Assembly (NCBI RefSeq): GCF_020911925.1
Contig: NZ_CP087134.1
Coordinates: 4,836,001 to 4,900,000, forward strand
DNA length: 64,000 bases
From: Flavobacterium cupriresistens
Lineage (GTDB): Bacteria; Bacteroidota; Bacteroidia; Flavobacteriales; Flavobacteriaceae
Reading direction: 5' to 3'
Shown in pieces: positions 1 through 64,000 of the stretch. The position numbers and the translations under genes are program-made. Under the pieces are notes generated by a model. It did no database searches, had not been told where the DNA came from, and was given only the letters and a program-made list of their open reading frames with translations. Position 1 is the first letter of the stretch. Each line of letters begins with the position of its first letter.

Positions 1-675
1 TATTTGCTTTTTGGTGTAACTAAATTTTCCGGCAAAATTAGAAACATACAAACCGCGATGATCCAAAAATGAAAACCGGTGAATCGTTGTATTTACATCA
101 GGTCCATACAGTTTAAAATCACTTATGTAAGCGTTAAGCTTTTTAAAATCAAGAAATTTGGGTGTTTTTTTATTCTCGTCTATTACAGAAAAATTACCTC
201 TGGAGATATAGGCATTTTTAGCGGTCAACAAAAAGTGTTTGGTCGATGTAGAAGGCTTGCCTGTCTCAAACAATTTAACAAACTTATTAATATTATTTTC
301 GTCTTCGCCTTTGTACGTTTTCAGGTTAAAAATTAATCCCGTTAAACGCAGATCGCCAAAAATCAGATCGCCGTCGAGTACTCTTTTTATGCTTACAATA
401 TCTGTATTAATGAGATCCGAATAGATTAAAGTCTTATTGTGATGATCCAGAATAAGAACTTTTTTAAGTTTGACGCCTCCAAAAATATTGATTGCTACTT
501 TTTCTACACTTATTTTAGTTTTAAAATCGGCGTTGAGCGATTCTGTAATATACTTTGCAATTTTTGTCTGAACGACAGGCAAAGACAGTGTTATAGCAAG
601 AGCCAACAAAAGTAAAATTAACCCAATTAGGGTTCGTGATATTATTTTCTTTACTTTTCTGATAGCTCTATAATT
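1..675 (-). CDS. tamB: TamB/DUF490 family translocation and assembly protein, N-terminal part
   Basis: The minus strand is open from about 675 to the left edge of the window; the C-terminal part lies outside. The translation begins with a basic stretch and one hydrophobic segment (around IGLILLLLALAI), followed by LPVVQTKIAKYITESLNADF and GGVKLKKVLILDHHNKTLIY. This is the pattern of the inner-membrane anchor and first beta-rich segment of Bacteroidetes TamB (DUF490) proteins, which act in the envelope in outer-membrane protein or lipid transport. It is divergent from tsaD. The start is odd: an in-frame TAA lies at 676-678 and there is no ATG or GTG before the hydrophobic segment. A TTG at 707-709 opens another frame that would join after a one-base shift near 671. 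The family call is sure; the 5' end is not. Confidence 0.85.
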
Positions 676-813
676 TTAGTTTTCTTTTAATTTTATTTTG
701 AACAGACAAAGGACGGCTGTTTTGATAAAATTTCTTTAATTTTGGCGTTTACTGCAATCAAAGAAATTTAGAAATTTGATTTGTCAAATATAATCCAAAA
801 TTCGTGCCTTTAT

Positions 814-1836
814 ATGCAAAATTCAGAGGTTTTTATTCTTGCCATCGAAAGTTCCTGCGATGATACTGCTGCTGCAGTTTTACATAACGATAAAGTACTC
901 TCCAATGTTGTTGCCAATCAGCTAATTCACAATCAATATGGTGGTGTTGTTCCTGAGCTGGCCTCAAGAGCACATCAACAAAATATTGTTCCAGTAATTG
1001 ACGCTGCGCTTCGCAAGGCAAATGTACAAAAAGAACAGTTAACCGCCATTGCATTTACCCAGGGACCTGGTCTAATGGGGTCTCTTTTGGTGGGAAGTTC
1101 TTTTAGCAAATCGTTATCACTTGCTTTACAAATTCCGCTAATCGCTGTAAATCACATGCATGCTCATATTTTAGCGCATTTTATAGACGAAGAAGGTTTT
1201 GATAAACCCGATTTTCCCTTCCTGGCTTTAACGATTAGTGGCGGACATACACAAATTGTAAAAGTAAACGGTTTCTTTGACATGGAAATCATTGGCGAAA
1301 CCACAGACGACGCGGTGGGAGAAGCTTTTGACAAGAGCGCCAAAATCCTTGGCCTTCCTTATCCGGGTGGACCACTTATCGATAAATATGCCCAATTAGG
1401 CAACCCGAAAGCTTTTGCGTTTACAAAACCAAAAGTTCCGGGACTGGATTTTAGTTTCTCGGGATTAAAAACGGCCATTCTATACTTTATTCAGAAGAAA
1501 AAATTAGAAAATCCAAATTTCATTGAAGAAAATCTAAATGACATTTGTGCTTCTATACAATATACGATTATCGAAATTTTAATGGACAAATTAAAATTAG
1601 CCGTTAAAGAAACCGGAATCACACAAATCGCAATTGGTGGCGGTGTTTCGGCAAATTCAGGTATCAGAACCCGATTAAAAGAAAGTGAAGGCAAATATGG
1701 CTGGAAAACTTTTGTACCCAAATTTGAATACACCACAGATAATGCCGCAATGATTGGGATTGTAGGCTATCAAAAATATTTATCAAATCGTTTTGAAACT
1801 TCTGCTGTCGTTTCAAAAGCGCGAATTCAATTTTAA
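814..1836 (+). CDS. tsaD: tRNA N6-adenosine threonylcarbamoyltransferase TsaD
   Basis: TsaD transfers the threonylcarbamoyl group to A37 of ANN-decoding tRNAs, together with TsaB and TsaE. The 340-residue product has the ASKHA signature from the start (ILAIESSCDDTAAA), the metal-binding HMHAH segment, SGGHTQIV, the GEAFDKSAKILGLPYPGG block and a C-terminal GGGVSANSGIR. The length is normal for bacterial TsaD. The frame extends upstream to a TTG at 781, but the ATG at 814 (MQNSEVFILAIESS) gives the usual N terminus and is preferred. rsmE follows two bases after the stop, so the two are probably co-transcribed. The gene is divergent from the tamB homologue across roughly 140 bp that should carry both promoters. 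Confidence 0.96.
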   Translation: MQNSEVFILAIESSCDDTAAAVLHNDKVLSNVVANQLIHNQYGGVVPELASRAHQQNIVPVIDAALRKANVQKEQLTAIAFTQGPGLMGSLLVGSSFSKSLSLALQIPLIAVNHMHAHILAHFIDEEGFDKPDFPFLALTISGGHTQIVKVNGFFDMEIIGETTDDAVGEAFDKSAKILGLPYPGGPLIDKYAQLGNPKAFAFTKPKVPGLDFSFSGLKTAILYFIQKKKLENPNFIEENLNDICASIQYTIIEILMDKLKLAVKETGITQIAIGGGVSANSGIRTRLKESEGKYGWKTFVPKFEYTTDNAAMIGIVGYQKYLSNRFETSAVVSKARIQF

Positions 1837-1838
1837 TT

Positions 1839-2549
1839 ATGCAATTATTTTACAATCCGAATATAGACGAAACTACAGAAAGCTTTTCTTTTGACAAAGA
1901 AGAAAGCCGACACATTATAAAAGTTTTGCGCAAACAAGATTCGGACATTTTACATGTTACAAACGGTGTCGGTCTTTTGTTTGAAACAGAAATTACCCTG
2001 GCTTCTGACAACAAATGTACGGTTCAGGTACTTTCTGTTAAAAAAGCGGATGAACCTAAATTTCATTTGCATTTGGCTGTAGCACCGACCAAAATGAATG
2101 ACCGTTACGAATGGTTTTTAGAGAAAGCAACCGAAATTGGAATTCAGGAAATCACTCCTGTTTTTTGCGATCGTTCAGAGCGAAAAGCAATAAATCCGGA
2201 ACGATTTGAAAAAATCATTCTTTCGGCAATGAAACAATCCAATGAAACTTTTTTACCAAAGTTAAATCCTGCCATTTCTTTTAAGGAATTCATTAAACAA
2301 AAAAAGGAAGGTTTACAACTGATCGCTCATTGCGAAGAAACGGATAAAAAATCACTCAAAGAAGTATTGCAACCCAACCAGAATGTAACTTTACTGATCG
2401 GGCCTGAAGGAGATTTTTCAGAAAAAGAAATTGCGTTGGCTTTAGAAAACGATTTTAAACCTGTTACTTTGGGCAATACCCGTTTGCGAACTGAAACAGC
2501 AGCAATTGTTGCCTGCCATAGTGTTGTTTTTTTTAATGAAAAATCATAA
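1839..2549 (+). CDS. rsmE: 16S rRNA (uracil1498-N3)-methyltransferase RsmE
   Basis: RsmE methylates U1498 of 16S rRNA and is a SPOUT-class methyltransferase with a C-terminal trefoil knot. The 236-residue product has an N-terminal PUA-like part (SRHIIKVLRKQDSDILHVTNG) and the knot motifs LLIGPEGDFSEKEI and LGNTRLRTETAAIVA, which form the SAM pocket. The WFLEKATEIGIQEITPVFC segment is also typical. The ATG is two bases after the tsaD stop, so translation is probably coupled. The length matches the family and no key motif is missing. Confidence 0.95.
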   Translation: MQLFYNPNIDETTESFSFDKEESRHIIKVLRKQDSDILHVTNGVGLLFETEITLASDNKCTVQVLSVKKADEPKFHLHLAVAPTKMNDRYEWFLEKATEIGIQEITPVFCDRSERKAINPERFEKIILSAMKQSNETFLPKLNPAISFKEFIKQKKEGLQLIAHCEETDKKSLKEVLQPNQNVTLLIGPEGDFSEKEIALALENDFKPVTLGNTRLRTETAAIVACHSVVFFNEKS

Positions 2550-2562
2550 ATAAATTTAGTTC

Positions 2563-2648
2563 TGTCCTTTCGACGAAGAAGAAATCATATCCAAATTATC
2601 ACCAACTGTGTGTTTAGCCAGTGCGATTTCTTCTTCATCGAAACGACA
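2563..2648. repeat. Long inverted repeat between rsmE and the DUF4159 gene
   Basis: Two 24-base arms at 2563-2586 and 2625-2648 are reverse complements with two mismatches, separated by 38 bases. The core of the right arm reads GATTTCTTCTTCATCGAAA. It occupies the only gap between rsmE and the downstream gene, so a transcript crossing it could fold into a long hairpin. There is no T-run directly after it, so it is not a standard terminator. It looks like a dispersed palindromic element; only this copy was noticed. Confidence 0.7.
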
Positions 2649-2695
2649 AGAGTAATGCATGCTAAAGGGAAAATACCTGAATAATTTATACTTGT

Positions 2696-3334
2696 ATGAA
2701 AAAAATACTCTACTTATTATTACTCGTTTCTGTTTCTTCTTTTTCTCAGGAAATTGCTTTATTAAAATACAGTGGTGGTGGCGATTGGTATGCAAACCCT
2801 ACTTCGTTGCCCAATTTAATTCAGTTTTGCAATGCAAACATCAACACCCGAATAAAAGCAAAACCCTCTACGGTTGAACCGAGCAATCCTGATTTACTCT
2901 CCTACCCGTTTGTACATATGACGGGACACGGAAATGTGGTTTTCAGCGACAGCGATGTAAGCAATTTAAGAAATTATTTAACCGGTGGCGGTTTTCTTCA
3001 TATTGATGATAATTTTGGAATGGATCAATACATTCGAAAAGAAATCAAAAAAATATTCCCCAACAATAATCTGATTGAACTTCCGGCTAATCATCCTATT
3101 TTTCAAAAGCCTTTTCCGTTTCCCAATGGACTTCCAAAAATTCATGAACATGACGGAACACGTGCGCAGGCTTTTGGAATTTTTATCGACAACAAATTAG
3201 TCCTGTTATATACCTATGAATGTGATTTGGGTGATGGATGGGAAGACCCCGAAGTACACAACGACCCTGCTGCCGTTAGAGACAAAGCTTTAAAAATGGG
3301 AGCAAACATTATCAATTATATTTTTACCAACTAA
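2696..3334 (+). CDS. DUF4159 domain-containing exported protein
   Basis: The 212-residue product begins with a signal peptide (MKKILYLLLLVSVSSFSQ, cleavage near residue 18). The rest is a DUF4159 domain: ALLKYSGGGDWYANP, YPFVHMTGHGNVVFSD, a glycine-rich GGGFLHIDDNFG and KIHEHDGTRAQAFGIF. The family is a Rossmann-like, glutamine-amidotransferase-type fold of unknown function and is common as a small periplasmic protein in Bacteroidetes. Its start lies 48 bases after the right arm of the inverted repeat. A spoU-type methyltransferase gene follows 10 bases downstream. No enzymatic role can be claimed. Confidence 0.88.
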   Translation: MKKILYLLLLVSVSSFSQEIALLKYSGGGDWYANPTSLPNLIQFCNANINTRIKAKPSTVEPSNPDLLSYPFVHMTGHGNVVFSDSDVSNLRNYLTGGGFLHIDDNFGMDQYIRKEIKKIFPNNNLIELPANHPIFQKPFPFPNGLPKIHEHDGTRAQAFGIFIDNKLVLLYTYECDLGDGWEDPEVHNDPAAVRDKALKMGANIINYIFTN

Positions 3335-3344
3335 TCCTTAAGAA

Positions 3345-3839
3345 GTGCAGCTAACTCACGAAGAAAATCAATTTGAAAGAAAAACGTTTCCGATAACCTT
3401 AGTGTGCGATCATATCTATTTTCAGCAGAATATTGGTTCTCTTTTTAGAATTTCAGAAGCTTTTGGAGTGGAAAACATTATCTTTTTAGGAAAGGACATC
3501 CCCCTGACACCCCGAAAAATAAACAAAACCTCCAGAAGTACACATCTTCATGTACCTCATAGTATAATTGAAAAAACAGACGATTTAATTCCTTATTTAA
3601 TCGAAAACGACTTCGAAATTATTGCTTTGGAAATTGCCAGCAATAGTAAACCTCTTAGAGAAGTCCAAATTCCGGAAAACAAAAAAATTGCTCTTTTAAT
3701 AGGCAGTGAAATTGATGGAATTTCAGACGAATTATTAAAAATAGCACATCAAATTGTTCACATCAACATGTTTGGGAACAACAGCAGTATGAATGTTGCA
3801 CAAGCGGCGAGTATCGCTTTGTATGAATTTACTTCTTAA
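3345..3839 (+). CDS. TrmH/SpoU family RNA methyltransferase
   Basis: A 164-residue SPOUT-class methyltransferase without an N-terminal substrate-binding domain. Visible motifs are NIGSLFRISEAFGV (motif 1), LLIGSEIDGISDELL (motif 2) and NMFGNNSSMNVAQAASIALYE (motif 3), which form the knotted SAM site and 2'-O-methyl transfer centre. The start is GTG, ten bases after the stop of the DUF4159 gene. The target RNA cannot be read from sequence; a tRNA ribose 2'-O-methyltransferase is most likely. Confidence 0.88.
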   Translation: MQLTHEENQFERKTFPITLVCDHIYFQQNIGSLFRISEAFGVENIIFLGKDIPLTPRKINKTSRSTHLHVPHSIIEKTDDLIPYLIENDFEIIALEIASNSKPLREVQIPENKKIALLIGSEIDGISDELLKIAHQIVHINMFGNNSSMNVAQAASIALYEFTS

Positions 3840-3998
3840 TAATTTCGTTTTATTTTTGTAGGAACTACGCTATATAAGGGATTGTAAAATTCTTACATAT
3901 TTTTTTGGTGTAAATATTTTTTTACAATATTTTTTTGTCATAAAGTTGCATTATTGTTTAACTAAAACCAATAATTATAACAAAAAACCCCTATTATT
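3840..3998 (+). promoter_or_regulatory. Upstream region of the first M43 protease, similar to that of the second
   Basis: This 159-base gap resembles the region before the second M43 gene (about 5230-5369). Both contain GGAACTA/AGAACTA, a CTATA(T/C)AAGGGATTGTAAA block, a T-rich stretch with TTACAATA-like pieces, ATTGTTTAACTAA, and AACAAAAA(C)CCC just before the ATG. The likeness shows that the leader or promoter was duplicated with the gene and suggests both copies are controlled alike. I could not assign a transcription start. Confidence 0.6.
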
Positions 3999-4958
3999 AT
4001 GAAAAAAGTATTATTATCATCATTATTAGTTCTTTTGATGCTTTCTTGTCAAAATGATCAAACTGAGTCTTCAAAAGTAGAAACTGCTGCCCAGGATCGT
4101 CTGGCATGTTCCACACAAGAAGTATTAGAAGCACAACTAAAAGCTGATCCGACATTGGCTATCAGAATGAACGAAATCGAAGCCTTCACGGCTAAGCAAG
4201 CGCTTTCAAACCCAACTGGTCGTGCAATGGCAGGTCCTATTACCATTCATGTAGTCGTAAATGTACTATACAGAACCGCTGCAGAGAACATCTCAAATGC
4301 GCAAATTCAATCGCAAATCGATGTATTAAACAAAGATTTTAATGCGTTAAACTCTGACATAGGTAGTGTTCCGGCTCTTTTTGCGGGCGTAACAGCAAAT
4401 GTAGGAATCACGTTTGTATTGGATCAGGTTATCAGAAAATCTACTACAAAAACTTCTTGGGGGACTAATGACGCTATGAAAAAAACAGCTCAAGGTGGTT
4501 TAAACCCAACTTCACCTACTACAAAACTTAATATCTGGTCTTGTCCAATTGGTGGTGGAATTCTTGGTTATGCACAATTTCCGGGAGGTTCAGCTGCAAC
4601 TGACGGCGTAGTGCTTGATCCAAAAAACTTCGGATTATCGGGTGCAGCAAATGCTCCTTACAACTTAGGAAGAATTGGTACTCACGAAGTAGGTCACTGG
4701 GCAAATTTACGTCACATCTGGGGAGATACAACTTGCGGAAGCGACTTAGTAGCAGACACTCCTACTCACAATACTTCAAATAGCGGTGCACCGGCCTATC
4801 CACACTACAGCACTTGTGCAGGAACTCCTGTAGAAATGACGATGAACTACATGGATTATACTAATAACTACTCTATGTATATGTTCTCTAATGGACAAAA
4901 AAGCAGAATGCTTGCTATATTTGCTACTGGCGGTGTTAGAGCTGCGTATGCCCTATAA
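3999..4958 (+). CDS. M43 family (pappalysin-like) zinc metalloprotease lipoprotein, copy 1
   Basis: A 319-residue secreted metalloprotease. The N terminus (MKKVLLSSLLVLLMLSC) is a lipoprotein signal with a lipobox Cys at residue 17. The catalytic zinc motif HEVGHWANLRH begins near residue 229 and fits HExxHxxxxxH; the Met-turn MNYMDY follows near residue 283. A SQIDVLNKDFNALNSD segment is typical of M43 proteins. It probably acts at the cell surface or periplasm as an endopeptidase. A second copy of nearly the same protein follows in tandem 411 bases later. The gene has its own leader and terminator, so it is probably monocistronic. Confidence 0.93.
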   Translation: MKKVLLSSLLVLLMLSCQNDQTESSKVETAAQDRLACSTQEVLEAQLKADPTLAIRMNEIEAFTAKQALSNPTGRAMAGPITIHVVVNVLYRTAAENISNAQIQSQIDVLNKDFNALNSDIGSVPALFAGVTANVGITFVLDQVIRKSTTKTSWGTNDAMKKTAQGGLNPTSPTTKLNIWSCPIGGGILGYAQFPGGSAATDGVVLDPKNFGLSGAANAPYNLGRIGTHEVGHWANLRHIWGDTTCGSDLVADTPTHNTSNSGAPAYPHYSTCAGTPVEMTMNYMDYTNNYSMYMFSNGQKSRMLAIFATGGVRAAYAL

Positions 4959-4975
4959 AATAACAAAAGAATTTA

Positions 4976-5013
4976 AAAAAAAAGCGAGATGTACGACATC
5001 TCGCTTTTTTTTT
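4976..5013 (+). terminator. Rho-independent terminator after M43 protease copy 1
   Basis: An 11-bp perfect stem (AAGCGAGATGT / ACATCTCGCTT, 4982-4992 and 4996-5006) with a 3-base loop is followed by a run of T to about 5013. It sits just downstream of the first M43 stop codon. Confidence 0.93.
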
Positions 5014-5229
5014 ATCGGGTATGTTGTAATGAAAACACGGGACTTTCTAAAAATAATAAAATCACTTTCAAAAGAAGTCAAACGGATAAAAATTCAGCTC
5101 AAAATGTTAAAATTTACCATCCGATTATTCTTATAAATTGACTCGCTAACAAATGCATAATGAACGTTATAGAAATCAAAAATATCAATTTGTAAGAAAT
5201 AACACCTTAAAAAAATTACGTTTTTTTTA

Positions 5230-5369
5230 GTAAGAACTAGACTATACAAGGGATTGTAAATTTCTCACAAAATATTTATTGTAAAATTTTTGTTACAATA
5301 AATATTTAGTTATAAAATTGCCATATTGTTTAACTAATCAACAATAATATAACAAAAACCCCTTTTATT
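5230..5369 (+). promoter_or_regulatory. Upstream region of the second M43 protease (duplicated leader)
   Basis: It aligns with 3840-3998 over the AAGGGATTGTAAA block, the AT-rich inverted TTACAATA stretch, ATTGTTTAACTAA and AACAAAAACCCC before the ATG. The segment AAATATTTATTGTAA...TTACAATAAATATTT, about 5271-5308, is an inverted repeat that could form a hairpin in the leader. Promoter elements were not assigned. Confidence 0.55.
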
Positions 5370-6332
5370 ATGAAAAAAGTTTTTTTATCTGCATTTACAG
5401 CACTTTTGCTGTTTTCATGTCAAAATGACCAAACAACTGAAGCTTCTAACCCGGAAGCTAGTGCGATTGCCCTTCGCGGATGTGCATCGCAAGACGTATT
5501 AACAGCTCAATTAAAAGCTGATCCAACTTTAGCGATCAGAATGAATCAAATTGAAGCTTTTACTACAGAACAACTTCTAAGTGGCCGTGTTGGCAAATTG
5601 GTAAACGGTAAAGTGCAAATTCCTGTTGTAGTAAATGTTTTATACAAAACTGCTGCAGAAAACATTTCTGATGCACAAATTCAATCTCAGATTGATGTCT
5701 TAAACAAAGATTTTAATGCTTTAAATTCAGACTACAATAGTGTACCAGCGCTATTTGCAGGTGTGAAAGCGAATGTAGGAATTTCGTTTGTTTTAGATAA
5801 AATTAACAGAAAATCTACAACAAAAACTTCTTGGGGAACTAATGATGCTATGAAAAAAACAGCTCAAGGTGGTTTAAATCCAACAACTCCAACAACAAAA
5901 CTTAACTTATGGGCTTGTAAAATTGGTGGTGGAATCCTTGGATATGCACAATTTCCTGGAGGATCTTCTGCTACAGACGGTGTTGTAATCGATACAAAAT
6001 ATTTTGGATTATCCGGTTCTGGAAGTGCTCCTTACAATTTAGGAAGAACTGGTACTCACGAAGTAGGTCACTGGATGAATTTACGTCACATCTGGGGAGA
6101 TGCAAATTGTGGAAGCGATTTAGTATCTGATACACCAACACACAATACAGCAAACTACGGAGTACCTGCTTACCCACACTTAAGCACTTGTTCTGGAACT
6201 CCTGTAGAAATGACAATGAACTACATGGACTATACTGACGATGCTGGTATGTACATGTTCTCTACTGGACAAAAAAACAGAATGGCTGCTATTTTTGTAA
6301 CTGGCGGACCAAGAGCAGCTTTTGGTATCTAA
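5370..6332 (+). CDS. M43 family zinc metalloprotease lipoprotein, copy 2
   Basis: A 320-residue paralogue of the preceding protease. It has a lipoprotein signal (MKKVFLSAFTALLLFSC, lipobox Cys 17), the zinc motif HEVGHWMNLRH from about residue 230 and a Met-turn MNYMDYTDD. The region from SQIDVLNKDFNALNSD through the catalytic domain is nearly identical to copy 1, while residues about 20-70 have diverged. The codons of the two copies differ often at third positions, so the duplication is not very recent. It has its own leader and terminator. Like copy 1, it is expected to be exported and surface-anchored. Confidence 0.93.
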   Translation: MKKVFLSAFTALLLFSCQNDQTTEASNPEASAIALRGCASQDVLTAQLKADPTLAIRMNQIEAFTTEQLLSGRVGKLVNGKVQIPVVVNVLYKTAAENISDAQIQSQIDVLNKDFNALNSDYNSVPALFAGVKANVGISFVLDKINRKSTTKTSWGTNDAMKKTAQGGLNPTTPTTKLNLWACKIGGGILGYAQFPGGSSATDGVVIDTKYFGLSGSGSAPYNLGRTGTHEVGHWMNLRHIWGDANCGSDLVSDTPTHNTANYGVPAYPHLSTCSGTPVEMTMNYMDYTDDAGMYMFSTGQKNRMAAIFVTGGPRAAFGI

Positions 6333-6354
6333 ACCAAAAATTGAAAAATATACT

Positions 6355-6388
6355 TAAAAGCGGGATGGTTTCATCCCGCTTTTTTTAT
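6355..6388 (+). terminator. Rho-independent terminator after M43 protease copy 2
   Basis: The stem AAAGCGGGATG / CATCCCGCTTT (6357-6367 and 6372-6382) with a 4-base loop is followed by T residues. It lies 22 bases after the stop codon. Confidence 0.92.
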
Positions 6389-6445
6389 GTTTCCTATTAA
6401 ATTAAAAAGCTTTTCTTATATTTACTTGAACTTTAAAGACCCAAC

Positions 6446-7537
6446 ATGATCACATCAAAAACAATATCTAACGGAATTTTAAGAGCTCTAGCTACCATAT
6501 TAATTACCGGAGCACTCTTATACTTTTTATACGAAATACAAACCGTAATCGTATACCTCTGTATATCCCTGATATTGTGCCTGATTGCAAACCCTTTGGT
6601 TCAGTTTTTAAAAAATAAATTAAAATTCGGCAATTCGTTAGCCGCATCAACCACGATCTTATTTTTTATCCTAATGATGGTTGGCTTTATACTGCTTTTT
6701 GTTCCCTTAATCATTTCTCAGGCCAACAATCTGTCTTTATTAGACACCAATCATTTGCAGCAGCAATTTGTAGAGACCGAAAAAAGTATCGAAACCTATT
6801 TTAACATTCAACATGTAGATTTAAACAAAGTACTGAAAGAATCTAAAATAACTTCCATGTTCGATTTTAGCTATTTTACCCGTTTTATAAACTCCATTAT
6901 GGGATTCATGGCTGATATGGGAATGGGACTGGTTTCTGTATTCTTTATTACGTTCTTTTTTATCAAAGATCAGGATACTTTTAAAGATCAGGCCAGAAGG
7001 GTTCTTCCGGATACCAATGAGGATAAAATTCTAAATTCGATAACTAAAATAAACCATTTACTTACCCGATATTTTGTTGGTTTGCTATTACAGTTAACCG
7101 TAGTATTTATCCTTTATTTAATTGTTCTGATCATTTTCGGAAATAAAAATGCATTTGTTATCGCATTTTTGTGCGCCATTTTAAACGTGATTCCGTATGT
7201 GGGCCCCATTATAGGAACCACTTTAGCAGGAATTCTAACGATGATCAGTTTAATTGGCAAAGACTTTCAATCCGAAATTTTACCTACTACCATTTATGTA
7301 ATCATAGGATTTTTGGTTGTTCAGGCCATTGATAATAACATCAGTCAACCTATAATTTCATCAAAAAGTGTAAATTCGCACCCGTTAGAAATATTTCTGG
7401 TTATTTTAATCAGTGGAATTACTTTTGGAATTGTCGGCATGATCATCGCTATTCCGGTATTTACAATGCTAAAAGTAATTTTAAAAGAATTTTTTCCTAA
7501 CAACAAAATTGTCTCCGTATTAACCGAAAGAATTTAG
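6446..7537 (+). CDS. AI-2E family (PerM-like) transporter
   Basis: A 363-residue polytopic membrane protein. Hydrophobic segments lie near residues 10-30, 32-50, 62-90, 150-175, and 210-340, giving the seven to eight helices expected of the family. Typical blocks are FFIKDQDTFKD, IPYVGPIIGTTLAGIL, and QAIDNNISQPIISSKSVNSHPLEIFL. The family includes the AI-2 exporter TqsA but also many members with other or unknown substrates, so no autoinducer role is claimed. The next gene begins two bases after the stop, which suggests co-transcription. Confidence 0.9.
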   Translation: MITSKTISNGILRALATILITGALLYFLYEIQTVIVYLCISLILCLIANPLVQFLKNKLKFGNSLAASTTILFFILMMVGFILLFVPLIISQANNLSLLDTNHLQQQFVETEKSIETYFNIQHVDLNKVLKESKITSMFDFSYFTRFINSIMGFMADMGMGLVSVFFITFFFIKDQDTFKDQARRVLPDTNEDKILNSITKINHLLTRYFVGLLLQLTVVFILYLIVLIIFGNKNAFVIAFLCAILNVIPYVGPIIGTTLAGILTMISLIGKDFQSEILPTTIYVIIGFLVVQAIDNNISQPIISSKSVNSHPLEIFLVILISGITFGIVGMIIAIPVFTMLKVILKEFFPNNKIVSVLTERI

Positions 7538-7539
7538 CA

Positions 7540-8721
7540 TTGAACACTTCTATTTTAAGCAAACCTATTCAAGACTTTATAACTCAAAATAGTGGTGTCT
7601 CGATTTCAAAATTAGCACTCCAGAAAAATCCGTTTCCTGAGGTGGACTGGATTTTAATTTTAAATCAAATTGAAGCCAAATCTAAGGCAAAAGACAAACT
7701 GCCAACCTGGTTTTCTACGGAAAATATTATTTATCCGAGTAAAATTTCAGTAGAACAAACTTCATCTGAAAAAACGGCTGTCTATAAAACGTCTTTAATT
7801 TCCGGAGCTACTTTAATAGATCTTACAGGAGGTTTTGGGGTAGATGATTATTATTTTGCAAAAAACTTCAATACAATCGCACATTGTGAAATCAATGCAG
7901 ATTTATCGGCTATAGTACAACATAATTTCAAACAACTGGGCGTTAAAAACTGCAGCTTTTATGCGGCAGATTCTACTATTGTTTTAAGCGAATCTGATCA
8001 AAAATGGGATTGGATGTATATTGATCCCTCACGAAGAAATGATGCAAAGGGCAAGGTTTTTATGCTCAAAGACTGTTTGCCTAATGTTCCCGAATCGCTT
8101 CCTTTTTACTTCGAAAAAACAAATTCAATTTTAATAAAAACGGCTCCGCTATTAGACATTTCAGCAGGTTTATCTGAATTGAAATTTGTAAAAAACATTC
8201 ATATTATTGCGCTTGAAAATGAAGTCAAAGAGTTACTTTTTGAAATTCACAATCACTATATAGGTCCAATAACAATTAAAACTGCTAATATTTTAAAGGA
8301 TAAAACGGAAACATTTGAATTTGTTTTAGATCATGATGGTGATTTCCCGACCTATCATTTACCTCAAAAATATTTGTACGAACCCAATTCGGCGATTATG
8401 AAATCGGGTGGTTTTGATGAAGTTAGTGCCGCTTTTAAAATAAACAAACTCCATAAACACTCCCATTTATATACCGCAGCGGAATTAATCGATTTTCCCG
8501 GAAGAGTTTTTGAGATCGAAAAAACCATTTCGTACAACAAAAATGACATGAAAACGGAATTGTTAAACCAGCAGGCAAATGTTACCACAAGAAATTTTCC
8601 TGACACGGTCGAAAACATTAGAAAAAAATGGAAAATAAAAAACGGAGGAAATCTTTATTGTTTTTTCACAACTGATAAAAATGATAACAAAATAGTTTTA
8701 ATTTGCAGAAAAATAACTTAA
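7540..8721 (+). CDS. Class I SAM-dependent methyltransferase with THUMP-like C-terminal domain
   Basis: A 393-residue protein with a Rossmann methyltransferase core in the middle: LIDLTGGFGVDDYYFA (SAM-binding motif I, near residue 90), AHCEINADLSAIVQHNF, and the catalytic-type WDWMYIDPSRRND. A C-terminal part of about 100 residues resembles the THUMP-like domain of this Bacteroidetes family. An RNA substrate is likely by family but is not shown. The start is TTG, two bases after the AI-2E gene, with no better ATG near the conserved N terminus. Confidence 0.82.
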   Translation: MNTSILSKPIQDFITQNSGVSISKLALQKNPFPEVDWILILNQIEAKSKAKDKLPTWFSTENIIYPSKISVEQTSSEKTAVYKTSLISGATLIDLTGGFGVDDYYFAKNFNTIAHCEINADLSAIVQHNFKQLGVKNCSFYAADSTIVLSESDQKWDWMYIDPSRRNDAKGKVFMLKDCLPNVPESLPFYFEKTNSILIKTAPLLDISAGLSELKFVKNIHIIALENEVKELLFEIHNHYIGPITIKTANILKDKTETFEFVLDHDGDFPTYHLPQKYLYEPNSAIMKSGGFDEVSAAFKINKLHKHSHLYTAAELIDFPGRVFEIEKTISYNKNDMKTELLNQQANVTTRNFPDTVENIRKKWKIKNGGNLYCFFTTDKNDNKIVLICRKIT

Positions 8722-8723
8722 CA

Positions 8724-9290
8724 ATGAAACAACTAATTACACTAACTTTTTTTCTATTAACCTTTACAGCATTTGCACAAAAACCATGCGAATACAGCGC
8801 AAACGTAAACGATTCCATTGGTACCTATAAAGTAACAAATGAATACCTGATGAGCGAGAAGTACTTTGGAGGAAGCTTCAGTTATGTTTTCTTCACACTA
8901 GCGCAAACAGATGGTTTACCAACCTTAAACTTTCAACTTATCCAAAAAAGCAAAGACTTTATAAAAGCGAATTGTTTTGATCCAAATTCAAAAGTATATC
9001 TGCAATTGGAAAACGGAAAAATCGTTACTTTAAAACATATCAATCAAGAAAGTTGCGGTACCCTTATCCATGACGAAAAAGGTTTTGACAATCGCGTTAA
9101 CACAGGTATTTTTATGTTCTTAAAAGACAATTATGAAGACCTCAAAAAATCTCCGGTTTCGATTATGCGTATTAAATACTTAACGAACACTGAAGATTAT
9201 ATTCTAAAAGCGGATCTGGTATCTGAAATGAATGCTAAAACCTATCATCCAAATACCTATTTCATGGACAATATCAGATGTGTGGAATAA
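8724..9290 (+). CDS. Exported protein of unknown function
   Basis: The 188-residue product begins MKQLITLTFFLLTFTAFAQ, a clear signal peptide. The frame extends to 8703 inside the preceding gene, but the ATG at 8724, two bases after that gene's stop, gives the signal peptide at the N terminus and is preferred. The mature protein has no motif I recognise: KPCEYSANVNDSIGTYKVTN, a central Lys/Asp-rich part, and a C-terminal NIRCVE. Three Cys residues could form disulfides. Its stop directly abuts the stop of the convergent VanX-like gene, with no bases between them. Confidence 0.75.
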   Translation: MKQLITLTFFLLTFTAFAQKPCEYSANVNDSIGTYKVTNEYLMSEKYFGGSFSYVFFTLAQTDGLPTLNFQLIQKSKDFIKANCFDPNSKVYLQLENGKIVTLKHINQESCGTLIHDEKGFDNRVNTGIFMFLKDNYEDLKKSPVSIMRIKYLTNTEDYILKADLVSEMNAKTYHPNTYFMDNIRCVE

Positions 9291-9941
9291 CTACTCGCAA
9301 TTCCATTTCTGATTCGAAACCGCATCTTTTAAACCTGTTTTTAAATTATAATGCCACCATTCTGAGTCAAAAGAATTAAAGCCATTTCGCACCATTACTT
9401 TTTTAAGGTATTTTCTATTGGAAAGTACTTTTTTTGAAAGTTTCGTATAGTTATGGCTTGCCTGAATTCCGAAAAAATCAAAAGGAGTTCCCATATCCAG
9501 TTCTTTTCCGGTTGCATCAACAAGTGAAATATCAACGGCTCCTCCTCTATTGTGGATGGAGCCTTTTTTTGGATCAGCAACATACTCCGCATTTGACACA
9601 ATCTCCCACATCTTTTTTTGAATCGATAAAGGTCTGTAACAATCGAAAAGTTTGATTTTATAACCGTCTTTCATAAAATCTTCATTGGCCGAGACTAGGG
9701 CCTGAACTGTCTTTAATCGCAAAAGGCATTCTGCACAATCGTACACTTTGGCTTTGAGGAAATTATCTTCAGTAGCATATTTCATGTCATACACAAACTC
9801 TTTACTGTAGTCTTTTAAATTGACAAACGTTGTGTCGGCTAAAACAGTATCCGAAGTATAACATTCTAGCTGCGCCTGCATTGAAAGAACAAAGAAAAAA
9901 GCGCCACATAAGAGAAATTTTTTAAGGGATAAACACTTCAT
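9291..9941 (-). CDS. M15 family D-alanyl-D-alanine dipeptidase (VanX/DdpX-like)
   Basis: About 216 residues with a signal peptide (MKCLSLKKFLLCGAFFFVLS...AQ). The zinc-binding motifs of the family are present: SIHNRGGAVDIS (SxHxxGxAxD) and EWWHY, plus FDCYRPLSIQKKMW with the conserved YRP. The enzyme hydrolyses D-Ala-D-Ala in the periplasm and is used in peptidoglycan turnover; DdpX and VanX are the known members. There is no van-type regulator or ligase nearby, so it is more likely housekeeping than a resistance gene. A TTG five codons upstream (9956) would add a few residues; the ATG at 9941 is preferred because it starts the signal peptide. Confidence 0.88.
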   Translation of the reverse strand: MKCLSLKKFLLCGAFFFVLSMQAQLECYTSDTVLADTTFVNLKDYSKEFVYDMKYATEDNFLKAKVYDCAECLLRLKTVQALVSANEDFMKDGYKIKLFDCYRPLSIQKKMWEIVSNAEYVADPKKGSIHNRGGAVDISLVDATGKELDMGTPFDFFGIQASHNYTKLSKKVLSNRKYLKKVMVRNGFNSFDSEWWHYNLKTGLKDAVSNQKWNCE

Positions 9942-10084
9942 AATGGATTGTTGCAAAATTAAAAATAGACCGACGGCAACGAATTTAATAAAATTTCATC
10001 AGACATCACGTAAAATAAGCTACTGACTGCACTCTAAGGGTCTCTTTAAATTTATAATTATAAAAAGAGTATAGCTTTTTTGAC

Positions 10085-10245
10085 CTGAAATCAGTGGCTT
10101 TTTTGCCACGAATTACACTAATTTTCTCTAATTTCTTTGAGAGCTGTAAAATAGGCCAAACCATTTTAATCCTATAATCAGTGGCAAAAATTTTCTACTT
10201 AAAATCGCCTCAATTAATTCGTAAAAATCAGTAAATTTAATTTTT
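10085..10245. repeat. Dispersed palindromic repeat, copy 1
   Basis: The segment from about 10105 (CCACGAATTACACTAATTTT) through ATTTTAATCCTATAATCAGTGGCAA to AATTCGTAAAAATCAGT (about 10240) matches a second copy at 27709-27840 in the same order and orientation. Its ends are partly complementary, so the element can fold on itself. It lies in the 308-base gap between the VanX-like gene and the lipocalin-like gene, which otherwise holds nothing I recognise. Confidence 0.75.
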
Positions 10246-10264
10246 CAATTTAAACCTCAAAACG

Positions 10265-10630
10265 ATGAAAAAACTGCTATTACTATTACTTTGTACAATT
10301 GGATTTTCGGCCTATTCACAAACTTCGAAAGAACTTGTTGGAAAATGGCAACTGGTAAAATGGACGCAAAACGGAAAAGAAAAAGACATTCAGTCATACT
10401 TTAAAACAGATCAGGTTTATCAGGTCTTTTCTGATGGTGGAGAATTTCAAAGTATTAATGGCGACAAAATTAAAAAAGGCAAGTGGAAACTTTCTGATGA
10501 TAACTCCGAACTAACCATCATTTCAACTCTTATGCCTGTAAAATTTCAAATCGATTCTTTTGACGCTCAGAAACGTGTTATGACTTACGAATCATTGGGT
10601 ACTTTTGAGTATAAAAAAGTAGTCGATTAA
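10265..10630 (+). CDS. Small exported lipocalin-like protein
   Basis: A 121-residue product with a signal peptide (MKKLLLLLLCTIGFSAYSQ). The mature part has the order expected of small lipocalin-like domains: ELVGKWQLVKWTQNGKEKDI at the start, then KKGKWKLSDDNSELTI and a final beta-rich VMTYESLGTFEYKKV. Similar short secreted proteins are frequent in Flavobacteria and their ligand is usually unknown. It stands alone, convergent with the 11467-12816 gene across the hairpin array. Confidence 0.75.
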   Translation: MKKLLLLLLCTIGFSAYSQTSKELVGKWQLVKWTQNGKEKDIQSYFKTDQVYQVFSDGGEFQSINGDKIKKGKWKLSDDNSELTIISTLMPVKFQIDSFDAQKRVMTYESLGTFEYKKVVD

Positions 10631-10798
10631 AGTTATCAATCCTTTTATATTTGGAATTAGCCCCTTTATGACTCATTTTCTGAATTATATCACAAGTAAT
10701 TTCAAATGATTTATTGGTAGTTTAAATTGATTCAATCAATTGGGTAGCTACTAAACTTTTGCACTATTTTTAAGAATGGAAACATTCTTTTGGACCGT

Positions 10799-11435
10799 CT
10801 CTTGCTTTAGTTTAGTGCCATTAAGTTAAGCTGTTTTTTCACGCGGATTTTGCGGATTTTACGGATTCCGCGGATTTTTTTTATTTGATTCCGCTAAAAT
10901 CTGCGTGAGGCTTTTTTTGATGGTCTTTAACTTAATGATTTTTTTTCACGCAGATTCTGGAGATTCTGCGGATTTTTTTTCATTCTGCTAAAATCTGCGT
11001 GTGGCTTTTTTTGATGGTCTTTAACTTAATGACTTTTTTTCGCGCACATTCTGGGGATTCTGGGGAGTTTTTTTTCATTCTGCTAAAATCTGCGTGAGGC
11101 TTTTTTTTGATAATCTTTAACTTAATGATTTTTTTCGCGCAGATTCTGGGGATTCTGGGGATTTTCTTTATTTCATTCCGTTAAAATCTGCGTGAGGCTT
11201 TTTTTGATGGTCTTTAACTTAATTATATTTTTTCTTGCAGATTCTGGGCATTCTGCGGATTTTTTTTCATTTTGCTAAAATCTGCGTGAGGCTTTTTTTT
11301 GATGGTCTTTAACTTAATGATTTTTTTTCACGCAGATTTTGGGGATTCTGCGGATTTTTTTTATTCTTTCTGCTAAAATCTGCGTGTGGTTTTTTTGATA
11401 ATCTTTGACTTAATGACACTAAACTAAGGCAAGAG
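10799..11435. repeat. Array of six ~95-bp hairpin-forming units bounded by 27-bp inverted repeats
   Basis: The motif AAAATCTGCGTG starts at 10896, 10990, 11085, 11183, 11277 and 11375, giving a period of 94-98 bases. Each copy is preceded about 45 bases earlier by a complementary CACGCAGATT-like arm followed by GGATTCTGCGGATTTTTTT-type sequence, and followed by TTTGATGGTCTTTAACTTAATGA. The array is framed by CTCTTGC(T/C)TTAGTTTAGTG arms at 10799-10825 and 11409-11435, reverse complements with two mismatches in 27. It lies between two convergent genes. Each unit can fold as a hairpin next to T-runs, so bidirectional termination is plausible. No coding potential was seen. Confidence 0.9.
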
Positions 11436-11466
11436 GTAAATCAAATAAAGTAATACTCCATTTTAT

Positions 11467-12816
11467 TTAAAAAGTATACCAAGAAGGTACAGTCAACCCT
11501 CCTTTACTATCATAAAAAACAAATTCTACTTTTTGATAACCTGGCAAAGCATACTCCCATTGATTCAGATTAGAAACGTTATAATTAATAGTGCCATGTG
11601 CACTAACGGAATCATCAGCGGCATAAATGGTAACTGTTTTATCGGATAAATTAATTATACGGTGCAACATACCGGGTTTAGCATTATTAGGCAAGTAAAG
11701 AGATAAATTGACCGCAAGTCGATCCGTCATTACCACTTGACTAATCGTAGTCGACAAAGTAAAACTTGAATTGGATGTATAAATAAAATACGTTTCTGTT
11801 GTTGGTTTCCAAACTACATTACCGCTTGCATCTGCTGCAGTTGCAACCTGACCTATTATTGGAATTGCTCTGTCTGAACCTTTTGTGATTGCTAATGAAC
11901 TTAAGGTAGTTCTTCCTGTTGTTTCGTCAATAAAGAGTTCATCGAAGTTTCGGTCTTTATTATAAATCGTAAATCTTCCAAGATTTTTATATAATTGAAA
12001 CTCTTTAGTATTTGCTGTTGCCCGATCTTTCATAATAAGGTTTTTACCTGCTATATTCAAATCTTGTGTGGCGGTATGATTTCCTAAATTGTCTTTTCCA
12101 TTGGTTACTGCTGTCGTTACAAAACCGGTTGTCGCAATAGAAGTGTCATCATCTCCTTCGAATGCTGTGACCGCTTTGGCATCACCACTGAATGTTGGGG
12201 CTACAATGGGTGCTTTTTTATCTAATTCCACTTTCAATCCTGCTGGTTGAACCGCTACTGTTGTGGAGGTTCCCAAAGTTGTTTCTGTTGCAGTTGCCAA
12301 TTGAACTTTGCCTGCTTGTGTTAGTGAAGCGGCTTTAACTGTGGGAAGTGAAGCTGTACCTGTTAGATCTCCGGCTAATTGTATTTTCCCTGTCGCGGTG
12401 ACGGTTGCATCGGACGTTGCCGGAACCGCTGCCACTTTTGTGTCAACATAGTGTTTAGTAGCTGCCTCTAAATTTAAAGTTGGGTCTGCCGGCAATAATA
12501 GTGAACCAGTCATAGTACCTCCTGCAAGCGGAACGTACTGTCCACTAGCCGAAGTATTGTACCAGACCTTCCCATCCCATATTTCCAGTACGTTTGTTGT
12601 AGTATTATAAATAATCAAACCAATTGCCGCAGAAACAATAACATTCCTCTCTGCTGTCGTCATTCTTGGTGGCAAGAAGCCTTTATTGGTAGACTCCACT
12701 TCTAAAGCGGCAGAGATATTAAGTTGCGTCGGATTATTTCCTATTTTCTGAACGATTTGCGCCTGAATCATACAACCGGTAAAAAAAACAAACACTCTGG
12801 TAATTATTGTTCTCAT
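11467..12816 (-). CDS. Exported tail-fibre-like repeat protein
   Basis: A 449-residue product with a signal peptide (MRTIITRVFVFFTGCMIQAQ). Residues about 30-80 have the Bacteroidetes pattern NISAALEVESTNKGFLPPRM and GLIIYNTTTNVLEIWDGKVW. The middle (about 95-240) resembles phage tail fibres: LAGGTMTGSLLLPADPT, LEAATKHYVDTKV, ATGKIQLAGDLTGTA, and TSIATTGFVTTAV. The C-terminal part is beta-rich. Such proteins are thought to be secreted, perhaps surface adhesins. I see no T9SS sorting domain at the C terminus and no phage genes nearby. The role is unknown. Confidence 0.72.
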   Translation of the reverse strand: MRTIITRVFVFFTGCMIQAQIVQKIGNNPTQLNISAALEVESTNKGFLPPRMTTAERNVIVSAAIGLIIYNTTTNVLEIWDGKVWYNTSASGQYVPLAGGTMTGSLLLPADPTLNLEAATKHYVDTKVAAVPATSDATVTATGKIQLAGDLTGTASLPTVKAASLTQAGKVQLATATETTLGTSTTVAVQPAGLKVELDKKAPIVAPTFSGDAKAVTAFEGDDDTSIATTGFVTTAVTNGKDNLGNHTATQDLNIAGKNLIMKDRATANTKEFQLYKNLGRFTIYNKDRNFDELFIDETTGRTTLSSLAITKGSDRAIPIIGQVATAADASGNVVWKPTTETYFIYTSNSSFTLSTTISQVVMTDRLAVNLSLYLPNNAKPGMLHRIINLSDKTVTIYAADDSVSAHGTINYNVSNLNQWEYALPGYQKVEFVFYDSKGGLTVPSWYTF

Positions 12817-13207
12817 TGCTCTCTTTTTTATTTTAAGTTATACCTCACCATCTTTCTGACCCTCTATGAATTCTATTCTATCGATAAATAAAACTTTCTA
12901 AACTACTACTAATCATTATTTTCTTCTATCCAGAACAAATTCATATTAATTTGTAGTAAAATTCGCTAAATTTTATTACACTAAACTATATCTATGTATA
13001 ATTGAAAGGATTTTATTAATTTACGTTACTACTTAATTAATTTATAAGTAATTTAAACACAAACAAAGTTCGTTGTGTCACTAAAACCATCTAAGGCGAT
13101 TGCGAATAGGGTATTCCATATCCGGATCATTTATAAAACGTTCTTAAAAAACTGATTGTAACATTTTTCGATTGTGGTCGTCTACTCCTTAACCAACTAC
13201 TCAAAAT
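12817..13207. other. Divergent intergenic region
   Basis: This 391-base AT-rich gap separates two divergently transcribed genes and must hold both promoters. I see no open frame, RNA gene or clear repeat in it, and I could not place a TAnnTTTG-type promoter with confidence. Confidence 0.5.
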
Positions 13208-13894
13208 ATGAACTCAGCCAAAAAAACAGCAAGAATAGCCGGTATATTATATTTAATAATTGCCATCACGGGTGCCTTTGGAATTATGTATGTTCCAACA
13301 CAATTGTTTGTGAGTAACGACATCAATTTGACGGCAAAGAATATTCTAGATCATGAATTACTCTTTCGATTTGGAGTCTTTAGTAACTTAGTCTGTCAAA
13401 CGGTATTTGTCTTTTTAGCTTTGACTTTGTACAATCTATTTAAGAATGTCAGCGCACACTTGGCACGTACTCTGGTCGCTTTAGTACTGGTAGGTGTTCC
13501 GATTGCCTTTTTCATTATTTTTAATGAATACTATTTACTACTGATTCTGAAAGAAAACTTTATGACCAACTTTTCTTCCATTCAACAAAATACGTTGGCG
13601 ATGTTGAGCTTAAAAATGTATGGGAATGGAAATGTTATTATTGGAATTTTCTGGGGGCTTTGGCTCATTCCTTTTGGACAATTAGTTTATAAATCAAAAT
13701 TTATCCCGAAAATATTGGGGATACTTTTAATTCTTGGTGGTTTATCTTATTTAATAGATACTACCGCTTTTATCCTTTTCCCGGAGTATCACTCTAAAAC
13801 GGGGATTCTGGTGGGTATAACATCTGCGACTGCAGAACTTGCAATGGTTTTATGGCTTTTGATAAAGGGAGTCAAAAACAATAGTATTGCGTAA
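13208..13894 (+). CDS. DUF4386 domain-containing membrane protein
   Basis: A 228-residue integral membrane protein with six hydrophobic segments near residues 10-30, 50-75, 85-110, 140-160, 167-190 and 200-222. The N-terminal KKTARIAGILYLIIAITGAFG and the middle MYGNGNVIIGIFWGLWLIPFGQLVYKS and GILLILGGLSYLIDT blocks are the family's conserved parts. The function of DUF4386 proteins is unknown. It has no co-directional close neighbour and appears to be transcribed alone. Confidence 0.88.
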   Translation: MNSAKKTARIAGILYLIIAITGAFGIMYVPTQLFVSNDINLTAKNILDHELLFRFGVFSNLVCQTVFVFLALTLYNLFKNVSAHLARTLVALVLVGVPIAFFIIFNEYYLLLILKENFMTNFSSIQQNTLAMLSLKMYGNGNVIIGIFWGLWLIPFGQLVYKSKFIPKILGILLILGGLSYLIDTTAFILFPEYHSKTGILVGITSATAELAMVLWLLIKGVKNNSIA

Positions 13895-14264
13895 GTAAGC
13901 TGCAATACTATTTTCCTTTCCTCATTGCCCTAGCACTTTATTTTTCAATGTTTTGAAAGATAAACATGTTCGTGGTTTAAGGAATGCAAAATATACTGAG
14001 GAAGCTATATTCTTTCACAGCAAAAAAAATAGTCTATTGCTTTATGCATACAGAAACTGCTGCAGGCAAATGCTCGAACAAAAATAGTTTTGTCCACGAA
14101 AAAATATATGGTTACAAAAACTACTTTTTTCGTAACTCATTCAATGAAAAAAAACTACTGGCCAATCAACTAATTGGAGCATTTACAATGGCTGATTGTT
14201 CCAATAGGCACAGATTTCTACACCGCATAAACGCGAGAAAGAATCCGAACATATATCTTATTTT
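13895..14264. other. Intergenic region without a supported gene
   Basis: A 370-base gap between the DUF4386 gene and the convergent HTH gene. A plus-strand open frame runs through it into the HTH gene on the opposite strand, but it is rich in Lys, Asn, Phe and Ser with no recognisable features and overlaps a better gene, so I do not call it. Nothing else was seen. Confidence 0.5.
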
Positions 14265-14591
14265 TTACTCTTTGAGGTTTCTACGTATTAATTTCTCCTT
14301 TAGCAATTGTAGTTTGTCTTCAATTTCTATAATATCTGCAAGAATTGCACTTTCATACTTCGCGCCTGTTTCACCAACAGCATCAAGTTCCCTTTTATCC
14401 TCGATAAAAAGCGAATTCAAATCCAACTCGGGAAAATTCTTACTTAAACTAATCAAAAACTCTGAGTTAATGTTGGCAGTTCCATGTAGATATCTTCCAA
14501 TCATTGCTGGACTAAAGCCTAAAATTTGACCAACTTCTTTTTGCTTAAGTCCTTTGCCTTTAAAAAATCTACTTAATTTTTCAGTATACAT
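14265..14591 (-). CDS. Helix-turn-helix (XRE-type) transcriptional regulator
   Basis: A 108-residue protein. Residues about 5-60 form a Cro/C1-type HTH: LSRFFKGKGLKQKEVGQILG, followed by FSPAMIGRYLHGTANINSEF, where the second helix contacts DNA. The C-terminal third (SAILADIIEIEDKLQLLKEKLIRR) looks like a short coiled coil that could dimerise it. It is divergent from a small unknown gene across 126 AT-rich bases, which may contain its operator. It could be a phage-type or toxin-antitoxin-type regulator, but no phage genes are close. Confidence 0.85.
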   Translation of the reverse strand: MYTEKLSRFFKGKGLKQKEVGQILGFSPAMIGRYLHGTANINSEFLISLSKNFPELDLNSLFIEDKRELDAVGETGAKYESAILADIIEIEDKLQLLKEKLIRRNLKE

Positions 14592-14717
14592 AATCTTTCA
14601 AAATTGTTATAAATTAGAACTATTTGTACATTTTATATTATAAAAGACATATTTTATATATTATTTTTCTTACTTTTACAATTCCGATAACCATATTAAG
14701 TAATAAATAATAAAGAT

Positions 14718-14987
14718 ATGTCAAATTTAATAAAAAATAATAAGATCAAAGATGAGTATTCACACAACGAAAAAGCTTACAAATTTATAGATGAGCACTT
14801 ACCGTATACTTATGTAGAATTAACTATTGAATGTTTAGTTAAAAAAGGTCATAAATCACCTAGTAAAACAATTATCAGAAATGTAAGAAACAAAATAATT
14901 CTAAGAAATGATATTCTTCTTGCATTGGTCGAAGTTGCAAACGATAATAAAATAGCTATTGAAAAAATTAAAGTTTTAACCACTTAG
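14718..14987 (+). CDS. Small protein of unknown function
   Basis: An 89-residue product, basic and mostly helical in character: NEKAYKFIDEHLPYTYVELT, then ECLVKKGHKSPSKTIIRNVR and a C-terminal LLALVEVANDNKIAIEKIK. The KGHKSPSKTIIRNVRNK part could bind nucleic acid, and the overall design resembles small HTH-like or accessory proteins. It is divergent from the HTH regulator, so the two may form a regulatory pair. I recognise no family. Confidence 0.6.
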   Translation: MSNLIKNNKIKDEYSHNEKAYKFIDEHLPYTYVELTIECLVKKGHKSPSKTIIRNVRNKIILRNDILLALVEVANDNKIAIEKIKVLTT

Positions 14988-15058
14988 AAAGTAAGTACAA
15001 AAACGGTTTGGTTCTCAAAAAATGAATATCAGCATTTAACTACTTAAAGTCTCCAATT

Positions 15059-15274
15059 ATGCCAAACAGAAATTTAGAAAAAACAGATTCTTCAGTTCTT
15101 ACACAATTACATAAAAAACAATTTGCTTCCTGCGAAAATAGCCCGGAAGCCTCCGACAGGATTAAAGGAATCTATTTTGACCTTAGTATGCCGTTGTATG
15201 GTATGTCACCTCAACAATATATTGAAGGAACTAAATATCATAACGAGTGTTTTTATAAGCTAAATTACGTTTAA
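15059..15274 (+). CDS. Small hypothetical protein
   Basis: A 71-residue open frame with no signal peptide or membrane segment. It contains two Cys and the C-terminal stretch LSMPLYGMSPQQYIEGTKYH. It follows the preceding small gene by 71 bases on the same strand, so the two may be co-transcribed. I recognise no family. The ordinary codon use and the ATG support a gene only weakly. Confidence 0.4.
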   Translation: MPNRNLEKTDSSVLTQLHKKQFASCENSPEASDRIKGIYFDLSMPLYGMSPQQYIEGTKYHNECFYKLNYV

Positions 15275-15464
15275 TCTGCTTTGGTATAACGGCAAAAACT
15301 TTATGAAATAGAAAAGACCCTTAATTGCATCTTAAAAAGCTGCCTTATTCTTTTGATATCTATAAAAGAATAAGCCACCATTAAATAGCGGAAACAATCA
15401 AAGGCCTTTTTATAAATAAGTTACAATACCGTTAGAACAGTTACCATTTGTGGCTATATAGTGC

Positions 15465-16361
15465 TTAACTTTTATTTGTCAGCTTTGCCATAGCTCTCAC
15501 TGGGAATGTTCCGACTCCTTTAAATTTTGGGGGAATTGCACTAAATGTAAAACCATTGGTTGGTACTAAAGACAGGTTACAAAGGTGCTCAACAATTAAG
15601 ATTTCGGCTCCCAAAAGTGTCGTGTGTACGGGTCTGGTCTTTCCTGAGGTGCAATCTATATTATGAGAGTCGATACCAACGAGCTTAACATCGCACTCTT
15701 TTAAGTAGCGGGCTGCTCCCTCCGTAAGATAGGGATGGTTCTCATAATACTTTTCGGTATTCCAATGACTGTCCCAACCAGTGTGAATTAAAACTGCCCG
15801 ATTTCTTATTTCATAATTTTTCAATTCATTTTCTGTTATTTCCAGCGTTTCAGTGAAGGGGACTCTGATTACAATTGCATCAAGATCTGCCAAATGTTCC
15901 AGTCCAATTTCAGAAAGATCTTTTCCGTTTTCAAATCTGTGAAATGGACAATCGAGATAGGTTCCTGTATTGGTCACCATTTCAATTTTTCCAATTTGAA
16001 ACTGAGTGCCTTCTTCATAAAACTGCTTTGAGTTTTCTCGGCTCAAATAATCGCAAACAATGGGTGCCGGCAATCCTTTATAAGTTACAAGCCCATCCTC
16101 AATAGTGTGACTTAAATCAATTAATAGTTCTGTTCCTGATTTTTCATTAACAGGCTTTCTTTTATGTGCTTCGTTAAAAACCTCTTTATTCAGTATTTTA
16201 GTTTGCCCAACCATAAGCAGTCGTAAATCTTCGACAATATAATCGGCAAGTTCTTTATCTGAAATTGTGTCTCCTGAAATGTCAAGTCGAAAGTCTTCTC
16301 CTTTAATGCTTCCACCGTTTGTGAAATAAATTTCGAAATCAAATTTTACTCTTTTATCCAT
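15465..16361 (-). CDS. Cyclase family (kynurenine formamidase-like) metal hydrolase with N-terminal extension
   Basis: A 298-residue protein. Residues about 80-290 are a PF04199 cyclase domain: LLIDLSHTIEDGLVTYKGLP, the metal-site segment TNTGTYLDCPFHRF (family pattern HxGTHxDxPxH, here with Asn-Thr in place of the first His-x), LIHTGWDSHW and the GIDSHNID block. Known members hydrolyse N-formylkynurenine or isatin. The first 75 residues (FDFEIYFTNGGSIKGEDFRL...) form an extra beta-rich region not usual for the family. The substrate is unknown and no tryptophan-degradation genes are nearby. Confidence 0.78.
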   Translation of the reverse strand: MDKRVKFDFEIYFTNGGSIKGEDFRLDISGDTISDKELADYIVEDLRLLMVGQTKILNKEVFNEAHKRKPVNEKSGTELLIDLSHTIEDGLVTYKGLPAPIVCDYLSRENSKQFYEEGTQFQIGKIEMVTNTGTYLDCPFHRFENGKDLSEIGLEHLADLDAIVIRVPFTETLEITENELKNYEIRNRAVLIHTGWDSHWNTEKYYENHPYLTEGAARYLKECDVKLVGIDSHNIDCTSGKTRPVHTTLLGAEILIVEHLCNLSLVPTNGFTFSAIPPKFKGVGTFPVRAMAKLTNKS

Positions 16362-16596
16362 AAGTAATTATCAATTATTTAGTACTTCTAACGTCTCACT
16401 ATCAGCTCTCAGTAGTGCTTTTTTTTACTGGCGTTACTTACAAATATATCGAAAAATTCTAAAAACATAAAAGAATAAAACGAAGAAAACCGCCCCAAAA
16501 AAGAGACGGCTACTTTGTCGAATTTAGATAAAAAACTCCTTCTTTTTTTGTCCTTTTAAATGGTACTTGACTGGTTTAGGCTAGACAAGTTTGCCT

Positions 16597-18219
16597 TTAC
16601 TTTTTAATGAATTTATTAGAAACTTTTGAATTCCCTGTATAAACATCTAATATATATATTCCACTTGGTAAATTCTCGATATTAATTTTAGTGTGGTTTC
16701 CTTTTTCTTCTTTTACTTTTCTACCTGATAAATCGGTTATTGTTATCTTGTTAACTTCCTCATTATTTATCAATTGTACATTTAGTATTGAGGAGGAAGG
16801 ATTTGGGAAAATTGAAATTTTAGCCGTTTCAAAGGAAGCTACCTTAAGATTTGTCCCGTCTAATCTCCATAATTCTTTTCCTGTTCTACCATTATCTGCT
16901 AAAAAATACAGCATTTTATTGTCATGGTTGTAAAATCCCTCCGGATAAGAAGAGGCTCCTACAGTTATCCCTGCCGGCTGAATGTCTTTCAATAGCCTGG
17001 TTCCTGCCGAAGTACCGTCGCTTTCCCATAGTTCTGTTCCTACAATACCGTCGCTTGCTCCTAAATATAGCTTGTTCTTAAAGACTGCGAGTGAGCTACT
17101 GAAACTTGTTGCACTGGTAGTTAATGCTTTTGTTCCTTCTTCAGTACCATCCGTTTTCCAGAACAGCGTCCTTCCTTCATTGCTATATGCAAAAAAATAA
17201 ACCGAATTATTATATACTTTCAAATTGTTTGGAAAAGAGCTTCCTGAACCGGAATAGATATCTTTTAGCAATTTTGTTCCTGCTTCTGTACCATCCGTTT
17301 TCCATAATTCATTCCCATAAACATTGTCTGTGGCGGTAAAAAACAAATTTCCATCGTATTCTATTAACATTGTCGGAGCCGATCTGCCTTTGCCACTAAA
17401 ACTTGTATTTACATCTTTTAGTAGTTTTGTTCCTGATTCTGTTCCGTCGCTTACACATAATTCTTCCCCTGTAAGTTCGCAATTTTCACAACCACTAAAA
17501 TAAATTTTGCCATTGAATACTTTCAACTTTTTATTCTTTTCAACTAAAATGTTACTGACCTTTGTTGTTCCTTGTTCTGTACCATTTGTTTTCCATAATT
17601 GTGAGGTAACATTGGTTGCATCTCTGGCATTAAAATATAGAAAATCATCCAGTATTCCGAATTCACTTTGTGTATCAAAAAAACCGTTATACTCTCCCGG
17701 AAGAACATCTTTTACCATTACAGTTCCTGCGGCTGTACCATCGCTTTTCCATAATTCTCTGCCGTGAACAGCATCATCTGCACTAAAATACAGCACATTA
17801 TTCATTACACATAAATTCCAAATACCGTATCCGGCTGGTCCGGCTTGAATGTCTTTTACCAATACTGTTCCTGCTGCGGAGCCGTCACTTTTCCATAATT
17901 CTAAACCATGAACACCGTCATTGGCTGGAAAATACACAAAACCATTCATGGCCACCAAGCTATTATTGGCTCTGATCGCTCCGGCGGTCGGATTGATATC
18001 TTTTACCATTACTGTACCTTCAACGGTTCCATCGGTTTTCCAAAGTTCACATTCGCCATATACATTTCCGTCCATAGCCGTAAAAAAAAGCAATCCATTG
18101 TTACTGCAAAAATTACCCGGCCCTGAACTTTCATAACCTTCTCTTATATCCAGTATAAGTTCCTGAGCATTTACTTTTGCGAAACCCAACAAAAGAATAA
18201 GAATCAATATCTTTTTCAT
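16597..18219 (-). CDS. ELWxxDGT-repeat secreted protein with T9SS type A sorting domain
   Basis: A 540-residue protein with a signal peptide (MKKILILILLLGFAKVNAQ). The body contains about nine repeats of roughly 45-50 residues around ELWKTDGTxxGTxxVKDI (for example ELWKSDGTAAGTVLVKDI), expected to fold as a beta-propeller-like surface domain. The C terminus, from about residue 465 (ISIFPNPSSSILNVQ ... LPSGIYILDVYTG), is a type IX secretion sorting domain, so the protein should be exported and anchored to or released from the outer membrane. No enzymatic motif is seen. Confidence 0.9.
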   Translation of the reverse strand: MKKILILILLLGFAKVNAQELILDIREGYESSGPGNFCSNNGLLFFTAMDGNVYGECELWKTDGTVEGTVMVKDINPTAGAIRANNSLVAMNGFVYFPANDGVHGLELWKSDGSAAGTVLVKDIQAGPAGYGIWNLCVMNNVLYFSADDAVHGRELWKSDGTAAGTVMVKDVLPGEYNGFFDTQSEFGILDDFLYFNARDATNVTSQLWKTNGTEQGTTKVSNILVEKNKKLKVFNGKIYFSGCENCELTGEELCVSDGTESGTKLLKDVNTSFSGKGRSAPTMLIEYDGNLFFTATDNVYGNELWKTDGTEAGTKLLKDIYSGSGSSFPNNLKVYNNSVYFFAYSNEGRTLFWKTDGTEEGTKALTTSATSFSSSLAVFKNKLYLGASDGIVGTELWESDGTSAGTRLLKDIQPAGITVGASSYPEGFYNHDNKMLYFLADNGRTGKELWRLDGTNLKVASFETAKISIFPNPSSSILNVQLINNEEVNKITITDLSGRKVKEEKGNHTKINIENLPSGIYILDVYTGNSKVSNKFIKK

Positions 18220-18464
18220 TTTTAAAATTTTAAGATTGATCTGTATTTATCTCTTTTGTCATCCTCTATTACATTTTGAATAGCAGGTTCACATACCATC
18301 GGAATACAGCTTATAAATACTGTACGTTTAAAATAAGGAAGTAAAAAGTAGTTTTTTTTCATCTCTTGGTTTTTAGCTTAATTGTTTGATTTCATTTTAG
18401 ATTTTCCTATTCCAGACAGAAAAAACAGCATCATTACATCATCAAAATTAAAGCTTAACAAAAG

Positions 18465-18497
18465 CAAAAAAAATACTCCTTTTGGAGTATTTTTCAT
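18465..18497 (-). terminator. Rho-independent terminator after the PAS-LuxR regulator
   Basis: The inverted repeat AAAATACTCC-TTTT-GGAGTATTTT (18470-18479 and 18484-18493) is flanked by A-runs on its left side, which become a T-run on the minus strand. It lies just beyond the stop of the regulator gene. Confidence 0.85.
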
Positions 18498-18506
18498 AAT
18501 CTGAAA

Positions 18507-19262
18507 TTAAATTATACCTTGAAGAATGCAGTTCTTAATAAGCTGCGCGGAGTTTTTACAATTTGATTTGGCCAAAATATTTGTGCGGTGTTTTTTTACT
18601 GTTAATGGACTAATAAACAGTTTCTCGGCAATTTCCGTATTGTTTAAACCGTTGGCGATTAGTTTAATTATATCAATCTCTCTTTTTGAAAATTCCTTTA
18701 ATTCCTGATCGTCTTCGTCTATAGACAAATTCATAAAAGAGGGTTCTCCGTTGAGACCGATCAAAGATATTCTGTAGGTATTGTGTGTACTTAAATGATC
18801 AATTGCCGTATGTATATTCAACGATTTTCCGTAACCTCCATTGTCATCCATTGTCAGCATTACGGCTTGGTGATTGAACAAAGCATACTCCCCATTTTGA
18901 AGTCTGGCTCTGTGACAATAACTTATTTTGTAACTCAATAATTTACTACGATCTATTTTATCTGAAAAAAAACGGGTCAAAAAACCTTCGGCCTTTATTA
19001 CAAAATTGATATCATCGGGATGAATTGCTCCCAATACATCATTAAAAGTTAAAGTATCCGGATCAAAGCCATGCATCTCATAGAGAGAAGGACTGATGTA
19101 AGAAAGCGACATGTCGAAAAAATCAATTATATAGAACGAAAAAGGGCCACTACTGATAATAGAGTTGGTAAGATCATTAAAAGAAATTTGGTGGGCCGGT
19201 GAAATTTTAGCAGTTCGATTGGCCTGCCAAACATTATGTAGATTTTCTATTTCCGGAAGCAT
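18507..19262 (-). CDS. PAS domain LuxR-type transcriptional regulator
   Basis: A 251-residue regulator. Residues about 30-150 resemble a PAS sensor domain (FYIIDFFDMSLSYISPSLYE, MHGFDPDTLTFNDVLGAIHPDD). The C-terminal part is a LuxR/FixJ helix-turn-helix: FSKREIDIIKLIANGLNNTE, then IAEKLFISPLTVKKHRTNIL. It has no receiver domain. The gene is transcribed alone and ends at a terminator; the sulfatase gene starts divergently 663 bases away. A target cannot be inferred. Confidence 0.87.
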   Translation of the reverse strand: MLPEIENLHNVWQANRTAKISPAHQISFNDLTNSIISSGPFSFYIIDFFDMSLSYISPSLYEMHGFDPDTLTFNDVLGAIHPDDINFVIKAEGFLTRFFSDKIDRSKLLSYKISYCHRARLQNGEYALFNHQAVMLTMDDNGGYGKSLNIHTAIDHLSTHNTYRISLIGLNGEPSFMNLSIDEDDQELKEFSKREIDIIKLIANGLNNTEIAEKLFISPLTVKKHRTNILAKSNCKNSAQLIKNCILQGII

Positions 19263-19925
19263 ATCGATTTGTTTGCTAAATCATTTATTTGTTCAACAAA
19301 TTAACATAAAAAAATGTTAAAACAAAACTTTTAGACTCAAATTAGAAAATCAGAATGCCCTATTGCTGAACTTCAAAATCAACTTTTTACAGTTACGCTA
19401 CTTTTTCAATCCAAATTCTCTTTTGTTTTGCCTCCAAAGCTGTTTTTCTTTTTTATTATACTGCTGTAAAACAGGTATTTATACGTTACGTGGGTCTAGT
19501 TTCTTATTGTAATTTTATTCTTATAAATAACACACCAACACTACATTACGAGCTTGTAGTACGTTGTATATCGACAACTAGCAGATTTCATACTTAGTAG
19601 ATTTTACCAAATAGATTTTTACTAAGTTGACATTTTTTACCTGCATTATTTTAAAAATAATAAAAACAGAACGCTTCTATTTTATCAAAGTATAAAAAAC
19701 CGATGCTTTCTAAAATGCGTGTTATAAGATTAAGAACAAAATTATTGTTTATGGTTATTAGGCTCAATTAGAATACCTTCAATACCAATCTCCCACGCCT
19801 ATATTCTTCAGGAAAATTCCAAAACAACTTATTTTTTTGCTGATCTCAAATTGATTAACAATAGGTGTCACCTATCTGTGCTTATAGAATTACATTTTTT
19901 TTATTAACCATTAAAACAACAAACA
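19263..19925 (+). promoter_or_regulatory. Long intergenic region with a perfect 15-bp palindrome before the sulfatase gene
   Basis: 663 bases without an open frame. At 19861-19875 there is a perfect palindrome ATAGGTGTCACCTAT (7-bp arms around one T), about 50 bases before the sulfatase ATG, well placed for an operator. Weaker inverted arms TACTTAGTA / TACTAAGT lie at 19591-19599 and 19620-19627. Nothing else was recognised. Confidence 0.6.
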
Positions 19926-21458
19926 ATGAACTTAAAAGAAAAACTTTCCCAAATTGGCGAAAAGCCTGACATGATCCTTATTATTACAGATGAACAACGG
20001 GCTACACAGCATTTCCCGCCGGGATGGGAGGAAAAAAATCTTCCTACCCTGACGTTTCTAAAAAGAAACGGATTTAGTTTCGACAGGGCTTTTTGCAATA
20101 CCTGTATGTGTTCTCCCAGTCGCACAACCTTATTTACAGGAATCTATCCTGCTAAACACGGTGTAAGCCAAACGTTAACAGAAGGAGGTCTTCTATCGCC
20201 ACAAGAACCAACACTGGATAATTCTTTGCCGAATATCATGAATGTGCTTTGGGCAGATGGATATGACGTACAATACAGAGGCAAATGGCATATGAGTAAA
20301 GGAGTAGCGCCAAATGGTACTAAAACAAACTATGAAGATTTAACCGCTGCAGATCTTTCCTTGTATGGTGCAATGGGCTGGGTTGCTCCAGATGCGGGTG
20401 AAGATGTTAACCCTCTTAATTTTGGAGGTGGATATGCCAACCACGATGCCCGATATACTGCCGAGGCAATAAAATATTTAAAAGAAGTAAAAGCGAGAAG
20501 AGCAACAGGAGATCATAAACCGTATTGCCTGATCCTTTCGCTTGTAAATCCTCATGATGTTTTGGCTTATCCAAACACGGCGGCTACCTCAGGATATCAT
20601 CCGGATAGCTGGTCAAGCAGAGAAATCGGGCTTCCTGCAACTGTAGGTGAAAATTTATTAGAAAACAAAAAACCAATGGCACAGGAGCAGATTTTAATTA
20701 ATATGGCTGTTGGTCTGGGCGCTATTGCAACTCCTGAGGAAAAGCTAAATTATATTAATTTCTACGGCAATTTGTTAAGTCATGTTGACAAAGAAGTTGG
20801 TAATTTTATTAAAGAATTATACAAAGAGGACGAAAATGGACACAAATTGGCTGATACCGCCATTGTTACAATGACTTCCGATCATGGTGAAATGGGGCTG
20901 GCACATGGTGGTTTGCGTCAGAAAACTTTTGTGGCTTACGAAGAGGCTTTGAGAATACCGCTTGTTATTTCGAATCCAATATTATTTAAAGATCGCGATC
21001 TGAAACACTCCATGGCCTTGGCAACTTTGGCAGATATTTTACCGACTTTTATTGACATTGCCAATGTATCAAATCCACCAACAGGCCTTGCGGGTACCAG
21101 TTTGTTGCCTGTTATAGAGGATAACACTGCGGTACAGCATAGTATTTTGTTTACTTATGACGATATCAAAGCGGGATCGAATAATAATTGGAACATCGTC
21201 AGAGCGGCGAATCGCATTCGTTGTATCAGAACCGAAAAGTGGAAATTCGATTACTACTTTGATGCTGCAACTGCTTTTTTCAAACAATACGAATTGTATG
21301 ATCTGATCAATGATCCGTTAGAAATTACCAATTTGGCTTATGATCCTGCTTACAGCGAAATCAGAAGAGATTTAGAAGAACAATTGCATCAACTTGAAGT
21401 AGAAAAACTTTGGGTAAATGCGCCTAAAGATGTTTTTAGTACGACAACGTTCAACTAA
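19926..21458 (+). CDS. Sulfatase-family hydrolase (alkaline phosphatase superfamily)
   Basis: A 510-residue protein with the sulfatase architecture. The N-terminal metal-site segment MILIITDEQR is followed by the formylglycine motif CSPSR at residues 62-66 (CxPxR), the later metal ligand block MTSDHGEMG and the GLAHGGLRQKTFVAYEE segment. An oxidising or anaerobic maturase would be needed to convert Cys62; none is in the window. There is no signal peptide, so the enzyme appears cytoplasmic, unlike most polysaccharide sulfatases of Bacteroidetes. The substrate is unknown; phosphonate or phosphodiester hydrolysis is also possible in this superfamily. A second gene follows 64 bases downstream. 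Confidence 0.88.
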   Translation: MNLKEKLSQIGEKPDMILIITDEQRATQHFPPGWEEKNLPTLTFLKRNGFSFDRAFCNTCMCSPSRTTLFTGIYPAKHGVSQTLTEGGLLSPQEPTLDNSLPNIMNVLWADGYDVQYRGKWHMSKGVAPNGTKTNYEDLTAADLSLYGAMGWVAPDAGEDVNPLNFGGGYANHDARYTAEAIKYLKEVKARRATGDHKPYCLILSLVNPHDVLAYPNTAATSGYHPDSWSSREIGLPATVGENLLENKKPMAQEQILINMAVGLGAIATPEEKLNYINFYGNLLSHVDKEVGNFIKELYKEDENGHKLADTAIVTMTSDHGEMGLAHGGLRQKTFVAYEEALRIPLVISNPILFKDRDLKHSMALATLADILPTFIDIANVSNPPTGLAGTSLLPVIEDNTAVQHSILFTYDDIKAGSNNNWNIVRAANRIRCIRTEKWKFDYYFDAATAFFKQYELYDLINDPLEITNLAYDPAYSEIRRDLEEQLHQLEVEKLWVNAPKDVFSTTTFN

Positions 21459-21522
21459 AAACTGCTTTAGAATACCCCATAAAAAACACAAATCAAATAC
21501 TAATATTAAAAACCTATACATT

Positions 21523-22554
21523 ATGTCAGAAAATATAAATTTGGAAGTTAGTACGGTACACTATACCGATTTTAATAATCCGGCTACCGGACAAACCACC
21601 ATACAAGGAATAAGAGGCGTTTCAGGATCTGAAAATGTTTATATTTCAGGAAGTTTATTGGGGCAGAATAATGCGCTTCAAGGATTGATTTACGAAGGAC
21701 CTCTTAAGGGTGGTGGCAACGATGGAAAATGGAATGTTGTTAATTTCCCAAGTACACCGTCAGCCGTAGTCAACAATACTTCTTGCTACGGGCCAAATAA
21801 TGGTCCAAATGGAACGGTGCAAATTGTTGGTTCTTATAAAACAGCAACCTCAACGGATAAAGCACCAAGCGGAAATCTCGGCTTTTATTATGAAGGTCCT
21901 GTTGATGGCTCGGGAACCTGGGTAAAGGTTAGTCCGAACGGAGGGAATACAAATAATGTTTTTGTTCATAGTGTCATGGGCGGAATTGCGGTTGGCAATT
22001 ATGATGTCGAAAACGATAAAAATGGCCATGCTTTCTTGTACAATACTACAACTAAAGAGTGTATTAATTTTAAACTCCCTGATTCGTTAACCAATACTTT
22101 ATATGGTATCTGGCATAATGGTGACGATAGTTATACACTAGCCGGAGGGTATTCCAGTCTTCACTTGGGAAAACTGAGCCAGGCTTTTCTTGTTGATTAC
22201 AATGCTAAAACCAGAAAAATCAGTAATCTGAAAACATTCAGCTACAAGAATGAAACTGCTTTGTCTATCATTACTCATTTTGAAGGCATCACCGTTTCTG
22301 AAGACAATGGCTATAATATGCCGGCTGACTGGATCTCTGCAAATGGAGAAGGTGGCGGAGCATCGTTTGTTTCTGTTCGCAGAAATTCTAACGGGTCATT
22401 TGGAGAGGCAAACTGGGTAGATATCGAGTTTCCGAATTCAAGTGCTAACAGTGCTAACACTGTGTACAGAAATAATCTTCTGGGTATTTACACCTCCGTG
22501 AATGATTCTGGTACTAAAGTGGTTTCTTCTTTTGTTGCGAAAGTTAGCGTTTAG
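21523..22554 (+). CDS. HAF-repeat-like beta-rich protein
   Basis: About 343 residues. The start at 21523 (MSENINLEVSTVHYTDFNNP) is preferred; the frame extends back to 21418 but that would overlap the sulfatase gene. Repeated units such as AVGNYDVENDKNGHAFLYN, GSYKT...GNLGFYYEGP and LAGGYSS...QAFLVDY resemble HAF-type extracellular repeats, suggesting a beta-propeller. There is no signal peptide, like its upstream sulfatase partner, so both may stay inside the cell or use another route. The close co-directional spacing suggests an operon. The function is unknown. Confidence 0.62.
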   Translation: MSENINLEVSTVHYTDFNNPATGQTTIQGIRGVSGSENVYISGSLLGQNNALQGLIYEGPLKGGGNDGKWNVVNFPSTPSAVVNNTSCYGPNNGPNGTVQIVGSYKTATSTDKAPSGNLGFYYEGPVDGSGTWVKVSPNGGNTNNVFVHSVMGGIAVGNYDVENDKNGHAFLYNTTTKECINFKLPDSLTNTLYGIWHNGDDSYTLAGGYSSLHLGKLSQAFLVDYNAKTRKISNLKTFSYKNETALSIITHFEGITVSEDNGYNMPADWISANGEGGGASFVSVRRNSNGSFGEANWVDIEFPNSSANSANTVYRNNLLGIYTSVNDSGTKVVSSFVAKVSV

Positions 22555-23328
22555 AAATAAACTAAGTAGTGGCTCGTACTAAGGTTTTACTTTAATCAAA
22601 CTGTTAGCTAATTTTTTTTAACACATAGAAACATAGATTTTGGGCTAACAATTTAAAACTTTTGAAGAAAATTATAATTTTTTCACATAGTTCTTAGGTT
22701 TGTTTTTTTAGTAAAACGTCTTTTTTAAGCTTTGTTAACTATACTTCTTTGTTCTAAAATTAATTGTACCCAATGGGTTTTAGTGATTGAATTGTTATAG
22801 AAAACAACTTTTTATCTAAATTTTTGTTATAAAGCGGTTAAGGGAAAAGTAATTTTTTCTTAATCGCTTTTTACTTTTTAACTATAGGCTGGTAAAGGAG
22901 GATCAAGTCCGAAAGTTGTAGGGAAGTAAAAATCTCGCAGAGTCGCAAAATCGCAAAGTATTAATGAAAAAACGGAAAAAAAACTTTGAGACTCCATAAC
23001 ATTTTTAGAAATCCAAAGCTAGAAAGTAGAAAACAGAAAATTGGATCTTAAAAATAGGAGAAAAACTTAGCGGCTTGGCGTCTTTGCGAGATCGTCAAAG
23101 CGAGAAGTTGGAAAATTAGGTACTTAAAAAGCTGTGGCGAAAAAATATAAGATCTGCTACTTCTAACAAAAGAAATCTAAAAATTATTCCACAACTTTTG
23201 AACTTGATTCGAATAAACCCAACAGATTGTATTAATGATGTAATATTCTAAAAATTAAAAGCAAAAGACTTCAATTGAGGGCGCGTTTGTAGTATAAAAA
23301 AATTAGAAAAATAATGTTCTACAATTAA
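22555..23328. repeat. Intergenic region with several dispersed-repeat-like palindromes
   Basis: 774 bases without a supported gene. At about 22612-22700 is an AACACATAGAAACATAG segment facing CACATAGTTCTTAGGTTTG. At about 22927-22960 is CTCGCAGAGTCGCAAAATCG, and around 23070-23105 its partial reverse complement GGCGTCTTTGCGAGATCG. These resemble remnants of the short palindromic repeats common in Flavobacteria. A terminator-like hairpin (22831-22874) is listed separately. Confidence 0.55.
22831..22876 (+). terminator. Terminator-like hairpin downstream of the sulfatase operon
   Basis: AAAGCGGTTAAG (22831-22842) and CTTAATCGCTTT (22859-22870) pair with one G-U and are followed by TT and a T-rich stretch. 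It is about 275 bases after the last stop codon, so it would leave a long 3' untranslated region. Confidence 0.65.
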
Positions 23329-23739
23329 TTAGTATGCAAACGTTAAATCACTTATTTCATCTGCTAGTTTATGGAGACCTCTTGAAATTTGCTCCATTTT
23401 TTCCCCTGATAAAGGAGCTAGTCCTTTTGTATATTGACGGAATAAACTTTGATTTATTCCAACATAATGTTCTGCAAAGGCTGATTTATTTATAACATTA
23501 AAATACTCAAATATTTGTTCTAAATCAACAACATAGTTGATATTGAAATCCTTAATCGTTAGCGATTCCCCTTTCTCATTTAAATAATCTACATGATATT
23601 GCAAAACTTCATTGAAATTTTCCTTTAGTTCCGATAGATTGCTGCCAACCGTAGTTAATCCTGGTATTTCTTTCACGTATGCCGAAAAGCCAGTATTTGT
23701 TTTTTCAACTATCACCGTAGTTACGTTTTTCTTTTCCAT
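23329..23739 (-). CDS. hicB: HicB-family antitoxin
   Basis: A 136-residue protein. Residues about 5-60 form the HicB RNase-H-like fold: VIVEKTNTGFSAYVKEIPGL, TTVGSNLSELKENFNEVLQYH. Residues 85-135 form a helix-turn-helix-like part (VGINQSLFRQYTKGLAPLSG) that would bind the operator. HicB neutralises the HicA mRNA interferase. The gene lies 62 bases downstream of hicA on the same strand. The toxin-first order is common for hicAB. Confidence 0.88.
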   Translation of the reverse strand: MEKKNVTTVIVEKTNTGFSAYVKEIPGLTTVGSNLSELKENFNEVLQYHVDYLNEKGESLTIKDFNINYVVDLEQIFEYFNVINKSAFAEHYVGINQSLFRQYTKGLAPLSGEKMEQISRGLHKLADEISDLTFAY

Positions 23740-23801
23740 AATAAATTTTCAAAATTGTTCTTATGTAATCTTTCTAACAGTAAAATACAAAAGCAACAAG
23801 A

Positions 23802-23990
23802 TTACTTAAGCCCTGCAGCTTTCATAATACTATTTAAAGTACCATTTGCCAATTCTTTGCTGCCGTGTCGCGGAATTGGAATTTGGTTTGGTTTGTTTTT
23901 GTGTCTATATAAATCATGATTTCCACCACTTCTATAAAGATACCAACCCTCTTTTTTTAGCAATTTCAATATTTCATTTACTGTTGCCAT
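23802..23990 (-). CDS. hicA: HicA-family toxin (mRNA interferase)
   Basis: A 62-residue protein with the small dsRNA-binding-like HicA fold: NEILKLLKKEGWYLYRSGGN, then HDLYRHKNKPNQIPIPRHGS and KELANGTLNSIMKAAGLK. His25 in the GGNH segment is at the expected catalytic position, so the toxin looks intact. hicB follows directly. A 36-bp perfect palindrome sits 58-93 bases before the start codon and probably belongs to its promoter. Confidence 0.9.
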   Translation of the reverse strand: MATVNEILKLLKKEGWYLYRSGGNHDLYRHKNKPNQIPIPRHGSKELANGTLNSIMKAAGLK

Positions 23991-24047
23991 TTTAAAATTA
24001 AATTACAAAACATATCAAAAAAACGTTATTGCAATTACATGATAAAT

Positions 24048-24083
24048 ATATAACATTTTTGTTATATAACAAAAATGTTATAT
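24048..24083. promoter_or_regulatory. 36-bp perfect palindrome upstream of hicA-hicB
   Basis: Each 18-base half (24048-24065 and 24066-24083) is the exact reverse complement of the other; the left half reads ATATAACATTTTTGTTAT. Each half also contains a shorter internal palindrome-like ATAACATTTTTGTTAT. It lies 58 bases before the hicA start, the expected place for an autoregulatory operator bound by HicB. A cruciform or hairpin is also possible. Confidence 0.8.
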
Positions 24084-24274
24084 TATTTTTTATTTTAACA
24101 ATCACTATCAATGTAACCTTAATTAATTATCTAAACCAACTATAACTTTCAAAAATTATTCACTTCTATCATTCGAAATAATAGCGCTCCACAATATATA
24201 ACCTAAGGACATTTTCCAACTGATCATTTTATAAATGAATCATTAAAAATAACTTTTGTAATCATGAGCCCAAT

Positions 24275-24306
24275 AAAAAGCAAAAAACGACTCGATTGAG
24301 TGGCCT
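24275..24306 (-). terminator. Terminator after the FAD oxidase pair
   Basis: On the minus strand CCACTC-AATC-GAGTCG (24303-24288), with one mismatch, is followed by a run of six T (24287-24282). It lies about 55 bases beyond the stop of the monoamine-oxidase-like gene, closing the two-gene unit. Confidence 0.7.
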
Positions 24307-24357
24307 TTCATTCTTAGGAAATTTATTCCTTTATTACTGTTCTTTTTTATCCGGCAA

Positions 24358-26121
24358 CTACCAGCCTAAATAATAAGTAGGGCTCAACCAAATCGGACGA
24401 TCTAGTCCAAAATATTCTTGTAGCATTTTTTCGGCTTCACAGAAAGCACCTTCTACCCAGCCCTGTTGATCTGAATAGGCCTCTCCGCAAATATGGATTT
24501 GCTCGTTTACATCCGGTTTTCTCATGTATTCCATTACATTTTTTACTGAGAAACCGGCTTTCCAGGCATGGTATCCTGCACCAAACGGCTCGTCTGTCCA
24601 GTCTTTAAAATACGTTACATAGGGATCCGGTATGGTTACGTCAGGTCCGTGGAGTTCGCGAAGTTGGTTTATCAATTCGTCTACCATCATTTTCGTAGCT
24701 TGAACATCATCCAGTTCATGCAGTTCTTTTAATGATGCTGATTTGTTGGCTCTAACTTCAAAAAGTATTCTGTCATCGGAAAGCGCTTTCCAGAAGGTCT
24801 GAGTGACCATATCTCCATAACTTCCTAACAACATCGAGTTATCATTTTGAGCATCTGTTCCAAAATAATAACATTGTCTCATCGGCAAATCGGTGATCGA
24901 ATGTCCGGAATCAATTCCTAATTCTTTCCACCACGGATAGTCAAAGCCCATTAATATTTTAAAAGCGGGTGCCATAATTACAGAACGGATATTCTCATTG
25001 AGCACTGAATTTTCATTTACATCAAAAAAGAAATTGTTCTGATCCAGAAGTTCCAAAGATTTTCTCGGCATAGCAAGCACTAATGTGTTGGCATATACTT
25101 TCCATTCGGTGTTGCTCTCCAGGTTTAGAAAAGTCAATTCGTATTTGTGTGTTTGACTTGAAGAATGTTCTTTGGTAAAAGTAAGCAACTTATTTTCAGC
25201 CCAAATCGTGGCCCCTTCATGATCGGTATAAGAATTGGCCAAGGCATAGGCGATACTGTCGTACCCTTCTTCAATGGTTTTGTAAATGGTTCCCGCAGAG
25301 AAATCGCCTACCATGTACGGGAAAGCTTCTGCTCCATTCCAATTGATGGTATTGGAATAATATCCTCCGGCATTCGCCAAAAAGGTATATCCTTCCTCTG
25401 AAACCTGATCTTTAATCAAGTTCCAAAAACCCAAATCATTTACTTTACGTCTGTAATAAGGAGAATTAGGGAAATTGTAGACCAATTTAGGTTTTATGTC
25501 ATCCCAATCTCTGCTGGTCAATTCGAAAGAATAATCATAAATTGTATCTCCTTTAATGATTTTATCACCGTAATTTTCAGCAACCCAAGGATCTGCTATT
25601 AAAACATCGTAAATAATTTTATTGAACAACTGATCTGAACTGAAACCCAAATCATTATCGTTCAGGTAAAATCGGGTTATCAATTTATCACCTGCTTCCT
25701 GAGCAACGTCCCAGGCATCTTGTTTAAAACGCTCTTTACGAAGGTACATATACAGTTTTGCGGGATCTCCCATCGGAAAGGGAACGGGCGTCATTCTATC
25801 GTTCAGAACGGGAGTACGTTTGGCAGGATCCGGTTCGGTAAGTGGATAGCCTTCGATTAATGTGGTCACAATTTCCTGAGAAGTCAGGTAACGCATACCG
25901 CCTAACTCGCCCCAGAAATTCATTCCTGGCATAATAACCGATTCCAATCTGCCGCCCAGTTTGTTGTTCATATCAAAAATTTGAACTTCACTGGCGGTAT
26001 ACTTTTTGTCGGTTACCAAACGATATGCGGTGTATAATCCGGAAGTTCCGGCACCAATAATAGCTACTTCAGTTTTTAAATCAGGATGCATTCCTTTATT
26101 TAATGGTGTGTTTTTATTCAT
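24358..26121 (-). CDS. Flavin monoamine oxidase/L-amino-acid oxidase family protein
   Basis: A 587-residue FAD protein. The dinucleotide fold VAIIGAGTSGLYTAYRL is near residue 18, followed by QIFDMNNKLGGRLES and the GELGGMRY segment typical of amino-acid oxidases. The C-terminal FAD/substrate block reads IHICGEAYSDQQGWVEGAFC. The length fits bacterial L-amino-acid oxidases such as lysine or tryptophan 2-monooxygenase types. It has no signal peptide. A sarcosine-oxidase-like gene lies 12 bases upstream and is co-transcribed. Together they could oxidise one amino acid twice. The substrate is unknown. Confidence 0.85.
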   Translation of the reverse strand: MNKNTPLNKGMHPDLKTEVAIIGAGTSGLYTAYRLVTDKKYTASEVQIFDMNNKLGGRLESVIMPGMNFWGELGGMRYLTSQEIVTTLIEGYPLTEPDPAKRTPVLNDRMTPVPFPMGDPAKLYMYLRKERFKQDAWDVAQEAGDKLITRFYLNDNDLGFSSDQLFNKIIYDVLIADPWVAENYGDKIIKGDTIYDYSFELTSRDWDDIKPKLVYNFPNSPYYRRKVNDLGFWNLIKDQVSEEGYTFLANAGGYYSNTINWNGAEAFPYMVGDFSAGTIYKTIEEGYDSIAYALANSYTDHEGATIWAENKLLTFTKEHSSSQTHKYELTFLNLESNTEWKVYANTLVLAMPRKSLELLDQNNFFFDVNENSVLNENIRSVIMAPAFKILMGFDYPWWKELGIDSGHSITDLPMRQCYYFGTDAQNDNSMLLGSYGDMVTQTFWKALSDDRILFEVRANKSASLKELHELDDVQATKMMVDELINQLRELHGPDVTIPDPYVTYFKDWTDEPFGAGYHAWKAGFSVKNVMEYMRKPDVNEQIHICGEAYSDQQGWVEGAFCEAEKMLQEYFGLDRPIWLSPTYYLGW

Positions 26122-26133
26122 GATCGTATCTTT

Positions 26134-27321
26134 TTAAAGTGCTCTAAAGAATTTGTGTCCTAGTTGGAAAGGTGTGATATCAAAATCAGTATATCCGTCT
26201 AATGCAAGATCTGACATAATTTTGCCTAAGAAAGGGGTGAATTTCGCAGCCCATCCGGTCGCGTACAATACGATGTTTTCGTGATTGGGTACATAACTTG
26301 GTGCAAAATCAATCAACAGCTCTTTGTTTGGGATATTACTCAAGGCAATAAGACAGGTTGAAGTGTATTCCGGTTCTGCGTTTAATCCGGTCATGTATTG
26401 TTTTACCCAATCAGAGGTATATCCAAGCTCTTGTGAATTTGGGATTAACGATCTGTCGTTCGGTTCTTCTATAGGTTTCATTACAAAATCCGGTGCCACG
26501 CGAATATAGCCGGGGTGATCCCAATCGACTTCAGGGAAACCGTAGAACTGATTTCCGCTTTCGCCTTCCGGGTTTTGAAATACAAACCAGGTTGGGTATT
26601 GAATGTCCGGATCGGTTTTTTTAAAATAAGCCGAAGACATATTCCAATACGTAGCGTCTATGTGAAAATTCAGTAAGTTGATCACACTGTTAATATAAGG
26701 CCCCGGAATTAGCGCCAGTTTTTTAGTGATATAAGCGCCTTTTGGTGTAATAATCTCAAAAAGATCTCCCAATTGATTGATTTTAAGTACGGGTGAATTT
26801 TCTTCTAAGTGTACCGTTTCTTGTTTCTCACACAGTTCTAAATACGCTTCTATCGTTGCTTTAAAATTGATACTGGCACCATCTTCCTGAAACAGTCCAC
26901 TATATTTTACCGGTAAGTTTTTAAAATGGTATTTATCTTCTATCTCTTTTGAAGTCAGCGAGGTGTAAGGAACGCCTAATGCTTTTAGTGCTTCTTCTGC
27001 TTCAGCAATATTCCCTTCTGTAGATTGTACGGTGGGGTCTCCAAACCAGAGTGTTCCTACTTTGTCAAGCAGCTGTTTACCAGTTTCTTTTTCGAGTTCA
27101 TCCCAGTACGGCTGCGAATCTAAAGCCATTTGTACCATATATTCATCCGGATATGGGATTCGGAATTGGCGTGACACTCCTGCAGAGCTCCCCAGTTGAT
27201 TCACAAAGGTGAATTGTTCTAATACTAAAGTCTTTGCATTTCGTTTACCAAGATGATTCGCAGTGGCTAAGCCTATTGCTCCTCCTCCAATGACGATTAC
27301 GTCGTAGTTTTCTCTAATCAT
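26134..27321 (-). CDS. FAD-dependent oxidoreductase of the sarcosine oxidase/NikD type
   Basis: A 395-residue DAO-family protein. The FAD fold YDVIVIGGGAIGLATANHLG starts at residue 6. GSSAGVSRQFRIPY corresponds to the GSSHGxSRxxR segment of monomeric sarcosine oxidase, with Ala replacing the His used for one flavin linkage. STCLIALSN matches the region carrying the Cys that binds FAD covalently, and TGWAAKFTPFLG closes the FAD site. Relatives oxidise sarcosine, N-methyltryptophan, pipecolate or, in NikD, piperideine-2-carboxylate. It is the first gene of the two-gene oxidase operon. The exact substrate is not shown. Confidence 0.83.
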   Translation of the reverse strand: MIRENYDVIVIGGGAIGLATANHLGKRNAKTLVLEQFTFVNQLGSSAGVSRQFRIPYPDEYMVQMALDSQPYWDELEKETGKQLLDKVGTLWFGDPTVQSTEGNIAEAEEALKALGVPYTSLTSKEIEDKYHFKNLPVKYSGLFQEDGASINFKATIEAYLELCEKQETVHLEENSPVLKINQLGDLFEIITPKGAYITKKLALIPGPYINSVINLLNFHIDATYWNMSSAYFKKTDPDIQYPTWFVFQNPEGESGNQFYGFPEVDWDHPGYIRVAPDFVMKPIEEPNDRSLIPNSQELGYTSDWVKQYMTGLNAEPEYTSTCLIALSNIPNKELLIDFAPSYVPNHENIVLYATGWAAKFTPFLGKIMSDLALDGYTDFDITPFQLGHKFFRAL

Positions 27322-27708
27322 TTGTTGCTTATTTTATTTGTTTATGGTTGTTTGTGGTATTGATCAGGTATTGCTGCTTTTCGTTGCCTGCTTTTTTTCG
27401 GTAACTTTCTTTAGTCTTCGAAAATCCTTTGTTTAAAAAAAACGTCAAACTAGTTCCAGTTGGCCTAATTGGTCACTGTCGTTAGAAAAATTGAGATTAG
27501 CTGCTTTTTAAAGGGTATTGTTTTGTAAGAATAGCATTGTTTAAACGAGACATGCTAAATCAAAAATAGAACTTTTATGAAGCTGAATTTAGCGTGTAAA
27601 TACCTGATTTTCTATTATTATAAATGGAGTTTTTTGAACCTCAACCTGATTATTAAATTAGGCCTTTTGCAGTTGTTGGTGTTGTTCCAGCTATACAAGA
27701 AAAAGTTG

Positions 27709-27840
27709 GACACGAATTGCACTAATTTTCACTATTTTTTTGTGAATTGTAGAATCATTTTAATCCTTTAATCAGTGGCAAGAACTTCACGCTAAGAATC
27801 TCAATAATCAATTCGTAAAAATTAGTGTAATTCGTGGCGA
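27709..27840. repeat. Dispersed palindromic repeat, copy 2
   Basis: This segment matches 10105-10240: CACGAATTGCACTAATTTTC at the left, ATTTTAATCCTTTAATCAGTGGCAA in the middle, and CAATTCGTAAAAATTAGTG at the right. Its right end (ATTAGTGTAATTCGTGGC) is the reverse complement of its left end, so the whole element is a large imperfect palindrome. It lies in the 615-base gap between the oxidase pair and the biosynthetic operon; the rest of the gap (27322-27700) shows nothing recognisable. Confidence 0.8.
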
Positions 27841-27898
27841 AAAAAATCGATCCGACACTTACTATTCTAACTAACTTTTAGACCGCATCAAAATCCTA

Positions 27899-27935
27899 AA
27901 AACAAAAAAACCACTCGTTGGAGTGGTTTTTAGTA
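27899..27935 (-). terminator. Terminator of the NRPS/PKS operon
   Basis: AAAACCACTC-GTTG-GAGTGGTTTT (27907-27916, 27921-27930) is a perfect 10-bp stem. On the minus strand it is followed by a run of T. It starts directly after the stop codon of the phosphopantetheinyl transferase gene, marking the 3' end of the long minus-strand operon. Confidence 0.93.
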
Positions 27936-27936
27936 A

Positions 27937-28587
27937 CTATAAATCATGAATCCGCATCCTACTGGGGCCGACAATGATAGCGTCTATTTTATCTTTAAAG
28001 GCTAAATGGCATTTGTATTTTTTGTCCAGAAAAATTTCTTTCACAAAAAAATACTCCTCCTCTATTTTGGCATAATGGTTTGTTACCTCAAACGATTTTA
28101 AAGGAATAGAAAGCCCTTTACCATTTGCTTTAATAACGGCTTCTTTTTGTGTCCAATACTCAAAAAAGGCACTTTCGGTATCCTCGTTAAGCGAGAGATT
28201 GTCCCATTCTCTTTTTGTCATTTGCGATTTAAATCCTTCGAGCTCTATGTCGTGGATTATTTCAATGTCTATTCCCACATCGCTTCTGTCCGACAGCACA
28301 CAAACAACAATTTCTCCTGAGTGTGATATATTAAATTTAGTAGTATCGTCATTTAGAAATGGTTTACTGTAAAGCGTATAACTCAGCTCTGCTTCGGCAT
28401 AACTTTTACTCATTTTCTGAAGACCATGGCGCAAAAGCAATCTTCCTAACAGGGACAACTGACTGTCTTGCCAACGTCTGTAAGCCAATATCTTTTTTTG
28501 AAAATCGGCCGAAAATTCATTTAGATAATTCGTTATAAGATAATTGTGATTCTCTTCAGAAATGTAAGCGTATAAAATGTGCGTCAT
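27937..28587 (-). CDS. 4'-phosphopantetheinyl transferase (Sfp type)
   Basis: A 216-residue enzyme that moves the phosphopantetheine arm of CoA onto carrier proteins. The two family motifs are present: GIDIE (Asp107, Glu109) and WTQKEAVIKANGKGL (Glu149, Lys153). The length is typical of Sfp-type two-domain enzymes. As the last gene of the NRPS/PKS operon, 26 bases after the ATP-grasp-like gene, it should activate the ACP and PCP domains encoded upstream. It ends at the operon terminator. Confidence 0.94.
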   Translation of the reverse strand: MTHILYAYISEENHNYLITNYLNEFSADFQKKILAYRRWQDSQLSLLGRLLLRHGLQKMSKSYAEAELSYTLYSKPFLNDDTTKFNISHSGEIVVCVLSDRSDVGIDIEIIHDIELEGFKSQMTKREWDNLSLNEDTESAFFEYWTQKEAVIKANGKGLSIPLKSFEVTNHYAKIEEEYFFVKEIFLDKKYKCHLAFKDKIDAIIVGPSRMRIHDL

Positions 28588-28613
28588 TTTGTATCCGTAT
28601 TTAATCTATATAA

Positions 28614-29984
28614 TTAATTGGCAATCTCAAATACAATTGCTTCAACGGCACCTGTCGCAGAGTTTATAACCCCTACATCTGTTTTTACTTCTGACATTCT
28701 TACCCACACACCTCCATAACAATCTCCAAAACCAAATGAACCCCAAATTAGTTTATGCAACGTCCATTCGTTCTCTGCGTTGGGAGCTAGAAAGTCTAAT
28801 GAATCGCTAAACTCCTGGGCAATAAACGCATTATTTTGCAGTGCTAATTCTAATGCTTCTTCCCATTCTTTTTCAGTTGAAAATTTGCCAATAAAAACGT
28901 CCTTCCCCTGAAATCCTCTTGCTACTTTTATCACAAATTTATCTTTGTCGGTTTTCAATAAATCAGGAAGATTATGCTCTCTGTCTTTGAAAATGACTTT
29001 TTTATTTTCGATAAACGAAGTCCACGGAATATTTTTTAGTATTAGTTCATTTTCTTCGGGTGAAAACTTTCCTGCCTGAGCCAATTCCAACAAAATAAAC
29101 AAGTTTCTTTTATCACCAAGCATCCTAAGTCCAAGATGGTCGGGAAGATAAATCCTGTCCATCATAAAAGCTCTGAATATGGCTGGCGTAACATTCATAT
29201 CCATTGTTAAAATGATCAAACTGTGTATCACTTTATCGCCTAAACATAGATTCCCATTGGTAAGTGTCAATTCATTCATATCTCCGCCATATGCACCGCC
29301 ATTTAGTCCAAAATTGGCTAATTCTTCCTTAAACAGCTTGTCAAAAAAGCCCAGGCTTTCTTCTTTTTCGGCTTCATCTTCGATATCCCCCATTTCCATA
29401 AACAGGTTAATGGTACTCTGTTTACCCAGCTGTTTAATGATTTGTTCGATAAGGAATTTCATGTAGATCTGTAAGGTGTTCCTTCCCTTGTAATCCAGAA
29501 CTTTGTCTTTATTTACTAATTCGGGATGGTTATTTCTTATCAGCGATTCAAAACTTTGTATTTGCCATCCTCCTATTGAAGATCCAATATTGGCTTCTAA
29601 AACTTTAAACCCGTCTTCTGTAAAAGTCAAATCTAATCTACAGCCTATTTCAAGATCTTTTTTATGACATAACATGGCAAATTCTGCCATCATTTCGTCT
29701 CCTGCAAAATAAAATTCTGCCAGTTTTTTTATATCATCATTAAAATACAACGATGGAATTTGTTTTAACAGGCTTGGGATTTTTACAGATAGTGCTGTTA
29801 ACTCTTGTGTCATTTGTTTATTGATGAGTACCGGCCATCCGCTTACCGGATATTTGTAACTTTTAAATACATCAGGAACGGACTCATGGTTGGTATTTAT
29901 TCTTGCGGGAATATCTTTAGTGCCTTCAAATTCTAAAAATTTTTCGGAAAGGATTGTATATTCTTCAGTCGTATTTTTTATCAT
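28614..29984 (-). CDS. Circularly permuted ATP-grasp-like protein in the NRPS operon
   Basis: A 456-residue protein without a signal peptide. The segment CRLDLTFTEDGFKVLEANIG resembles the RxDxxxxxDGxxxxExN block of circularly permuted ATP-grasp enzymes. A later segment, FVIKVARGFQGKDVFIGKFS, resembles their nucleotide-binding strand and glycine loop, and is followed by AFIAQEF. ATP-grasp enzymes join a carboxylate to an amine through an acyl phosphate, so it may add a residue to the product or a precursor. The family call is by pattern only. It lies between the hydrolase and the PPTase genes and is clearly part of the operon. Confidence 0.6.
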   Translation of the reverse strand: MIKNTTEEYTILSEKFLEFEGTKDIPARINTNHESVPDVFKSYKYPVSGWPVLINKQMTQELTALSVKIPSLLKQIPSLYFNDDIKKLAEFYFAGDEMMAEFAMLCHKKDLEIGCRLDLTFTEDGFKVLEANIGSSIGGWQIQSFESLIRNNHPELVNKDKVLDYKGRNTLQIYMKFLIEQIIKQLGKQSTINLFMEMGDIEDEAEKEESLGFFDKLFKEELANFGLNGGAYGGDMNELTLTNGNLCLGDKVIHSLIILTMDMNVTPAIFRAFMMDRIYLPDHLGLRMLGDKRNLFILLELAQAGKFSPEENELILKNIPWTSFIENKKVIFKDREHNLPDLLKTDKDKFVIKVARGFQGKDVFIGKFSTEKEWEEALELALQNNAFIAQEFSDSLDFLAPNAENEWTLHKLIWGSFGFGDCYGGVWVRMSEVKTDVGVINSATGAVEAIVFEIAN

Positions 29985-30057
29985 AAAAAAGTGTTTTTAT
30001 TTTAATGTATATGCTTCTAATTGAACTAAGACAGGTCCAAAAACCTACTCTTGTATT

Positions 30058-31998
30058 TTATAGTATTCCCCAATAAAGCAAATAGGTTGCTAATAGTATG
30101 TTTGAAAAAATCACGGAGAAAATGACACTTCTGGCATCAGTTTTTTTAATGGTTAAAATGTAATACAGCAAGGTCAAAATCAGACACCCTAAAAAGACCA
30201 GTACCAACAGAAATATATAGTTGAAGGTTTGCGGCAGACCAAATGCCAGAATGAAATAGTTTTGTTCTGAAACTTTCGTGATGGCCATAAGCAAACATCC
30301 GAAAAGTACTAATCCGGTAATAGAAGTAATCGTTATCCCAATCCTTACTATCTTATCCTGAACTGTGGTATATCTCTTTTTGATTAACTTGATAAGGTAG
30401 GCAAAAATAAACGCTAACATTACTACTAAAGCTGTTGCTAAAGGGAATAGAAAAATAGGGTCTTGTTCTCCGATACTTTTACCGGTTTTCGCAACTCCTT
30501 TGTTAATCGTAATTCCTGTAACTAGTTTTACATTATCGGCTTCCTTAAACCTATTGAGATCCAGTTTTTGTTTCGGATTATCGATGAAACTTTCTACAAC
30601 CTTGTATCCAATTTTTGTAAAACTAGGAACATGGCCATAGGTTCTGGCCTCGATATAATTGGCTTTACCGAATCTTTGTGCTACTTTTTTTCCGTTATCC
30701 AGTGGCGTGATTGGATCAAATTCACCTGAAAAAACCAACACAGGATATGTCGCAGTAGCAAGGTTAGAAAGCGTATTGTCTTTTTTTGCAGCTACTGTGC
30801 GATTACTATTCCATGCGTCACACACTTTAAAATCAGATTTGTAGAATGAAATTCCTCCATTTAATCCCTTAAACTGCGATGCGTTTTGCTGATATTTTAA
30901 AAAATCATTGTTGGGAAGGGTCTCGTTACAACTCACACAATAATACACGCCATAATCCATCGACAATAAACTTGAGAAAGCACTTACCAGGTTCCCTAAA
31001 GATTCTCCTCTTCTTTCATGAAACTGATAAATTAAGAGCGGAATTACTTCTACTAACTTTTTATTGTATAGGGCTTGCTGAACTGCTACTTTAAAATCTT
31101 CTGCATTATACGTAAATGTGCCGGAAGGGATTAATGTTTTATCTACTGTCACAGTCAGCGGATTTTTCTCCAGATCGGCAATTACTTCATAGTATATTTT
31201 TTCTAAATTGGGATATTGTTTATCGTAGGTCTTGTCACTTTTACAGATTTTAAATACTTTCTGTAAACTCGTCATATAATTTGAAGTATTCTCTACATAA
31301 TAGGTCGAAATGTCATAAACCGGAGAGTCTAACAGTAATGATTTTACATCCCCGGCAAAATTGTTTGCATATACTTGTGCCATGTAGGTTCCGTATGATA
31401 CGCCGTATACATTCCAGTTTTTGTACTTTAATGCTGTTTTTAAGGCATGAAGGTCTTTTGCTACAGCTTGGCTGTTGTAAGCGTCGAGGTTGATTCCTCT
31501 GTTGATAAGCTCTTGTTTGCAGGACATTGCAGCATTCGTTTTTTGCTTTTCATCTTCTTCTTCTGACTGGTTTTTTGCCAGAATTTCTAAAAATTTCTTT
31601 CCTAGTCCCTGATCCAACCTTGGCTGTGAATAGCCAGTCCCACGAACATCAAATAATACAATATCATTATTTTCCCTTAGAGGATGATTCAACCATAACC
31701 ATATATTATCAATACCACTCGCGCCCGGGCCTCCTTGTATAAAAACTACGGCGTTCGAATCTTTTGCTGTTGCATTCTTTTTTAGTACAGTTACCGCAAT
31801 TTTTATGGTTTTACCATCATTTGCTCCCCAGGTTTCCGGAACAGTAAGGTAGCCCCAGCTGATTTTTTTGGGATCTGATTTTTTGAATTGAGGCATAAAA
31901 GCGGTCCTATTCTCAAAAGTCACGTTTTGCGCCTGCAAATTCCCGATCAGAATTGCAAATAAAAAAGAAATAGTACTAATTGTTTTTCTTAATCTCAT
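30058..31998 (-). CDS. Alpha/beta-hydrolase (tripeptidyl-aminopeptidase-like) with C-terminal membrane domain
   Basis: A 646-residue protein. After a signal peptide (ISFLFAILIGNLQAQ) comes an alpha/beta-hydrolase domain: oxyanion-hole segment VVFIQGGPGASG, LFDVRGTGYSQP, nucleophile elbow GVSYG, and the late FSGEFDPITP and YGHVP segments carrying the Asp and His. This matches prolyl/tripeptidyl aminopeptidases with a TAP-like C-terminal domain. Residues about 510-646 add four hydrophobic helices, so the enzyme is probably held in the membrane facing the periplasm. In this operon it may trim, mature or inactivate the peptide after export. It is co-directional with NRPS genes 35 bases away. Confidence 0.85.
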   Translation of the reverse strand: MRLRKTISTISFLFAILIGNLQAQNVTFENRTAFMPQFKKSDPKKISWGYLTVPETWGANDGKTIKIAVTVLKKNATAKDSNAVVFIQGGPGASGIDNIWLWLNHPLRENNDIVLFDVRGTGYSQPRLDQGLGKKFLEILAKNQSEEEDEKQKTNAAMSCKQELINRGINLDAYNSQAVAKDLHALKTALKYKNWNVYGVSYGTYMAQVYANNFAGDVKSLLLDSPVYDISTYYVENTSNYMTSLQKVFKICKSDKTYDKQYPNLEKIYYEVIADLEKNPLTVTVDKTLIPSGTFTYNAEDFKVAVQQALYNKKLVEVIPLLIYQFHERRGESLGNLVSAFSSLLSMDYGVYYCVSCNETLPNNDFLKYQQNASQFKGLNGGISFYKSDFKVCDAWNSNRTVAAKKDNTLSNLATATYPVLVFSGEFDPITPLDNGKKVAQRFGKANYIEARTYGHVPSFTKIGYKVVESFIDNPKQKLDLNRFKEADNVKLVTGITINKGVAKTGKSIGEQDPIFLFPLATALVVMLAFIFAYLIKLIKKRYTTVQDKIVRIGITITSITGLVLFGCLLMAITKVSEQNYFILAFGLPQTFNYIFLLVLVFLGCLILTLLYYILTIKKTDARSVIFSVIFSNILLATYLLYWGIL

Positions 31999-32033
31999 AA
32001 TGTTTATGTTATATTTTTTTCTATTTATTTCAG

Positions 32034-35000
32034 TTAAAAATTGAATCCTATATCTATTGTTCTTTCTTTTTCAATAGCCAATTCTATGTCTATTTCTTTT
32101 AAAGATTGATTGGCGTTTTCTACAATTTCGCGAAGTAGTTTTTCGTATTTTAGTAGTATTAGCTCAATTGTAGCTGCTTCGTACTTTGTGGTATTGTAAC
32201 TTAGTGTTCCTGCTACATTTCCCTCGTTTACGACAAAGTTGATTAACAAAGGAAGTCTGCTGTAGGAAGTACTCATAGGCGCTATTTCCAGCTGCAACTT
32301 TTCATTGATCACAATGTTTGTGTAGCTGAACGAAGGGTTTTGCAATACCAACAGTACGTCTAATCGCAATTTATTCTGTAGGACTTCGGGTAGATCCTGG
32401 TGTTCATCAATCTGTAACAGATTTTGGTGCGTTTCTTTTAGTAGTTCACTAAGACTGTTTTCTGAATTTATACGATTCCTCAAAGGCAACGTTTTCGCAA
32501 ACATTCCAAGTTGATTGTGCAGTTCGGAATTGGTTCTTCCGGAATTAACCGTTCCGATGCAAAAATCTTCTTCTCCGTACATTTTATGCAGGAGCATGCT
32601 AAATGTACCGACCAAAAGGGTGTGAAGCGATATATTTTGCTTTTGTGTGAATTCGTTTAATTCCGAAAATGTAAGAGAGTCAAATACAAAATAATGATCT
32701 GTTCCTGTATGCTTCTCTTCATAGTCATCGGCATCAAAAGGAATACTGTTTTTCCAGGTATATCTTTCGAGATATGTTTTCCAGAATTTTAAATTGGTCT
32801 CATTAGCACTTCTTTGTTGCTCTTGATGCCATACAACATAATCCTTAAATTGAAACTTTAATTTGTGAACCTCTATGTTATTCTGCTGTTCTATTTGTTT
32901 GTATTGACTAACAAACTCCTTTACTAAAATTTCTAAAGACCAACCGTCCATAATGATATGATGGGTACAAAATACCAAATAAGAATCCCCGTTTTTCTGA
33001 TGAAATAATGCCACTCTCAATAATGTTTCCTTTTCTAAATCAAAGGCTTTGTTTACGTACTCCTGTATGGACTTTGTTCGCTCTTTTTCTTCATAGAAAA
33101 ATTCATCAATTACTACCTGTGTTTGTTCCGATGCAGCAATTTTTTGATTGGGAATTCCTTCTATCTCAATAAAATTTGTTCTTATGATTTCATGTTTCTT
33201 TTGCAACTCTAAAAACACTTGCTCTAAAACCGTTTTTTTTATCTGACCATGTACTTTGAATACGGCCGACATATTGTAGGATATCGATTTTTCTTTTAGT
33301 TGCGATGCCAGCCATATGTTGTATTGAGAAGACGTAATTGCATAATGCAAACGTTCTGCTACCGGTAGAATCGCGATCGCTTGTACGGTTTCTTTTTGCT
33401 CGAGATACTTTGCTAATTTTTGTACGGTAGGATAGTCAAAAATGTCTTTTAAAGTTATTCTGTACTGCAGTTTTTCGTTTATACTGTTTATTAATTTCAC
33501 TGCATTCAGGGAGTGACCACCAAGCTGGAAAAAATTATCGGTAATGCCAATTTCTGTAGCTGTTCCTAATACCTCATGGTAATACGAACAGAGCTTATTT
33601 TCTATTTCTGTTGTTGGTTTCTCATAAGAAAGTGCTGTTTTTTCTGTGGTAATTTTTACCTGTGACAGCGCTTTTCTATCGACTTTTTTATTGGGTGTTA
33701 ACGGAAATTCGTCTAAAGAAAATAGCGCATGTGGAATCATATATTCCGGTAATTCTTCTCTCAATGTGTTAATGATCTCAGTCGTATTAAAGGTTCCCGT
33801 TTGCGCAATTACATAGGCAATTAATACCGCTTCCTGTCCTGCGTTTTGCCTGGCAATTACTATGGCTTCTTTAATATTTTCTATTTGATTTAACTTCGTT
33901 TCTATGTCTCCAAGTTCTATGCGATATCCTCTTATTTTGACCTGATTATCGTTGCGTCCCACGAATTCTATTTCCCCTTTTTCATTCCATTTTCCTAAGT
34001 CTCCCGTATTGTACATTCTTTCGTTTTCCTTGAAAGCATTTTTAATGAATTTTTCATTGGTCAACTCTTCATTTTTAAAATACCCCTGTGCTAATCCGTC
34101 ACCACCAATATAAATCGTTCCCACACTACCAACAGGCAGCAATTGCATACAATCGTCGAGTATGTACAATTCGGTGTTGTGAATGGGTTTCCCAATATTT
34201 GAGGCTTCATTTGTCTGAGTTACTTTTTTACAGCTGGACCAAATTGTGGTTTCTGTCGGGCCGTACATGTTCCATACTTCAGCAGTAGTTGCTATTAATT
34301 TTTCGGCCAGTGTTTCGCTTAACAGATCGCCTCCGCATAAAATTCTGAGCGTTTTATCTCCTTTCCAACCTGCATTATAAAGCATTTGATAAAAGCTTGG
34401 AGTCGCCTGAATTATCGTCGGTTTTAGTTCCGTCAACTTTACAACAATAGCCAATGGATCTGCTAAAAGTTCCGGACTAGCAATGTATAGTTTAGCTCCT
34501 GAAATTAACGGTGCAAAAAATTCAAGTATAGAGATATCAAACGATTGTGTGGTAACCGAAAATAAATAATCCTGTTCCTCTACTTTAGGTTTGTGTTGTA
34601 TACTAATTAGAAAATTCAGTAATGCTTTGTGGCTTATGGCTACTCCCTTAGGCTTGCCTGTAGAACCCGAAGTATAGATGATATAGGCTGTAGACACAGC
34701 TGCTATTTCTTTTTGTTCCGTTTCTTCTAACTTAATTTCTTCTTTTATAATAACTTCAATATCTATAATACTGTCCTTTAGGTCCAGATTGTGCTTTAGA
34801 TTTTGGGTTGCTATAATTTGTTGTACGCCACTGTGTTCAATAATATATTCTAAACGTTCTTTTGGAAAAGAGGGGTCTAATGGAATATAAGCACTACCCG
34901 ACTTTAATATCCCTAATAGGGTCGCCACAAGATTGGCCGAACGATCCATTAAAACTGCAATTGGGGCAATATTTTGTTCCTTATTTATTCGCCGTAAATA

Positions 35001-36479
35001 AACTGCTATTTGATTGGATAGCGCATCCAGCTCCCTATACGTATATATTCTTTGCTCGTCTACCAGTGCAATTTTGTTCGCATTTTTGCTTACCTGCTCA
35101 CTAAAAAGAGTCAAAAAAGTAGCCTCGCACGGATAACTAAATTCTGTTTTATTGAAATCTTCTACGACTTCTTTTCTTTCTGATGCGGTCAGGTATTGAA
35201 ATTTTGAAAGTGATTCAACCGGATTGGCAATTACAGCGGAAAGCAAGGTTTCAAAATGCGTTACCATTTTCAAACTATCGGATGCACTAAAATAATTGAC
35301 ATTATAATCAAAGTCAATTTTAACATCTTCCGATTCATCAAATTCCCGAATATAAATGGCCAAAGCGACACGTTCTGACTGGTGTGACAAGGGTACTACT
35401 GTGGTCTCCGAATTGGCAAAATGATCTGCATAATTTTGTTTTTCGTAAGATAAAGTGATATTAAAAAGTCGGTCTTTTTCCTGAAATAACTCCAACTCTT
35501 TTATCAGTTTTCCTAATGGGAATCGCTGATGACGATAGTCTTGTCGCAGTTGTTGCTTGATGTTTTTTACCAGATCTCCGAAATTATCTTCAAAATCAAA
35601 TTGAATTCGCAATGGCGATACGCCCATGAATAATCCCACTGTTTTTTTGAATATCGATTTTCCTCTGTTTAAAACCGGAAGCCCTATTGCGAAATCTGTA
35701 TTCTGGTGTTTTCTGCCAAAATAAAGGTACAATACGCCTAAAATTACATGAAATGTCGTAGCTCCCAAATCTTTACCAACTTGTTCCAGTTGGTTATAAA
35801 CAGCCCGTTTGATTATTATTTCCTGTCTTTTGCTTCGATTTGGTTTGTTGTTTTGGTCGATTTTTTCAAATAGTCTTTCGGGAAGCTTTTCAAATTTTTC
35901 TTTCCAATACAACTTATCTCCTTCGTAATCTTCGGATATAGCATACGCACTATCGTCTTTTATGAAATCCTTGTACGTAAAAGGATATTCTGTCACTACT
36001 TTTCCGAATCTTGAAAGTTCATTATAGTTTTTCACCAATCTTTGGAACATTAAGGAGGTTCCCCATCCATCTGTTATAATATGGTGGTACACTGAGAATA
36101 AATAGTGAAGCGTATCATTTACTTTTACCAGAATAAATTTATGCAGTACTTTTTTTTCATTTAATTGAAATGGAATTTCAAACGTATTCTGCATGAATTC
36201 GTTGGCCTCAGCATCAGCATTTACTTTAGAGGAGAAATCAACAAACTCCAGTGCCATAACATACTCCTCAATAGTCTCTATTCTTACCTCCGTATCCAAT
36301 AGATTCAGAATACTTCTATAGGTATCATGCTGATTGATGAGCGCTATATAAGCCTTATTTAATACTTCGAAAACTATTTCTCCTTTAATTATTATTTTTG
36401 CTCCTATGTTGTAAATAGGATCTTCAGGATACATCAGTTGTTCAAAATAAACATCTTGTTGTGGAAGTGTGAGTTTCAT
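32034..36479 (-). CDS. Non-ribosomal peptide synthetase, C-A(Gly?)-PCP-C
   Basis: A 1481-residue NRPS; the ATG at 36479 (MKLTLPQQDVYFEQL) is preferred over an upstream in-frame ATG at 36524 because it begins at the first C-domain motif. Domains: C (about 1-430, HHIITDG near 130), A (about 450-950, YTSGSTGKPKG near 602 and YGPTETTIW near 740), PCP (about 960-1030, LGGHSLNA) and a second C (about 1050-1470, HHIIMDGW near 1173). The A-domain pocket read against GrsA is D-I-L-Q-L-G-M-I-W, close to known glycine codes. There is no thioesterase; the protein ends with a C domain. It lies 106 bases downstream of the exporter gene. Confidence 0.93.
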   Translation of the reverse strand: MKLTLPQQDVYFEQLMYPEDPIYNIGAKIIIKGEIVFEVLNKAYIALINQHDTYRSILNLLDTEVRIETIEEYVMALEFVDFSSKVNADAEANEFMQNTFEIPFQLNEKKVLHKFILVKVNDTLHYLFSVYHHIITDGWGTSLMFQRLVKNYNELSRFGKVVTEYPFTYKDFIKDDSAYAISEDYEGDKLYWKEKFEKLPERLFEKIDQNNKPNRSKRQEIIIKRAVYNQLEQVGKDLGATTFHVILGVLYLYFGRKHQNTDFAIGLPVLNRGKSIFKKTVGLFMGVSPLRIQFDFEDNFGDLVKNIKQQLRQDYRHQRFPLGKLIKELELFQEKDRLFNITLSYEKQNYADHFANSETTVVPLSHQSERVALAIYIREFDESEDVKIDFDYNVNYFSASDSLKMVTHFETLLSAVIANPVESLSKFQYLTASERKEVVEDFNKTEFSYPCEATFLTLFSEQVSKNANKIALVDEQRIYTYRELDALSNQIAVYLRRINKEQNIAPIAVLMDRSANLVATLLGILKSGSAYIPLDPSFPKERLEYIIEHSGVQQIIATQNLKHNLDLKDSIIDIEVIIKEEIKLEETEQKEIAAVSTAYIIYTSGSTGKPKGVAISHKALLNFLISIQHKPKVEEQDYLFSVTTQSFDISILEFFAPLISGAKLYIASPELLADPLAIVVKLTELKPTIIQATPSFYQMLYNAGWKGDKTLRILCGGDLLSETLAEKLIATTAEVWNMYGPTETTIWSSCKKVTQTNEASNIGKPIHNTELYILDDCMQLLPVGSVGTIYIGGDGLAQGYFKNEELTNEKFIKNAFKENERMYNTGDLGKWNEKGEIEFVGRNDNQVKIRGYRIELGDIETKLNQIENIKEAIVIARQNAGQEAVLIAYVIAQTGTFNTTEIINTLREELPEYMIPHALFSLDEFPLTPNKKVDRKALSQVKITTEKTALSYEKPTTEIENKLCSYYHEVLGTATEIGITDNFFQLGGHSLNAVKLINSINEKLQYRITLKDIFDYPTVQKLAKYLEQKETVQAIAILPVAERLHYAITSSQYNIWLASQLKEKSISYNMSAVFKVHGQIKKTVLEQVFLELQKKHEIIRTNFIEIEGIPNQKIAASEQTQVVIDEFFYEEKERTKSIQEYVNKAFDLEKETLLRVALFHQKNGDSYLVFCTHHIIMDGWSLEILVKEFVSQYKQIEQQNNIEVHKLKFQFKDYVVWHQEQQRSANETNLKFWKTYLERYTWKNSIPFDADDYEEKHTGTDHYFVFDSLTFSELNEFTQKQNISLHTLLVGTFSMLLHKMYGEEDFCIGTVNSGRTNSELHNQLGMFAKTLPLRNRINSENSLSELLKETHQNLLQIDEHQDLPEVLQNKLRLDVLLVLQNPSFSYTNIVINEKLQLEIAPMSTSYSRLPLLINFVVNEGNVAGTLSYNTTKYEAATIELILLKYEKLLREIVENANQSLKEIDIELAIEKERTIDIGFNF

Positions 36480-36585
36480 TTTTTTTAGTTTTAAAACAAT
36501 TATAAGAATCAAATCCCCTGTCATCTTCGTTGCTTTGAAGACTCTAAAAATGCCTTATCGACCCGGGCATTTAAACAAAAAAGGG

Positions 36586-38223
36586 TTACACCCAAAGATT
36601 TTCGGTTAGTTCTTCTTTTGTAGTTGTTTTTAAATCTCTCACAATTTTTCCGTAATCAAATTTTACAATTCGGTCTGCAAGATGAAAATAAGCATCATCG
36701 TGCGTCACCGCTATTATTGTTTTTCCTTCTTCTTTAAGTTTGGGGATTAATTGTTCGTAGAAATATTTTCTAAAATGAGGATCCTGATCTGCGGCCCATT
36801 CGTCAAGTACCAATACCGGTTTTTTCTCCAGCAAAGCAAAAATTAGCGACATTCGTTTGCTTTGACCTTTAGAGAATCTTCTTCTGGCGGACTCTTCTTT
36901 GTCGTTTTCAACAACTCCGTTTAATTGCATCGTTTTTAGCAATGCGGCATATTCCTCATTGTTTTCAAGCTGGTAATCATCATAGTTATGAGAGAACAGG
37001 TGATTGTCTGTAAATACGGCCGAAATTAAACTTTGTGTTATTTCGGTAACGTCTGCTTTCTCTTCTCCATTCATTAACATAGATCCTCCGGTTGGCTTGT
37101 ATAAACCGGTAAGCAAATTGATAAAAGTACTTTTACCGGATCCGTTACCTCCTACTATAAATATGGTTTCACCTTGCTGTATGTCAAAATTGATTGGGCC
37201 TGAAGTAAAGGATGCCGATTCTTCATTTTCATTATGATAAGAAAATGTAATGTCTTTAAAACTTAACGATTGAAAATCTTGTTTTTCCTTGGAATTGGAA
37301 TTGTACGTATCATCCACAATTTCAAAATCATTAATAAACTTTTTAATTCTTGCATTGGCTACCATAAATCGGGTATACATTTGTTGCAAGTTGATGATGT
37401 TATTGATTGGCCCGGATATAAATAATATAATAACCACATAAGAAATCACGTCTGCTCTTGACAGCAGTCCCATTTCCGGAAGGATAAACAGAATTACGGC
37501 TACAACAAAATACAATCCGTATTGGCTTATTAGATTGATGGACAAAAAGATATAATTAATTTTAAAATCCAAGTCCATAGATTGGTTTCTGTTTGGAATC
37601 AGAAAATTATTCATAAGGCTTTCTCTTCTGAAAAAACTTAGTTTTAATTCTTTAAATCCTTTCATTACATCATCTACAAATTTGTAATAATTCTCATTAT
37701 ACCCTCTTAATTGCGCTACTTGTTTTGACATGGATTTCATGACCATAAAATAACATCCGGCAACCAGCACAATAAGAGCGATCACAATTAAGGCAGAAAG
37801 TGTGGAGAGCGTAAACATATACACCAAACACAACACCAGCATTAATAACGAATTTACCGTGTGGGTTACCGTATAAGGCAGAAACGAAAAAGTACGCAAA
37901 TCTTCAACTGCGGTAAAAAAACGCTGAGAACCCAGTTTCTCAAGTCTTTGCAATGGCGCTTTTAGTATCTGCGAAAAAATATGTTTTTCGTTGTCATAAA
38001 GCAGTTTAAAGGAAAATTTATTGAGTTTTTTTTGAAAAATAACATTCAATAAATAACTGTAGACTATTATAGAGACAAAAACGATTCCCATATAATTTTT
38101 AAGGAAACGCTCATTTCCAGCCAATATGTTATTAATAATATAGACTATACCAAAACTTAAAACGGTATTTGGAATGGCATACAGTAGAAGATAAACTATT
38201 TCTTTAGGTTTTAATTTTAACAT
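36586..38223 (-). CDS. Cyclic-peptide exporter, ABC transporter with fused membrane and ATPase domains (SyrD/PvdE type)
   Basis: A 545-residue half-transporter. Residues 1-300 hold about six membrane helices. The ATPase domain has Walker A GGNGSGKST near residue 358, a signature RRRFSKGQSKRMS, Walker B LVLDEWAAD near 471 and the H-loop VTHDD. The RRFSKGQ form of the signature and Walker B LVLDEWAAD are characteristic of the SyrD/PvdE family that exports lipopeptides and siderophore precursors. It is flanked by the type II thioesterase gene (26 bases) and an NRPS gene, so it should carry the product across the inner membrane. Confidence 0.92.
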   Translation of the reverse strand: MLKLKPKEIVYLLLYAIPNTVLSFGIVYIINNILAGNERFLKNYMGIVFVSIIVYSYLLNVIFQKKLNKFSFKLLYDNEKHIFSQILKAPLQRLEKLGSQRFFTAVEDLRTFSFLPYTVTHTVNSLLMLVLCLVYMFTLSTLSALIVIALIVLVAGCYFMVMKSMSKQVAQLRGYNENYYKFVDDVMKGFKELKLSFFRRESLMNNFLIPNRNQSMDLDFKINYIFLSINLISQYGLYFVVAVILFILPEMGLLSRADVISYVVIILFISGPINNIINLQQMYTRFMVANARIKKFINDFEIVDDTYNSNSKEKQDFQSLSFKDITFSYHNENEESASFTSGPINFDIQQGETIFIVGGNGSGKSTFINLLTGLYKPTGGSMLMNGEEKADVTEITQSLISAVFTDNHLFSHNYDDYQLENNEEYAALLKTMQLNGVVENDKEESARRRFSKGQSKRMSLIFALLEKKPVLVLDEWAADQDPHFRKYFYEQLIPKLKEEGKTIIAVTHDDAYFHLADRIVKFDYGKIVRDLKTTTKEELTENLWV

Positions 38224-38249
38224 TTTTAAAGTTGTTTTAATCTTAATTA

Positions 38250-38975
38250 TTACATTTTTAACTGCTCACTATTGACGCATTTTAATAGTATGCCTGCTAT
38301 TTCATCGGGATACTCGTGTATAAAAAAATGGTTTCCCGGTAATACTTGACTTTTAAAGTCGGCATTGGTGTAATTTTTCCAATTGTCGATGAGATGAGCC
38401 TTTTTTTCGCTATCCCCCATTATGGCATGTATCGGGCAATCTATTTTAATGTTTTGCTTTATAAATCCACCTTTTTCCAACACTTGAAAGTCTGCTCTGA
38501 TAATAGGACCAAAGAAATCAAACAACTCTTTGTTTTCCAGCACTTCCTCAGGAATGCCGCCCAATTCTCTAAGCACCGATTTAAATTCGTCATCCGGCAA
38601 GCTGTAGCGGTCTCTTTTTATTTCGGCTCCCTCTTCATCAAATACTTTTAATCCCGGTCCGGCATTACCGGTGGCCACAAATTGTAATGGAGCATCATTT
38701 TCCTGTTCCATTTCTTTTACGACTGAGAATCCCAATGTGGCTCCCATACTGTGTCCGAAAATGATGTACGGTTCGTTATTTCTTAATTTTTTTATTTGCT
38801 TTACGTAATCCTGTATCGCTTCTTTTTTATTTAATAACAGATCCTCATTATATCTTTTACCCCTGCCAGGGAGTTCTAAAGCGTAAACGCTGATCTCTTT
38901 GTCCTTTAATTTTTTTTTCAAAAAATCATAGGAGTAACAATTTCCTCCGGCAAAATGGAGTAAAAATAATTGCAT
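38250..38975 (-). CDS. Type II thioesterase of the NRPS/PKS cluster
   Basis: A 241-residue alpha/beta-hydrolase of the GrsT/RifR class. It begins MQLFLLHFAGGNCYSYDF (oxyanion region), has the nucleophile motif GHSMGA with Ser76, the MGDSEKK segment with the Asp, and LPGNHFFIHEY with the His. These stand-alone enzymes remove stalled or wrong acyl groups from carrier proteins. As the assembly line has no type I thioesterase domain in the window, this could also help in release, but that is inference. Confidence 0.93.
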   Translation of the reverse strand: MQLFLLHFAGGNCYSYDFLKKKLKDKEISVYALELPGRGKRYNEDLLLNKKEAIQDYVKQIKKLRNNEPYIIFGHSMGATLGFSVVKEMEQENDAPLQFVATGNAGPGLKVFDEEGAEIKRDRYSLPDDEFKSVLRELGGIPEEVLENKELFDFFGPIIRADFQVLEKGGFIKQNIKIDCPIHAIMGDSEKKAHLIDNWKNYTNADFKSQVLPGNHFFIHEYPDEIAGILLKCVNSEQLKM

Positions 38976-39029
38976 ATCGTTATTTTATATAGTTTAAGGA
39001 AACAGCTTCCTTGTTTCTAAAAATTAAAA

Positions 39030-41414
39030 TTATCTGGCTCTGTCACTCTCAGCTTCTCCTGACGAAGTGTTATCGTAATTAACCTTTTTCAACTTCCCAA
39101 AATTGTAGGTTAGTATTAGTCTGTAATAGTCTGTATTAAACGTTCTGTCAAATTCTACAACAGTTTTACCCACCTCGTAATTTCCAGCCGATTTATCTTT
39201 ATGAAAAATATCGTTGGCCATCAGTTTTACTTTTAAAGCTTGATTGAGGAAATTTTTTTCTACGCCCAAAGTAATTACGGAACGATTTTTTCGGTAATAG
39301 AGACCATCGTTTTTATCTCCTAAATACCAGCCTAATAACTGTATTTTAAGTACTTTTTTAATATCAAATTGATTACTGGAATAAAAATAGTAGAGCGGTT
39401 TACTCTCTTTTAAACTAAAAACGACATTATCGGATGCTAGCTTGTCATAGCTCACATTGACCGTATTCATAGAGGTCCACCAATCATTACTGTAGGGAAT
39501 AGAAACGGATGCAAAATAGGAATTAAGCGTAGATAGGTTTACCGTTTGTAACACATATGAATTAGGGTTACGTCCTTCTAATGCTACTGCTGAAATTGGA
39601 TTTACGGTATAGTTGTACCCTGCTTTAAAATTATATTTACTTACTGAAGCCGACATTTCAAACGAATGCGTTCTCTCGGGTTTTAAATATGGATTCCCTT
39701 CAATGGTTGTAAAAGCGTCCTGATAAATAATCGAGGGATTTAATGCCTGATATCTTGGTCTTGTTATTCTGGAAGAGTAAGAGGCTCTTAATTGTACTTT
39801 ATCGGACACTTTCATGTTTAAATAGGCACTTGGAAACAGGTACACATAATCTTCCTCTTTTTGAATAATGGTATTCAAATCATATTTAGTGTACTCACTT
39901 CTTAATCCGGCACCGTAATTTGTTTTTTCATTAATTTCTCCGCTAAAATTTACGTAAGCAGCTGTAATTATCTCTTCGTATTTAAAATCATTTGATAGTT
40001 CATCGTCAGGAGCAAAGGGATCACCGTTTTCAGAAACATAAAAATCCGAAACAGATTTGTTTCCTACGTTACTGAATTTTGCTCCGAAGTCCAATTTACT
40101 TTTAGTGTTAAATGCTTTTGTATAGTCAACTTGAGTACTAAAGACATTAATTTTATGGTTTATTTTATTGTTTAAGCTTCTATAGGATTGCTGACCGTTC
40201 AGGATGTTATTTTCATTAATAAAATCGTCCGTTTCAGAATCAAAAAGAGAGTATTGCATCCCGGCAAAAAACGAAGTTCCCAAACTGTCTATTTTTGCAT
40301 TGTAATTGGCAGAAATAGAATTGTTAACGGTCATAACGTCATTATCAATTTTACTTTTAAAATTACCGTCTGTTGTATTAGAAGTGATACCGTTTTGGCT
40401 TTTGGTAGTTCCGCCCAAACTGTTTGAATATCCGCTGTACTCAACCGAGACATATTGTTTTTCATTAAAATCATATTGTCCTCCAAGCGTATAGTTCGAG
40501 AAATTCTTATATTCTCTTTCCCAATCTGTTTCTAATTTTGATTTAAAATTGTCTATTTCTTTCGGTCTTTCTCTGCTTGTATGTAAAACTTCTCTGGTTT
40601 CTCCAAGTAACAAACCATAAGCTCCCACTAAGGATAATTTATTTTTTTTGTAATTCAGATTCAGATTCGTGTTTGAACTTGGAGAAGAAAAATCCGATAC
40701 GGTATAATACTGATTGACTGAACCTTTGTATCCCTCCTCAAAATTGGCTACCGTAATGACATTGATAACTGCTTTACCTTCGGCATCGTATTTTGAAGAA
40801 GGATTAGATATAATTTCTATTTTCTTTATTTGAGCGGCAGAAATAGCAGCCAATCGTTCACCGGTTATTTGTACCCCGTTCAGATAAATAATGGCTTCCC
40901 CTTTTCCAAAAACAGATACTCCATTTTCAGCGACAATAACATTAGGCGATCTCGAAAGAATTTCGTTTACTGAGGTACTTGTTGCCAAAATAGTATTGGC
41001 GACATTTACTTCTACTGTCCCATTTGATTTATTCCTAAATAAAGGAGCTTTTGAAACCACTCTTACTTCATCCAGATCAACAGTCGCACTGCGAATCATG
41101 ATTTTACCCAAATCAATTTTTGAATTCGCACCGTATTTTACATGAAAGATGGTATCCTTAAATTTTAGTGAAGTAAGCTTTATTAAAACTTCATCATGGT
41201 TTAAATCTGACAATGCAAAAGGCTCGTCAAAAAAACTAACTCCTTTGATAAAACTTGAGTCTTTAACAGCTAATGCGACGGCATTTCCCATTAACAATTC
41301 ATTTTTAGAATTTACGACCTTTCCCGTTATGGTATTAATTGTCTGAGCACTTACTAGCGTTGAAATTAATAATAGTTTAATTATCAATATTTTTAATAAA
41401 TCTTTTTGTTTCAT
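39030..41414 (-). CDS. TonB-dependent outer-membrane receptor in the biosynthetic operon
   Basis: A 794-residue outer-membrane protein: signal peptide (LLISTLVSAQ), a carboxypeptidase-regulatory-like beta domain (about 25-110), a plug domain (NEILSRSPNVIVAENGVSVF, YLNGVQITGERL and IEIISNPSSKYDAEGKAVIN) and a beta-barrel with the C-terminal aromatic strand LILTYNFGKL. Its residues after the barrel are polar. Such receptors import ligands such as metal chelators, glycans or peptides, or act in product export. Located inside the NRPS/PKS operon, 28 bases after the KS-ACP-R gene, it may take up or help release the product. Confidence 0.9.
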   Translation of the reverse strand: MKQKDLLKILIIKLLLISTLVSAQTINTITGKVVNSKNELLMGNAVALAVKDSSFIKGVSFFDEPFALSDLNHDEVLIKLTSLKFKDTIFHVKYGANSKIDLGKIMIRSATVDLDEVRVVSKAPLFRNKSNGTVEVNVANTILATSTSVNEILSRSPNVIVAENGVSVFGKGEAIIYLNGVQITGERLAAISAAQIKKIEIISNPSSKYDAEGKAVINVITVANFEEGYKGSVNQYYTVSDFSSPSSNTNLNLNYKKNKLSLVGAYGLLLGETREVLHTSRERPKEIDNFKSKLETDWEREYKNFSNYTLGGQYDFNEKQYVSVEYSGYSNSLGGTTKSQNGITSNTTDGNFKSKIDNDVMTVNNSISANYNAKIDSLGTSFFAGMQYSLFDSETDDFINENNILNGQQSYRSLNNKINHKINVFSTQVDYTKAFNTKSKLDFGAKFSNVGNKSVSDFYVSENGDPFAPDDELSNDFKYEEIITAAYVNFSGEINEKTNYGAGLRSEYTKYDLNTIIQKEEDYVYLFPSAYLNMKVSDKVQLRASYSSRITRPRYQALNPSIIYQDAFTTIEGNPYLKPERTHSFEMSASVSKYNFKAGYNYTVNPISAVALEGRNPNSYVLQTVNLSTLNSYFASVSIPYSNDWWTSMNTVNVSYDKLASDNVVFSLKESKPLYYFYSSNQFDIKKVLKIQLLGWYLGDKNDGLYYRKNRSVITLGVEKNFLNQALKVKLMANDIFHKDKSAGNYEVGKTVVEFDRTFNTDYYRLILTYNFGKLKKVNYDNTSSGEAESDRAR

Positions 41415-41442
41415 TTTTATTTACAATGTTTATGCAGTTGTA

Positions 41443-44400
41443 TTATTCTATAATTAAATTCTCTTCGAAAGTGAAGAATTGATTTTTCATACCCTCTTTT
41501 ATGATATTCCCGAGATACTTTTCTCTGTCGTATTGTATTGTTAACTGCAGTTTGTTAAGGTATTCCCTCGTTGCTGCCGAAAAAACAACAAAGTCATTTT
41601 CGTTTTTGTCGTACGCTCCGTATTTATTATGTCCGATAGTAAAATCTTTGGAATCTTTTTTAGTTTCTTCGATATAATCTCTAAACGTTTCGTCATCTAA
41701 TTTTGTAAAATATACTTTGTTTGTTTCGAAAGCGTTAATTACATTCTCTATAGTGAATTCATTCTCATAATTTAAATGAAAAGTATCCAGAATTTGATTT
41801 TCAACAAGGGAAAGTTGGCAAATAACACGAGCCAAAACGTCTACAGGAATCAATTTTATGTTGGCCTCTGATTTCAAAAATTCATCAGAATAACTTGCAA
41901 TTTTAGAAAGTGTCAGTAATTTTAAATACATGAGGTTTTTATTCATATCTCCCTGTAAAACACCATTGACATAGTCTCCTCCTACATTCGAAAGACGAAA
42001 GACGTTTGTCTTAATTGAACTCTCATTATTTCTGATATATCCTTCAGCCATCAGTTTAGAGCCCATATGAATAAAATGAGTCGTATCTTGCCCTAAGTTT
42101 ACATCCGTTTCATAAAATGCTTTTATTTCTTCAGGCATTGATTTTCCAACTATTCCAATTGTAGAAACATAATTAAAGTATTTTATATTATTTGAAACCG
42201 ACCAATCAAAGATGTTTTTTGTACCTAAGTAATTTATATGTTCTTCGAGATTTGGCTTTCCAACAAAAGAAGGGGTTCCTGCTACGTGGTATACTGCATC
42301 TAATTCTTTCAATAAAGAGATTCCTTCTGCATTAAGCATCAAATCTTTTTGACTTAGGTCACCAACTACGACCTTGATTCTTCCATGGTTATTTATATTG
42401 AAATTCTTTTCGAATACCTTCCAAAATCTGTCATTCGCTTGTTTAATATCTGCCCCTCTGACTAAACATATTATGTTAAAATCAGTAGTTTCTAATAGCT
42501 CTTTGGCTAAATATGACCCCACCTGTCCTGTAGCTCCGGTAATTAAAACATTTTTACAGTCAATTTTTTTAGGCACTTCGCTCTTTTGTATCTCATTGAT
42601 CAAAGAGTCATATTCTTCCTGTCTTATTTTTTGAGGTTTTATAAACTTCTTTTCATCACTTTTTTCAAGAACCACTAGTTCATTCATTCTTTCAAATAGT
42701 ACTTCTGCAATCTTTTTTACAGTTGAAAAACTAAATATTTCCTCGTAATTAATATAAGCTTTCTTGAATTCTTTTTCGAGTTCTGCTAACATATCCAATC
42801 CGGTCAAAGAGTCACCTCCTAAATTGAAGAAATCATCATTTTCATTTATTTCATCTTCTATTTCCAAAATGGTTTTCCATATTGCCTTTATCTTACTTTG
42901 TAGTTCTAAAAGACTGTATTGATTCGTTTTTATCTGTTTCTCTACTAATTCTTTTTTCTCAACTGCATCTTTTTCAACACTAATTACAGGCATTGTATTT
43001 TTAGGCCAAAATCTTTTCGTTTTATAAATTGGTAAATGAAAATCGTGCAAAAACACAGATGGGTTTTTAGTTTTTAATGGGTTTTTATCTGCTCTTAACA
43101 AACTCTCATACAAGACAAATCGATCTTTTTTATTTAATCTTCCCTTTATATATGCTACCTCTTTCTTATTTTCAAATTTTAAAAAATGATCCTCTTTACA
43201 GAAATTAATAATTATCACTTTTTCTTCTCCATGATTCTTAGAAATATATTCATTGAATCCTGCATAATTGAAATCATTCTCATTCTCCTTTATTAGATTT
43301 GGATTTTCAATTATAGCTTGAGGAGATAATTCATTGTTTAACATTTTTTGAATAATTCCATCGCCCTTTTTACTTATCACGCGAACATTATTTTCTAAAA
43401 CTGCTAGTAAATACTTGTATAATACGTATTGAAATAAAACGCTTATCGTTTTACTCTCCTGCAAAGTTTCAGGTAAATGCTGCTTCCCTACATACTTATC
43501 CCAAGATGATTTTATAAGTATATTTTCCTCAAGAATTTCGTTTACTGTTTCAATATCATAAGAAATGAGTTCTAAATCCAGTAACATATAAGTACTTTTT
43601 GATGTTACAGCACTTTCTTCCGGACTATTAAGTTTAGCAATAAGCTCTGCAGTATTAGAAAAGGTTAATGCCGTTTTATATTTAGCATTCTTATATATTC
43701 CGTTTATTTTAGTACTAAAACTTGATAGATTAACCTCTTTATTATTTTCAAGATGCTCTACTATATACCTTTTTAGATCCTCTAATCTCGGTTTTGTATT
43801 CTCGCTTAGTTGTATGAAATTAATTTGGGAATTAGAAACTGGGAGTGGATTCTTTTCTTGATGAGACAATACCATATGTATATTGGTACCTGTTAGTCCA
43901 TAGCTGCTAACTCCTCCTATTCTTTTTCCGTTGTTAGATTCCCAATATTCAGATTCTCTTTGTACTTTAATTACACTATCCTCTTCATCTATATGTTCAT
44001 TTGGTGTTGTAAAATTTGCTTGTGCAGGGATAATCTTGCTATTCAATGCAACAATTAATCTTAACAAACCTGCCATACCTGACATCGTATCTAAATGTCC
44101 TATTTGAGCTTTAATTGAGCTTATTTTACAATTAGATTCTACTATTTCTTTTTCAGTAAATGCTTCATTAATTCCGCTAAATTCTATCGGGTCACCCAAT
44201 ATGGTTCCCGTACCATGAGCTTCAATAAATTTTATATCCTCAGGATTTATGTTTGCATTTTCCCATGCTTTTATAATAACATCTTTTTGCGCCTCTACAC
44301 TAGGAGCCGTAAGACTCGATATTCTTGCTCCGCCATGGTTAATGGCGCTACCTTCTATCGTGGCATAAATTGTATCTTTATCTTTTTCAGCATCTTCCAA

Positions 44401-45099
44401 TCGCTTTAAAACCATAAAAATAATTCCTTCGCCATTTAGCATCCCGTCAGCATCCTTATCAAATGGCCTACATTCGCCTTTATTTGATATTACGACAAAA
44501 TTTTCAGCCCTTTCTTTTGATATAGCACCTAATTTTACACCTCCAACTATGGCCATGTTGCATTCTTCCTGTTTTAAAGCTGAGCATGCATTGTGTATTG
44601 AAACCAAAGAAGAAGAGCAGGTTGTATTTACAGATACAACTGGTCCCCTTAGATCCAAGAAATTTGCCAGGCGCGTTGCTTCAATCCCCGGAAGCGCATC
44701 AAAAAAATCATACTGCCCACCTAAAAAGTTTGTATACTGTGAACTTGCCGTAGAGAAAAAGATTCCAGTATTTGATTGTTTAATATCATTTTCTGTATAT
44801 CCGGCATCATAAAATGCTCTGAGGGCATACGACATGAAAAATCTATGCTCTGGAAACATTTTTGTTGCCTCTCTTTCTGTTACATTGAAATACTCGTTGT
44901 CGAACAGGTCTATTCGTTTCAAGAAACTTCCAATCCCCATCTCTACAGGACCAAATTGATTGTGAATATCTTGTAGTCTTTCGGAAGACAAAGCTCCAAT
45001 ACTTGTTTCTTTATTTTTTAATGATTGGGATAATTCAGACCAGTTTTTAATTCCCGGCAATTCAAATGAAATTCCTATAACAGCTATTGATTTGTTCAT
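41443..45099 (-). CDS. PKS protein KS-degenerate AT-ACP-thioester-reductase-like domain
   Basis: A 1218-residue protein. The KS (about 1-415) has Cys161 in NTTCSSSLV, His295 in EAHGTGT and His335 in GHLDTMSG, so it looks active. Residues about 440-720 resemble an AT but lack GHSxG (the place reads SKKGDGIIQ), so they are probably inactive. The ACP follows near 763 (LGGDSLTG). The C-terminal domain (about 845-1200) is an extended SDR thioester reductase: GATGQVG near 850, YVSTIGIVG, and HMGSK near 1006, where the usual YxxxK is HxxxK. This Tyr-to-His change may abolish reduction. It follows the Gly NRPS in the operon and would be the release step. Confidence 0.92.
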   Translation of the reverse strand: MNKSIAVIGISFELPGIKNWSELSQSLKNKETSIGALSSERLQDIHNQFGPVEMGIGSFLKRIDLFDNEYFNVTEREATKMFPEHRFFMSYALRAFYDAGYTENDIKQSNTGIFFSTASSQYTNFLGGQYDFFDALPGIEATRLANFLDLRGPVVSVNTTCSSSLVSIHNACSALKQEECNMAIVGGVKLGAISKERAENFVVISNKGECRPFDKDADGMLNGEGIIFMVLKRLEDAEKDKDTIYATIEGSAINHGGARISSLTAPSVEAQKDVIIKAWENANINPEDIKFIEAHGTGTILGDPIEFSGINEAFTEKEIVESNCKISSIKAQIGHLDTMSGMAGLLRLIVALNSKIIPAQANFTTPNEHIDEEDSVIKVQRESEYWESNNGKRIGGVSSYGLTGTNIHMVLSHQEKNPLPVSNSQINFIQLSENTKPRLEDLKRYIVEHLENNKEVNLSSFSTKINGIYKNAKYKTALTFSNTAELIAKLNSPEESAVTSKSTYMLLDLELISYDIETVNEILEENILIKSSWDKYVGKQHLPETLQESKTISVLFQYVLYKYLLAVLENNVRVISKKGDGIIQKMLNNELSPQAIIENPNLIKENENDFNYAGFNEYISKNHGEEKVIIINFCKEDHFLKFENKKEVAYIKGRLNKKDRFVLYESLLRADKNPLKTKNPSVFLHDFHLPIYKTKRFWPKNTMPVISVEKDAVEKKELVEKQIKTNQYSLLELQSKIKAIWKTILEIEDEINENDDFFNLGGDSLTGLDMLAELEKEFKKAYINYEEIFSFSTVKKIAEVLFERMNELVVLEKSDEKKFIKPQKIRQEEYDSLINEIQKSEVPKKIDCKNVLITGATGQVGSYLAKELLETTDFNIICLVRGADIKQANDRFWKVFEKNFNINNHGRIKVVVGDLSQKDLMLNAEGISLLKELDAVYHVAGTPSFVGKPNLEEHINYLGTKNIFDWSVSNNIKYFNYVSTIGIVGKSMPEEIKAFYETDVNLGQDTTHFIHMGSKLMAEGYIRNNESSIKTNVFRLSNVGGDYVNGVLQGDMNKNLMYLKLLTLSKIASYSDEFLKSEANIKLIPVDVLARVICQLSLVENQILDTFHLNYENEFTIENVINAFETNKVYFTKLDDETFRDYIEETKKDSKDFTIGHNKYGAYDKNENDFVVFSAATREYLNKLQLTIQYDREKYLGNIIKEGMKNQFFTFEENLIIE

Positions 45100-45162
45100 T
45101 ATATGTAAACTTTTTAGGTGTTTTGTATGATTCTATATAAAACTTATGTCTCTATTTTTAGA

Positions 45163-48100
45163 TTAAAACTTTAAGACATCTACATTTTCTTCAACCTCTT
45201 CTGATTCATTCAACTCTTGATTTATAGCATAAGAAAGGTCTTCAATTGTATTATATTTAAACAAATCAATAATACTTATCGAAACATTCATTTTTTTCTT
45301 CAAAAGACGTCTAAGCCTCACAACATTTAAAGAACTACCACCAATTTCAAAGAAATTATCTTTCACCCCTATTGGAGTTCTGTTCAGAATTTCTTCCCAG
45401 ATTTCAACTAATTCTTTTTCAGTATTGTCTCTTGGTGCTAAGTAATCTATCTTCGATGTCAATTCAGACTGGTCAATATTCAAAAGAGATTTCTTATTTA
45501 TTTTACCATTAGATGTTAGTGGCATCTTATCTATTTGCACGAAATAAGCTGGGACCATAATTGCAGGTAAACTTTTCATTAAAAAATTTCGCAATTCTGA
45601 ACTATTCTGTTCGCTTTTTGAAGTAACATAAGCAATCAGTTCTTTATTACCGTCATTTAATTCTCTGTCAATTACGGCAACTTCATCAATATCTGATTTC
45701 TTCGCAAGTTGATATTCGATTTCTCCTAATTCTATACGATGACCTCTTATCTTGACTTGTCCATCTTCTCTGCCAAAAAACTCAATCGTTCCGTCTGGTA
45801 ACCATCTTGCTAAGTCGCCGGTATTATATATTTTTTCACCTTTATCAAAAGGGGAATCTATAAATCTTTCCTTAGTAGTTGTTTCTTGATTATAATATCC
45901 TCTTGAAAGCCCTTTACCTCCAATATATAATTCTCCTTTAACATTGATAGGACATAACTTTCTTTCCTTATTCAATATATAAATACGGGTGTTAGCTATT
46001 GGTCTACCTATGCTGTTCTCTTTTTCAGATTCTACTTTACAGAAAGTTGACCAAATAGTTGTCTCTGTAGGACCATACATATTATAAATAGTTGCATCAG
46101 TCAGTTCAAGTGCTTTCTTCTTTAATTTCTCTGAGAAAAACTCTCCTCCAACAATCAAATTCTTAATCGATTTCAAAAATTTGTGAGATTCTTTATCCTC
46201 TATTAAAGCGCTTAAATAAGAAGGCGTTATTTGCATGGATGTTATACCTTGATCTTTAGAAGTATTTCCTTTTGAATTAAATTCATTTTTCAACTCCGTT
46301 AAATGAGTCAATCCTTCCATTACTTTTTCATTCTCTATTCCAAAATCGATTAAACAACCTATTTCTGTAACGCCTATATTATGAAGACTATTAAGTATTT
46401 TTCTACAATTTTCTTTTGTACCAAAAAGAGCAGAAGTATTCCAATATCTTTCAAAAACCATTTCTAATAAGTCTTCTAATTCTTTTTCTTCAATAGTAGT
46501 TTCTTCAACTACTAATCCGTTTAAAAGATTTTTTAGCAATCCTACGCTTGATCTCAAATAGTTTTTAAATGGTTCTTTCACTATTTCCTTTATACTATCC
46601 ATGTCATTGCCCACATAGGCATGAAGCATTACTGTAATTTTGGCTTTTTCTACATCATGTCCATTATTCACCAATTCTTCTTTATAGGCTTTTATGTTTT
46701 TTTCCAAAACTTTGATGTCTTGCCCCAAGAGATGTGTTAACAGATTAGCTCCAATTTTACCTGCATTTTTAAAAGTTTCTACACTTCCTGAAGAAGTAAT
46801 CCAGATTGGAATTTCTTTTTGAATTGGTTTAGGATAAATATTTAATTCAACTTCATTTCCTACTCCATTAATTCTTTTAACAGAACTCCCTTTCCATAAG
46901 TCTTTAAGCTCTTCTATTTGGTCAAACATAATTGAATGACGGTTTGTATAATTTTCAGGTTTAAACACAAAATCATCTGCATGCCAACCTGAAGCTATTG
47001 ATAATGCGACTCTACCTTTCGATAAATTATCAACAACCGACCATTCTTCAGCAACCCTGATGGTATCATGAAGAGGTAAAACCACACTTCCGGAATGTAT
47101 TTTAATATTTTTTGTGATCGTTGCTATAGAAGCACCTAATAGGGACGGATTTGGGAATATCCCTCCAAACTCATGAAAATGTCTTTCCGGAATCCAAATC
47201 GCACTAAAATCATTTTCATCTCCAAATCGAGCAGAATCCATAAGGAGTTTATATTTATCATCTCCATCAGCATCTTGACTTGCAAAATAGAACAAACTAA
47301 AGTCCATTTTTTTATCATTCTGAAGAAGATTATCAAAATCGTAAAAATCTAAATTATCCTGCTTAATTGTAGTTTTTATACCATTACACAAAGTCCAGAA
47401 CAATTCTAATATTGAGATATCAAATGATATTGATGTTACCGCAAGTAAATGATCTGATTCATTTATTTTCAGCGCGTCATTCATGCCTAATATAAAATTT
47501 GTAAGGGCTGTATGTTCAATCATTACCCCTTTAGGTTCACCTGTTGAACCAGAAGTGTAAATCATATAGGCCAGACTATTTTCATCTATAGACTGTATCT
47601 CGTATTTAGTAGCATATTTCTCTTTTTCAATAATAAATTGCTCAAGCATTTTAGAATCGATAATGATTTTGCAGTTACTATTTTCCTCCATATAGGCGAT
47701 ACGGTTTTCCGGATAAGTAGGATCAATTGGTACATATGCTCCTCCTGATTTCCAAACCGCCAAAATGGTTATAACTAACCATTCGCTTCTATGTAACTTA
47801 ATTCCAACTAAATCATCCTTATTTATTTTATTGCCTTCATTTAAATAATTAGCAAATTGATTAGAAATAACATCTAACTCTTTGTATGAATACACTTTAT
47901 CATTGATAATTAAGGCTTCTTTTTCAGCATTCTTATTAAGCTGTTCTACAAATAAATCAATAACCGATAAAGAGAAATCAATTTTCTTATCTGTTTTATT
48001 AAAGTCATTTATTAGTTTTTCCTTTTCTTCCAAAGGTAAAATACTGTTGCTATCTATCTTGTCTGAAGGGGAGTTCAAATAGCAATCTACAAGTTGTTCA

Positions 48101-49377
48101 ACAAACTGATGAATTTTATCTAATGTAATTCCGGACTTAATCTTTTTCATCAACCTGTATTCAAAAATCAACAACTTGTCTGTTGATTCAATTACATTTA
48201 AATCTAAAAATGTATTGGTAGCTTCATATGATTTTAATTTAAGACTTCCATTTTGATCAAACTCATTAATTCTAGATTCCGGAACGGACATTTCTCCATA
48301 TACATGGAAATCTATATAGTTGAAAATAACATCAAAAAATGGGTTTTCGGTTCCTACTCGTTCTCCTGTTATTTTAGAGATTTCATATAATGTAGATCTT
48401 CCTTTTGTTTTTAATTCGGTTATCTGAGCCTCAATCCCTTTAAGGTACTCTAACCAAGTAGCTCCTTTAAAGTCTTTAAAATCCATTTTTACTGGTATCG
48501 AATTTAAAAAACATCCCAAAATCTTTTCTCCATCTTCCTTAACCGGTCTGTTATTCGATATTAACCCTACAACAAAATCTTCTTCTATTGTCAGCATACT
48601 CAATGCATAAACATAGGCTCCAAATAAAACATTTATATAAGTAAGTCCATCTTTTAATGATCTTACTTTAATTCTTTCAACCATTTTTTGATCAAATTCT
48701 CTTCGAATAACATCAAAAATAACTTCCTCAGATTTTGAAAAAATATCTAACCTTTTATATTCTTTTAATTTCTCTTTCCAGTAATTAATTGTGTTTATAT
48801 TCGTTTTTTCAGCTATTTCTTCAACTACTGCATCTTTAAAAGTAGTTTTTAGCATTTGAGGTTTGTGGTTGATGTCTACTTCCAGTTGAAAATATAATGT
48901 GAATAATTCAGCATTAAAAGAAGCCAAACTCCATCCATCTAAAATAGCGTGGTGAAATTGGAATATATAGATACTATTGTTCTCGTTAATATTAAAAACA
49001 TTAATGCGCCACAAAGGAGCCTTTTTGAATTCAAAAGGTCTTTTAAGCTCATTCTTCATAAAGTCCTTAATGAAAATCTCCTGGTCTTTAGCGTCTTTTG
49101 ATGTTATATCTTCAAAAGTAACATCCTCTACAATTTCACTATAAACTATTTGTACTTCGTCACTGTAATTATCTAAATCGAAAGCTGTTCTTAAGATAGA
49201 GTGCTTTTGTACCATTAACGAAATTGCTTTCGAAAAAACATCAGGGTTGATTTTTGGTATGTGAAATACAAACTGATCATGATATATCGTTTGCTTATCA
49301 TTCATTATTGATAGTAATACCATTCCCTTTTGTATATCTGTCATCGGATATACATCTTCCATTTTACTTTTTTCCAT
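45163..49377 (-). CDS. NRPS module C-A(Gly?)-PCP with luciferase-like monooxygenase inserted in the A domain
   Basis: A 1404-residue NRPS. Domains: C (about 8-440, HHAILDGW near 141), A (about 460-1310) and PCP (about 1315-1385, IGGSSLNVV). Between the A-domain part with FDISILELF and the part with SMQITPSYL is an inserted block of about 330 residues (688-1020) with luciferase-like monooxygenase features: DFSLFYFASQD, WIPERHFHEFGG, SGSVVLPLHDT and IASGWHADDF. The pocket reads D-I-L-Q-I-G-M-I-W, close to glycine codes. A flavin oxidation of the bound residue is expected. Integrated monooxygenases in glycine modules are known from myxothiazol-type pathways. The KS-ACP-R gene follows 63 bases later. 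Confidence 0.93.
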   Translation of the reverse strand: MEKSKMEDVYPMTDIQKGMVLLSIMNDKQTIYHDQFVFHIPKINPDVFSKAISLMVQKHSILRTAFDLDNYSDEVQIVYSEIVEDVTFEDITSKDAKDQEIFIKDFMKNELKRPFEFKKAPLWRINVFNINENNSIYIFQFHHAILDGWSLASFNAELFTLYFQLEVDINHKPQMLKTTFKDAVVEEIAEKTNINTINYWKEKLKEYKRLDIFSKSEEVIFDVIRREFDQKMVERIKVRSLKDGLTYINVLFGAYVYALSMLTIEEDFVVGLISNNRPVKEDGEKILGCFLNSIPVKMDFKDFKGATWLEYLKGIEAQITELKTKGRSTLYEISKITGERVGTENPFFDVIFNYIDFHVYGEMSVPESRINEFDQNGSLKLKSYEATNTFLDLNVIESTDKLLIFEYRLMKKIKSGITLDKIHQFVEQLVDCYLNSPSDKIDSNSILPLEEKEKLINDFNKTDKKIDFSLSVIDLFVEQLNKNAEKEALIINDKVYSYKELDVISNQFANYLNEGNKINKDDLVGIKLHRSEWLVITILAVWKSGGAYVPIDPTYPENRIAYMEENSNCKIIIDSKMLEQFIIEKEKYATKYEIQSIDENSLAYMIYTSGSTGEPKGVMIEHTALTNFILGMNDALKINESDHLLAVTSISFDISILELFWTLCNGIKTTIKQDNLDFYDFDNLLQNDKKMDFSLFYFASQDADGDDKYKLLMDSARFGDENDFSAIWIPERHFHEFGGIFPNPSLLGASIATITKNIKIHSGSVVLPLHDTIRVAEEWSVVDNLSKGRVALSIASGWHADDFVFKPENYTNRHSIMFDQIEELKDLWKGSSVKRINGVGNEVELNIYPKPIQKEIPIWITSSGSVETFKNAGKIGANLLTHLLGQDIKVLEKNIKAYKEELVNNGHDVEKAKITVMLHAYVGNDMDSIKEIVKEPFKNYLRSSVGLLKNLLNGLVVEETTIEEKELEDLLEMVFERYWNTSALFGTKENCRKILNSLHNIGVTEIGCLIDFGIENEKVMEGLTHLTELKNEFNSKGNTSKDQGITSMQITPSYLSALIEDKESHKFLKSIKNLIVGGEFFSEKLKKKALELTDATIYNMYGPTETTIWSTFCKVESEKENSIGRPIANTRIYILNKERKLCPINVKGELYIGGKGLSRGYYNQETTTKERFIDSPFDKGEKIYNTGDLARWLPDGTIEFFGREDGQVKIRGHRIELGEIEYQLAKKSDIDEVAVIDRELNDGNKELIAYVTSKSEQNSSELRNFLMKSLPAIMVPAYFVQIDKMPLTSNGKINKKSLLNIDQSELTSKIDYLAPRDNTEKELVEIWEEILNRTPIGVKDNFFEIGGSSLNVVRLRRLLKKKMNVSISIIDLFKYNTIEDLSYAINQELNESEEVEENVDVLKF

Positions 49378-49434
49378 TTTTTATTATATAATTTAAGTTG
49401 TTAATTTTGCTGCTACAATTCATTTTTTATACGA

Positions 49435-52400
49435 TCACATAATCTCTTCTCTCAATTTATCAAATGACATTAGAATATCTTCTCTAACAATTTCATGCTC
49501 TTCAGAGGAGTTAACATTGTTTTTTATTTGATCCGTTAAATCTGAAATCGTATTAAATTCATACAATTGAGCAATCGTTAAACTCACATCGAACTTCTTA
49601 TTAATTTTACTAATCAATCGGATGGACAGAATCGAATCTCCTCCTATCCAGAAAAAATTATCCCGAATACCAATTTTATTCTGCTTTAAAACTTCTTCCC
49701 ATATCGATACCAGTTCAGATTCCATCTCATTTCTAGGGGCTTCATAACTTGAAACAGCTGTCTCTTCTTTTAGATCTGATAAGGCTTTTCTATTTAATTT
49801 TCCACTGTTGGTTAATGGAAAACTATCCAACTCTATAATCCGGCTTGGGATCATATAATCCGGTAAACTATCTTTTAGGTGGTCAAATAACAGTTCTTGG
49901 GTATATCCTGATTTTGAAATAACATAAGCTACCAGATATTTACGAAGAGTCGAATCACCTTTTACCAATACGGCAACATGCTCTACGTAATCGAATTCTT
50001 GAATCCTGGTTTCTATTTCGCCTAATTCTATCCTGTTTCCTCGAATTTTAACTTGATTGTCAATCCTTCCCAGATAAGAAATCTCTCCATTTGGAAGCCA
50101 TTTTGCTAAATCTCCTGTGCGATAGGCCCGCTTCTGGCTATTAAATGGACTAGGTATAAATCTATCGGAATTTAATTCCGGATTATTCAGATAGCCTCTG
50201 GCTACCTGAATCCCTTCAATAAGAAGTTCTCCGGGGATTCCTACAGGTTGCAATGACATTTGCTTATTTACGATATAGATTTTTGTGTTAGCTACCGGTT
50301 TTCCTATAGTAACTCCTGCTCTTTTTGTATCTACTTCTGTTAAATCAATTGAAGTGACATCGATGGCAGCTTCTGTTGGTCCATATAAATTATGAATTCG
50401 AACCCAAGGTAATTTTTGCTTAAACTCTTCAACCATTACTCCCGGTAAAGCCTCTCCGCTACAAACTACATGACGCAAGCTTTTGCATTTTGAAGGATCT
50501 AGTTCTTCCAGAAAAATGCCTAACATCGAAGGCACAAAGTGCATAACTGTAACTTGTTTTTCTGCTATTATTTCCTGAAGATATGCAGGGTCTTTATGTC
50601 CCTCAGGTTGAGCAAAAACTAATTCACATCCGGTTATAGAAGGCATTAAAAGTTCCCAAACGGAAACATCGAAAGTATAGGGCGTTTTTTGTAAAATAAC
50701 ATCCTTTGAGCAAATTTTAAGATCATCCCGCATCCATAACAACCTGTTATATAATCCTGAGTGATCATTTAAAACTCCTTTAGGATTACCTGTTGAACCG
50801 GATGTATATATCGCATAGGCTATGTTTGCGCCCGAAACAGTTCTCTGTATTGCTGGAATTTTAGAGTTGCTTTTTTCTTTTTCAAATATTTCTAATACGG
50901 CATCATCTATGCAGATCTTATAACTGCTATCGCTTTTTATATATTCTAATCGAGTCTCAGGATAATGCGTATCTATTGGAACATATCCTGCTCCGGATTT
51001 TAAAACCCCCAAGATAGCTATCAACATTTTTTGACTGCGCTCTAGTTTTATACCCACTAAATCATTTGACTGAACTTCAAAATTTTCGCATAAGTAATAG
51101 GACAACTGATCTGTAAGAACATCCATTTGCTGATAACTAATAATTGCATCTTGATAGCTCACTGCTGTTCGATCCGGAAATTCTGAAACACATTCTTTAA
51201 ATAAATCTAATACTGTTTTATCCTCTTCATACTTAACTGCAGTAGCATTGAATACATTCAATATTAAATCGCGATCATCAATCGATAAATTTGTTTCACT
51301 CAATTTTTGATTTGGTAAATTGAGATAAATTGATAAAATTTCATCAATTAAACTATGAATTTTCTCTAGTGTAATATCTAATTTCAAACCTCTTTTTAGT
51401 GCATAGCCTAATTTTAATTCGTGTCCGGAAAGGTTGATATTCAAATCAAAAACAGTATTAGTTGCTTCAAAAGACTTTACATTGAAATCAAACTCCCGAG
51501 ATTTAACAAATGATTCATCTGTTTCCAACTCTAATTCATTGTAAACATGAAAATCGACATAATTAACCAACACATCAAAAAATGGTGAACCTCCCAGAGT
51601 TTCCTCATTTGTTATCTTTGAAATCTCATATAATGTTAACCGCTCATTTTTCTTAATAGCCGTTAATTGATTTTCTGTATTTCTAAAATAATCAGACCAT
51701 GTTAAATTATGAGAATTCTCCAATCTGTTTCTAACTGGTATAGTATTCAAAAAACAACCTAAGATTTTCTCTCCATCCTCAATTACAGGTCGATTATTGG
51801 TGACCATTCCTATTACAAAGTCTTCTTCATAATTCATAATTTTAAGAACATGAATAAAAGCTGCATAAATTGCTGTTTTTATAGAAACACCGTCTTTTTT
51901 ACATTTTTCCTCTAATTTGTATTTGAAATCAAAATCATAGACTTTTTCAAAATGTTCATTGGCATTTTCACTTTTAAATATATCCAGGCGCTTATAATCT
52001 GCTAACTCTTCTTGCCAGAAGCTGATATTCTCCTGATTGTTTTTTTCATATAATTCTTCAATTATAGCATCTCTGTTTGTAGATTTTAACTTTTCGAATT
52101 TAGGAGTAGTACTATTGGTCAGATCTCTATAAATTTGGAATAATTCAGTGTTTAGAGTAGCCATACTCCATCCATCTAAAATGGCATGATGAAACTGGAA
52201 TAAAAATATAGTTGCTGTTTCATTAATTTGAAATAAACTAATACGCCAAAGTAAGCCTGATTCCATGCTAAACGTATTTTGTCTCTCCGATACCATATAT
52301 CTTTTGATATAATCCTCTTTTTCTTTAGTCCCAAGCTCCTTAATATCTTGATAATCTATAGCGAATTCTATTTCCTTTTCTACTATTTGTACTTCATATT

Positions 52401-55400
52401 CATAAGTTGTCAGATCAAACCTTGATCTCAATGAAGCATGTTTCCAAATTAATATTGAAAATGCTTCTTTAAATCGTTCTGTGTTGACAGTCGGAATTTG
52501 GAAAACAAATTGGTCGTGGTATATTCCTGTTCCGGAATTTAAACTAGAAAGAATTACCATTCCTTTCTGTATATCGCTCATCGGGTAAACATCTTCAATT
52601 GTTTCCGCGCAAGAAATTTCAGTCAGCACCTTTTCCTTTATAAGGTCAATTTTATCCTCAATCTCTTTTTTAGTGAATTGCTTATGTTTAGAGGAATAAA
52701 CATCTTTTTCAATCTGAGTACGTAATGCCTCAACTGTATTAAATTCATACAATTGAGCAATCGTTAAACTCACATCGAACTTCTTATTAATTTTACTAAT
52801 CAATCGGATGGACAGAATCGAATCTCCTCCTATCCAGAAAAAATTATCCCGAATACCAATTTTATTCTGCTTTAAAACTTCTTCCCATATCGATACCAGT
52901 TCAGATTCCATCTCATTTCTAGGGGCTTCATAACTTGAAACAGCTGTCTCTTCTTTTAGATCTGATAAGGCTTTTCTATTTAATTTTCCACTGTTGGTTA
53001 ATGGAAAACTATCCAACTCTATAATCCGGCTTGGGATCATATAATCCGGTAAACTATCTTTTAGGTGGTCAAATAACAGTTCTTGGGTATATCCTGATTT
53101 TGAAATAACATAAGCTACCAGATATTTACGAAGAGTCGAATCACCTTTTACCAATACGGCAACATGCTCTACATAATCGAATTCTTGAATCCTGGTTTCT
53201 ATTTCGCCTAATTCTATCCTGTTTCCTCGAATTTTAACTTGATTGTCAATCCTTCCCAGATAAGAAATCTCTCCATTTGGAAGCCATTTTGCTAAATCTC
53301 CTGTGCGATAGGCGCGCTTCTGGTTATTAAATGGACTAGGTATAAATCTATCGGAATTTAATTCCGGATTATTCAGATAGCCTCTGGCTACCTGAATCCC
53401 TTCAATAAGAAGTTCTCCGGGGATTCCTACAGGTTGCAATGACATTTGCTTATTTACGATATAGATTTTTGTGTTAGCTACCGGTTTTCCTATAGTAACT
53501 CCTTCTCTTTTTGTATCTACTTCTGTTAAATCAATTGAAGTAACATCGATAGCAGCTTCTGTTGGTCCATATAAATTATGAATTCGAACCCAAGGTAATT
53601 TTTGCTTAAACTCTTCAACCATGACTCCCGGTAAAGCCTCTCCGCTACAAACCACATGACGCAAGCTTTTGCATTTTGAAGGATCTAATTCTTCCAGAAA
53701 AATGCCTAACATCGAAGGCACAAAGTGCATAACTGTAACTTGTTTTTCTGCTATTATTTCCTGAAGATATGCAGGGTCTTTATGTCCCTCAGGTTGAGCA
53801 AAAACTAATTCACATCCGGTTATAGAAGGCATTAAAAGCTCCCAAACGGAAACATCGAAAGTATAGGGCGTTTTTTGTAAAATAACATCCTTTGAGCTAA
53901 TTTTAAGATCATCCCGCATCCATAACAACCTGTTATATAATCCTGAGTGATCATTTAAAACTCCTTTAGGATTACCTGTTGAACCGGATGTGTATATCGC
54001 ATAGGCTATGTTTGAGCCCGAAACAGTTCTCTGTACTGCTGGAATTTTAGAGTTGCTTTTTTCTTTTTCAAATATTTCTAATACGGCATCATCTATGCAG
54101 ATCTTATAACTGCTATCGCTTTTTATATATTCTAATCGAGTCTCAGGATAATGCGTATCTATTGGAACATATCCTGCTCCGGATTTTAGAACCCCCAAGA
54201 TAGCTATCAACATTTTTTGACTGCGCTCTAGTTTTATACCCACTAAATCATTTGACTGAACTTCAAAATTTTCGCATAAGTAATAGGACAACTGATCTGT
54301 AAGAACATCCAGTTGCTGATAACTAATGATTGTATCTTGATAGCTCACTGCTGTGCGATCCGGAAATTCTGAAACACATTCTTTAAATAAATCTAATACT
54401 GTTTTATCCTCTTCGTAATTAACTGCAGTAGCATTGAATACATTCAATATTAAATCGCGATCATCATCTAATAGGCAATCAATTTCGGTTAAATATTTAT
54501 TCTCCAGTGTTGCAAATTGTTCAATAACGTTAAATAAATGACGTGATAATTTTTCTATTGATGCTGCGTCATATTTCTCACTATTGAACTTAAAATCAAT
54601 CCGCATGGAGGTCGTCGATGGCAACACCATAAGATTAAAATCATAATTTGTTTGTTCAAAGACCTCGATAGCTTCAACAAATAAGTTCTGATCTGATTCG
54701 TCACTCCTATTAATCAAGCTGGCACTTTCTTTTACAGCCTCTTGAATTGGGAAGTTCTCGAAAATCATAATGTGATTAATCAATTCGGTACCTAGTTCGC
54801 TTTGAGATTGCACTTTTGCTAAATTTTGATAATGATGTGCATTACTATCAATTGCCATTTGTTGCATTCTTTTTAGAAGCGTAAGCGGAGTATCCTTTTC
54901 TTGGTGTTTTATTCGGATTGGGATCGTATTAATAAACAATCCTATCATATCCTCAATTTCACTTAAGTCTGCAGGTCTGCCAGATACTACAGCTCCGAAA
55001 ACCACATCATTTGTATTATTGTATTTTGATAATAAATATCCCCAAACAGATTGTAAAAAAGTACTCTGTGTAATAGCGGCTGAATTACATAAAGTTTGCA
55101 TTTTTGTAAATAACTCTCCTTCGATCTTTAAGGATTGTGTCCCTTCTGTATAAGTACTTTGTGCTAAATCTTTAACAAAAGGTAGAATTGCCACAGTGTT
55201 ATAATCTTCCAGATAGTTTTTCCAGTATCCCATCGATTCATCCGTGTCTACAGACCTCAACCAATGTATATATTCTGAATATGGCTTTGGTTCTGCCAGA
55301 TTAACAGCACTATTTCCACTAATACCCATTAATAACTGATTAAAATCATTAATCAATATACTCATACACCATCCATCCATTAATATGTGATGATGACTCC

Positions 55401-58400
55401 ATACAAACTCATAATAATTATTTCCTAAATCAAGTACTTTTAATCGCATTAATGAACTATCGGAAAGTATAAAGCCTTCCTCTCTGTCTTTCAACTTAAA
55501 TTGCTTAACATAGTCATCAATATTCCTTTCTTTTATAGAAGCAGGCAGCTTTTCAAAATAAAAATTTGCCGCTACTTCTTTTCGAACTACTTGTAGTGGT
55601 ATGTCAGTTATATTATTTATAAAACCCGTTCTCAGTACCGAATGTCGTTCAACTAATTTTTTATAGGCTTCATGAACTTCACTAATCTCTATATTTTTTA
55701 TTTGCAATCTGTAAGATATTTGCTCAAAATATAACGAATTCGACTTGCTGGTTAGCCAGTGATAATAGATACCTTGTTGCAATGGCGAAAGCTCATATAC
55801 ATTTTCTATAGTTTGCGTTGACTTAATCTGACTTAATTCATTCACTGTTAATTCTTTGAACAGCAAGTCCGAAGGTGTTTTATAGGTTTCGTTTTTCTTT
55901 GATACCTTCTCAATTAACAATAATAATTTTTCTTGATAAGCCTCTGATAATTTTTTAATTGTATCGTGAGAATACATCAAATCAGAGTACATTATAGTCA
56001 TAGAAAGTTTTCCCGACTCTGTAGATCCTGTAATACTTAAAAGAGAAATATCTGAATTTTCTTTTGCAATGTTATCCCCAATAGATTCGGAGGAATAACT
56101 AAAATCAGATTGAAAATTTTCTGAGAAAGAGTTGTCAAAATCTCCCAAATAATTAAACGATATGGATGAATTTATTTCCAGCGCTCCATAGTCCTCATTC
56201 AAGTATTTTAAAATCCCAAAACCTATTCCTTTGGCAGGTATTTTTCTAATATTTTCTTTTACTTTTATTAGGCTATCTATATCTTCCTCTGTATTTGTAA
56301 TGTCTAATATTAAAGGATATTCTGTTGTAAACCAACCAATGGTTCTGCTAACATCTATATCTTCAATTATATCTTCTCTTCCATGGCCTTCCATCTTAAT
56401 TATGGTACGATCCTGTTCAAACACTTCTTTTATGGCCAATGCTAAACCCGTTAACAATACATCATTGATTTCTGTTGTATAAACCTTATGAAATTTGGTT
56501 TGTAGCAACTCCGTTGTTTGTCTGTCTAAGCTAAAAGTGAACTGATTCTCCAGGGCTGCAGCGCTCTCATTGATTTTATAATCTGTTTTTATTCGAGCTG
56601 CTTTTTCTTGACTTAATGTAGACCAATATGATGCTTCATTAATCATTTTTTTACTATAGGCATGTTTTTGTTGTGATAATGCCCATTGTTGAAATGAATT
56701 TGTTTTTAATGGCAATACTAACTTTTCATTTTTTTCTGCCTGATTGTACAGTGTTAATAAATCTTCAATTAGAATTCTCCACGAAACAGCGTCTATTACT
56801 AAATGGTGCACTATTATTGCCAGTCTGTCCCCGTCATTCATTTTGAAATGTGCCACTTTAAGTAACGGACCATTAGTAAGATTAAATGATTTTTGCAGCT
56901 TTTCAGACACAGCAGTCATTTCGTCTAATGGGTTTTCATAAGTCGTCAGATCATGATCAATTACTGTATAATCTCTTACATCAAAGGGATTATTGTATTG
57001 TATCCTTTTTCCATTCTCTTCTTTAAAGACGATTCGCAAGGCATCATGATGCTCCAATAACTTATGGATACAATCTTGTAATACGATGCTTTTTATTCTT
57101 GACTCACTTTTTAACAGTACTGACTGATTGTAATGCTGTGGCGCATTAACGTTAGGGTTTTCGAAAAGATAATGTTGTATAGGAGTTAAAGGAGATTCTC
57201 CTACAACCTCTTTTTGATTAATTATGGTTACACTTGAAGTTAAAAGCAATGCTAAATTCTCAATAACAGGATTCCTTAATATTTGCTCGACTTTTAGAGT
57301 GTACCCAGCTTGTTTTAATCTGGAAACTATTTGAATAGATTTTATAGAATCACCTCCTAATTCATAAAAACTATTCTTGACACTAATTTGTTTATGTTTT
57401 AACACTTCTTGACATATCGTCACTAAAACTTCCTCTTTTGTGTTTCTGGGAGCTATATAATCAACTTTTACTGATAATTGATTTTCATGAAGTTGTTGCA
57501 ACTTTTTAGTATCAATTTTACCATTAGGTGTAAGTGGAAATTTCTCAAATTGCTGATAGTGTGCGGGAATCATGTAATTAGGTACTCTATCGATCAGGAA
57601 ATTCCTTATTTCTGCTACATTGAATGCTCTATCTGCAACAATATAAGCGAATAGCTCCTCTTGATTTGCAACTCCTTTTTTTACTAACACAACTACTTCC
57701 CGGATACCTTCAATCTGTCTTATATAAGATTCTATTTCTCCAAGCTCAATTCTATATCCTCTAATTTTTACCTGATTATCTGCTCTTCCAAGAAATTCAA
57801 TATTGCCGTCATACAACCATATCGCTACATCTCCTGTTCTATATAATTTTACTCCTTTTTCAAATGGACTCTCTATAAATTTTTCTGAGGTCAGTTCTGG
57901 CCTGTTTAAATATCCTTGTGCTACACCTTCTCCCGAAATATATAATTCACCTATAGCTCCTTTAGGGATAAGTCTTTGCTCCTTATTTAACAGGTAAACT
58001 TTGGTGTTACCAATAGGTTTCCCTATGGTAGAAATGACAGGCTCATTCCTACTATATTTGTATACAGAGCTCCAGACGGTGCATTCAGTAGGTCCATATT
58101 CATTAAATAAAGTACAATCGCTTAATGTTTTAACCGCATGAAATTCGTCAACCAATGAGGTATGACATAATTCTCCTGCTACAATGATTTCTTTTAAATC
58201 ATTGTTCATTTGCGAAAGAGGTTGCAATAATATTTTAAGATAGGAAGGCACAGTTAAAAAGTGACTTACCTTTTCTTTCCGAATGAAATCTGTTAGGTAT
58301 TCAATATCCTCTAACATATCTGCGGGAGGTATACATAATTTACCTCCAACACTGAGTGTTCCAAAGATCCCAGCTATAGAACTATCAAAAGCAATAGAAG

Positions 58401-60522
58401 ATAAGAGTAAAAAAGCATTTACTTTTTCATAAGCTTGTATTCTTGCATTATTAGAATGCATTAAATTTTTATGTGAAATTAAAACCCCCTTTGGTTTTCC
58501 TGTAGAACCGGAAGTATATATAACATAAGCCAAATCTGAAGGTTTGATATTTAATATCCTATTTTCATCAGAATAAGATGTTTTTCTTGTAATAAATTCT
58601 TCTATTACCTTATCATCTATTATTACTTTACATTGAGCATCATTTTCAATAAAATCAATCCTTTCTACGGGATAATTAACATCTATTGGAACATAAGCTC
58701 CATTTGCCTTTAGTGCTGAAAAAATAGCAATTATAGCCCAATGCCCCTGAGCTAATTTTATTCCGATAAAATCATTTGGCTGAACATTAAATTGCTCAAT
58801 CAAATAGCTTGAAAATTGATTCGAAATTTTATTGAATTCACTATAATTAAGTTTAGTATCTTTATCAGATATAGCCATTTCATCAGGAAATTCTTTGGCT
58901 ATTTCCTCTATTACATCCACTATTGACTTACTTAAAGTAGATTTGTTTTTTACGTTGTTAAATAGGACTAATTGCTCATTTTTTTCTTCGGCACTTAAAA
59001 AATCAAGCTTTTCTATTGGATCATTGGAGCATACTACTATTTCTGAAATTCGTTTGAAATGACCTATCAGTGTCTTAATCATGTCCTCTTCATACAAATC
59101 TGTATTATAAACTGCTTTTAAAAACAGGTGCCCATCTGTTTCTGAAAAGTGAAATTCTATATCAAATAATGCTTTGCACAGGTTTTTACTTTCTATATCG
59201 ATACTGTTTTTTTCTTCAAAGATCTCTCCTGTATCATCATCGGTGTTTTGAAGAATTAACATGATATCAAAAAGAGGACTACGACTAACATCTTTTGTTA
59301 AATTTAAATCCTCAATTAATAAATCAAAAGGATATTCTTGATGCAGAAATGCTTGCAACGTGTTCTTTTTAACTTCTTCATAAAATTCTTTAAACGAATG
59401 CTGAGCGTCAATTTTATTTCGGAGTGCCAAAGTATTTACGTAAAAACCTATTTGGTTTTCTAAAGCCGCATGGTTTCTACCAGCAACAGGAGCCCCAATT
59501 ACGATATCATTTATATTCGTGTAGCTATAAATTAATACATCTAATATTCCCAGTAAGGTTATAAAAAGACTGCCTTTGTTATCGTTAGAAAATTGCTTTA
59601 ATTTTTCTGTTAAAGGTTTTGATAAATATGTTTCTATTGACGCACCATTATGTGTTTTTAATAATGGTCTTTTTTTACTTGAAGGCAAATTAATTCTTGG
59701 TAACTCTTCAAAGAAAACACTTCCCCAATAGTCTTTATGGGTAGCATCAGGTTTTGCTAATTGTTGTAGCTGCCATTCTGCATAATCTTTGTATTGAATT
59801 TCCATCTTTTCAATTTCATTCTCTCTCCCAGATGCGTATAACTTATAATGATTTAAAACATCTTTAGCTAATACGCCCATAGACCATCCATCACTTATAA
59901 TGTGATGCATATTATAATAAAAGGTATATTCATTACCGGAAGTTTTGAAAATTGAAACTCTCAATAGTGGTCCATTTTCTAAATCAAACTTCTTATATGA
60001 ATCTTCTTGTATATAATCTGTTATGATTTTTAATTGATCCGGCTTATCACTAAAATCCTTGTAATTGATAACAAAATTGAGTTCTGTAACAGGCAAAACC
60101 CATTGACGAATTTCATCATTATCGTTTTTTCTAAATACGGTACGTAATATTTCATGCTTTTCAATTACGGAGACTATTGCTTTTTTGAATTTTTCAATAT
60201 CATAATCCCCTTTTAATTCAATCGATGCAGGCATATTATAAGCTTCAGAAACGCCTTCAAATTGAGATGAAACCCAAAGCCTCTTTTGAGAATGCGATAA
60301 GGCATAACTTTCCTGAGTTTCAATTTTTTTGATTTCTTCAAACTTTTTAGCTGAAGCATATTTTTTAAAGTAGGCTACTAACTCTGCTTTGTGTTCTTTT
60401 AATTTTGAAATGATGTTGGGGTCCAATTGATCCCCGTCAAAACTGATTTGCAAATCATCACCATCTAAGGTTAAGCTTATTTGATGATCGGTAATTTCTT
60501 TTATTAATTCAATTATTTCCAT
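49435..60522 (-). CDS. Three-module NRPS: TubC docking-C-A-PCP-E-C-A(Ser)-PCP-C-A(Ser)-PCP
   Basis: A 3695-residue NRPS. Residues 1-55 resemble a TubC-type docking domain (SLTLDGDDLQISFDG). Domain order by core motifs: C1 (HHIISDG near 205), A1 (YTSGSTGKPKG near 666), PCP1 (LGGDSIKS near 1057), E (HHLVIDAVSW near 1238), C2 (HHHILMDGW near 1708), A2 (near 2176), PCP2 (near 2565), C3 (HHAILDGW near 2777), A3 (near 3238), PCP3 (near 3627). A1 pocket reads D-S-A-L-I-A-E-V-W (unassigned); A2 and A3 read D-V-W-H-V-S-L-I-D, a serine code. The A2-PCP2 and A3-PCP3 blocks are nearly identical in DNA. Starts three bases after the upstream PKS stop. Confidence 0.95.
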   Translation of the reverse strand: MEIIELIKEITDHQISLTLDGDDLQISFDGDQLDPNIISKLKEHKAELVAYFKKYASAKKFEEIKKIETQESYALSHSQKRLWVSSQFEGVSEAYNMPASIELKGDYDIEKFKKAIVSVIEKHEILRTVFRKNDNDEIRQWVLPVTELNFVINYKDFSDKPDQLKIITDYIQEDSYKKFDLENGPLLRVSIFKTSGNEYTFYYNMHHIISDGWSMGVLAKDVLNHYKLYASGRENEIEKMEIQYKDYAEWQLQQLAKPDATHKDYWGSVFFEELPRINLPSSKKRPLLKTHNGASIETYLSKPLTEKLKQFSNDNKGSLFITLLGILDVLIYSYTNINDIVIGAPVAGRNHAALENQIGFYVNTLALRNKIDAQHSFKEFYEEVKKNTLQAFLHQEYPFDLLIEDLNLTKDVSRSPLFDIMLILQNTDDDTGEIFEEKNSIDIESKNLCKALFDIEFHFSETDGHLFLKAVYNTDLYEEDMIKTLIGHFKRISEIVVCSNDPIEKLDFLSAEEKNEQLVLFNNVKNKSTLSKSIVDVIEEIAKEFPDEMAISDKDTKLNYSEFNKISNQFSSYLIEQFNVQPNDFIGIKLAQGHWAIIAIFSALKANGAYVPIDVNYPVERIDFIENDAQCKVIIDDKVIEEFITRKTSYSDENRILNIKPSDLAYVIYTSGSTGKPKGVLISHKNLMHSNNARIQAYEKVNAFLLLSSIAFDSSIAGIFGTLSVGGKLCIPPADMLEDIEYLTDFIRKEKVSHFLTVPSYLKILLQPLSQMNNDLKEIIVAGELCHTSLVDEFHAVKTLSDCTLFNEYGPTECTVWSSVYKYSRNEPVISTIGKPIGNTKVYLLNKEQRLIPKGAIGELYISGEGVAQGYLNRPELTSEKFIESPFEKGVKLYRTGDVAIWLYDGNIEFLGRADNQVKIRGYRIELGEIESYIRQIEGIREVVVLVKKGVANQEELFAYIVADRAFNVAEIRNFLIDRVPNYMIPAHYQQFEKFPLTPNGKIDTKKLQQLHENQLSVKVDYIAPRNTKEEVLVTICQEVLKHKQISVKNSFYELGGDSIKSIQIVSRLKQAGYTLKVEQILRNPVIENLALLLTSSVTIINQKEVVGESPLTPIQHYLFENPNVNAPQHYNQSVLLKSESRIKSIVLQDCIHKLLEHHDALRIVFKEENGKRIQYNNPFDVRDYTVIDHDLTTYENPLDEMTAVSEKLQKSFNLTNGPLLKVAHFKMNDGDRLAIIVHHLVIDAVSWRILIEDLLTLYNQAEKNEKLVLPLKTNSFQQWALSQQKHAYSKKMINEASYWSTLSQEKAARIKTDYKINESAAALENQFTFSLDRQTTELLQTKFHKVYTTEINDVLLTGLALAIKEVFEQDRTIIKMEGHGREDIIEDIDVSRTIGWFTTEYPLILDITNTEEDIDSLIKVKENIRKIPAKGIGFGILKYLNEDYGALEINSSISFNYLGDFDNSFSENFQSDFSYSSESIGDNIAKENSDISLLSITGSTESGKLSMTIMYSDLMYSHDTIKKLSEAYQEKLLLLIEKVSKKNETYKTPSDLLFKELTVNELSQIKSTQTIENVYELSPLQQGIYYHWLTSKSNSLYFEQISYRLQIKNIEISEVHEAYKKLVERHSVLRTGFINNITDIPLQVVRKEVAANFYFEKLPASIKERNIDDYVKQFKLKDREEGFILSDSSLMRLKVLDLGNNYYEFVWSHHHILMDGWCMSILINDFNQLLMGISGNSAVNLAEPKPYSEYIHWLRSVDTDESMGYWKNYLEDYNTVAILPFVKDLAQSTYTEGTQSLKIEGELFTKMQTLCNSAAITQSTFLQSVWGYLLSKYNNTNDVVFGAVVSGRPADLSEIEDMIGLFINTIPIRIKHQEKDTPLTLLKRMQQMAIDSNAHHYQNLAKVQSQSELGTELINHIMIFENFPIQEAVKESASLINRSDESDQNLFVEAIEVFEQTNYDFNLMVLPSTTSMRIDFKFNSEKYDAASIEKLSRHLFNVIEQFATLENKYLTEIDCLLDDDRDLILNVFNATAVNYEEDKTVLDLFKECVSEFPDRTAVSYQDTIISYQQLDVLTDQLSYYLCENFEVQSNDLVGIKLERSQKMLIAILGVLKSGAGYVPIDTHYPETRLEYIKSDSSYKICIDDAVLEIFEKEKSNSKIPAVQRTVSGSNIAYAIYTSGSTGNPKGVLNDHSGLYNRLLWMRDDLKISSKDVILQKTPYTFDVSVWELLMPSITGCELVFAQPEGHKDPAYLQEIIAEKQVTVMHFVPSMLGIFLEELDPSKCKSLRHVVCSGEALPGVMVEEFKQKLPWVRIHNLYGPTEAAIDVTSIDLTEVDTKREGVTIGKPVANTKIYIVNKQMSLQPVGIPGELLIEGIQVARGYLNNPELNSDRFIPSPFNNQKRAYRTGDLAKWLPNGEISYLGRIDNQVKIRGNRIELGEIETRIQEFDYVEHVAVLVKGDSTLRKYLVAYVISKSGYTQELLFDHLKDSLPDYMIPSRIIELDSFPLTNSGKLNRKALSDLKEETAVSSYEAPRNEMESELVSIWEEVLKQNKIGIRDNFFWIGGDSILSIRLISKINKKFDVSLTIAQLYEFNTVEALRTQIEKDVYSSKHKQFTKKEIEDKIDLIKEKVLTEISCAETIEDVYPMSDIQKGMVILSSLNSGTGIYHDQFVFQIPTVNTERFKEAFSILIWKHASLRSRFDLTTYEYEVQIVEKEIEFAIDYQDIKELGTKEKEDYIKRYMVSERQNTFSMESGLLWRISLFQINETATIFLFQFHHAILDGWSMATLNTELFQIYRDLTNSTTPKFEKLKSTNRDAIIEELYEKNNQENISFWQEELADYKRLDIFKSENANEHFEKVYDFDFKYKLEEKCKKDGVSIKTAIYAAFIHVLKIMNYEEDFVIGMVTNNRPVIEDGEKILGCFLNTIPVRNRLENSHNLTWSDYFRNTENQLTAIKKNERLTLYEISKITNEETLGGSPFFDVLVNYVDFHVYNELELETDESFVKSREFDFNVKSFEATNTVFDLNINLSGHELKLGYALKRGLKLDITLEKIHSLIDEILSIYLNLPNQKLSETNLSIDDRDLILNVFNATAVKYEEDKTVLDLFKECVSEFPDRTAVSYQDAIISYQQMDVLTDQLSYYLCENFEVQSNDLVGIKLERSQKMLIAILGVLKSGAGYVPIDTHYPETRLEYIKSDSSYKICIDDAVLEIFEKEKSNSKIPAIQRTVSGANIAYAIYTSGSTGNPKGVLNDHSGLYNRLLWMRDDLKICSKDVILQKTPYTFDVSVWELLMPSITGCELVFAQPEGHKDPAYLQEIIAEKQVTVMHFVPSMLGIFLEELDPSKCKSLRHVVCSGEALPGVMVEEFKQKLPWVRIHNLYGPTEAAIDVTSIDLTEVDTKRAGVTIGKPVANTKIYIVNKQMSLQPVGIPGELLIEGIQVARGYLNNPELNSDRFIPSPFNSQKRAYRTGDLAKWLPNGEISYLGRIDNQVKIRGNRIELGEIETRIQEFDYVEHVAVLVKGDSTLRKYLVAYVISKSGYTQELLFDHLKDSLPDYMIPSRIIELDSFPLTNSGKLNRKALSDLKEETAVSSYEAPRNEMESELVSIWEEVLKQNKIGIRDNFFWIGGDSILSIRLISKINKKFDVSLTIAQLYEFNTISDLTDQIKNNVNSSEEHEIVREDILMSFDKLREEIM
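49546..51281. repeat. A-PCP duplication, copy in module 3
   Basis: This segment matches 52732-54467 at a constant offset of 3186 bases with only scattered substitutions and no indels that I can see. It covers the last A domain and PCP of the large NRPS (residues about 3081-3659). Sequence on both sides diverges abruptly. Confidence 0.95.
52732..54467. repeat. A-PCP duplication, copy in module 2
   Basis: The partner of 49546-51281, covering residues about 2019-2597 of the large NRPS. Near-identity at silent positions points to a recent duplication or ongoing gene conversion. Both copies carry the same serine-type pocket residues. Confidence 0.95.
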
Positions 60523-60525
60523 AAT

Positions 60526-63500
60526 TTATATCTTAATCATATTAGTTTTTGCTGTTTGAACATTCAAAATCTTGGTCGCCAAATCGATCTCCATTGCAAT
60601 CATTTTTACCGTTGCTTTCTGATAAAAATCCTGTAAGTCTAATAGAATACTGTATTGTTTTTCAATTCGTTTTATAAAAATCATGGCTTTTAGGGAATCT
60701 CCTCCTAACTCAAAGAAATCATCTGTGATTCCGACTTTTTCATAATTAAAAAAATCTTGTATCATCTCGCACAATTCCGCTTCCAATTTGGTTTCAGGGG
60801 CGGTATAGGCGGTCACTACGACTGGACGTTCTATAGTATTTTTAGTAGTTAATACTGGATCTTCCGTTTTCTTAGATTCAGCTATAATATGATTCAGATC
60901 ACGGTGAGACAGTATTAAACTCGAAATATTTTTGGTCAAAAATGAGTTTTTGAACACCGTAATAATTTCTTCATCGGTTAATTTTCTACCGGTTAAATCA
61001 TCCAAATAAACCGTGATCCAGTGGTTCAGTTCATCGCTCTTATGTTCTTTGAATAAGGTGGTATAAATTTCAGATAAAACACCCGATCTGTATTTTGAGC
61101 CTTCTATTATGGAAGAAAGTCTTAGAGGAAACCAAACAAAATCTATATTTATGTTTTTAATAGCTTCGTAAAGATTGTCAATAAACCTAGTTTTAATCTT
61201 AACTTCAGTCGCCAAATCAGCTACATCTAATGGCTCTAAATCTACTTGATCGTTCCATAGTTCAGGATTGCATATTATTCCGGAAATACTGTCATGTTCT
61301 TTAAGAATGAATTCAATAGTTTCTTTAAATTGTTTTGGACATTCTAAATTGGTCTGATATTTTATTACATTTTCAGCTATTGAGTCCTCATTAGCGGTCG
61401 TATTACCGCAAAGCAATAAAACGTTGCTATTATTTGATAAAGAGGAGAGATGATCCACAATCGGTTTCACAATACCGGCTGTAGAGTGAATTACCAAATA
61501 ATTTTTCTCTCCTTCAAATTCCGTACTTTTTTTAGTACTGTTTAATTTTATATTTTCAAAAAAGGGTACCCAACGATTGTTGTTTCTATAGGCTACAGTG
61601 CTATCTTTTTCGTTAAATATTAGATCATTAACAATATTTTCAATCAGTACCGGATCATCCTGATCCTGATCTGCGTCTAGTATATAATTCGTAAACAGCC
61701 TTTCTTTTCTATCAAATAAATCCGCCATTTTTATTGCGAAGTCCATTGAAATACTGCTTACTTCATTTCCTAAAACTCTAGTATTGAACTTAGATAAGAA
61801 AGTTACTTTTATTGAAAATTGATTTACTGATTCATACAAGAACTTTATAGGATTGTAGTTTACATCCCCTTCCTTTGGAGTATCAATCAACCAGTTATAT
61901 ATGACATTTATAACTTTAATTTTCTTTGCTTTTAAATCAGCAAACAGCTCCTGAAAATTAGTACTGTTATTAGGGTCAATGCTATAAATACCTGAATCCG
62001 ACTTTACAAACGAAGATCCTTTAGTAACCATAACGATCTCATTACCCAGCGATAGCATTTGATTTTCTATAGCTGTTATGGTTTTTCCACTATTTGAAAA
62101 GATCAGATAAACTCCTTTTTCTTCAGATTTTTTTTCTGAGCTCTCGATTAACGATTTTTTCCAATTGTTTATATAATAGGAATTGAAAATGCTTCTTTCC
62201 GCATTTTTAAAAGCGCCTCCATTATTCATCAATTGGGTAATCGGACTTACTTTAACCGGTAATGTTGTTTTGTCAAATACATAAGTAGGAGCCGGTATTT
62301 TATAATGTTTTTGATAATCATAATAGGCTTCCCAGTCAACCTCAATTCCGTGTTCCCAAATACGGCCTAGAGACTCGTTAAAAAACTGATAATCATTGAC
62401 ATCATTTTTTATATGCCTAATTGAATGAATAGCTGTTTGATCCGAATTATAATATTGATTTTGTTTCAGAAAAGAAGTCAAAGTATGACCAGGGCCAATT
62501 TCTATATAGAGGCCATCTCCTTTTTGTAATAAATAATTTATACCGTCAAAGAAGTTCACTGTCCCTCTTAAATGAGCCACCCAATATTTTGCTGAAGTCG
62601 CGTCCTCTTTGGTTATTTCTTCACCTGTCAGATTAGATACAAATGGAAATTTAGGGAACGAAAGCGTGACTTTTTTAATAATTTCTTCGTACTCTTCCAA
62701 AATACTATCCATCATATCGGAATGAAAAGCATGAGAAGTTTTTAATGGCACATAACTTATGTTATTTTCACCCAGTATTTCCGTAAACTCTGAAATAGCC
62801 TTTTTTGTTCCGGATGCCACAAATGAATTTGCCGTATTTATGGCAGCAATAGACACGTTTTTTGGAAGTAAAGGCTTAATCTCAGCTAGATTTACCCCAA
62901 TACCAATCATATCACCTTCTTCAATTTTTGCCATTAACTCAGCTCTTTTTGTCACTACATACAGAGCGTCTTCAAATGAAAAAACCTCGCTGATGCAAGC
63001 CGCTACGTATTCTCCTAAACTATGCCCTATCATACTGTCAGGTGTAACACCTAATCTTATATAGAGTTTTGCAAAAGCGTATTCTACTAAAAATAATAAT
63101 GGCTGTGTATAAAAAGTATTATTAATTAGTTCTTTGTTAGCGGTTTCACTGTCGGTATATCCTAAGATTATACTGTAGTCTATTCCGGTTAATTTGGTTA
63201 TTATTTTAAATCCTTTGTCAATTATTGATTGAAAGAAAGGATTATTTAAATACACTTCTTTAGCCATCAGAAAATACTGGCTGCCTTGACCGGAAAACAT
63301 GAAAACAATCTTTTTTTTCCTGTTATTGCTAAGCTCCTTCTCCGGAACTGTATCAAACTGAATCAATTGATTTATCGCTTCTTCTTTATTTTTACAAACA
63401 ATATAATTTCTGTATCTGAAATCTTTACGCCCCGTGTTTAGCGTATAGGCCAGAGCAGGAATCTTAATCTCTTCATTCTTTTCTAAAAAATTTCTGAGCG

Positions 63501-64000
63501 TTTTTTCATAATTTTTAAGAGCTGTTTTTGTTTTAGCAGAAAAAGTAATCAGCTGGTACGAGTTTGAATCGAAATTCTCTTTTAATTCCGGAGCTTCTTC
63601 CAGAACAACATGGGCATTTGTGCCTCCAATACCGAAACTACTTACGCCGGCATTTAATAATTGATCCTGATTAGACACCCACTTTTGCAGTTTATCATTT
63701 ACATAAAAAGGCCCGGATTCAAAATTGATTTCAGGGTTTGCTTCATTATAATTTATAGAAGGAGGCAGCATCTTATTTTTAAGTGACAAAGCCGTTTTTA
63801 TAACCCCGACAATTCCTGCAACCGCATCAAGATGACCCAGATTTGATTTAACAGAACCAATGGCGCAAGAATGGTTTTTATTATAATTAAATGCTTTGTT
63901 TAAAGCCTCTATTTCAACAGGATCTCCTAATTTAGTTGCTGTTCCATGTGCTTCTATGTAACTAACATCTTCAGGGGTTATTCCGGCAAAACTATGGGCT
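60526..64000 (-). CDS. Modular PKS, KS-AT(malonyl)-degenerate KR-ACP, 5' part outside the window
   Basis: The frame is open from the stop at 60526 to the right edge, so the N terminus is missing. The visible KS part has EAHGTATKLGDP and GHLDAVAG; its Cys is outside. Next is an AT with FSGQGSQYF, GHSLGEYVA and HAFHSDMM, the last two favouring malonyl-CoA. A KR-like region follows but is degenerate: the NADPH loop reads YLVIHSTAGIV rather than GGxGxxG and the active-site Ser-Tyr-Lys pattern is absent. The ACP (LGGDSLKAM) is near the C terminus. The large NRPS with a TubC docking domain starts three bases later and should receive its polyketide. Confidence 0.93.
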   Translation of the reverse strand, partial: AHSFAGITPEDVSYIEAHGTATKLGDPVEIEALNKAFNYNKNHSCAIGSVKSNLGHLDAVAGIVGVIKTALSLKNKMLPPSINYNEANPEINFESGPFYVNDKLQKWVSNQDQLLNAGVSSFGIGGTNAHVVLEEAPELKENFDSNSYQLITFSAKTKTALKNYEKTLRNFLEKNEEIKIPALAYTLNTGRKDFRYRNYIVCKNKEEAINQLIQFDTVPEKELSNNRKKKIVFMFSGQGSQYFLMAKEVYLNNPFFQSIIDKGFKIITKLTGIDYSIILGYTDSETANKELINNTFYTQPLLFLVEYAFAKLYIRLGVTPDSMIGHSLGEYVAACISEVFSFEDALYVVTKRAELMAKIEEGDMIGIGVNLAEIKPLLPKNVSIAAINTANSFVASGTKKAISEFTEILGENNISYVPLKTSHAFHSDMMDSILEEYEEIIKKVTLSFPKFPFVSNLTGEEITKEDATSAKYWVAHLRGTVNFFDGINYLLQKGDGLYIEIGPGHTLTSFLKQNQYYNSDQTAIHSIRHIKNDVNDYQFFNESLGRIWEHGIEVDWEAYYDYQKHYKIPAPTYVFDKTTLPVKVSPITQLMNNGGAFKNAERSIFNSYYINNWKKSLIESSEKKSEEKGVYLIFSNSGKTITAIENQMLSLGNEIVMVTKGSSFVKSDSGIYSIDPNNSTNFQELFADLKAKKIKVINVIYNWLIDTPKEGDVNYNPIKFLYESVNQFSIKVTFLSKFNTRVLGNEVSSISMDFAIKMADLFDRKERLFTNYILDADQDQDDPVLIENIVNDLIFNEKDSTVAYRNNNRWVPFFENIKLNSTKKSTEFEGEKNYLVIHSTAGIVKPIVDHLSSLSNNSNVLLLCGNTTANEDSIAENVIKYQTNLECPKQFKETIEFILKEHDSISGIICNPELWNDQVDLEPLDVADLATEVKIKTRFIDNLYEAIKNINIDFVWFPLRLSSIIEGSKYRSGVLSEIYTTLFKEHKSDELNHWITVYLDDLTGRKLTDEEIITVFKNSFLTKNISSLILSHRDLNHIIAESKKTEDPVLTTKNTIERPVVVTAYTAPETKLEAELCEMIQDFFNYEKVGITDDFFELGGDSLKAMIFIKRIEKQYSILLDLQDFYQKATVKMIAMEIDLATKILNVQTAKTNMIKI

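Follow-up and report, generated by a model that had tools for sequence, protein, structure and literature searches.

Rear half of a 68.7-kb Flavobacterium assembly line and an adjoining portable gene cassette that may cap, export and uncap its product

A hybrid PKS-NRPS locus of Flavobacterium cupriresistens raises the question of whether the DNA in hand holds a whole assembly line, and of what the genes encoded behind that line, among them a stand-alone C-A(Gly)-T-C protein (CATC), might do for its product. The window analysed here is a single stretch of 64,000 nucleotides, in which a preliminary description had seen an operon of 36 kb with a complete-looking line. The eleven minus-strand genes with short gaps that it listed are all there, separated by 26-73 bp and in one case by 3 bp; frame breaks, which it had named as evidence against its reading, were looked for and all eleven frames are intact (Table 1). 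A self-contained 36-kb operon is nonetheless ruled out. The PKS gene extends beyond the end of the window, six further PKS/NRPS genes lie upstream of it, and the operon reaches extended coordinate 96609, for a total of 17 genes and 68,673 bp (C1:4,863,937-4,932,609), of which positions 27937..64000 are only the 3' half. The line starts about 32.6 kb outside the window, with a 2,899-aa NRPS, and nine modules precede the window's PKS; therefore, the line is incomplete within the window. Terminator-like stems, scored by pattern match only, numbered 2 against 1.0 in shuffles, and Rfam and tRNA scans of the whole window were empty.

Table 1. Features of the 3' half of the operon (window positions; the PKS gene is followed beyond the window)
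Feature	Position	Strand	Evidence
Intrinsic-terminator-like hairpin, 11-bp stem, T-rich tail, directly 3' of last gene	27906..27931	-	Pattern match only
PPTase, 216 aa, activates carrier domains	27937..28587	-	Pfam ACPS PF01648, 5.6e-16
GRASP, predicted glutathione-synthetase-type ATP-grasp ligase, 456 aa	28614..29984	-	Predicted fold
HYD, TAP-like alpha/beta serine hydrolase, 646 aa	30058..31998	-	PF00561 + PF08386
CATC, stand-alone C1-A(Gly)-T-C2 NRPS, 1496 aa, proposed trans-acting starter module	32034..36524	-	Domain search
ABC exporter, cyclic-peptide export family, 545 aa	36586..38223	-	TIGR01194, 303.5 bits, above cut-off 286.2
Type II thioesterase, 241 aa	38250..38975	-	PF00975, 4e-31
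Outer-membrane beta-barrel, TonB-receptor-like, 794 aa	39030..41414	-	PF14905, 1.3e-80; TIGR01782 under cut-off
KS-T-R, no AT, R triad Tyr replaced by His, 1218 aa	41443..45099	-	Domain search
C-A(Gly, FMN monooxygenase inserted)-T, 1404 aa	45163..49377	-	TIGR04020
TubC-C-A-T-E-C-A(Ser)-T-C-A(Ser)-T, 3695 aa	49435..60522	-	Domain search, pocket codes
PKS KS-AT(malonyl)-T, KR prefix, no Pfam KR domain	60526..64000, on to extended coordinate 64896	-	Pfam/NCBIfam, AT motif

The domains found support the earlier view of a hybrid PKS-NRPS line accompanied by genes for transport, release and activation. They also agree with its pocket reading of malonate, Ser, Ser and oxidised Gly: the AT motif of the window PKS is HAFH, which we take to specify malonyl, and two Ser domains and a Gly domain with an oxidase follow. 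The two Ser modules have 1,731 bp in common at 98.8% identity. The luciferase-like monooxygenase sits between a4 and a5 of the Gly A domain and, at 482.8 bits, exceeds the TIGR04020 cut-off of 244.45. The domain content was otherwise as described, except that the PKS carries a KR prefix without a KR domain, as scored by Pfam alone; a KR motif pattern missed even a Pfam-positive KR. The protein described as KS-ACP-R does have the domains KS-T-R, but its R domain is non-canonical. It keeps the NAD(P) motif GATGQVG and scores 109.2 bits against TIGR01746, under the cut-off of 213.35, and the intact Ser-Tyr-Lys triad of aldehyde-forming thioester reductases is lost through a His in place of Tyr, here as in G328 and F. 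poyangense, whose lines also end in KS-T-R. Used as a query for related loci, the KS-T-R protein found no relative. Read over all modules, the line would run roughly Ala-Leu-X-Lys?-Ala-Pro?-(oxidised Gly)-malonate(OH)-Thr-malonate(keto)-D-X-Ser-Ser-(oxidised Gly), after which KS-T-R would release the chain via an R domain with His for the catalytic Tyr. The residue names are meanings that we take the nine-position pocket codes to have; the code of the D-residue is DSALIAEVW, and one code position differs between alignments (head module 2, DAWALGNVV versus DAWYLGNVV).

Comparison of sequences among relatives indicates that the last genes of the operon are a conserved portable cassette, which relatives join to different lines. 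The cassette comprises the ABC exporter, CATC, the putatively membrane-anchored hydrolase HYD, usually the PPTase and, in some cases, the ATP-grasp ligase GRASP, and it accompanies differing PKS/NRPS lines in Flavobacterium, Kordia, Aquimarina, Tenacibaculum, Aureisphaera and Chitinophaga. In Flavobacterium sp. ZT3R18 the cassette proteins are 74-83% identical to those described here and the adjoining NRPS proteins 38-47%; the head of that line, on another contig, is 77.5% identical. Among 23 named loci chosen by GRASP, we found HYD in all 23, CATC in 22, the ABC exporter (identity at least 59%) in 20 and an adjoining PPTase in 15; locus L034 has HYD and GRASP and no CATC. GRASP itself was rejected as a cassette-defining gene, being missing in 25 of 31 genomes with HYD. 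Across 398 genomes of the genus, counted independently of GRASP, HYD (no less than 41% identity over nearly the full length) occurs in 31, C1, the N-terminal of the two C domains of CATC (search limited to E<=1e-60), in 32, 31 of them in common with HYD, and a line protein headed by a half C domain (E<1e-10) in 29, all among the 31; these counts come from one genus whose genomes are not independent, with few candidates scored per genome and thresholds chosen after the lists were known. The starts of HYD and CATC are separated by 4.5-11.7 kb in every one of the 32 listed pairs. From the 25 genomes with HYD and no GRASP, nine such regions (type II) were examined, and contained CATC in every case and the exporter in eight. 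Exceptions are G224, with a C1-like domain in an 1852-aa frame and no HYD, and G231 and G278, with no half C domain at E<1e-10; 21 further genomes have weak HYD-like matches and four have weak half-C matches (E<=1e-3).

The first protein of the line, outside the window, opens with a partial C domain made up of the C-terminal lobe alone (C columns 192-448 by hhalign, at a probability of 97.6). This module does not have the HHxxxDG half and, therefore, should not form its own first bond. HHxxxD is likewise absent from the first 240 aa of 23/23 type I heads, and the same holds for the first 250 aa in those type II heads that were read. Half-C heads were present in 22/22 cassette genomes searched, which hold the named loci except L041 and L044; type II half-C matches have just 24-33% identity, and G320 has a second half-C located behind a docking domain. 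Residue 1 of the head is read as Ala in type I and as Tyr or Ser in type II, the Gly of CATC alone being universal; the code for residue 3 is DAKHDGDI[VI].

CATC is itself equipped with two C domains, both of which retain HHxxxDG. Its A domain has the Gly-type code DILQ[LM]GM[IV]W in 32/32 readable orthologues; the copies in L042 and in the second cluster of G153 are cut at stretch ends and give no code. In a tree that took in no type II C1, the C1 clade (27 rows including three duplicates; support 0.997) has as its sister, with support 1.0, the C domain standing first in another line of the same genome; this single sister domain is the evidence for C1 as an acyl-accepting starter. C1 matches structures of the RzmA starter C domain (7C1K, as described in PMC7804268) at 88.8 bits and TycC, an elongation C domain, slightly higher, at 94.1 bits. 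G275 and G320 encode proteins of the same C-A-T-C order that are not orthologous to CATC and have the code DLTKIG(E/H)(V/I)G, which is not that for Gly. We conclude from these sequence features, together with the gene arrangements weighed below, that CATC is likely the opening module of the line, supplied in trans, and not one of its late modules.

HYD has an inferred catalytic triad (S201, D428 and H456) that is invariant across 52 homologues, and four hydrophobic segments at its C-terminus, with hydropathy peaks at 515-533, 555-573, 597-615 and 624-642. Its N-terminus looks signal-peptide-like by eye, with hydropathy there not above the cut. Pfam assigns an alpha/beta hydrolase and a TAP-like domain, not a beta-lactamase-type fold. 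The best folds for the AF2 model (pLDDT 89.0) are Hip1 and TnmK1; relatives by fold include hydrolases that do not cut peptides, and the weaker ones are esterases. GRASP has no Pfam or NCBIfam match and no significant PDB sequence match. Its AF2 model (pLDDT 90.5) is closest among PDB folds to glutathione synthetase, Cp1B, glutathionylspermidine synthetase and YgiC, at a TM of about 0.6, which suggests an ATP-grasp protein of the glutathione-synthetase type with predicted ligase activity. Relatives have one to three copies, or fused doubles.

Attached to the rear half of the 68.7-kb line, on a reading to which we give about even chances, is a portable cassette for capping, export and uncapping. 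The cassette probably adds a removable Gly-bearing cap, exports the product and cuts the cap off outside the cytoplasm. CATC would serve as module zero, in which C1 acylates carrier-bound Gly and the terminal C2, acting in trans, hands the acyl-Gly to the line's opening module, which has no complete C domain of its own. The variable PKS/NRPS body would make the remainder of the product, and the ABC protein would export it in a capped, inactive form. HYD, which its C-terminal helices would anchor in the inner membrane, would then cleave off acyl-Gly, or acyl-Gly and the next residues, in the periplasm; GRASP, where present, would form a further amide bond on a carboxylate. Such a cap would shield the producer, and would also be the recognition handle by which one exporter and one hydrolase deal with many products. 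A broader idea, which we offer more tentatively, is that Bacteroidota NRPS lines use a swappable leader as ribosomal peptides do: CATC would write acyl-Gly on lines with a halved C domain, the exporter and hydrolase would read and remove it, and the bodies would recombine freely. In type I, the leader may take in the conserved Ala-Leu-X head as well, with editing by the ATP-grasp ligases.

CATC could instead be a late or last module that adds a C-terminal Gly, its C2 releasing or cyclising the chain. The gene order favours this, the CATC gene following those of the line both here and in 5/5 type I regions examined, and so do four of five other type I bodies examined (G056, G214, G175 and G275), whose last domain is of the C type, with neither TE nor R present, which leaves room for CATC behind them. 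However, three lines end in KS-T-R, as noted above, the line of G057 ends in TE, and in G052 CATC lies ahead of the head and the rest of the line; CATC is, therefore, not the terminal module in the last two. C1 also groups with the first C domain of another line, and the heads are read as having no working first C domain. We consider a late or terminal CATC unlikely, and less likely than a trans starter. Similarly unlikely, in our judgement, is that HYD serves in self-resistance or clean-up by destroying product that returns to the periplasm, or is some other tailoring enzyme, as the fold relatives named above might suggest; HYD is tied to CATC and the half-C head and not to any product body, and hence a constant part as its substrate fits better than a variable product.

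It is also conceivable that CATC, HYD and GRASP are concerned with the synthesis or processing of a small, independent acyl-glycine lipid or dipeptide and are merely co-regulated with the lines. CATC and GRASP could work alone, and N-acyl glycine is listed among known products of Bacteroidetes clusters (PMC9248904), but the association with lines that have a halved first C domain speaks against this explanation, which we think quite improbable. Copy numbers bear on the same point: G328, G198, G413 and G153 have two CATC and two half-C copies each, and in G241, G257 and G000 the half-C copies outnumber CATC. There is, similarly, only an outside chance that the cluster is a siderophore pathway. 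Pfam identifies no hydroxamate- or catechol-forming gene in the 17 operon genes, and the barrel is just 25-30% identical in type II regions where seen, although an exporter of the cyclic-peptide export family encoded alongside an outer-membrane, TonB-like barrel does suggest iron uptake.

If capping by a trans-acting CATC, export and removal of the cap by HYD is correct, one cassette flags many uncharacterised peptide clusters of Bacteroidota (HYD being found in 31/398 genomes of the genus) and tells which end of the molecule is temporary, such that the hunt for an active compound must target the uncapped form. It would also provide a natural starter module that acts in trans on a halved condensation domain, of use for assembly-line engineering, and would make TAP-like hydrolases a class for prodrug activation, a point on which our literature search found no paper.

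Judged by titles and the beginnings of abstracts, our literature searches listed no matching pathway or cassette and no matching prodrug NRPS of Flavobacterium; several systems resemble parts of it. Cp1B, of E-64 biosynthesis, is described as coupling a dicarboxylic acid with an amino acid (PMC12568646). GRASP has the same predicted fold as Cp1B and glutathione synthetase at about 13-15% identity, and differs in occurring in up to three copies per cluster. The myxothiazol and melithiazol lines are reported to have a flavin monooxygenase inserted in the Gly adenylation domain of an NRPS module (PMC10204066), as here, where the insertion likewise lies between a4 and a5. In contrast to those lines, the present one has such a module twice, once followed by a PKS module and once by KS-T-R, and therefore an amide-type release of the chain is not assured. 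In naphthyridinomycin-type pathways, the membrane protease NapG is described as acting on the product of the NRPS before this is exported and activated (PMC9854587). The likeness is in a membrane protease acting on an NRPS product, a role that HYD is predicted to have here. Naphthyridinomycin-type products carry a leader that NapG removes, and neither a starter acting in trans nor a halved C domain is known to us from that system. Pyoverdine matures through export by PvdE and periplasmic deacylation by PvdQ. PvdE, we presume, belongs to the same family as the ABC exporter (TIGR01194), and the removal of an acyl part in the periplasm would be a second likeness; here, however, the hydrolase is a different one, predicted to be membrane-anchored, and the cassette is common to many unrelated lines. 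The colibactin hydrolase ClbP belongs to the S12 family. In colibactin biosynthesis, as described in PMC9889268 and PMC9854587, the ClbN/ClbB NRPS starter adds a constant N-acyl amino acid, ClbM exports, and ClbP removes the N-acyl amino acid; this peptidase lies in the inner membrane, with its catalytic domain in the periplasm and helices at the C-terminus. The layout of HYD resembles that of ClbP (PMC9889268), while the fold is unrelated. A starter cap, export and removal by a membrane hydrolase are thus what the two systems would share, on a proposal drawn here from sequence. Unlike in colibactin, the proposed starter would act in trans on a halved C domain, its residue is read as Gly and not D-Asn, the exporter is an ABC and not a MATE protein, and the hydrolase is a TAP-like alpha/beta enzyme.

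The eleven genes that the preliminary description had assigned to a hybrid PKS-NRPS operon were confirmed as stated by gene calls and domain searches. The operon is not, however, confined to the window (C1:4,836,001-4,900,000 of a single-contig genome of 5.74 Mb): the PKS continues beyond the window end, and six further genes lie upstream, for an operon total of 68,673 bp. Gaps between genes are 1-98 bp, except for 795 bp before the gene of the first line protein.

Genes upstream of the window's PKS (extended coordinates, continuing past the window end)
Domains	Coordinates	Basis
C-A-T	64995-68387	domain search
KS-AT-KR-T	68397-72800	domain search
C-A(monooxygenase)-T	72853-77325	domain search
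C-A-T	77327-80722	domain search
(C-A-T)x2	80731-87114	domain search
half-C-A-T-C-A-T-C-A-T, head protein	87910-96609	domain search + profile comparison

A terminator-like hairpin lies 3' of the PPTase gene; immediately past it are two genes for flavin oxidoreductases, one amine-oxidase-like and one DAO-like (window 24358-27321), which also adjoin the F. poyangense cassette (94%). Close to the operon's upstream end, a protein of 3,282 aa that combines SpvB, TcdB-middle and RHS-type domains (L003:6459-16307) adjoins a gene encoding a Por secretion tail.

The operon's rear genes encode an ABC exporter, CATC (a stand-alone C1-A(Gly)-T-C2 NRPS), HYD (a TAP-like alpha/beta hydrolase), GRASP (an ATP-grasp-like protein) and a PPTase. 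In Flavobacterium sp. ZT3R18 this cassette has the same order at 74-83% identity, and the adjoining NRPS proteins are just 38-47% identical. Scanning named genomes with a GRASP alignment yielded 23 loci from Flavobacterium, Kordia, Aquimarina, Tenacibaculum, Aureisphaera, Chitinophaga and one uncultured Flavobacteriaceae genome. HYD was found in all 23, CATC in 22 (L042 holds the CATC end only), PPTase in 15 and ABC at at least 59% identity in 20, with a 31% copy in L043 and with L031 and L042 beginning too late for ABC to be visible. GRASP is present as two or three genes in nine loci and as a fused double in three; in three Kordia loci (L034, L035, L038), two ATP-grasp ligases form a single protein of 926-933 aa. 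In F. poyangense, the front half, from the head through the window's PKS, is 86-91% identical, the part beyond diverges (34-48%; KS-T-R 45%, barrel 50%), and the TE and cassette are similar again (82-93%), indicating that line middles and rears are probably exchanged between conserved ends.

Approximately 240 aa precede the first A domain of the first line protein, the head. A Pfam search of this stretch returned no match; profile comparison identified it as the C-terminal lobe of a C domain whose HHxxxDG-bearing half is missing. Such half-C heads occur in 22 of 22 cassette genomes searched. All 23 heads from these genomes have the module 1 code DL[YF]NNALTY, presumably specifying Ala, and 18 have a DAKHDGDI[VI] module. 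Where both are on one contig, head and cassette lie tens of kilobases apart, as expected for the start and end of a line. Similar lobes occur elsewhere: a stand-alone protein of 265 aa that shares 47% identity with the line's lobe adjoins a histidine-kinase-like gene away from NRPS genes (L084:6468-7265; genome about 4,226,467-4,227,264); G437:C211 has a comparable 271-aa frame (51%); and G328:C1:4531826-4568977 has that genome's second half-C head and second CATC-like starter domain, together with a HYD remnant with stop codons. In G320 (L097-L098), a second lobe follows a docking domain within an internal protein of 897 aa; hence, halved C domains are not limited to first proteins.

Of 398 genomes sampled from the genus, 6 carry GRASP. 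With thresholds chosen after the result lists were known, and few candidates scored per genome, we found HYD-like matches (E<=1e-3) in 52, 31 of them nearly full-length at at least 41% identity, CATC-C1 (E<=1e-60) in 32, and half-C matches in 33 (29 at E<1e-10). HYD and CATC co-occur in 31 genomes, and all 29 genomes with E<1e-10 half-C matches carry both, although the Fisher values calculated from these counts take no account of shared ancestry. The sole C1 genome without HYD is G224, where the C1-like starter domain lies in a 1852-aa frame (G224:C82:202105-203403). Nine opened regions having HYD without GRASP (type II) contained CATC in 9/9 (divided between two frames in G278 and truncated by the stretch end in G153), ABC in 8/9, PPTase in 7/9 and a half-C head within the stretch in 6/9; the first head residue is Tyr (4) or Ser (2), versus Ala in loci with GRASP (type I).

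Both CATC C domains retain HHxxxDG, and the pocket code is that for Gly in 32/32 readable distinct orthologues (L/M and I/V exchanges allowed); two non-orthologous C-A-T-C proteins (G275, G320) have other codes. The C1 domains form one clade (support 0.997; 27 type I rows, three duplicated), sister to the N-terminal C domain of the host's giant second NRPS line (support 1.0). That far larger operon, about 200 kb off (G000:C1:4569317-4661414; L005-L011), encodes four proteins of 6680, 9624, 6474 and 7463 aa with 28 modules counted, the first opening with a C domain. C1 matched TycC and the RzmA starter C domain (7C1K; PMC7804268) among solved structures; C2's 15 listed matches included no RzmA structure.

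The sequences, the association, the halved C domain and the constant pocket code are direct observations. CATC would most simply be module zero, acting in trans on lines with a halved first C domain, since it is a putative starter with a Gly-type pocket and a spare terminal C domain, and accompanies such lines. Of five type I bodies, four (G056, G214, G175, G275) have a C-type domain last and no TE or R, which would count against CATC acting first; on the other side, G052 encodes CATC ahead of the head and remaining line, and the G057 line terminates in TE. HYD and the exporter both track the starter rather than the line body, and so would most simply be specific for the CATC-added part. HYD has four C-terminal hydrophobic segments and invariant Ser, Asp and His, taken as a catalytic triad; Hip1 and TnmK1 are the nearest solved folds to its predicted structure.

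Pocket codes suggest the order Gly (CATC); Ala, Leu and X (DAKHDGDIV) in the head; Lys-like (DTESIGTVC), Ala, Pro-like (DVQCISHVV), oxidised Gly; malonate with KR, Thr, malonate without a Pfam KR, D-X (DSALIAEVW), Ser, Ser, oxidised Gly and KS-T-R. The Ser-Ser modules (window 49435-60522) share a 1,731-bp repeat, 98.8% identical, and are the product of recent duplication or conversion. In the KS-T-R protein (window 41443-45099), the R domain retains the NAD(P) motif, but His replaces the catalytic Tyr, as it does in two relatives (45% identity); hence, aldehyde release is doubtful, and the domain may release the chain without reduction.

In both oxidised-Gly modules an FMN monooxygenase is inserted between a4 and a5, the same position as in the myxothiazol and melithiazol modules, where, according to PMC10204066, Gly is hydroxylated and the chain freed as an amide. 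The predicted GRASP fold is of glutathione-synthetase type, with glutathionylspermidine synthetase and Cp1B among similar folds; Cp1B joins an amino acid to a non-amino-acid acid (PMC12568646). The available portions of PMC8739492, PMC10204066, PMC7804268, PMC9854587, PMC12568646, PMC10734526 and PMC9248904 do not describe the cassette (subscription literature is mostly outside this scope). We propose acylation, transfer, export and cleavage, as well as a role for GRASP; the starter, exporter and hydrolase would together work like the colibactin prodrug route (PMC9889268, PMC9854587), but HYD is not a ClbP family member.
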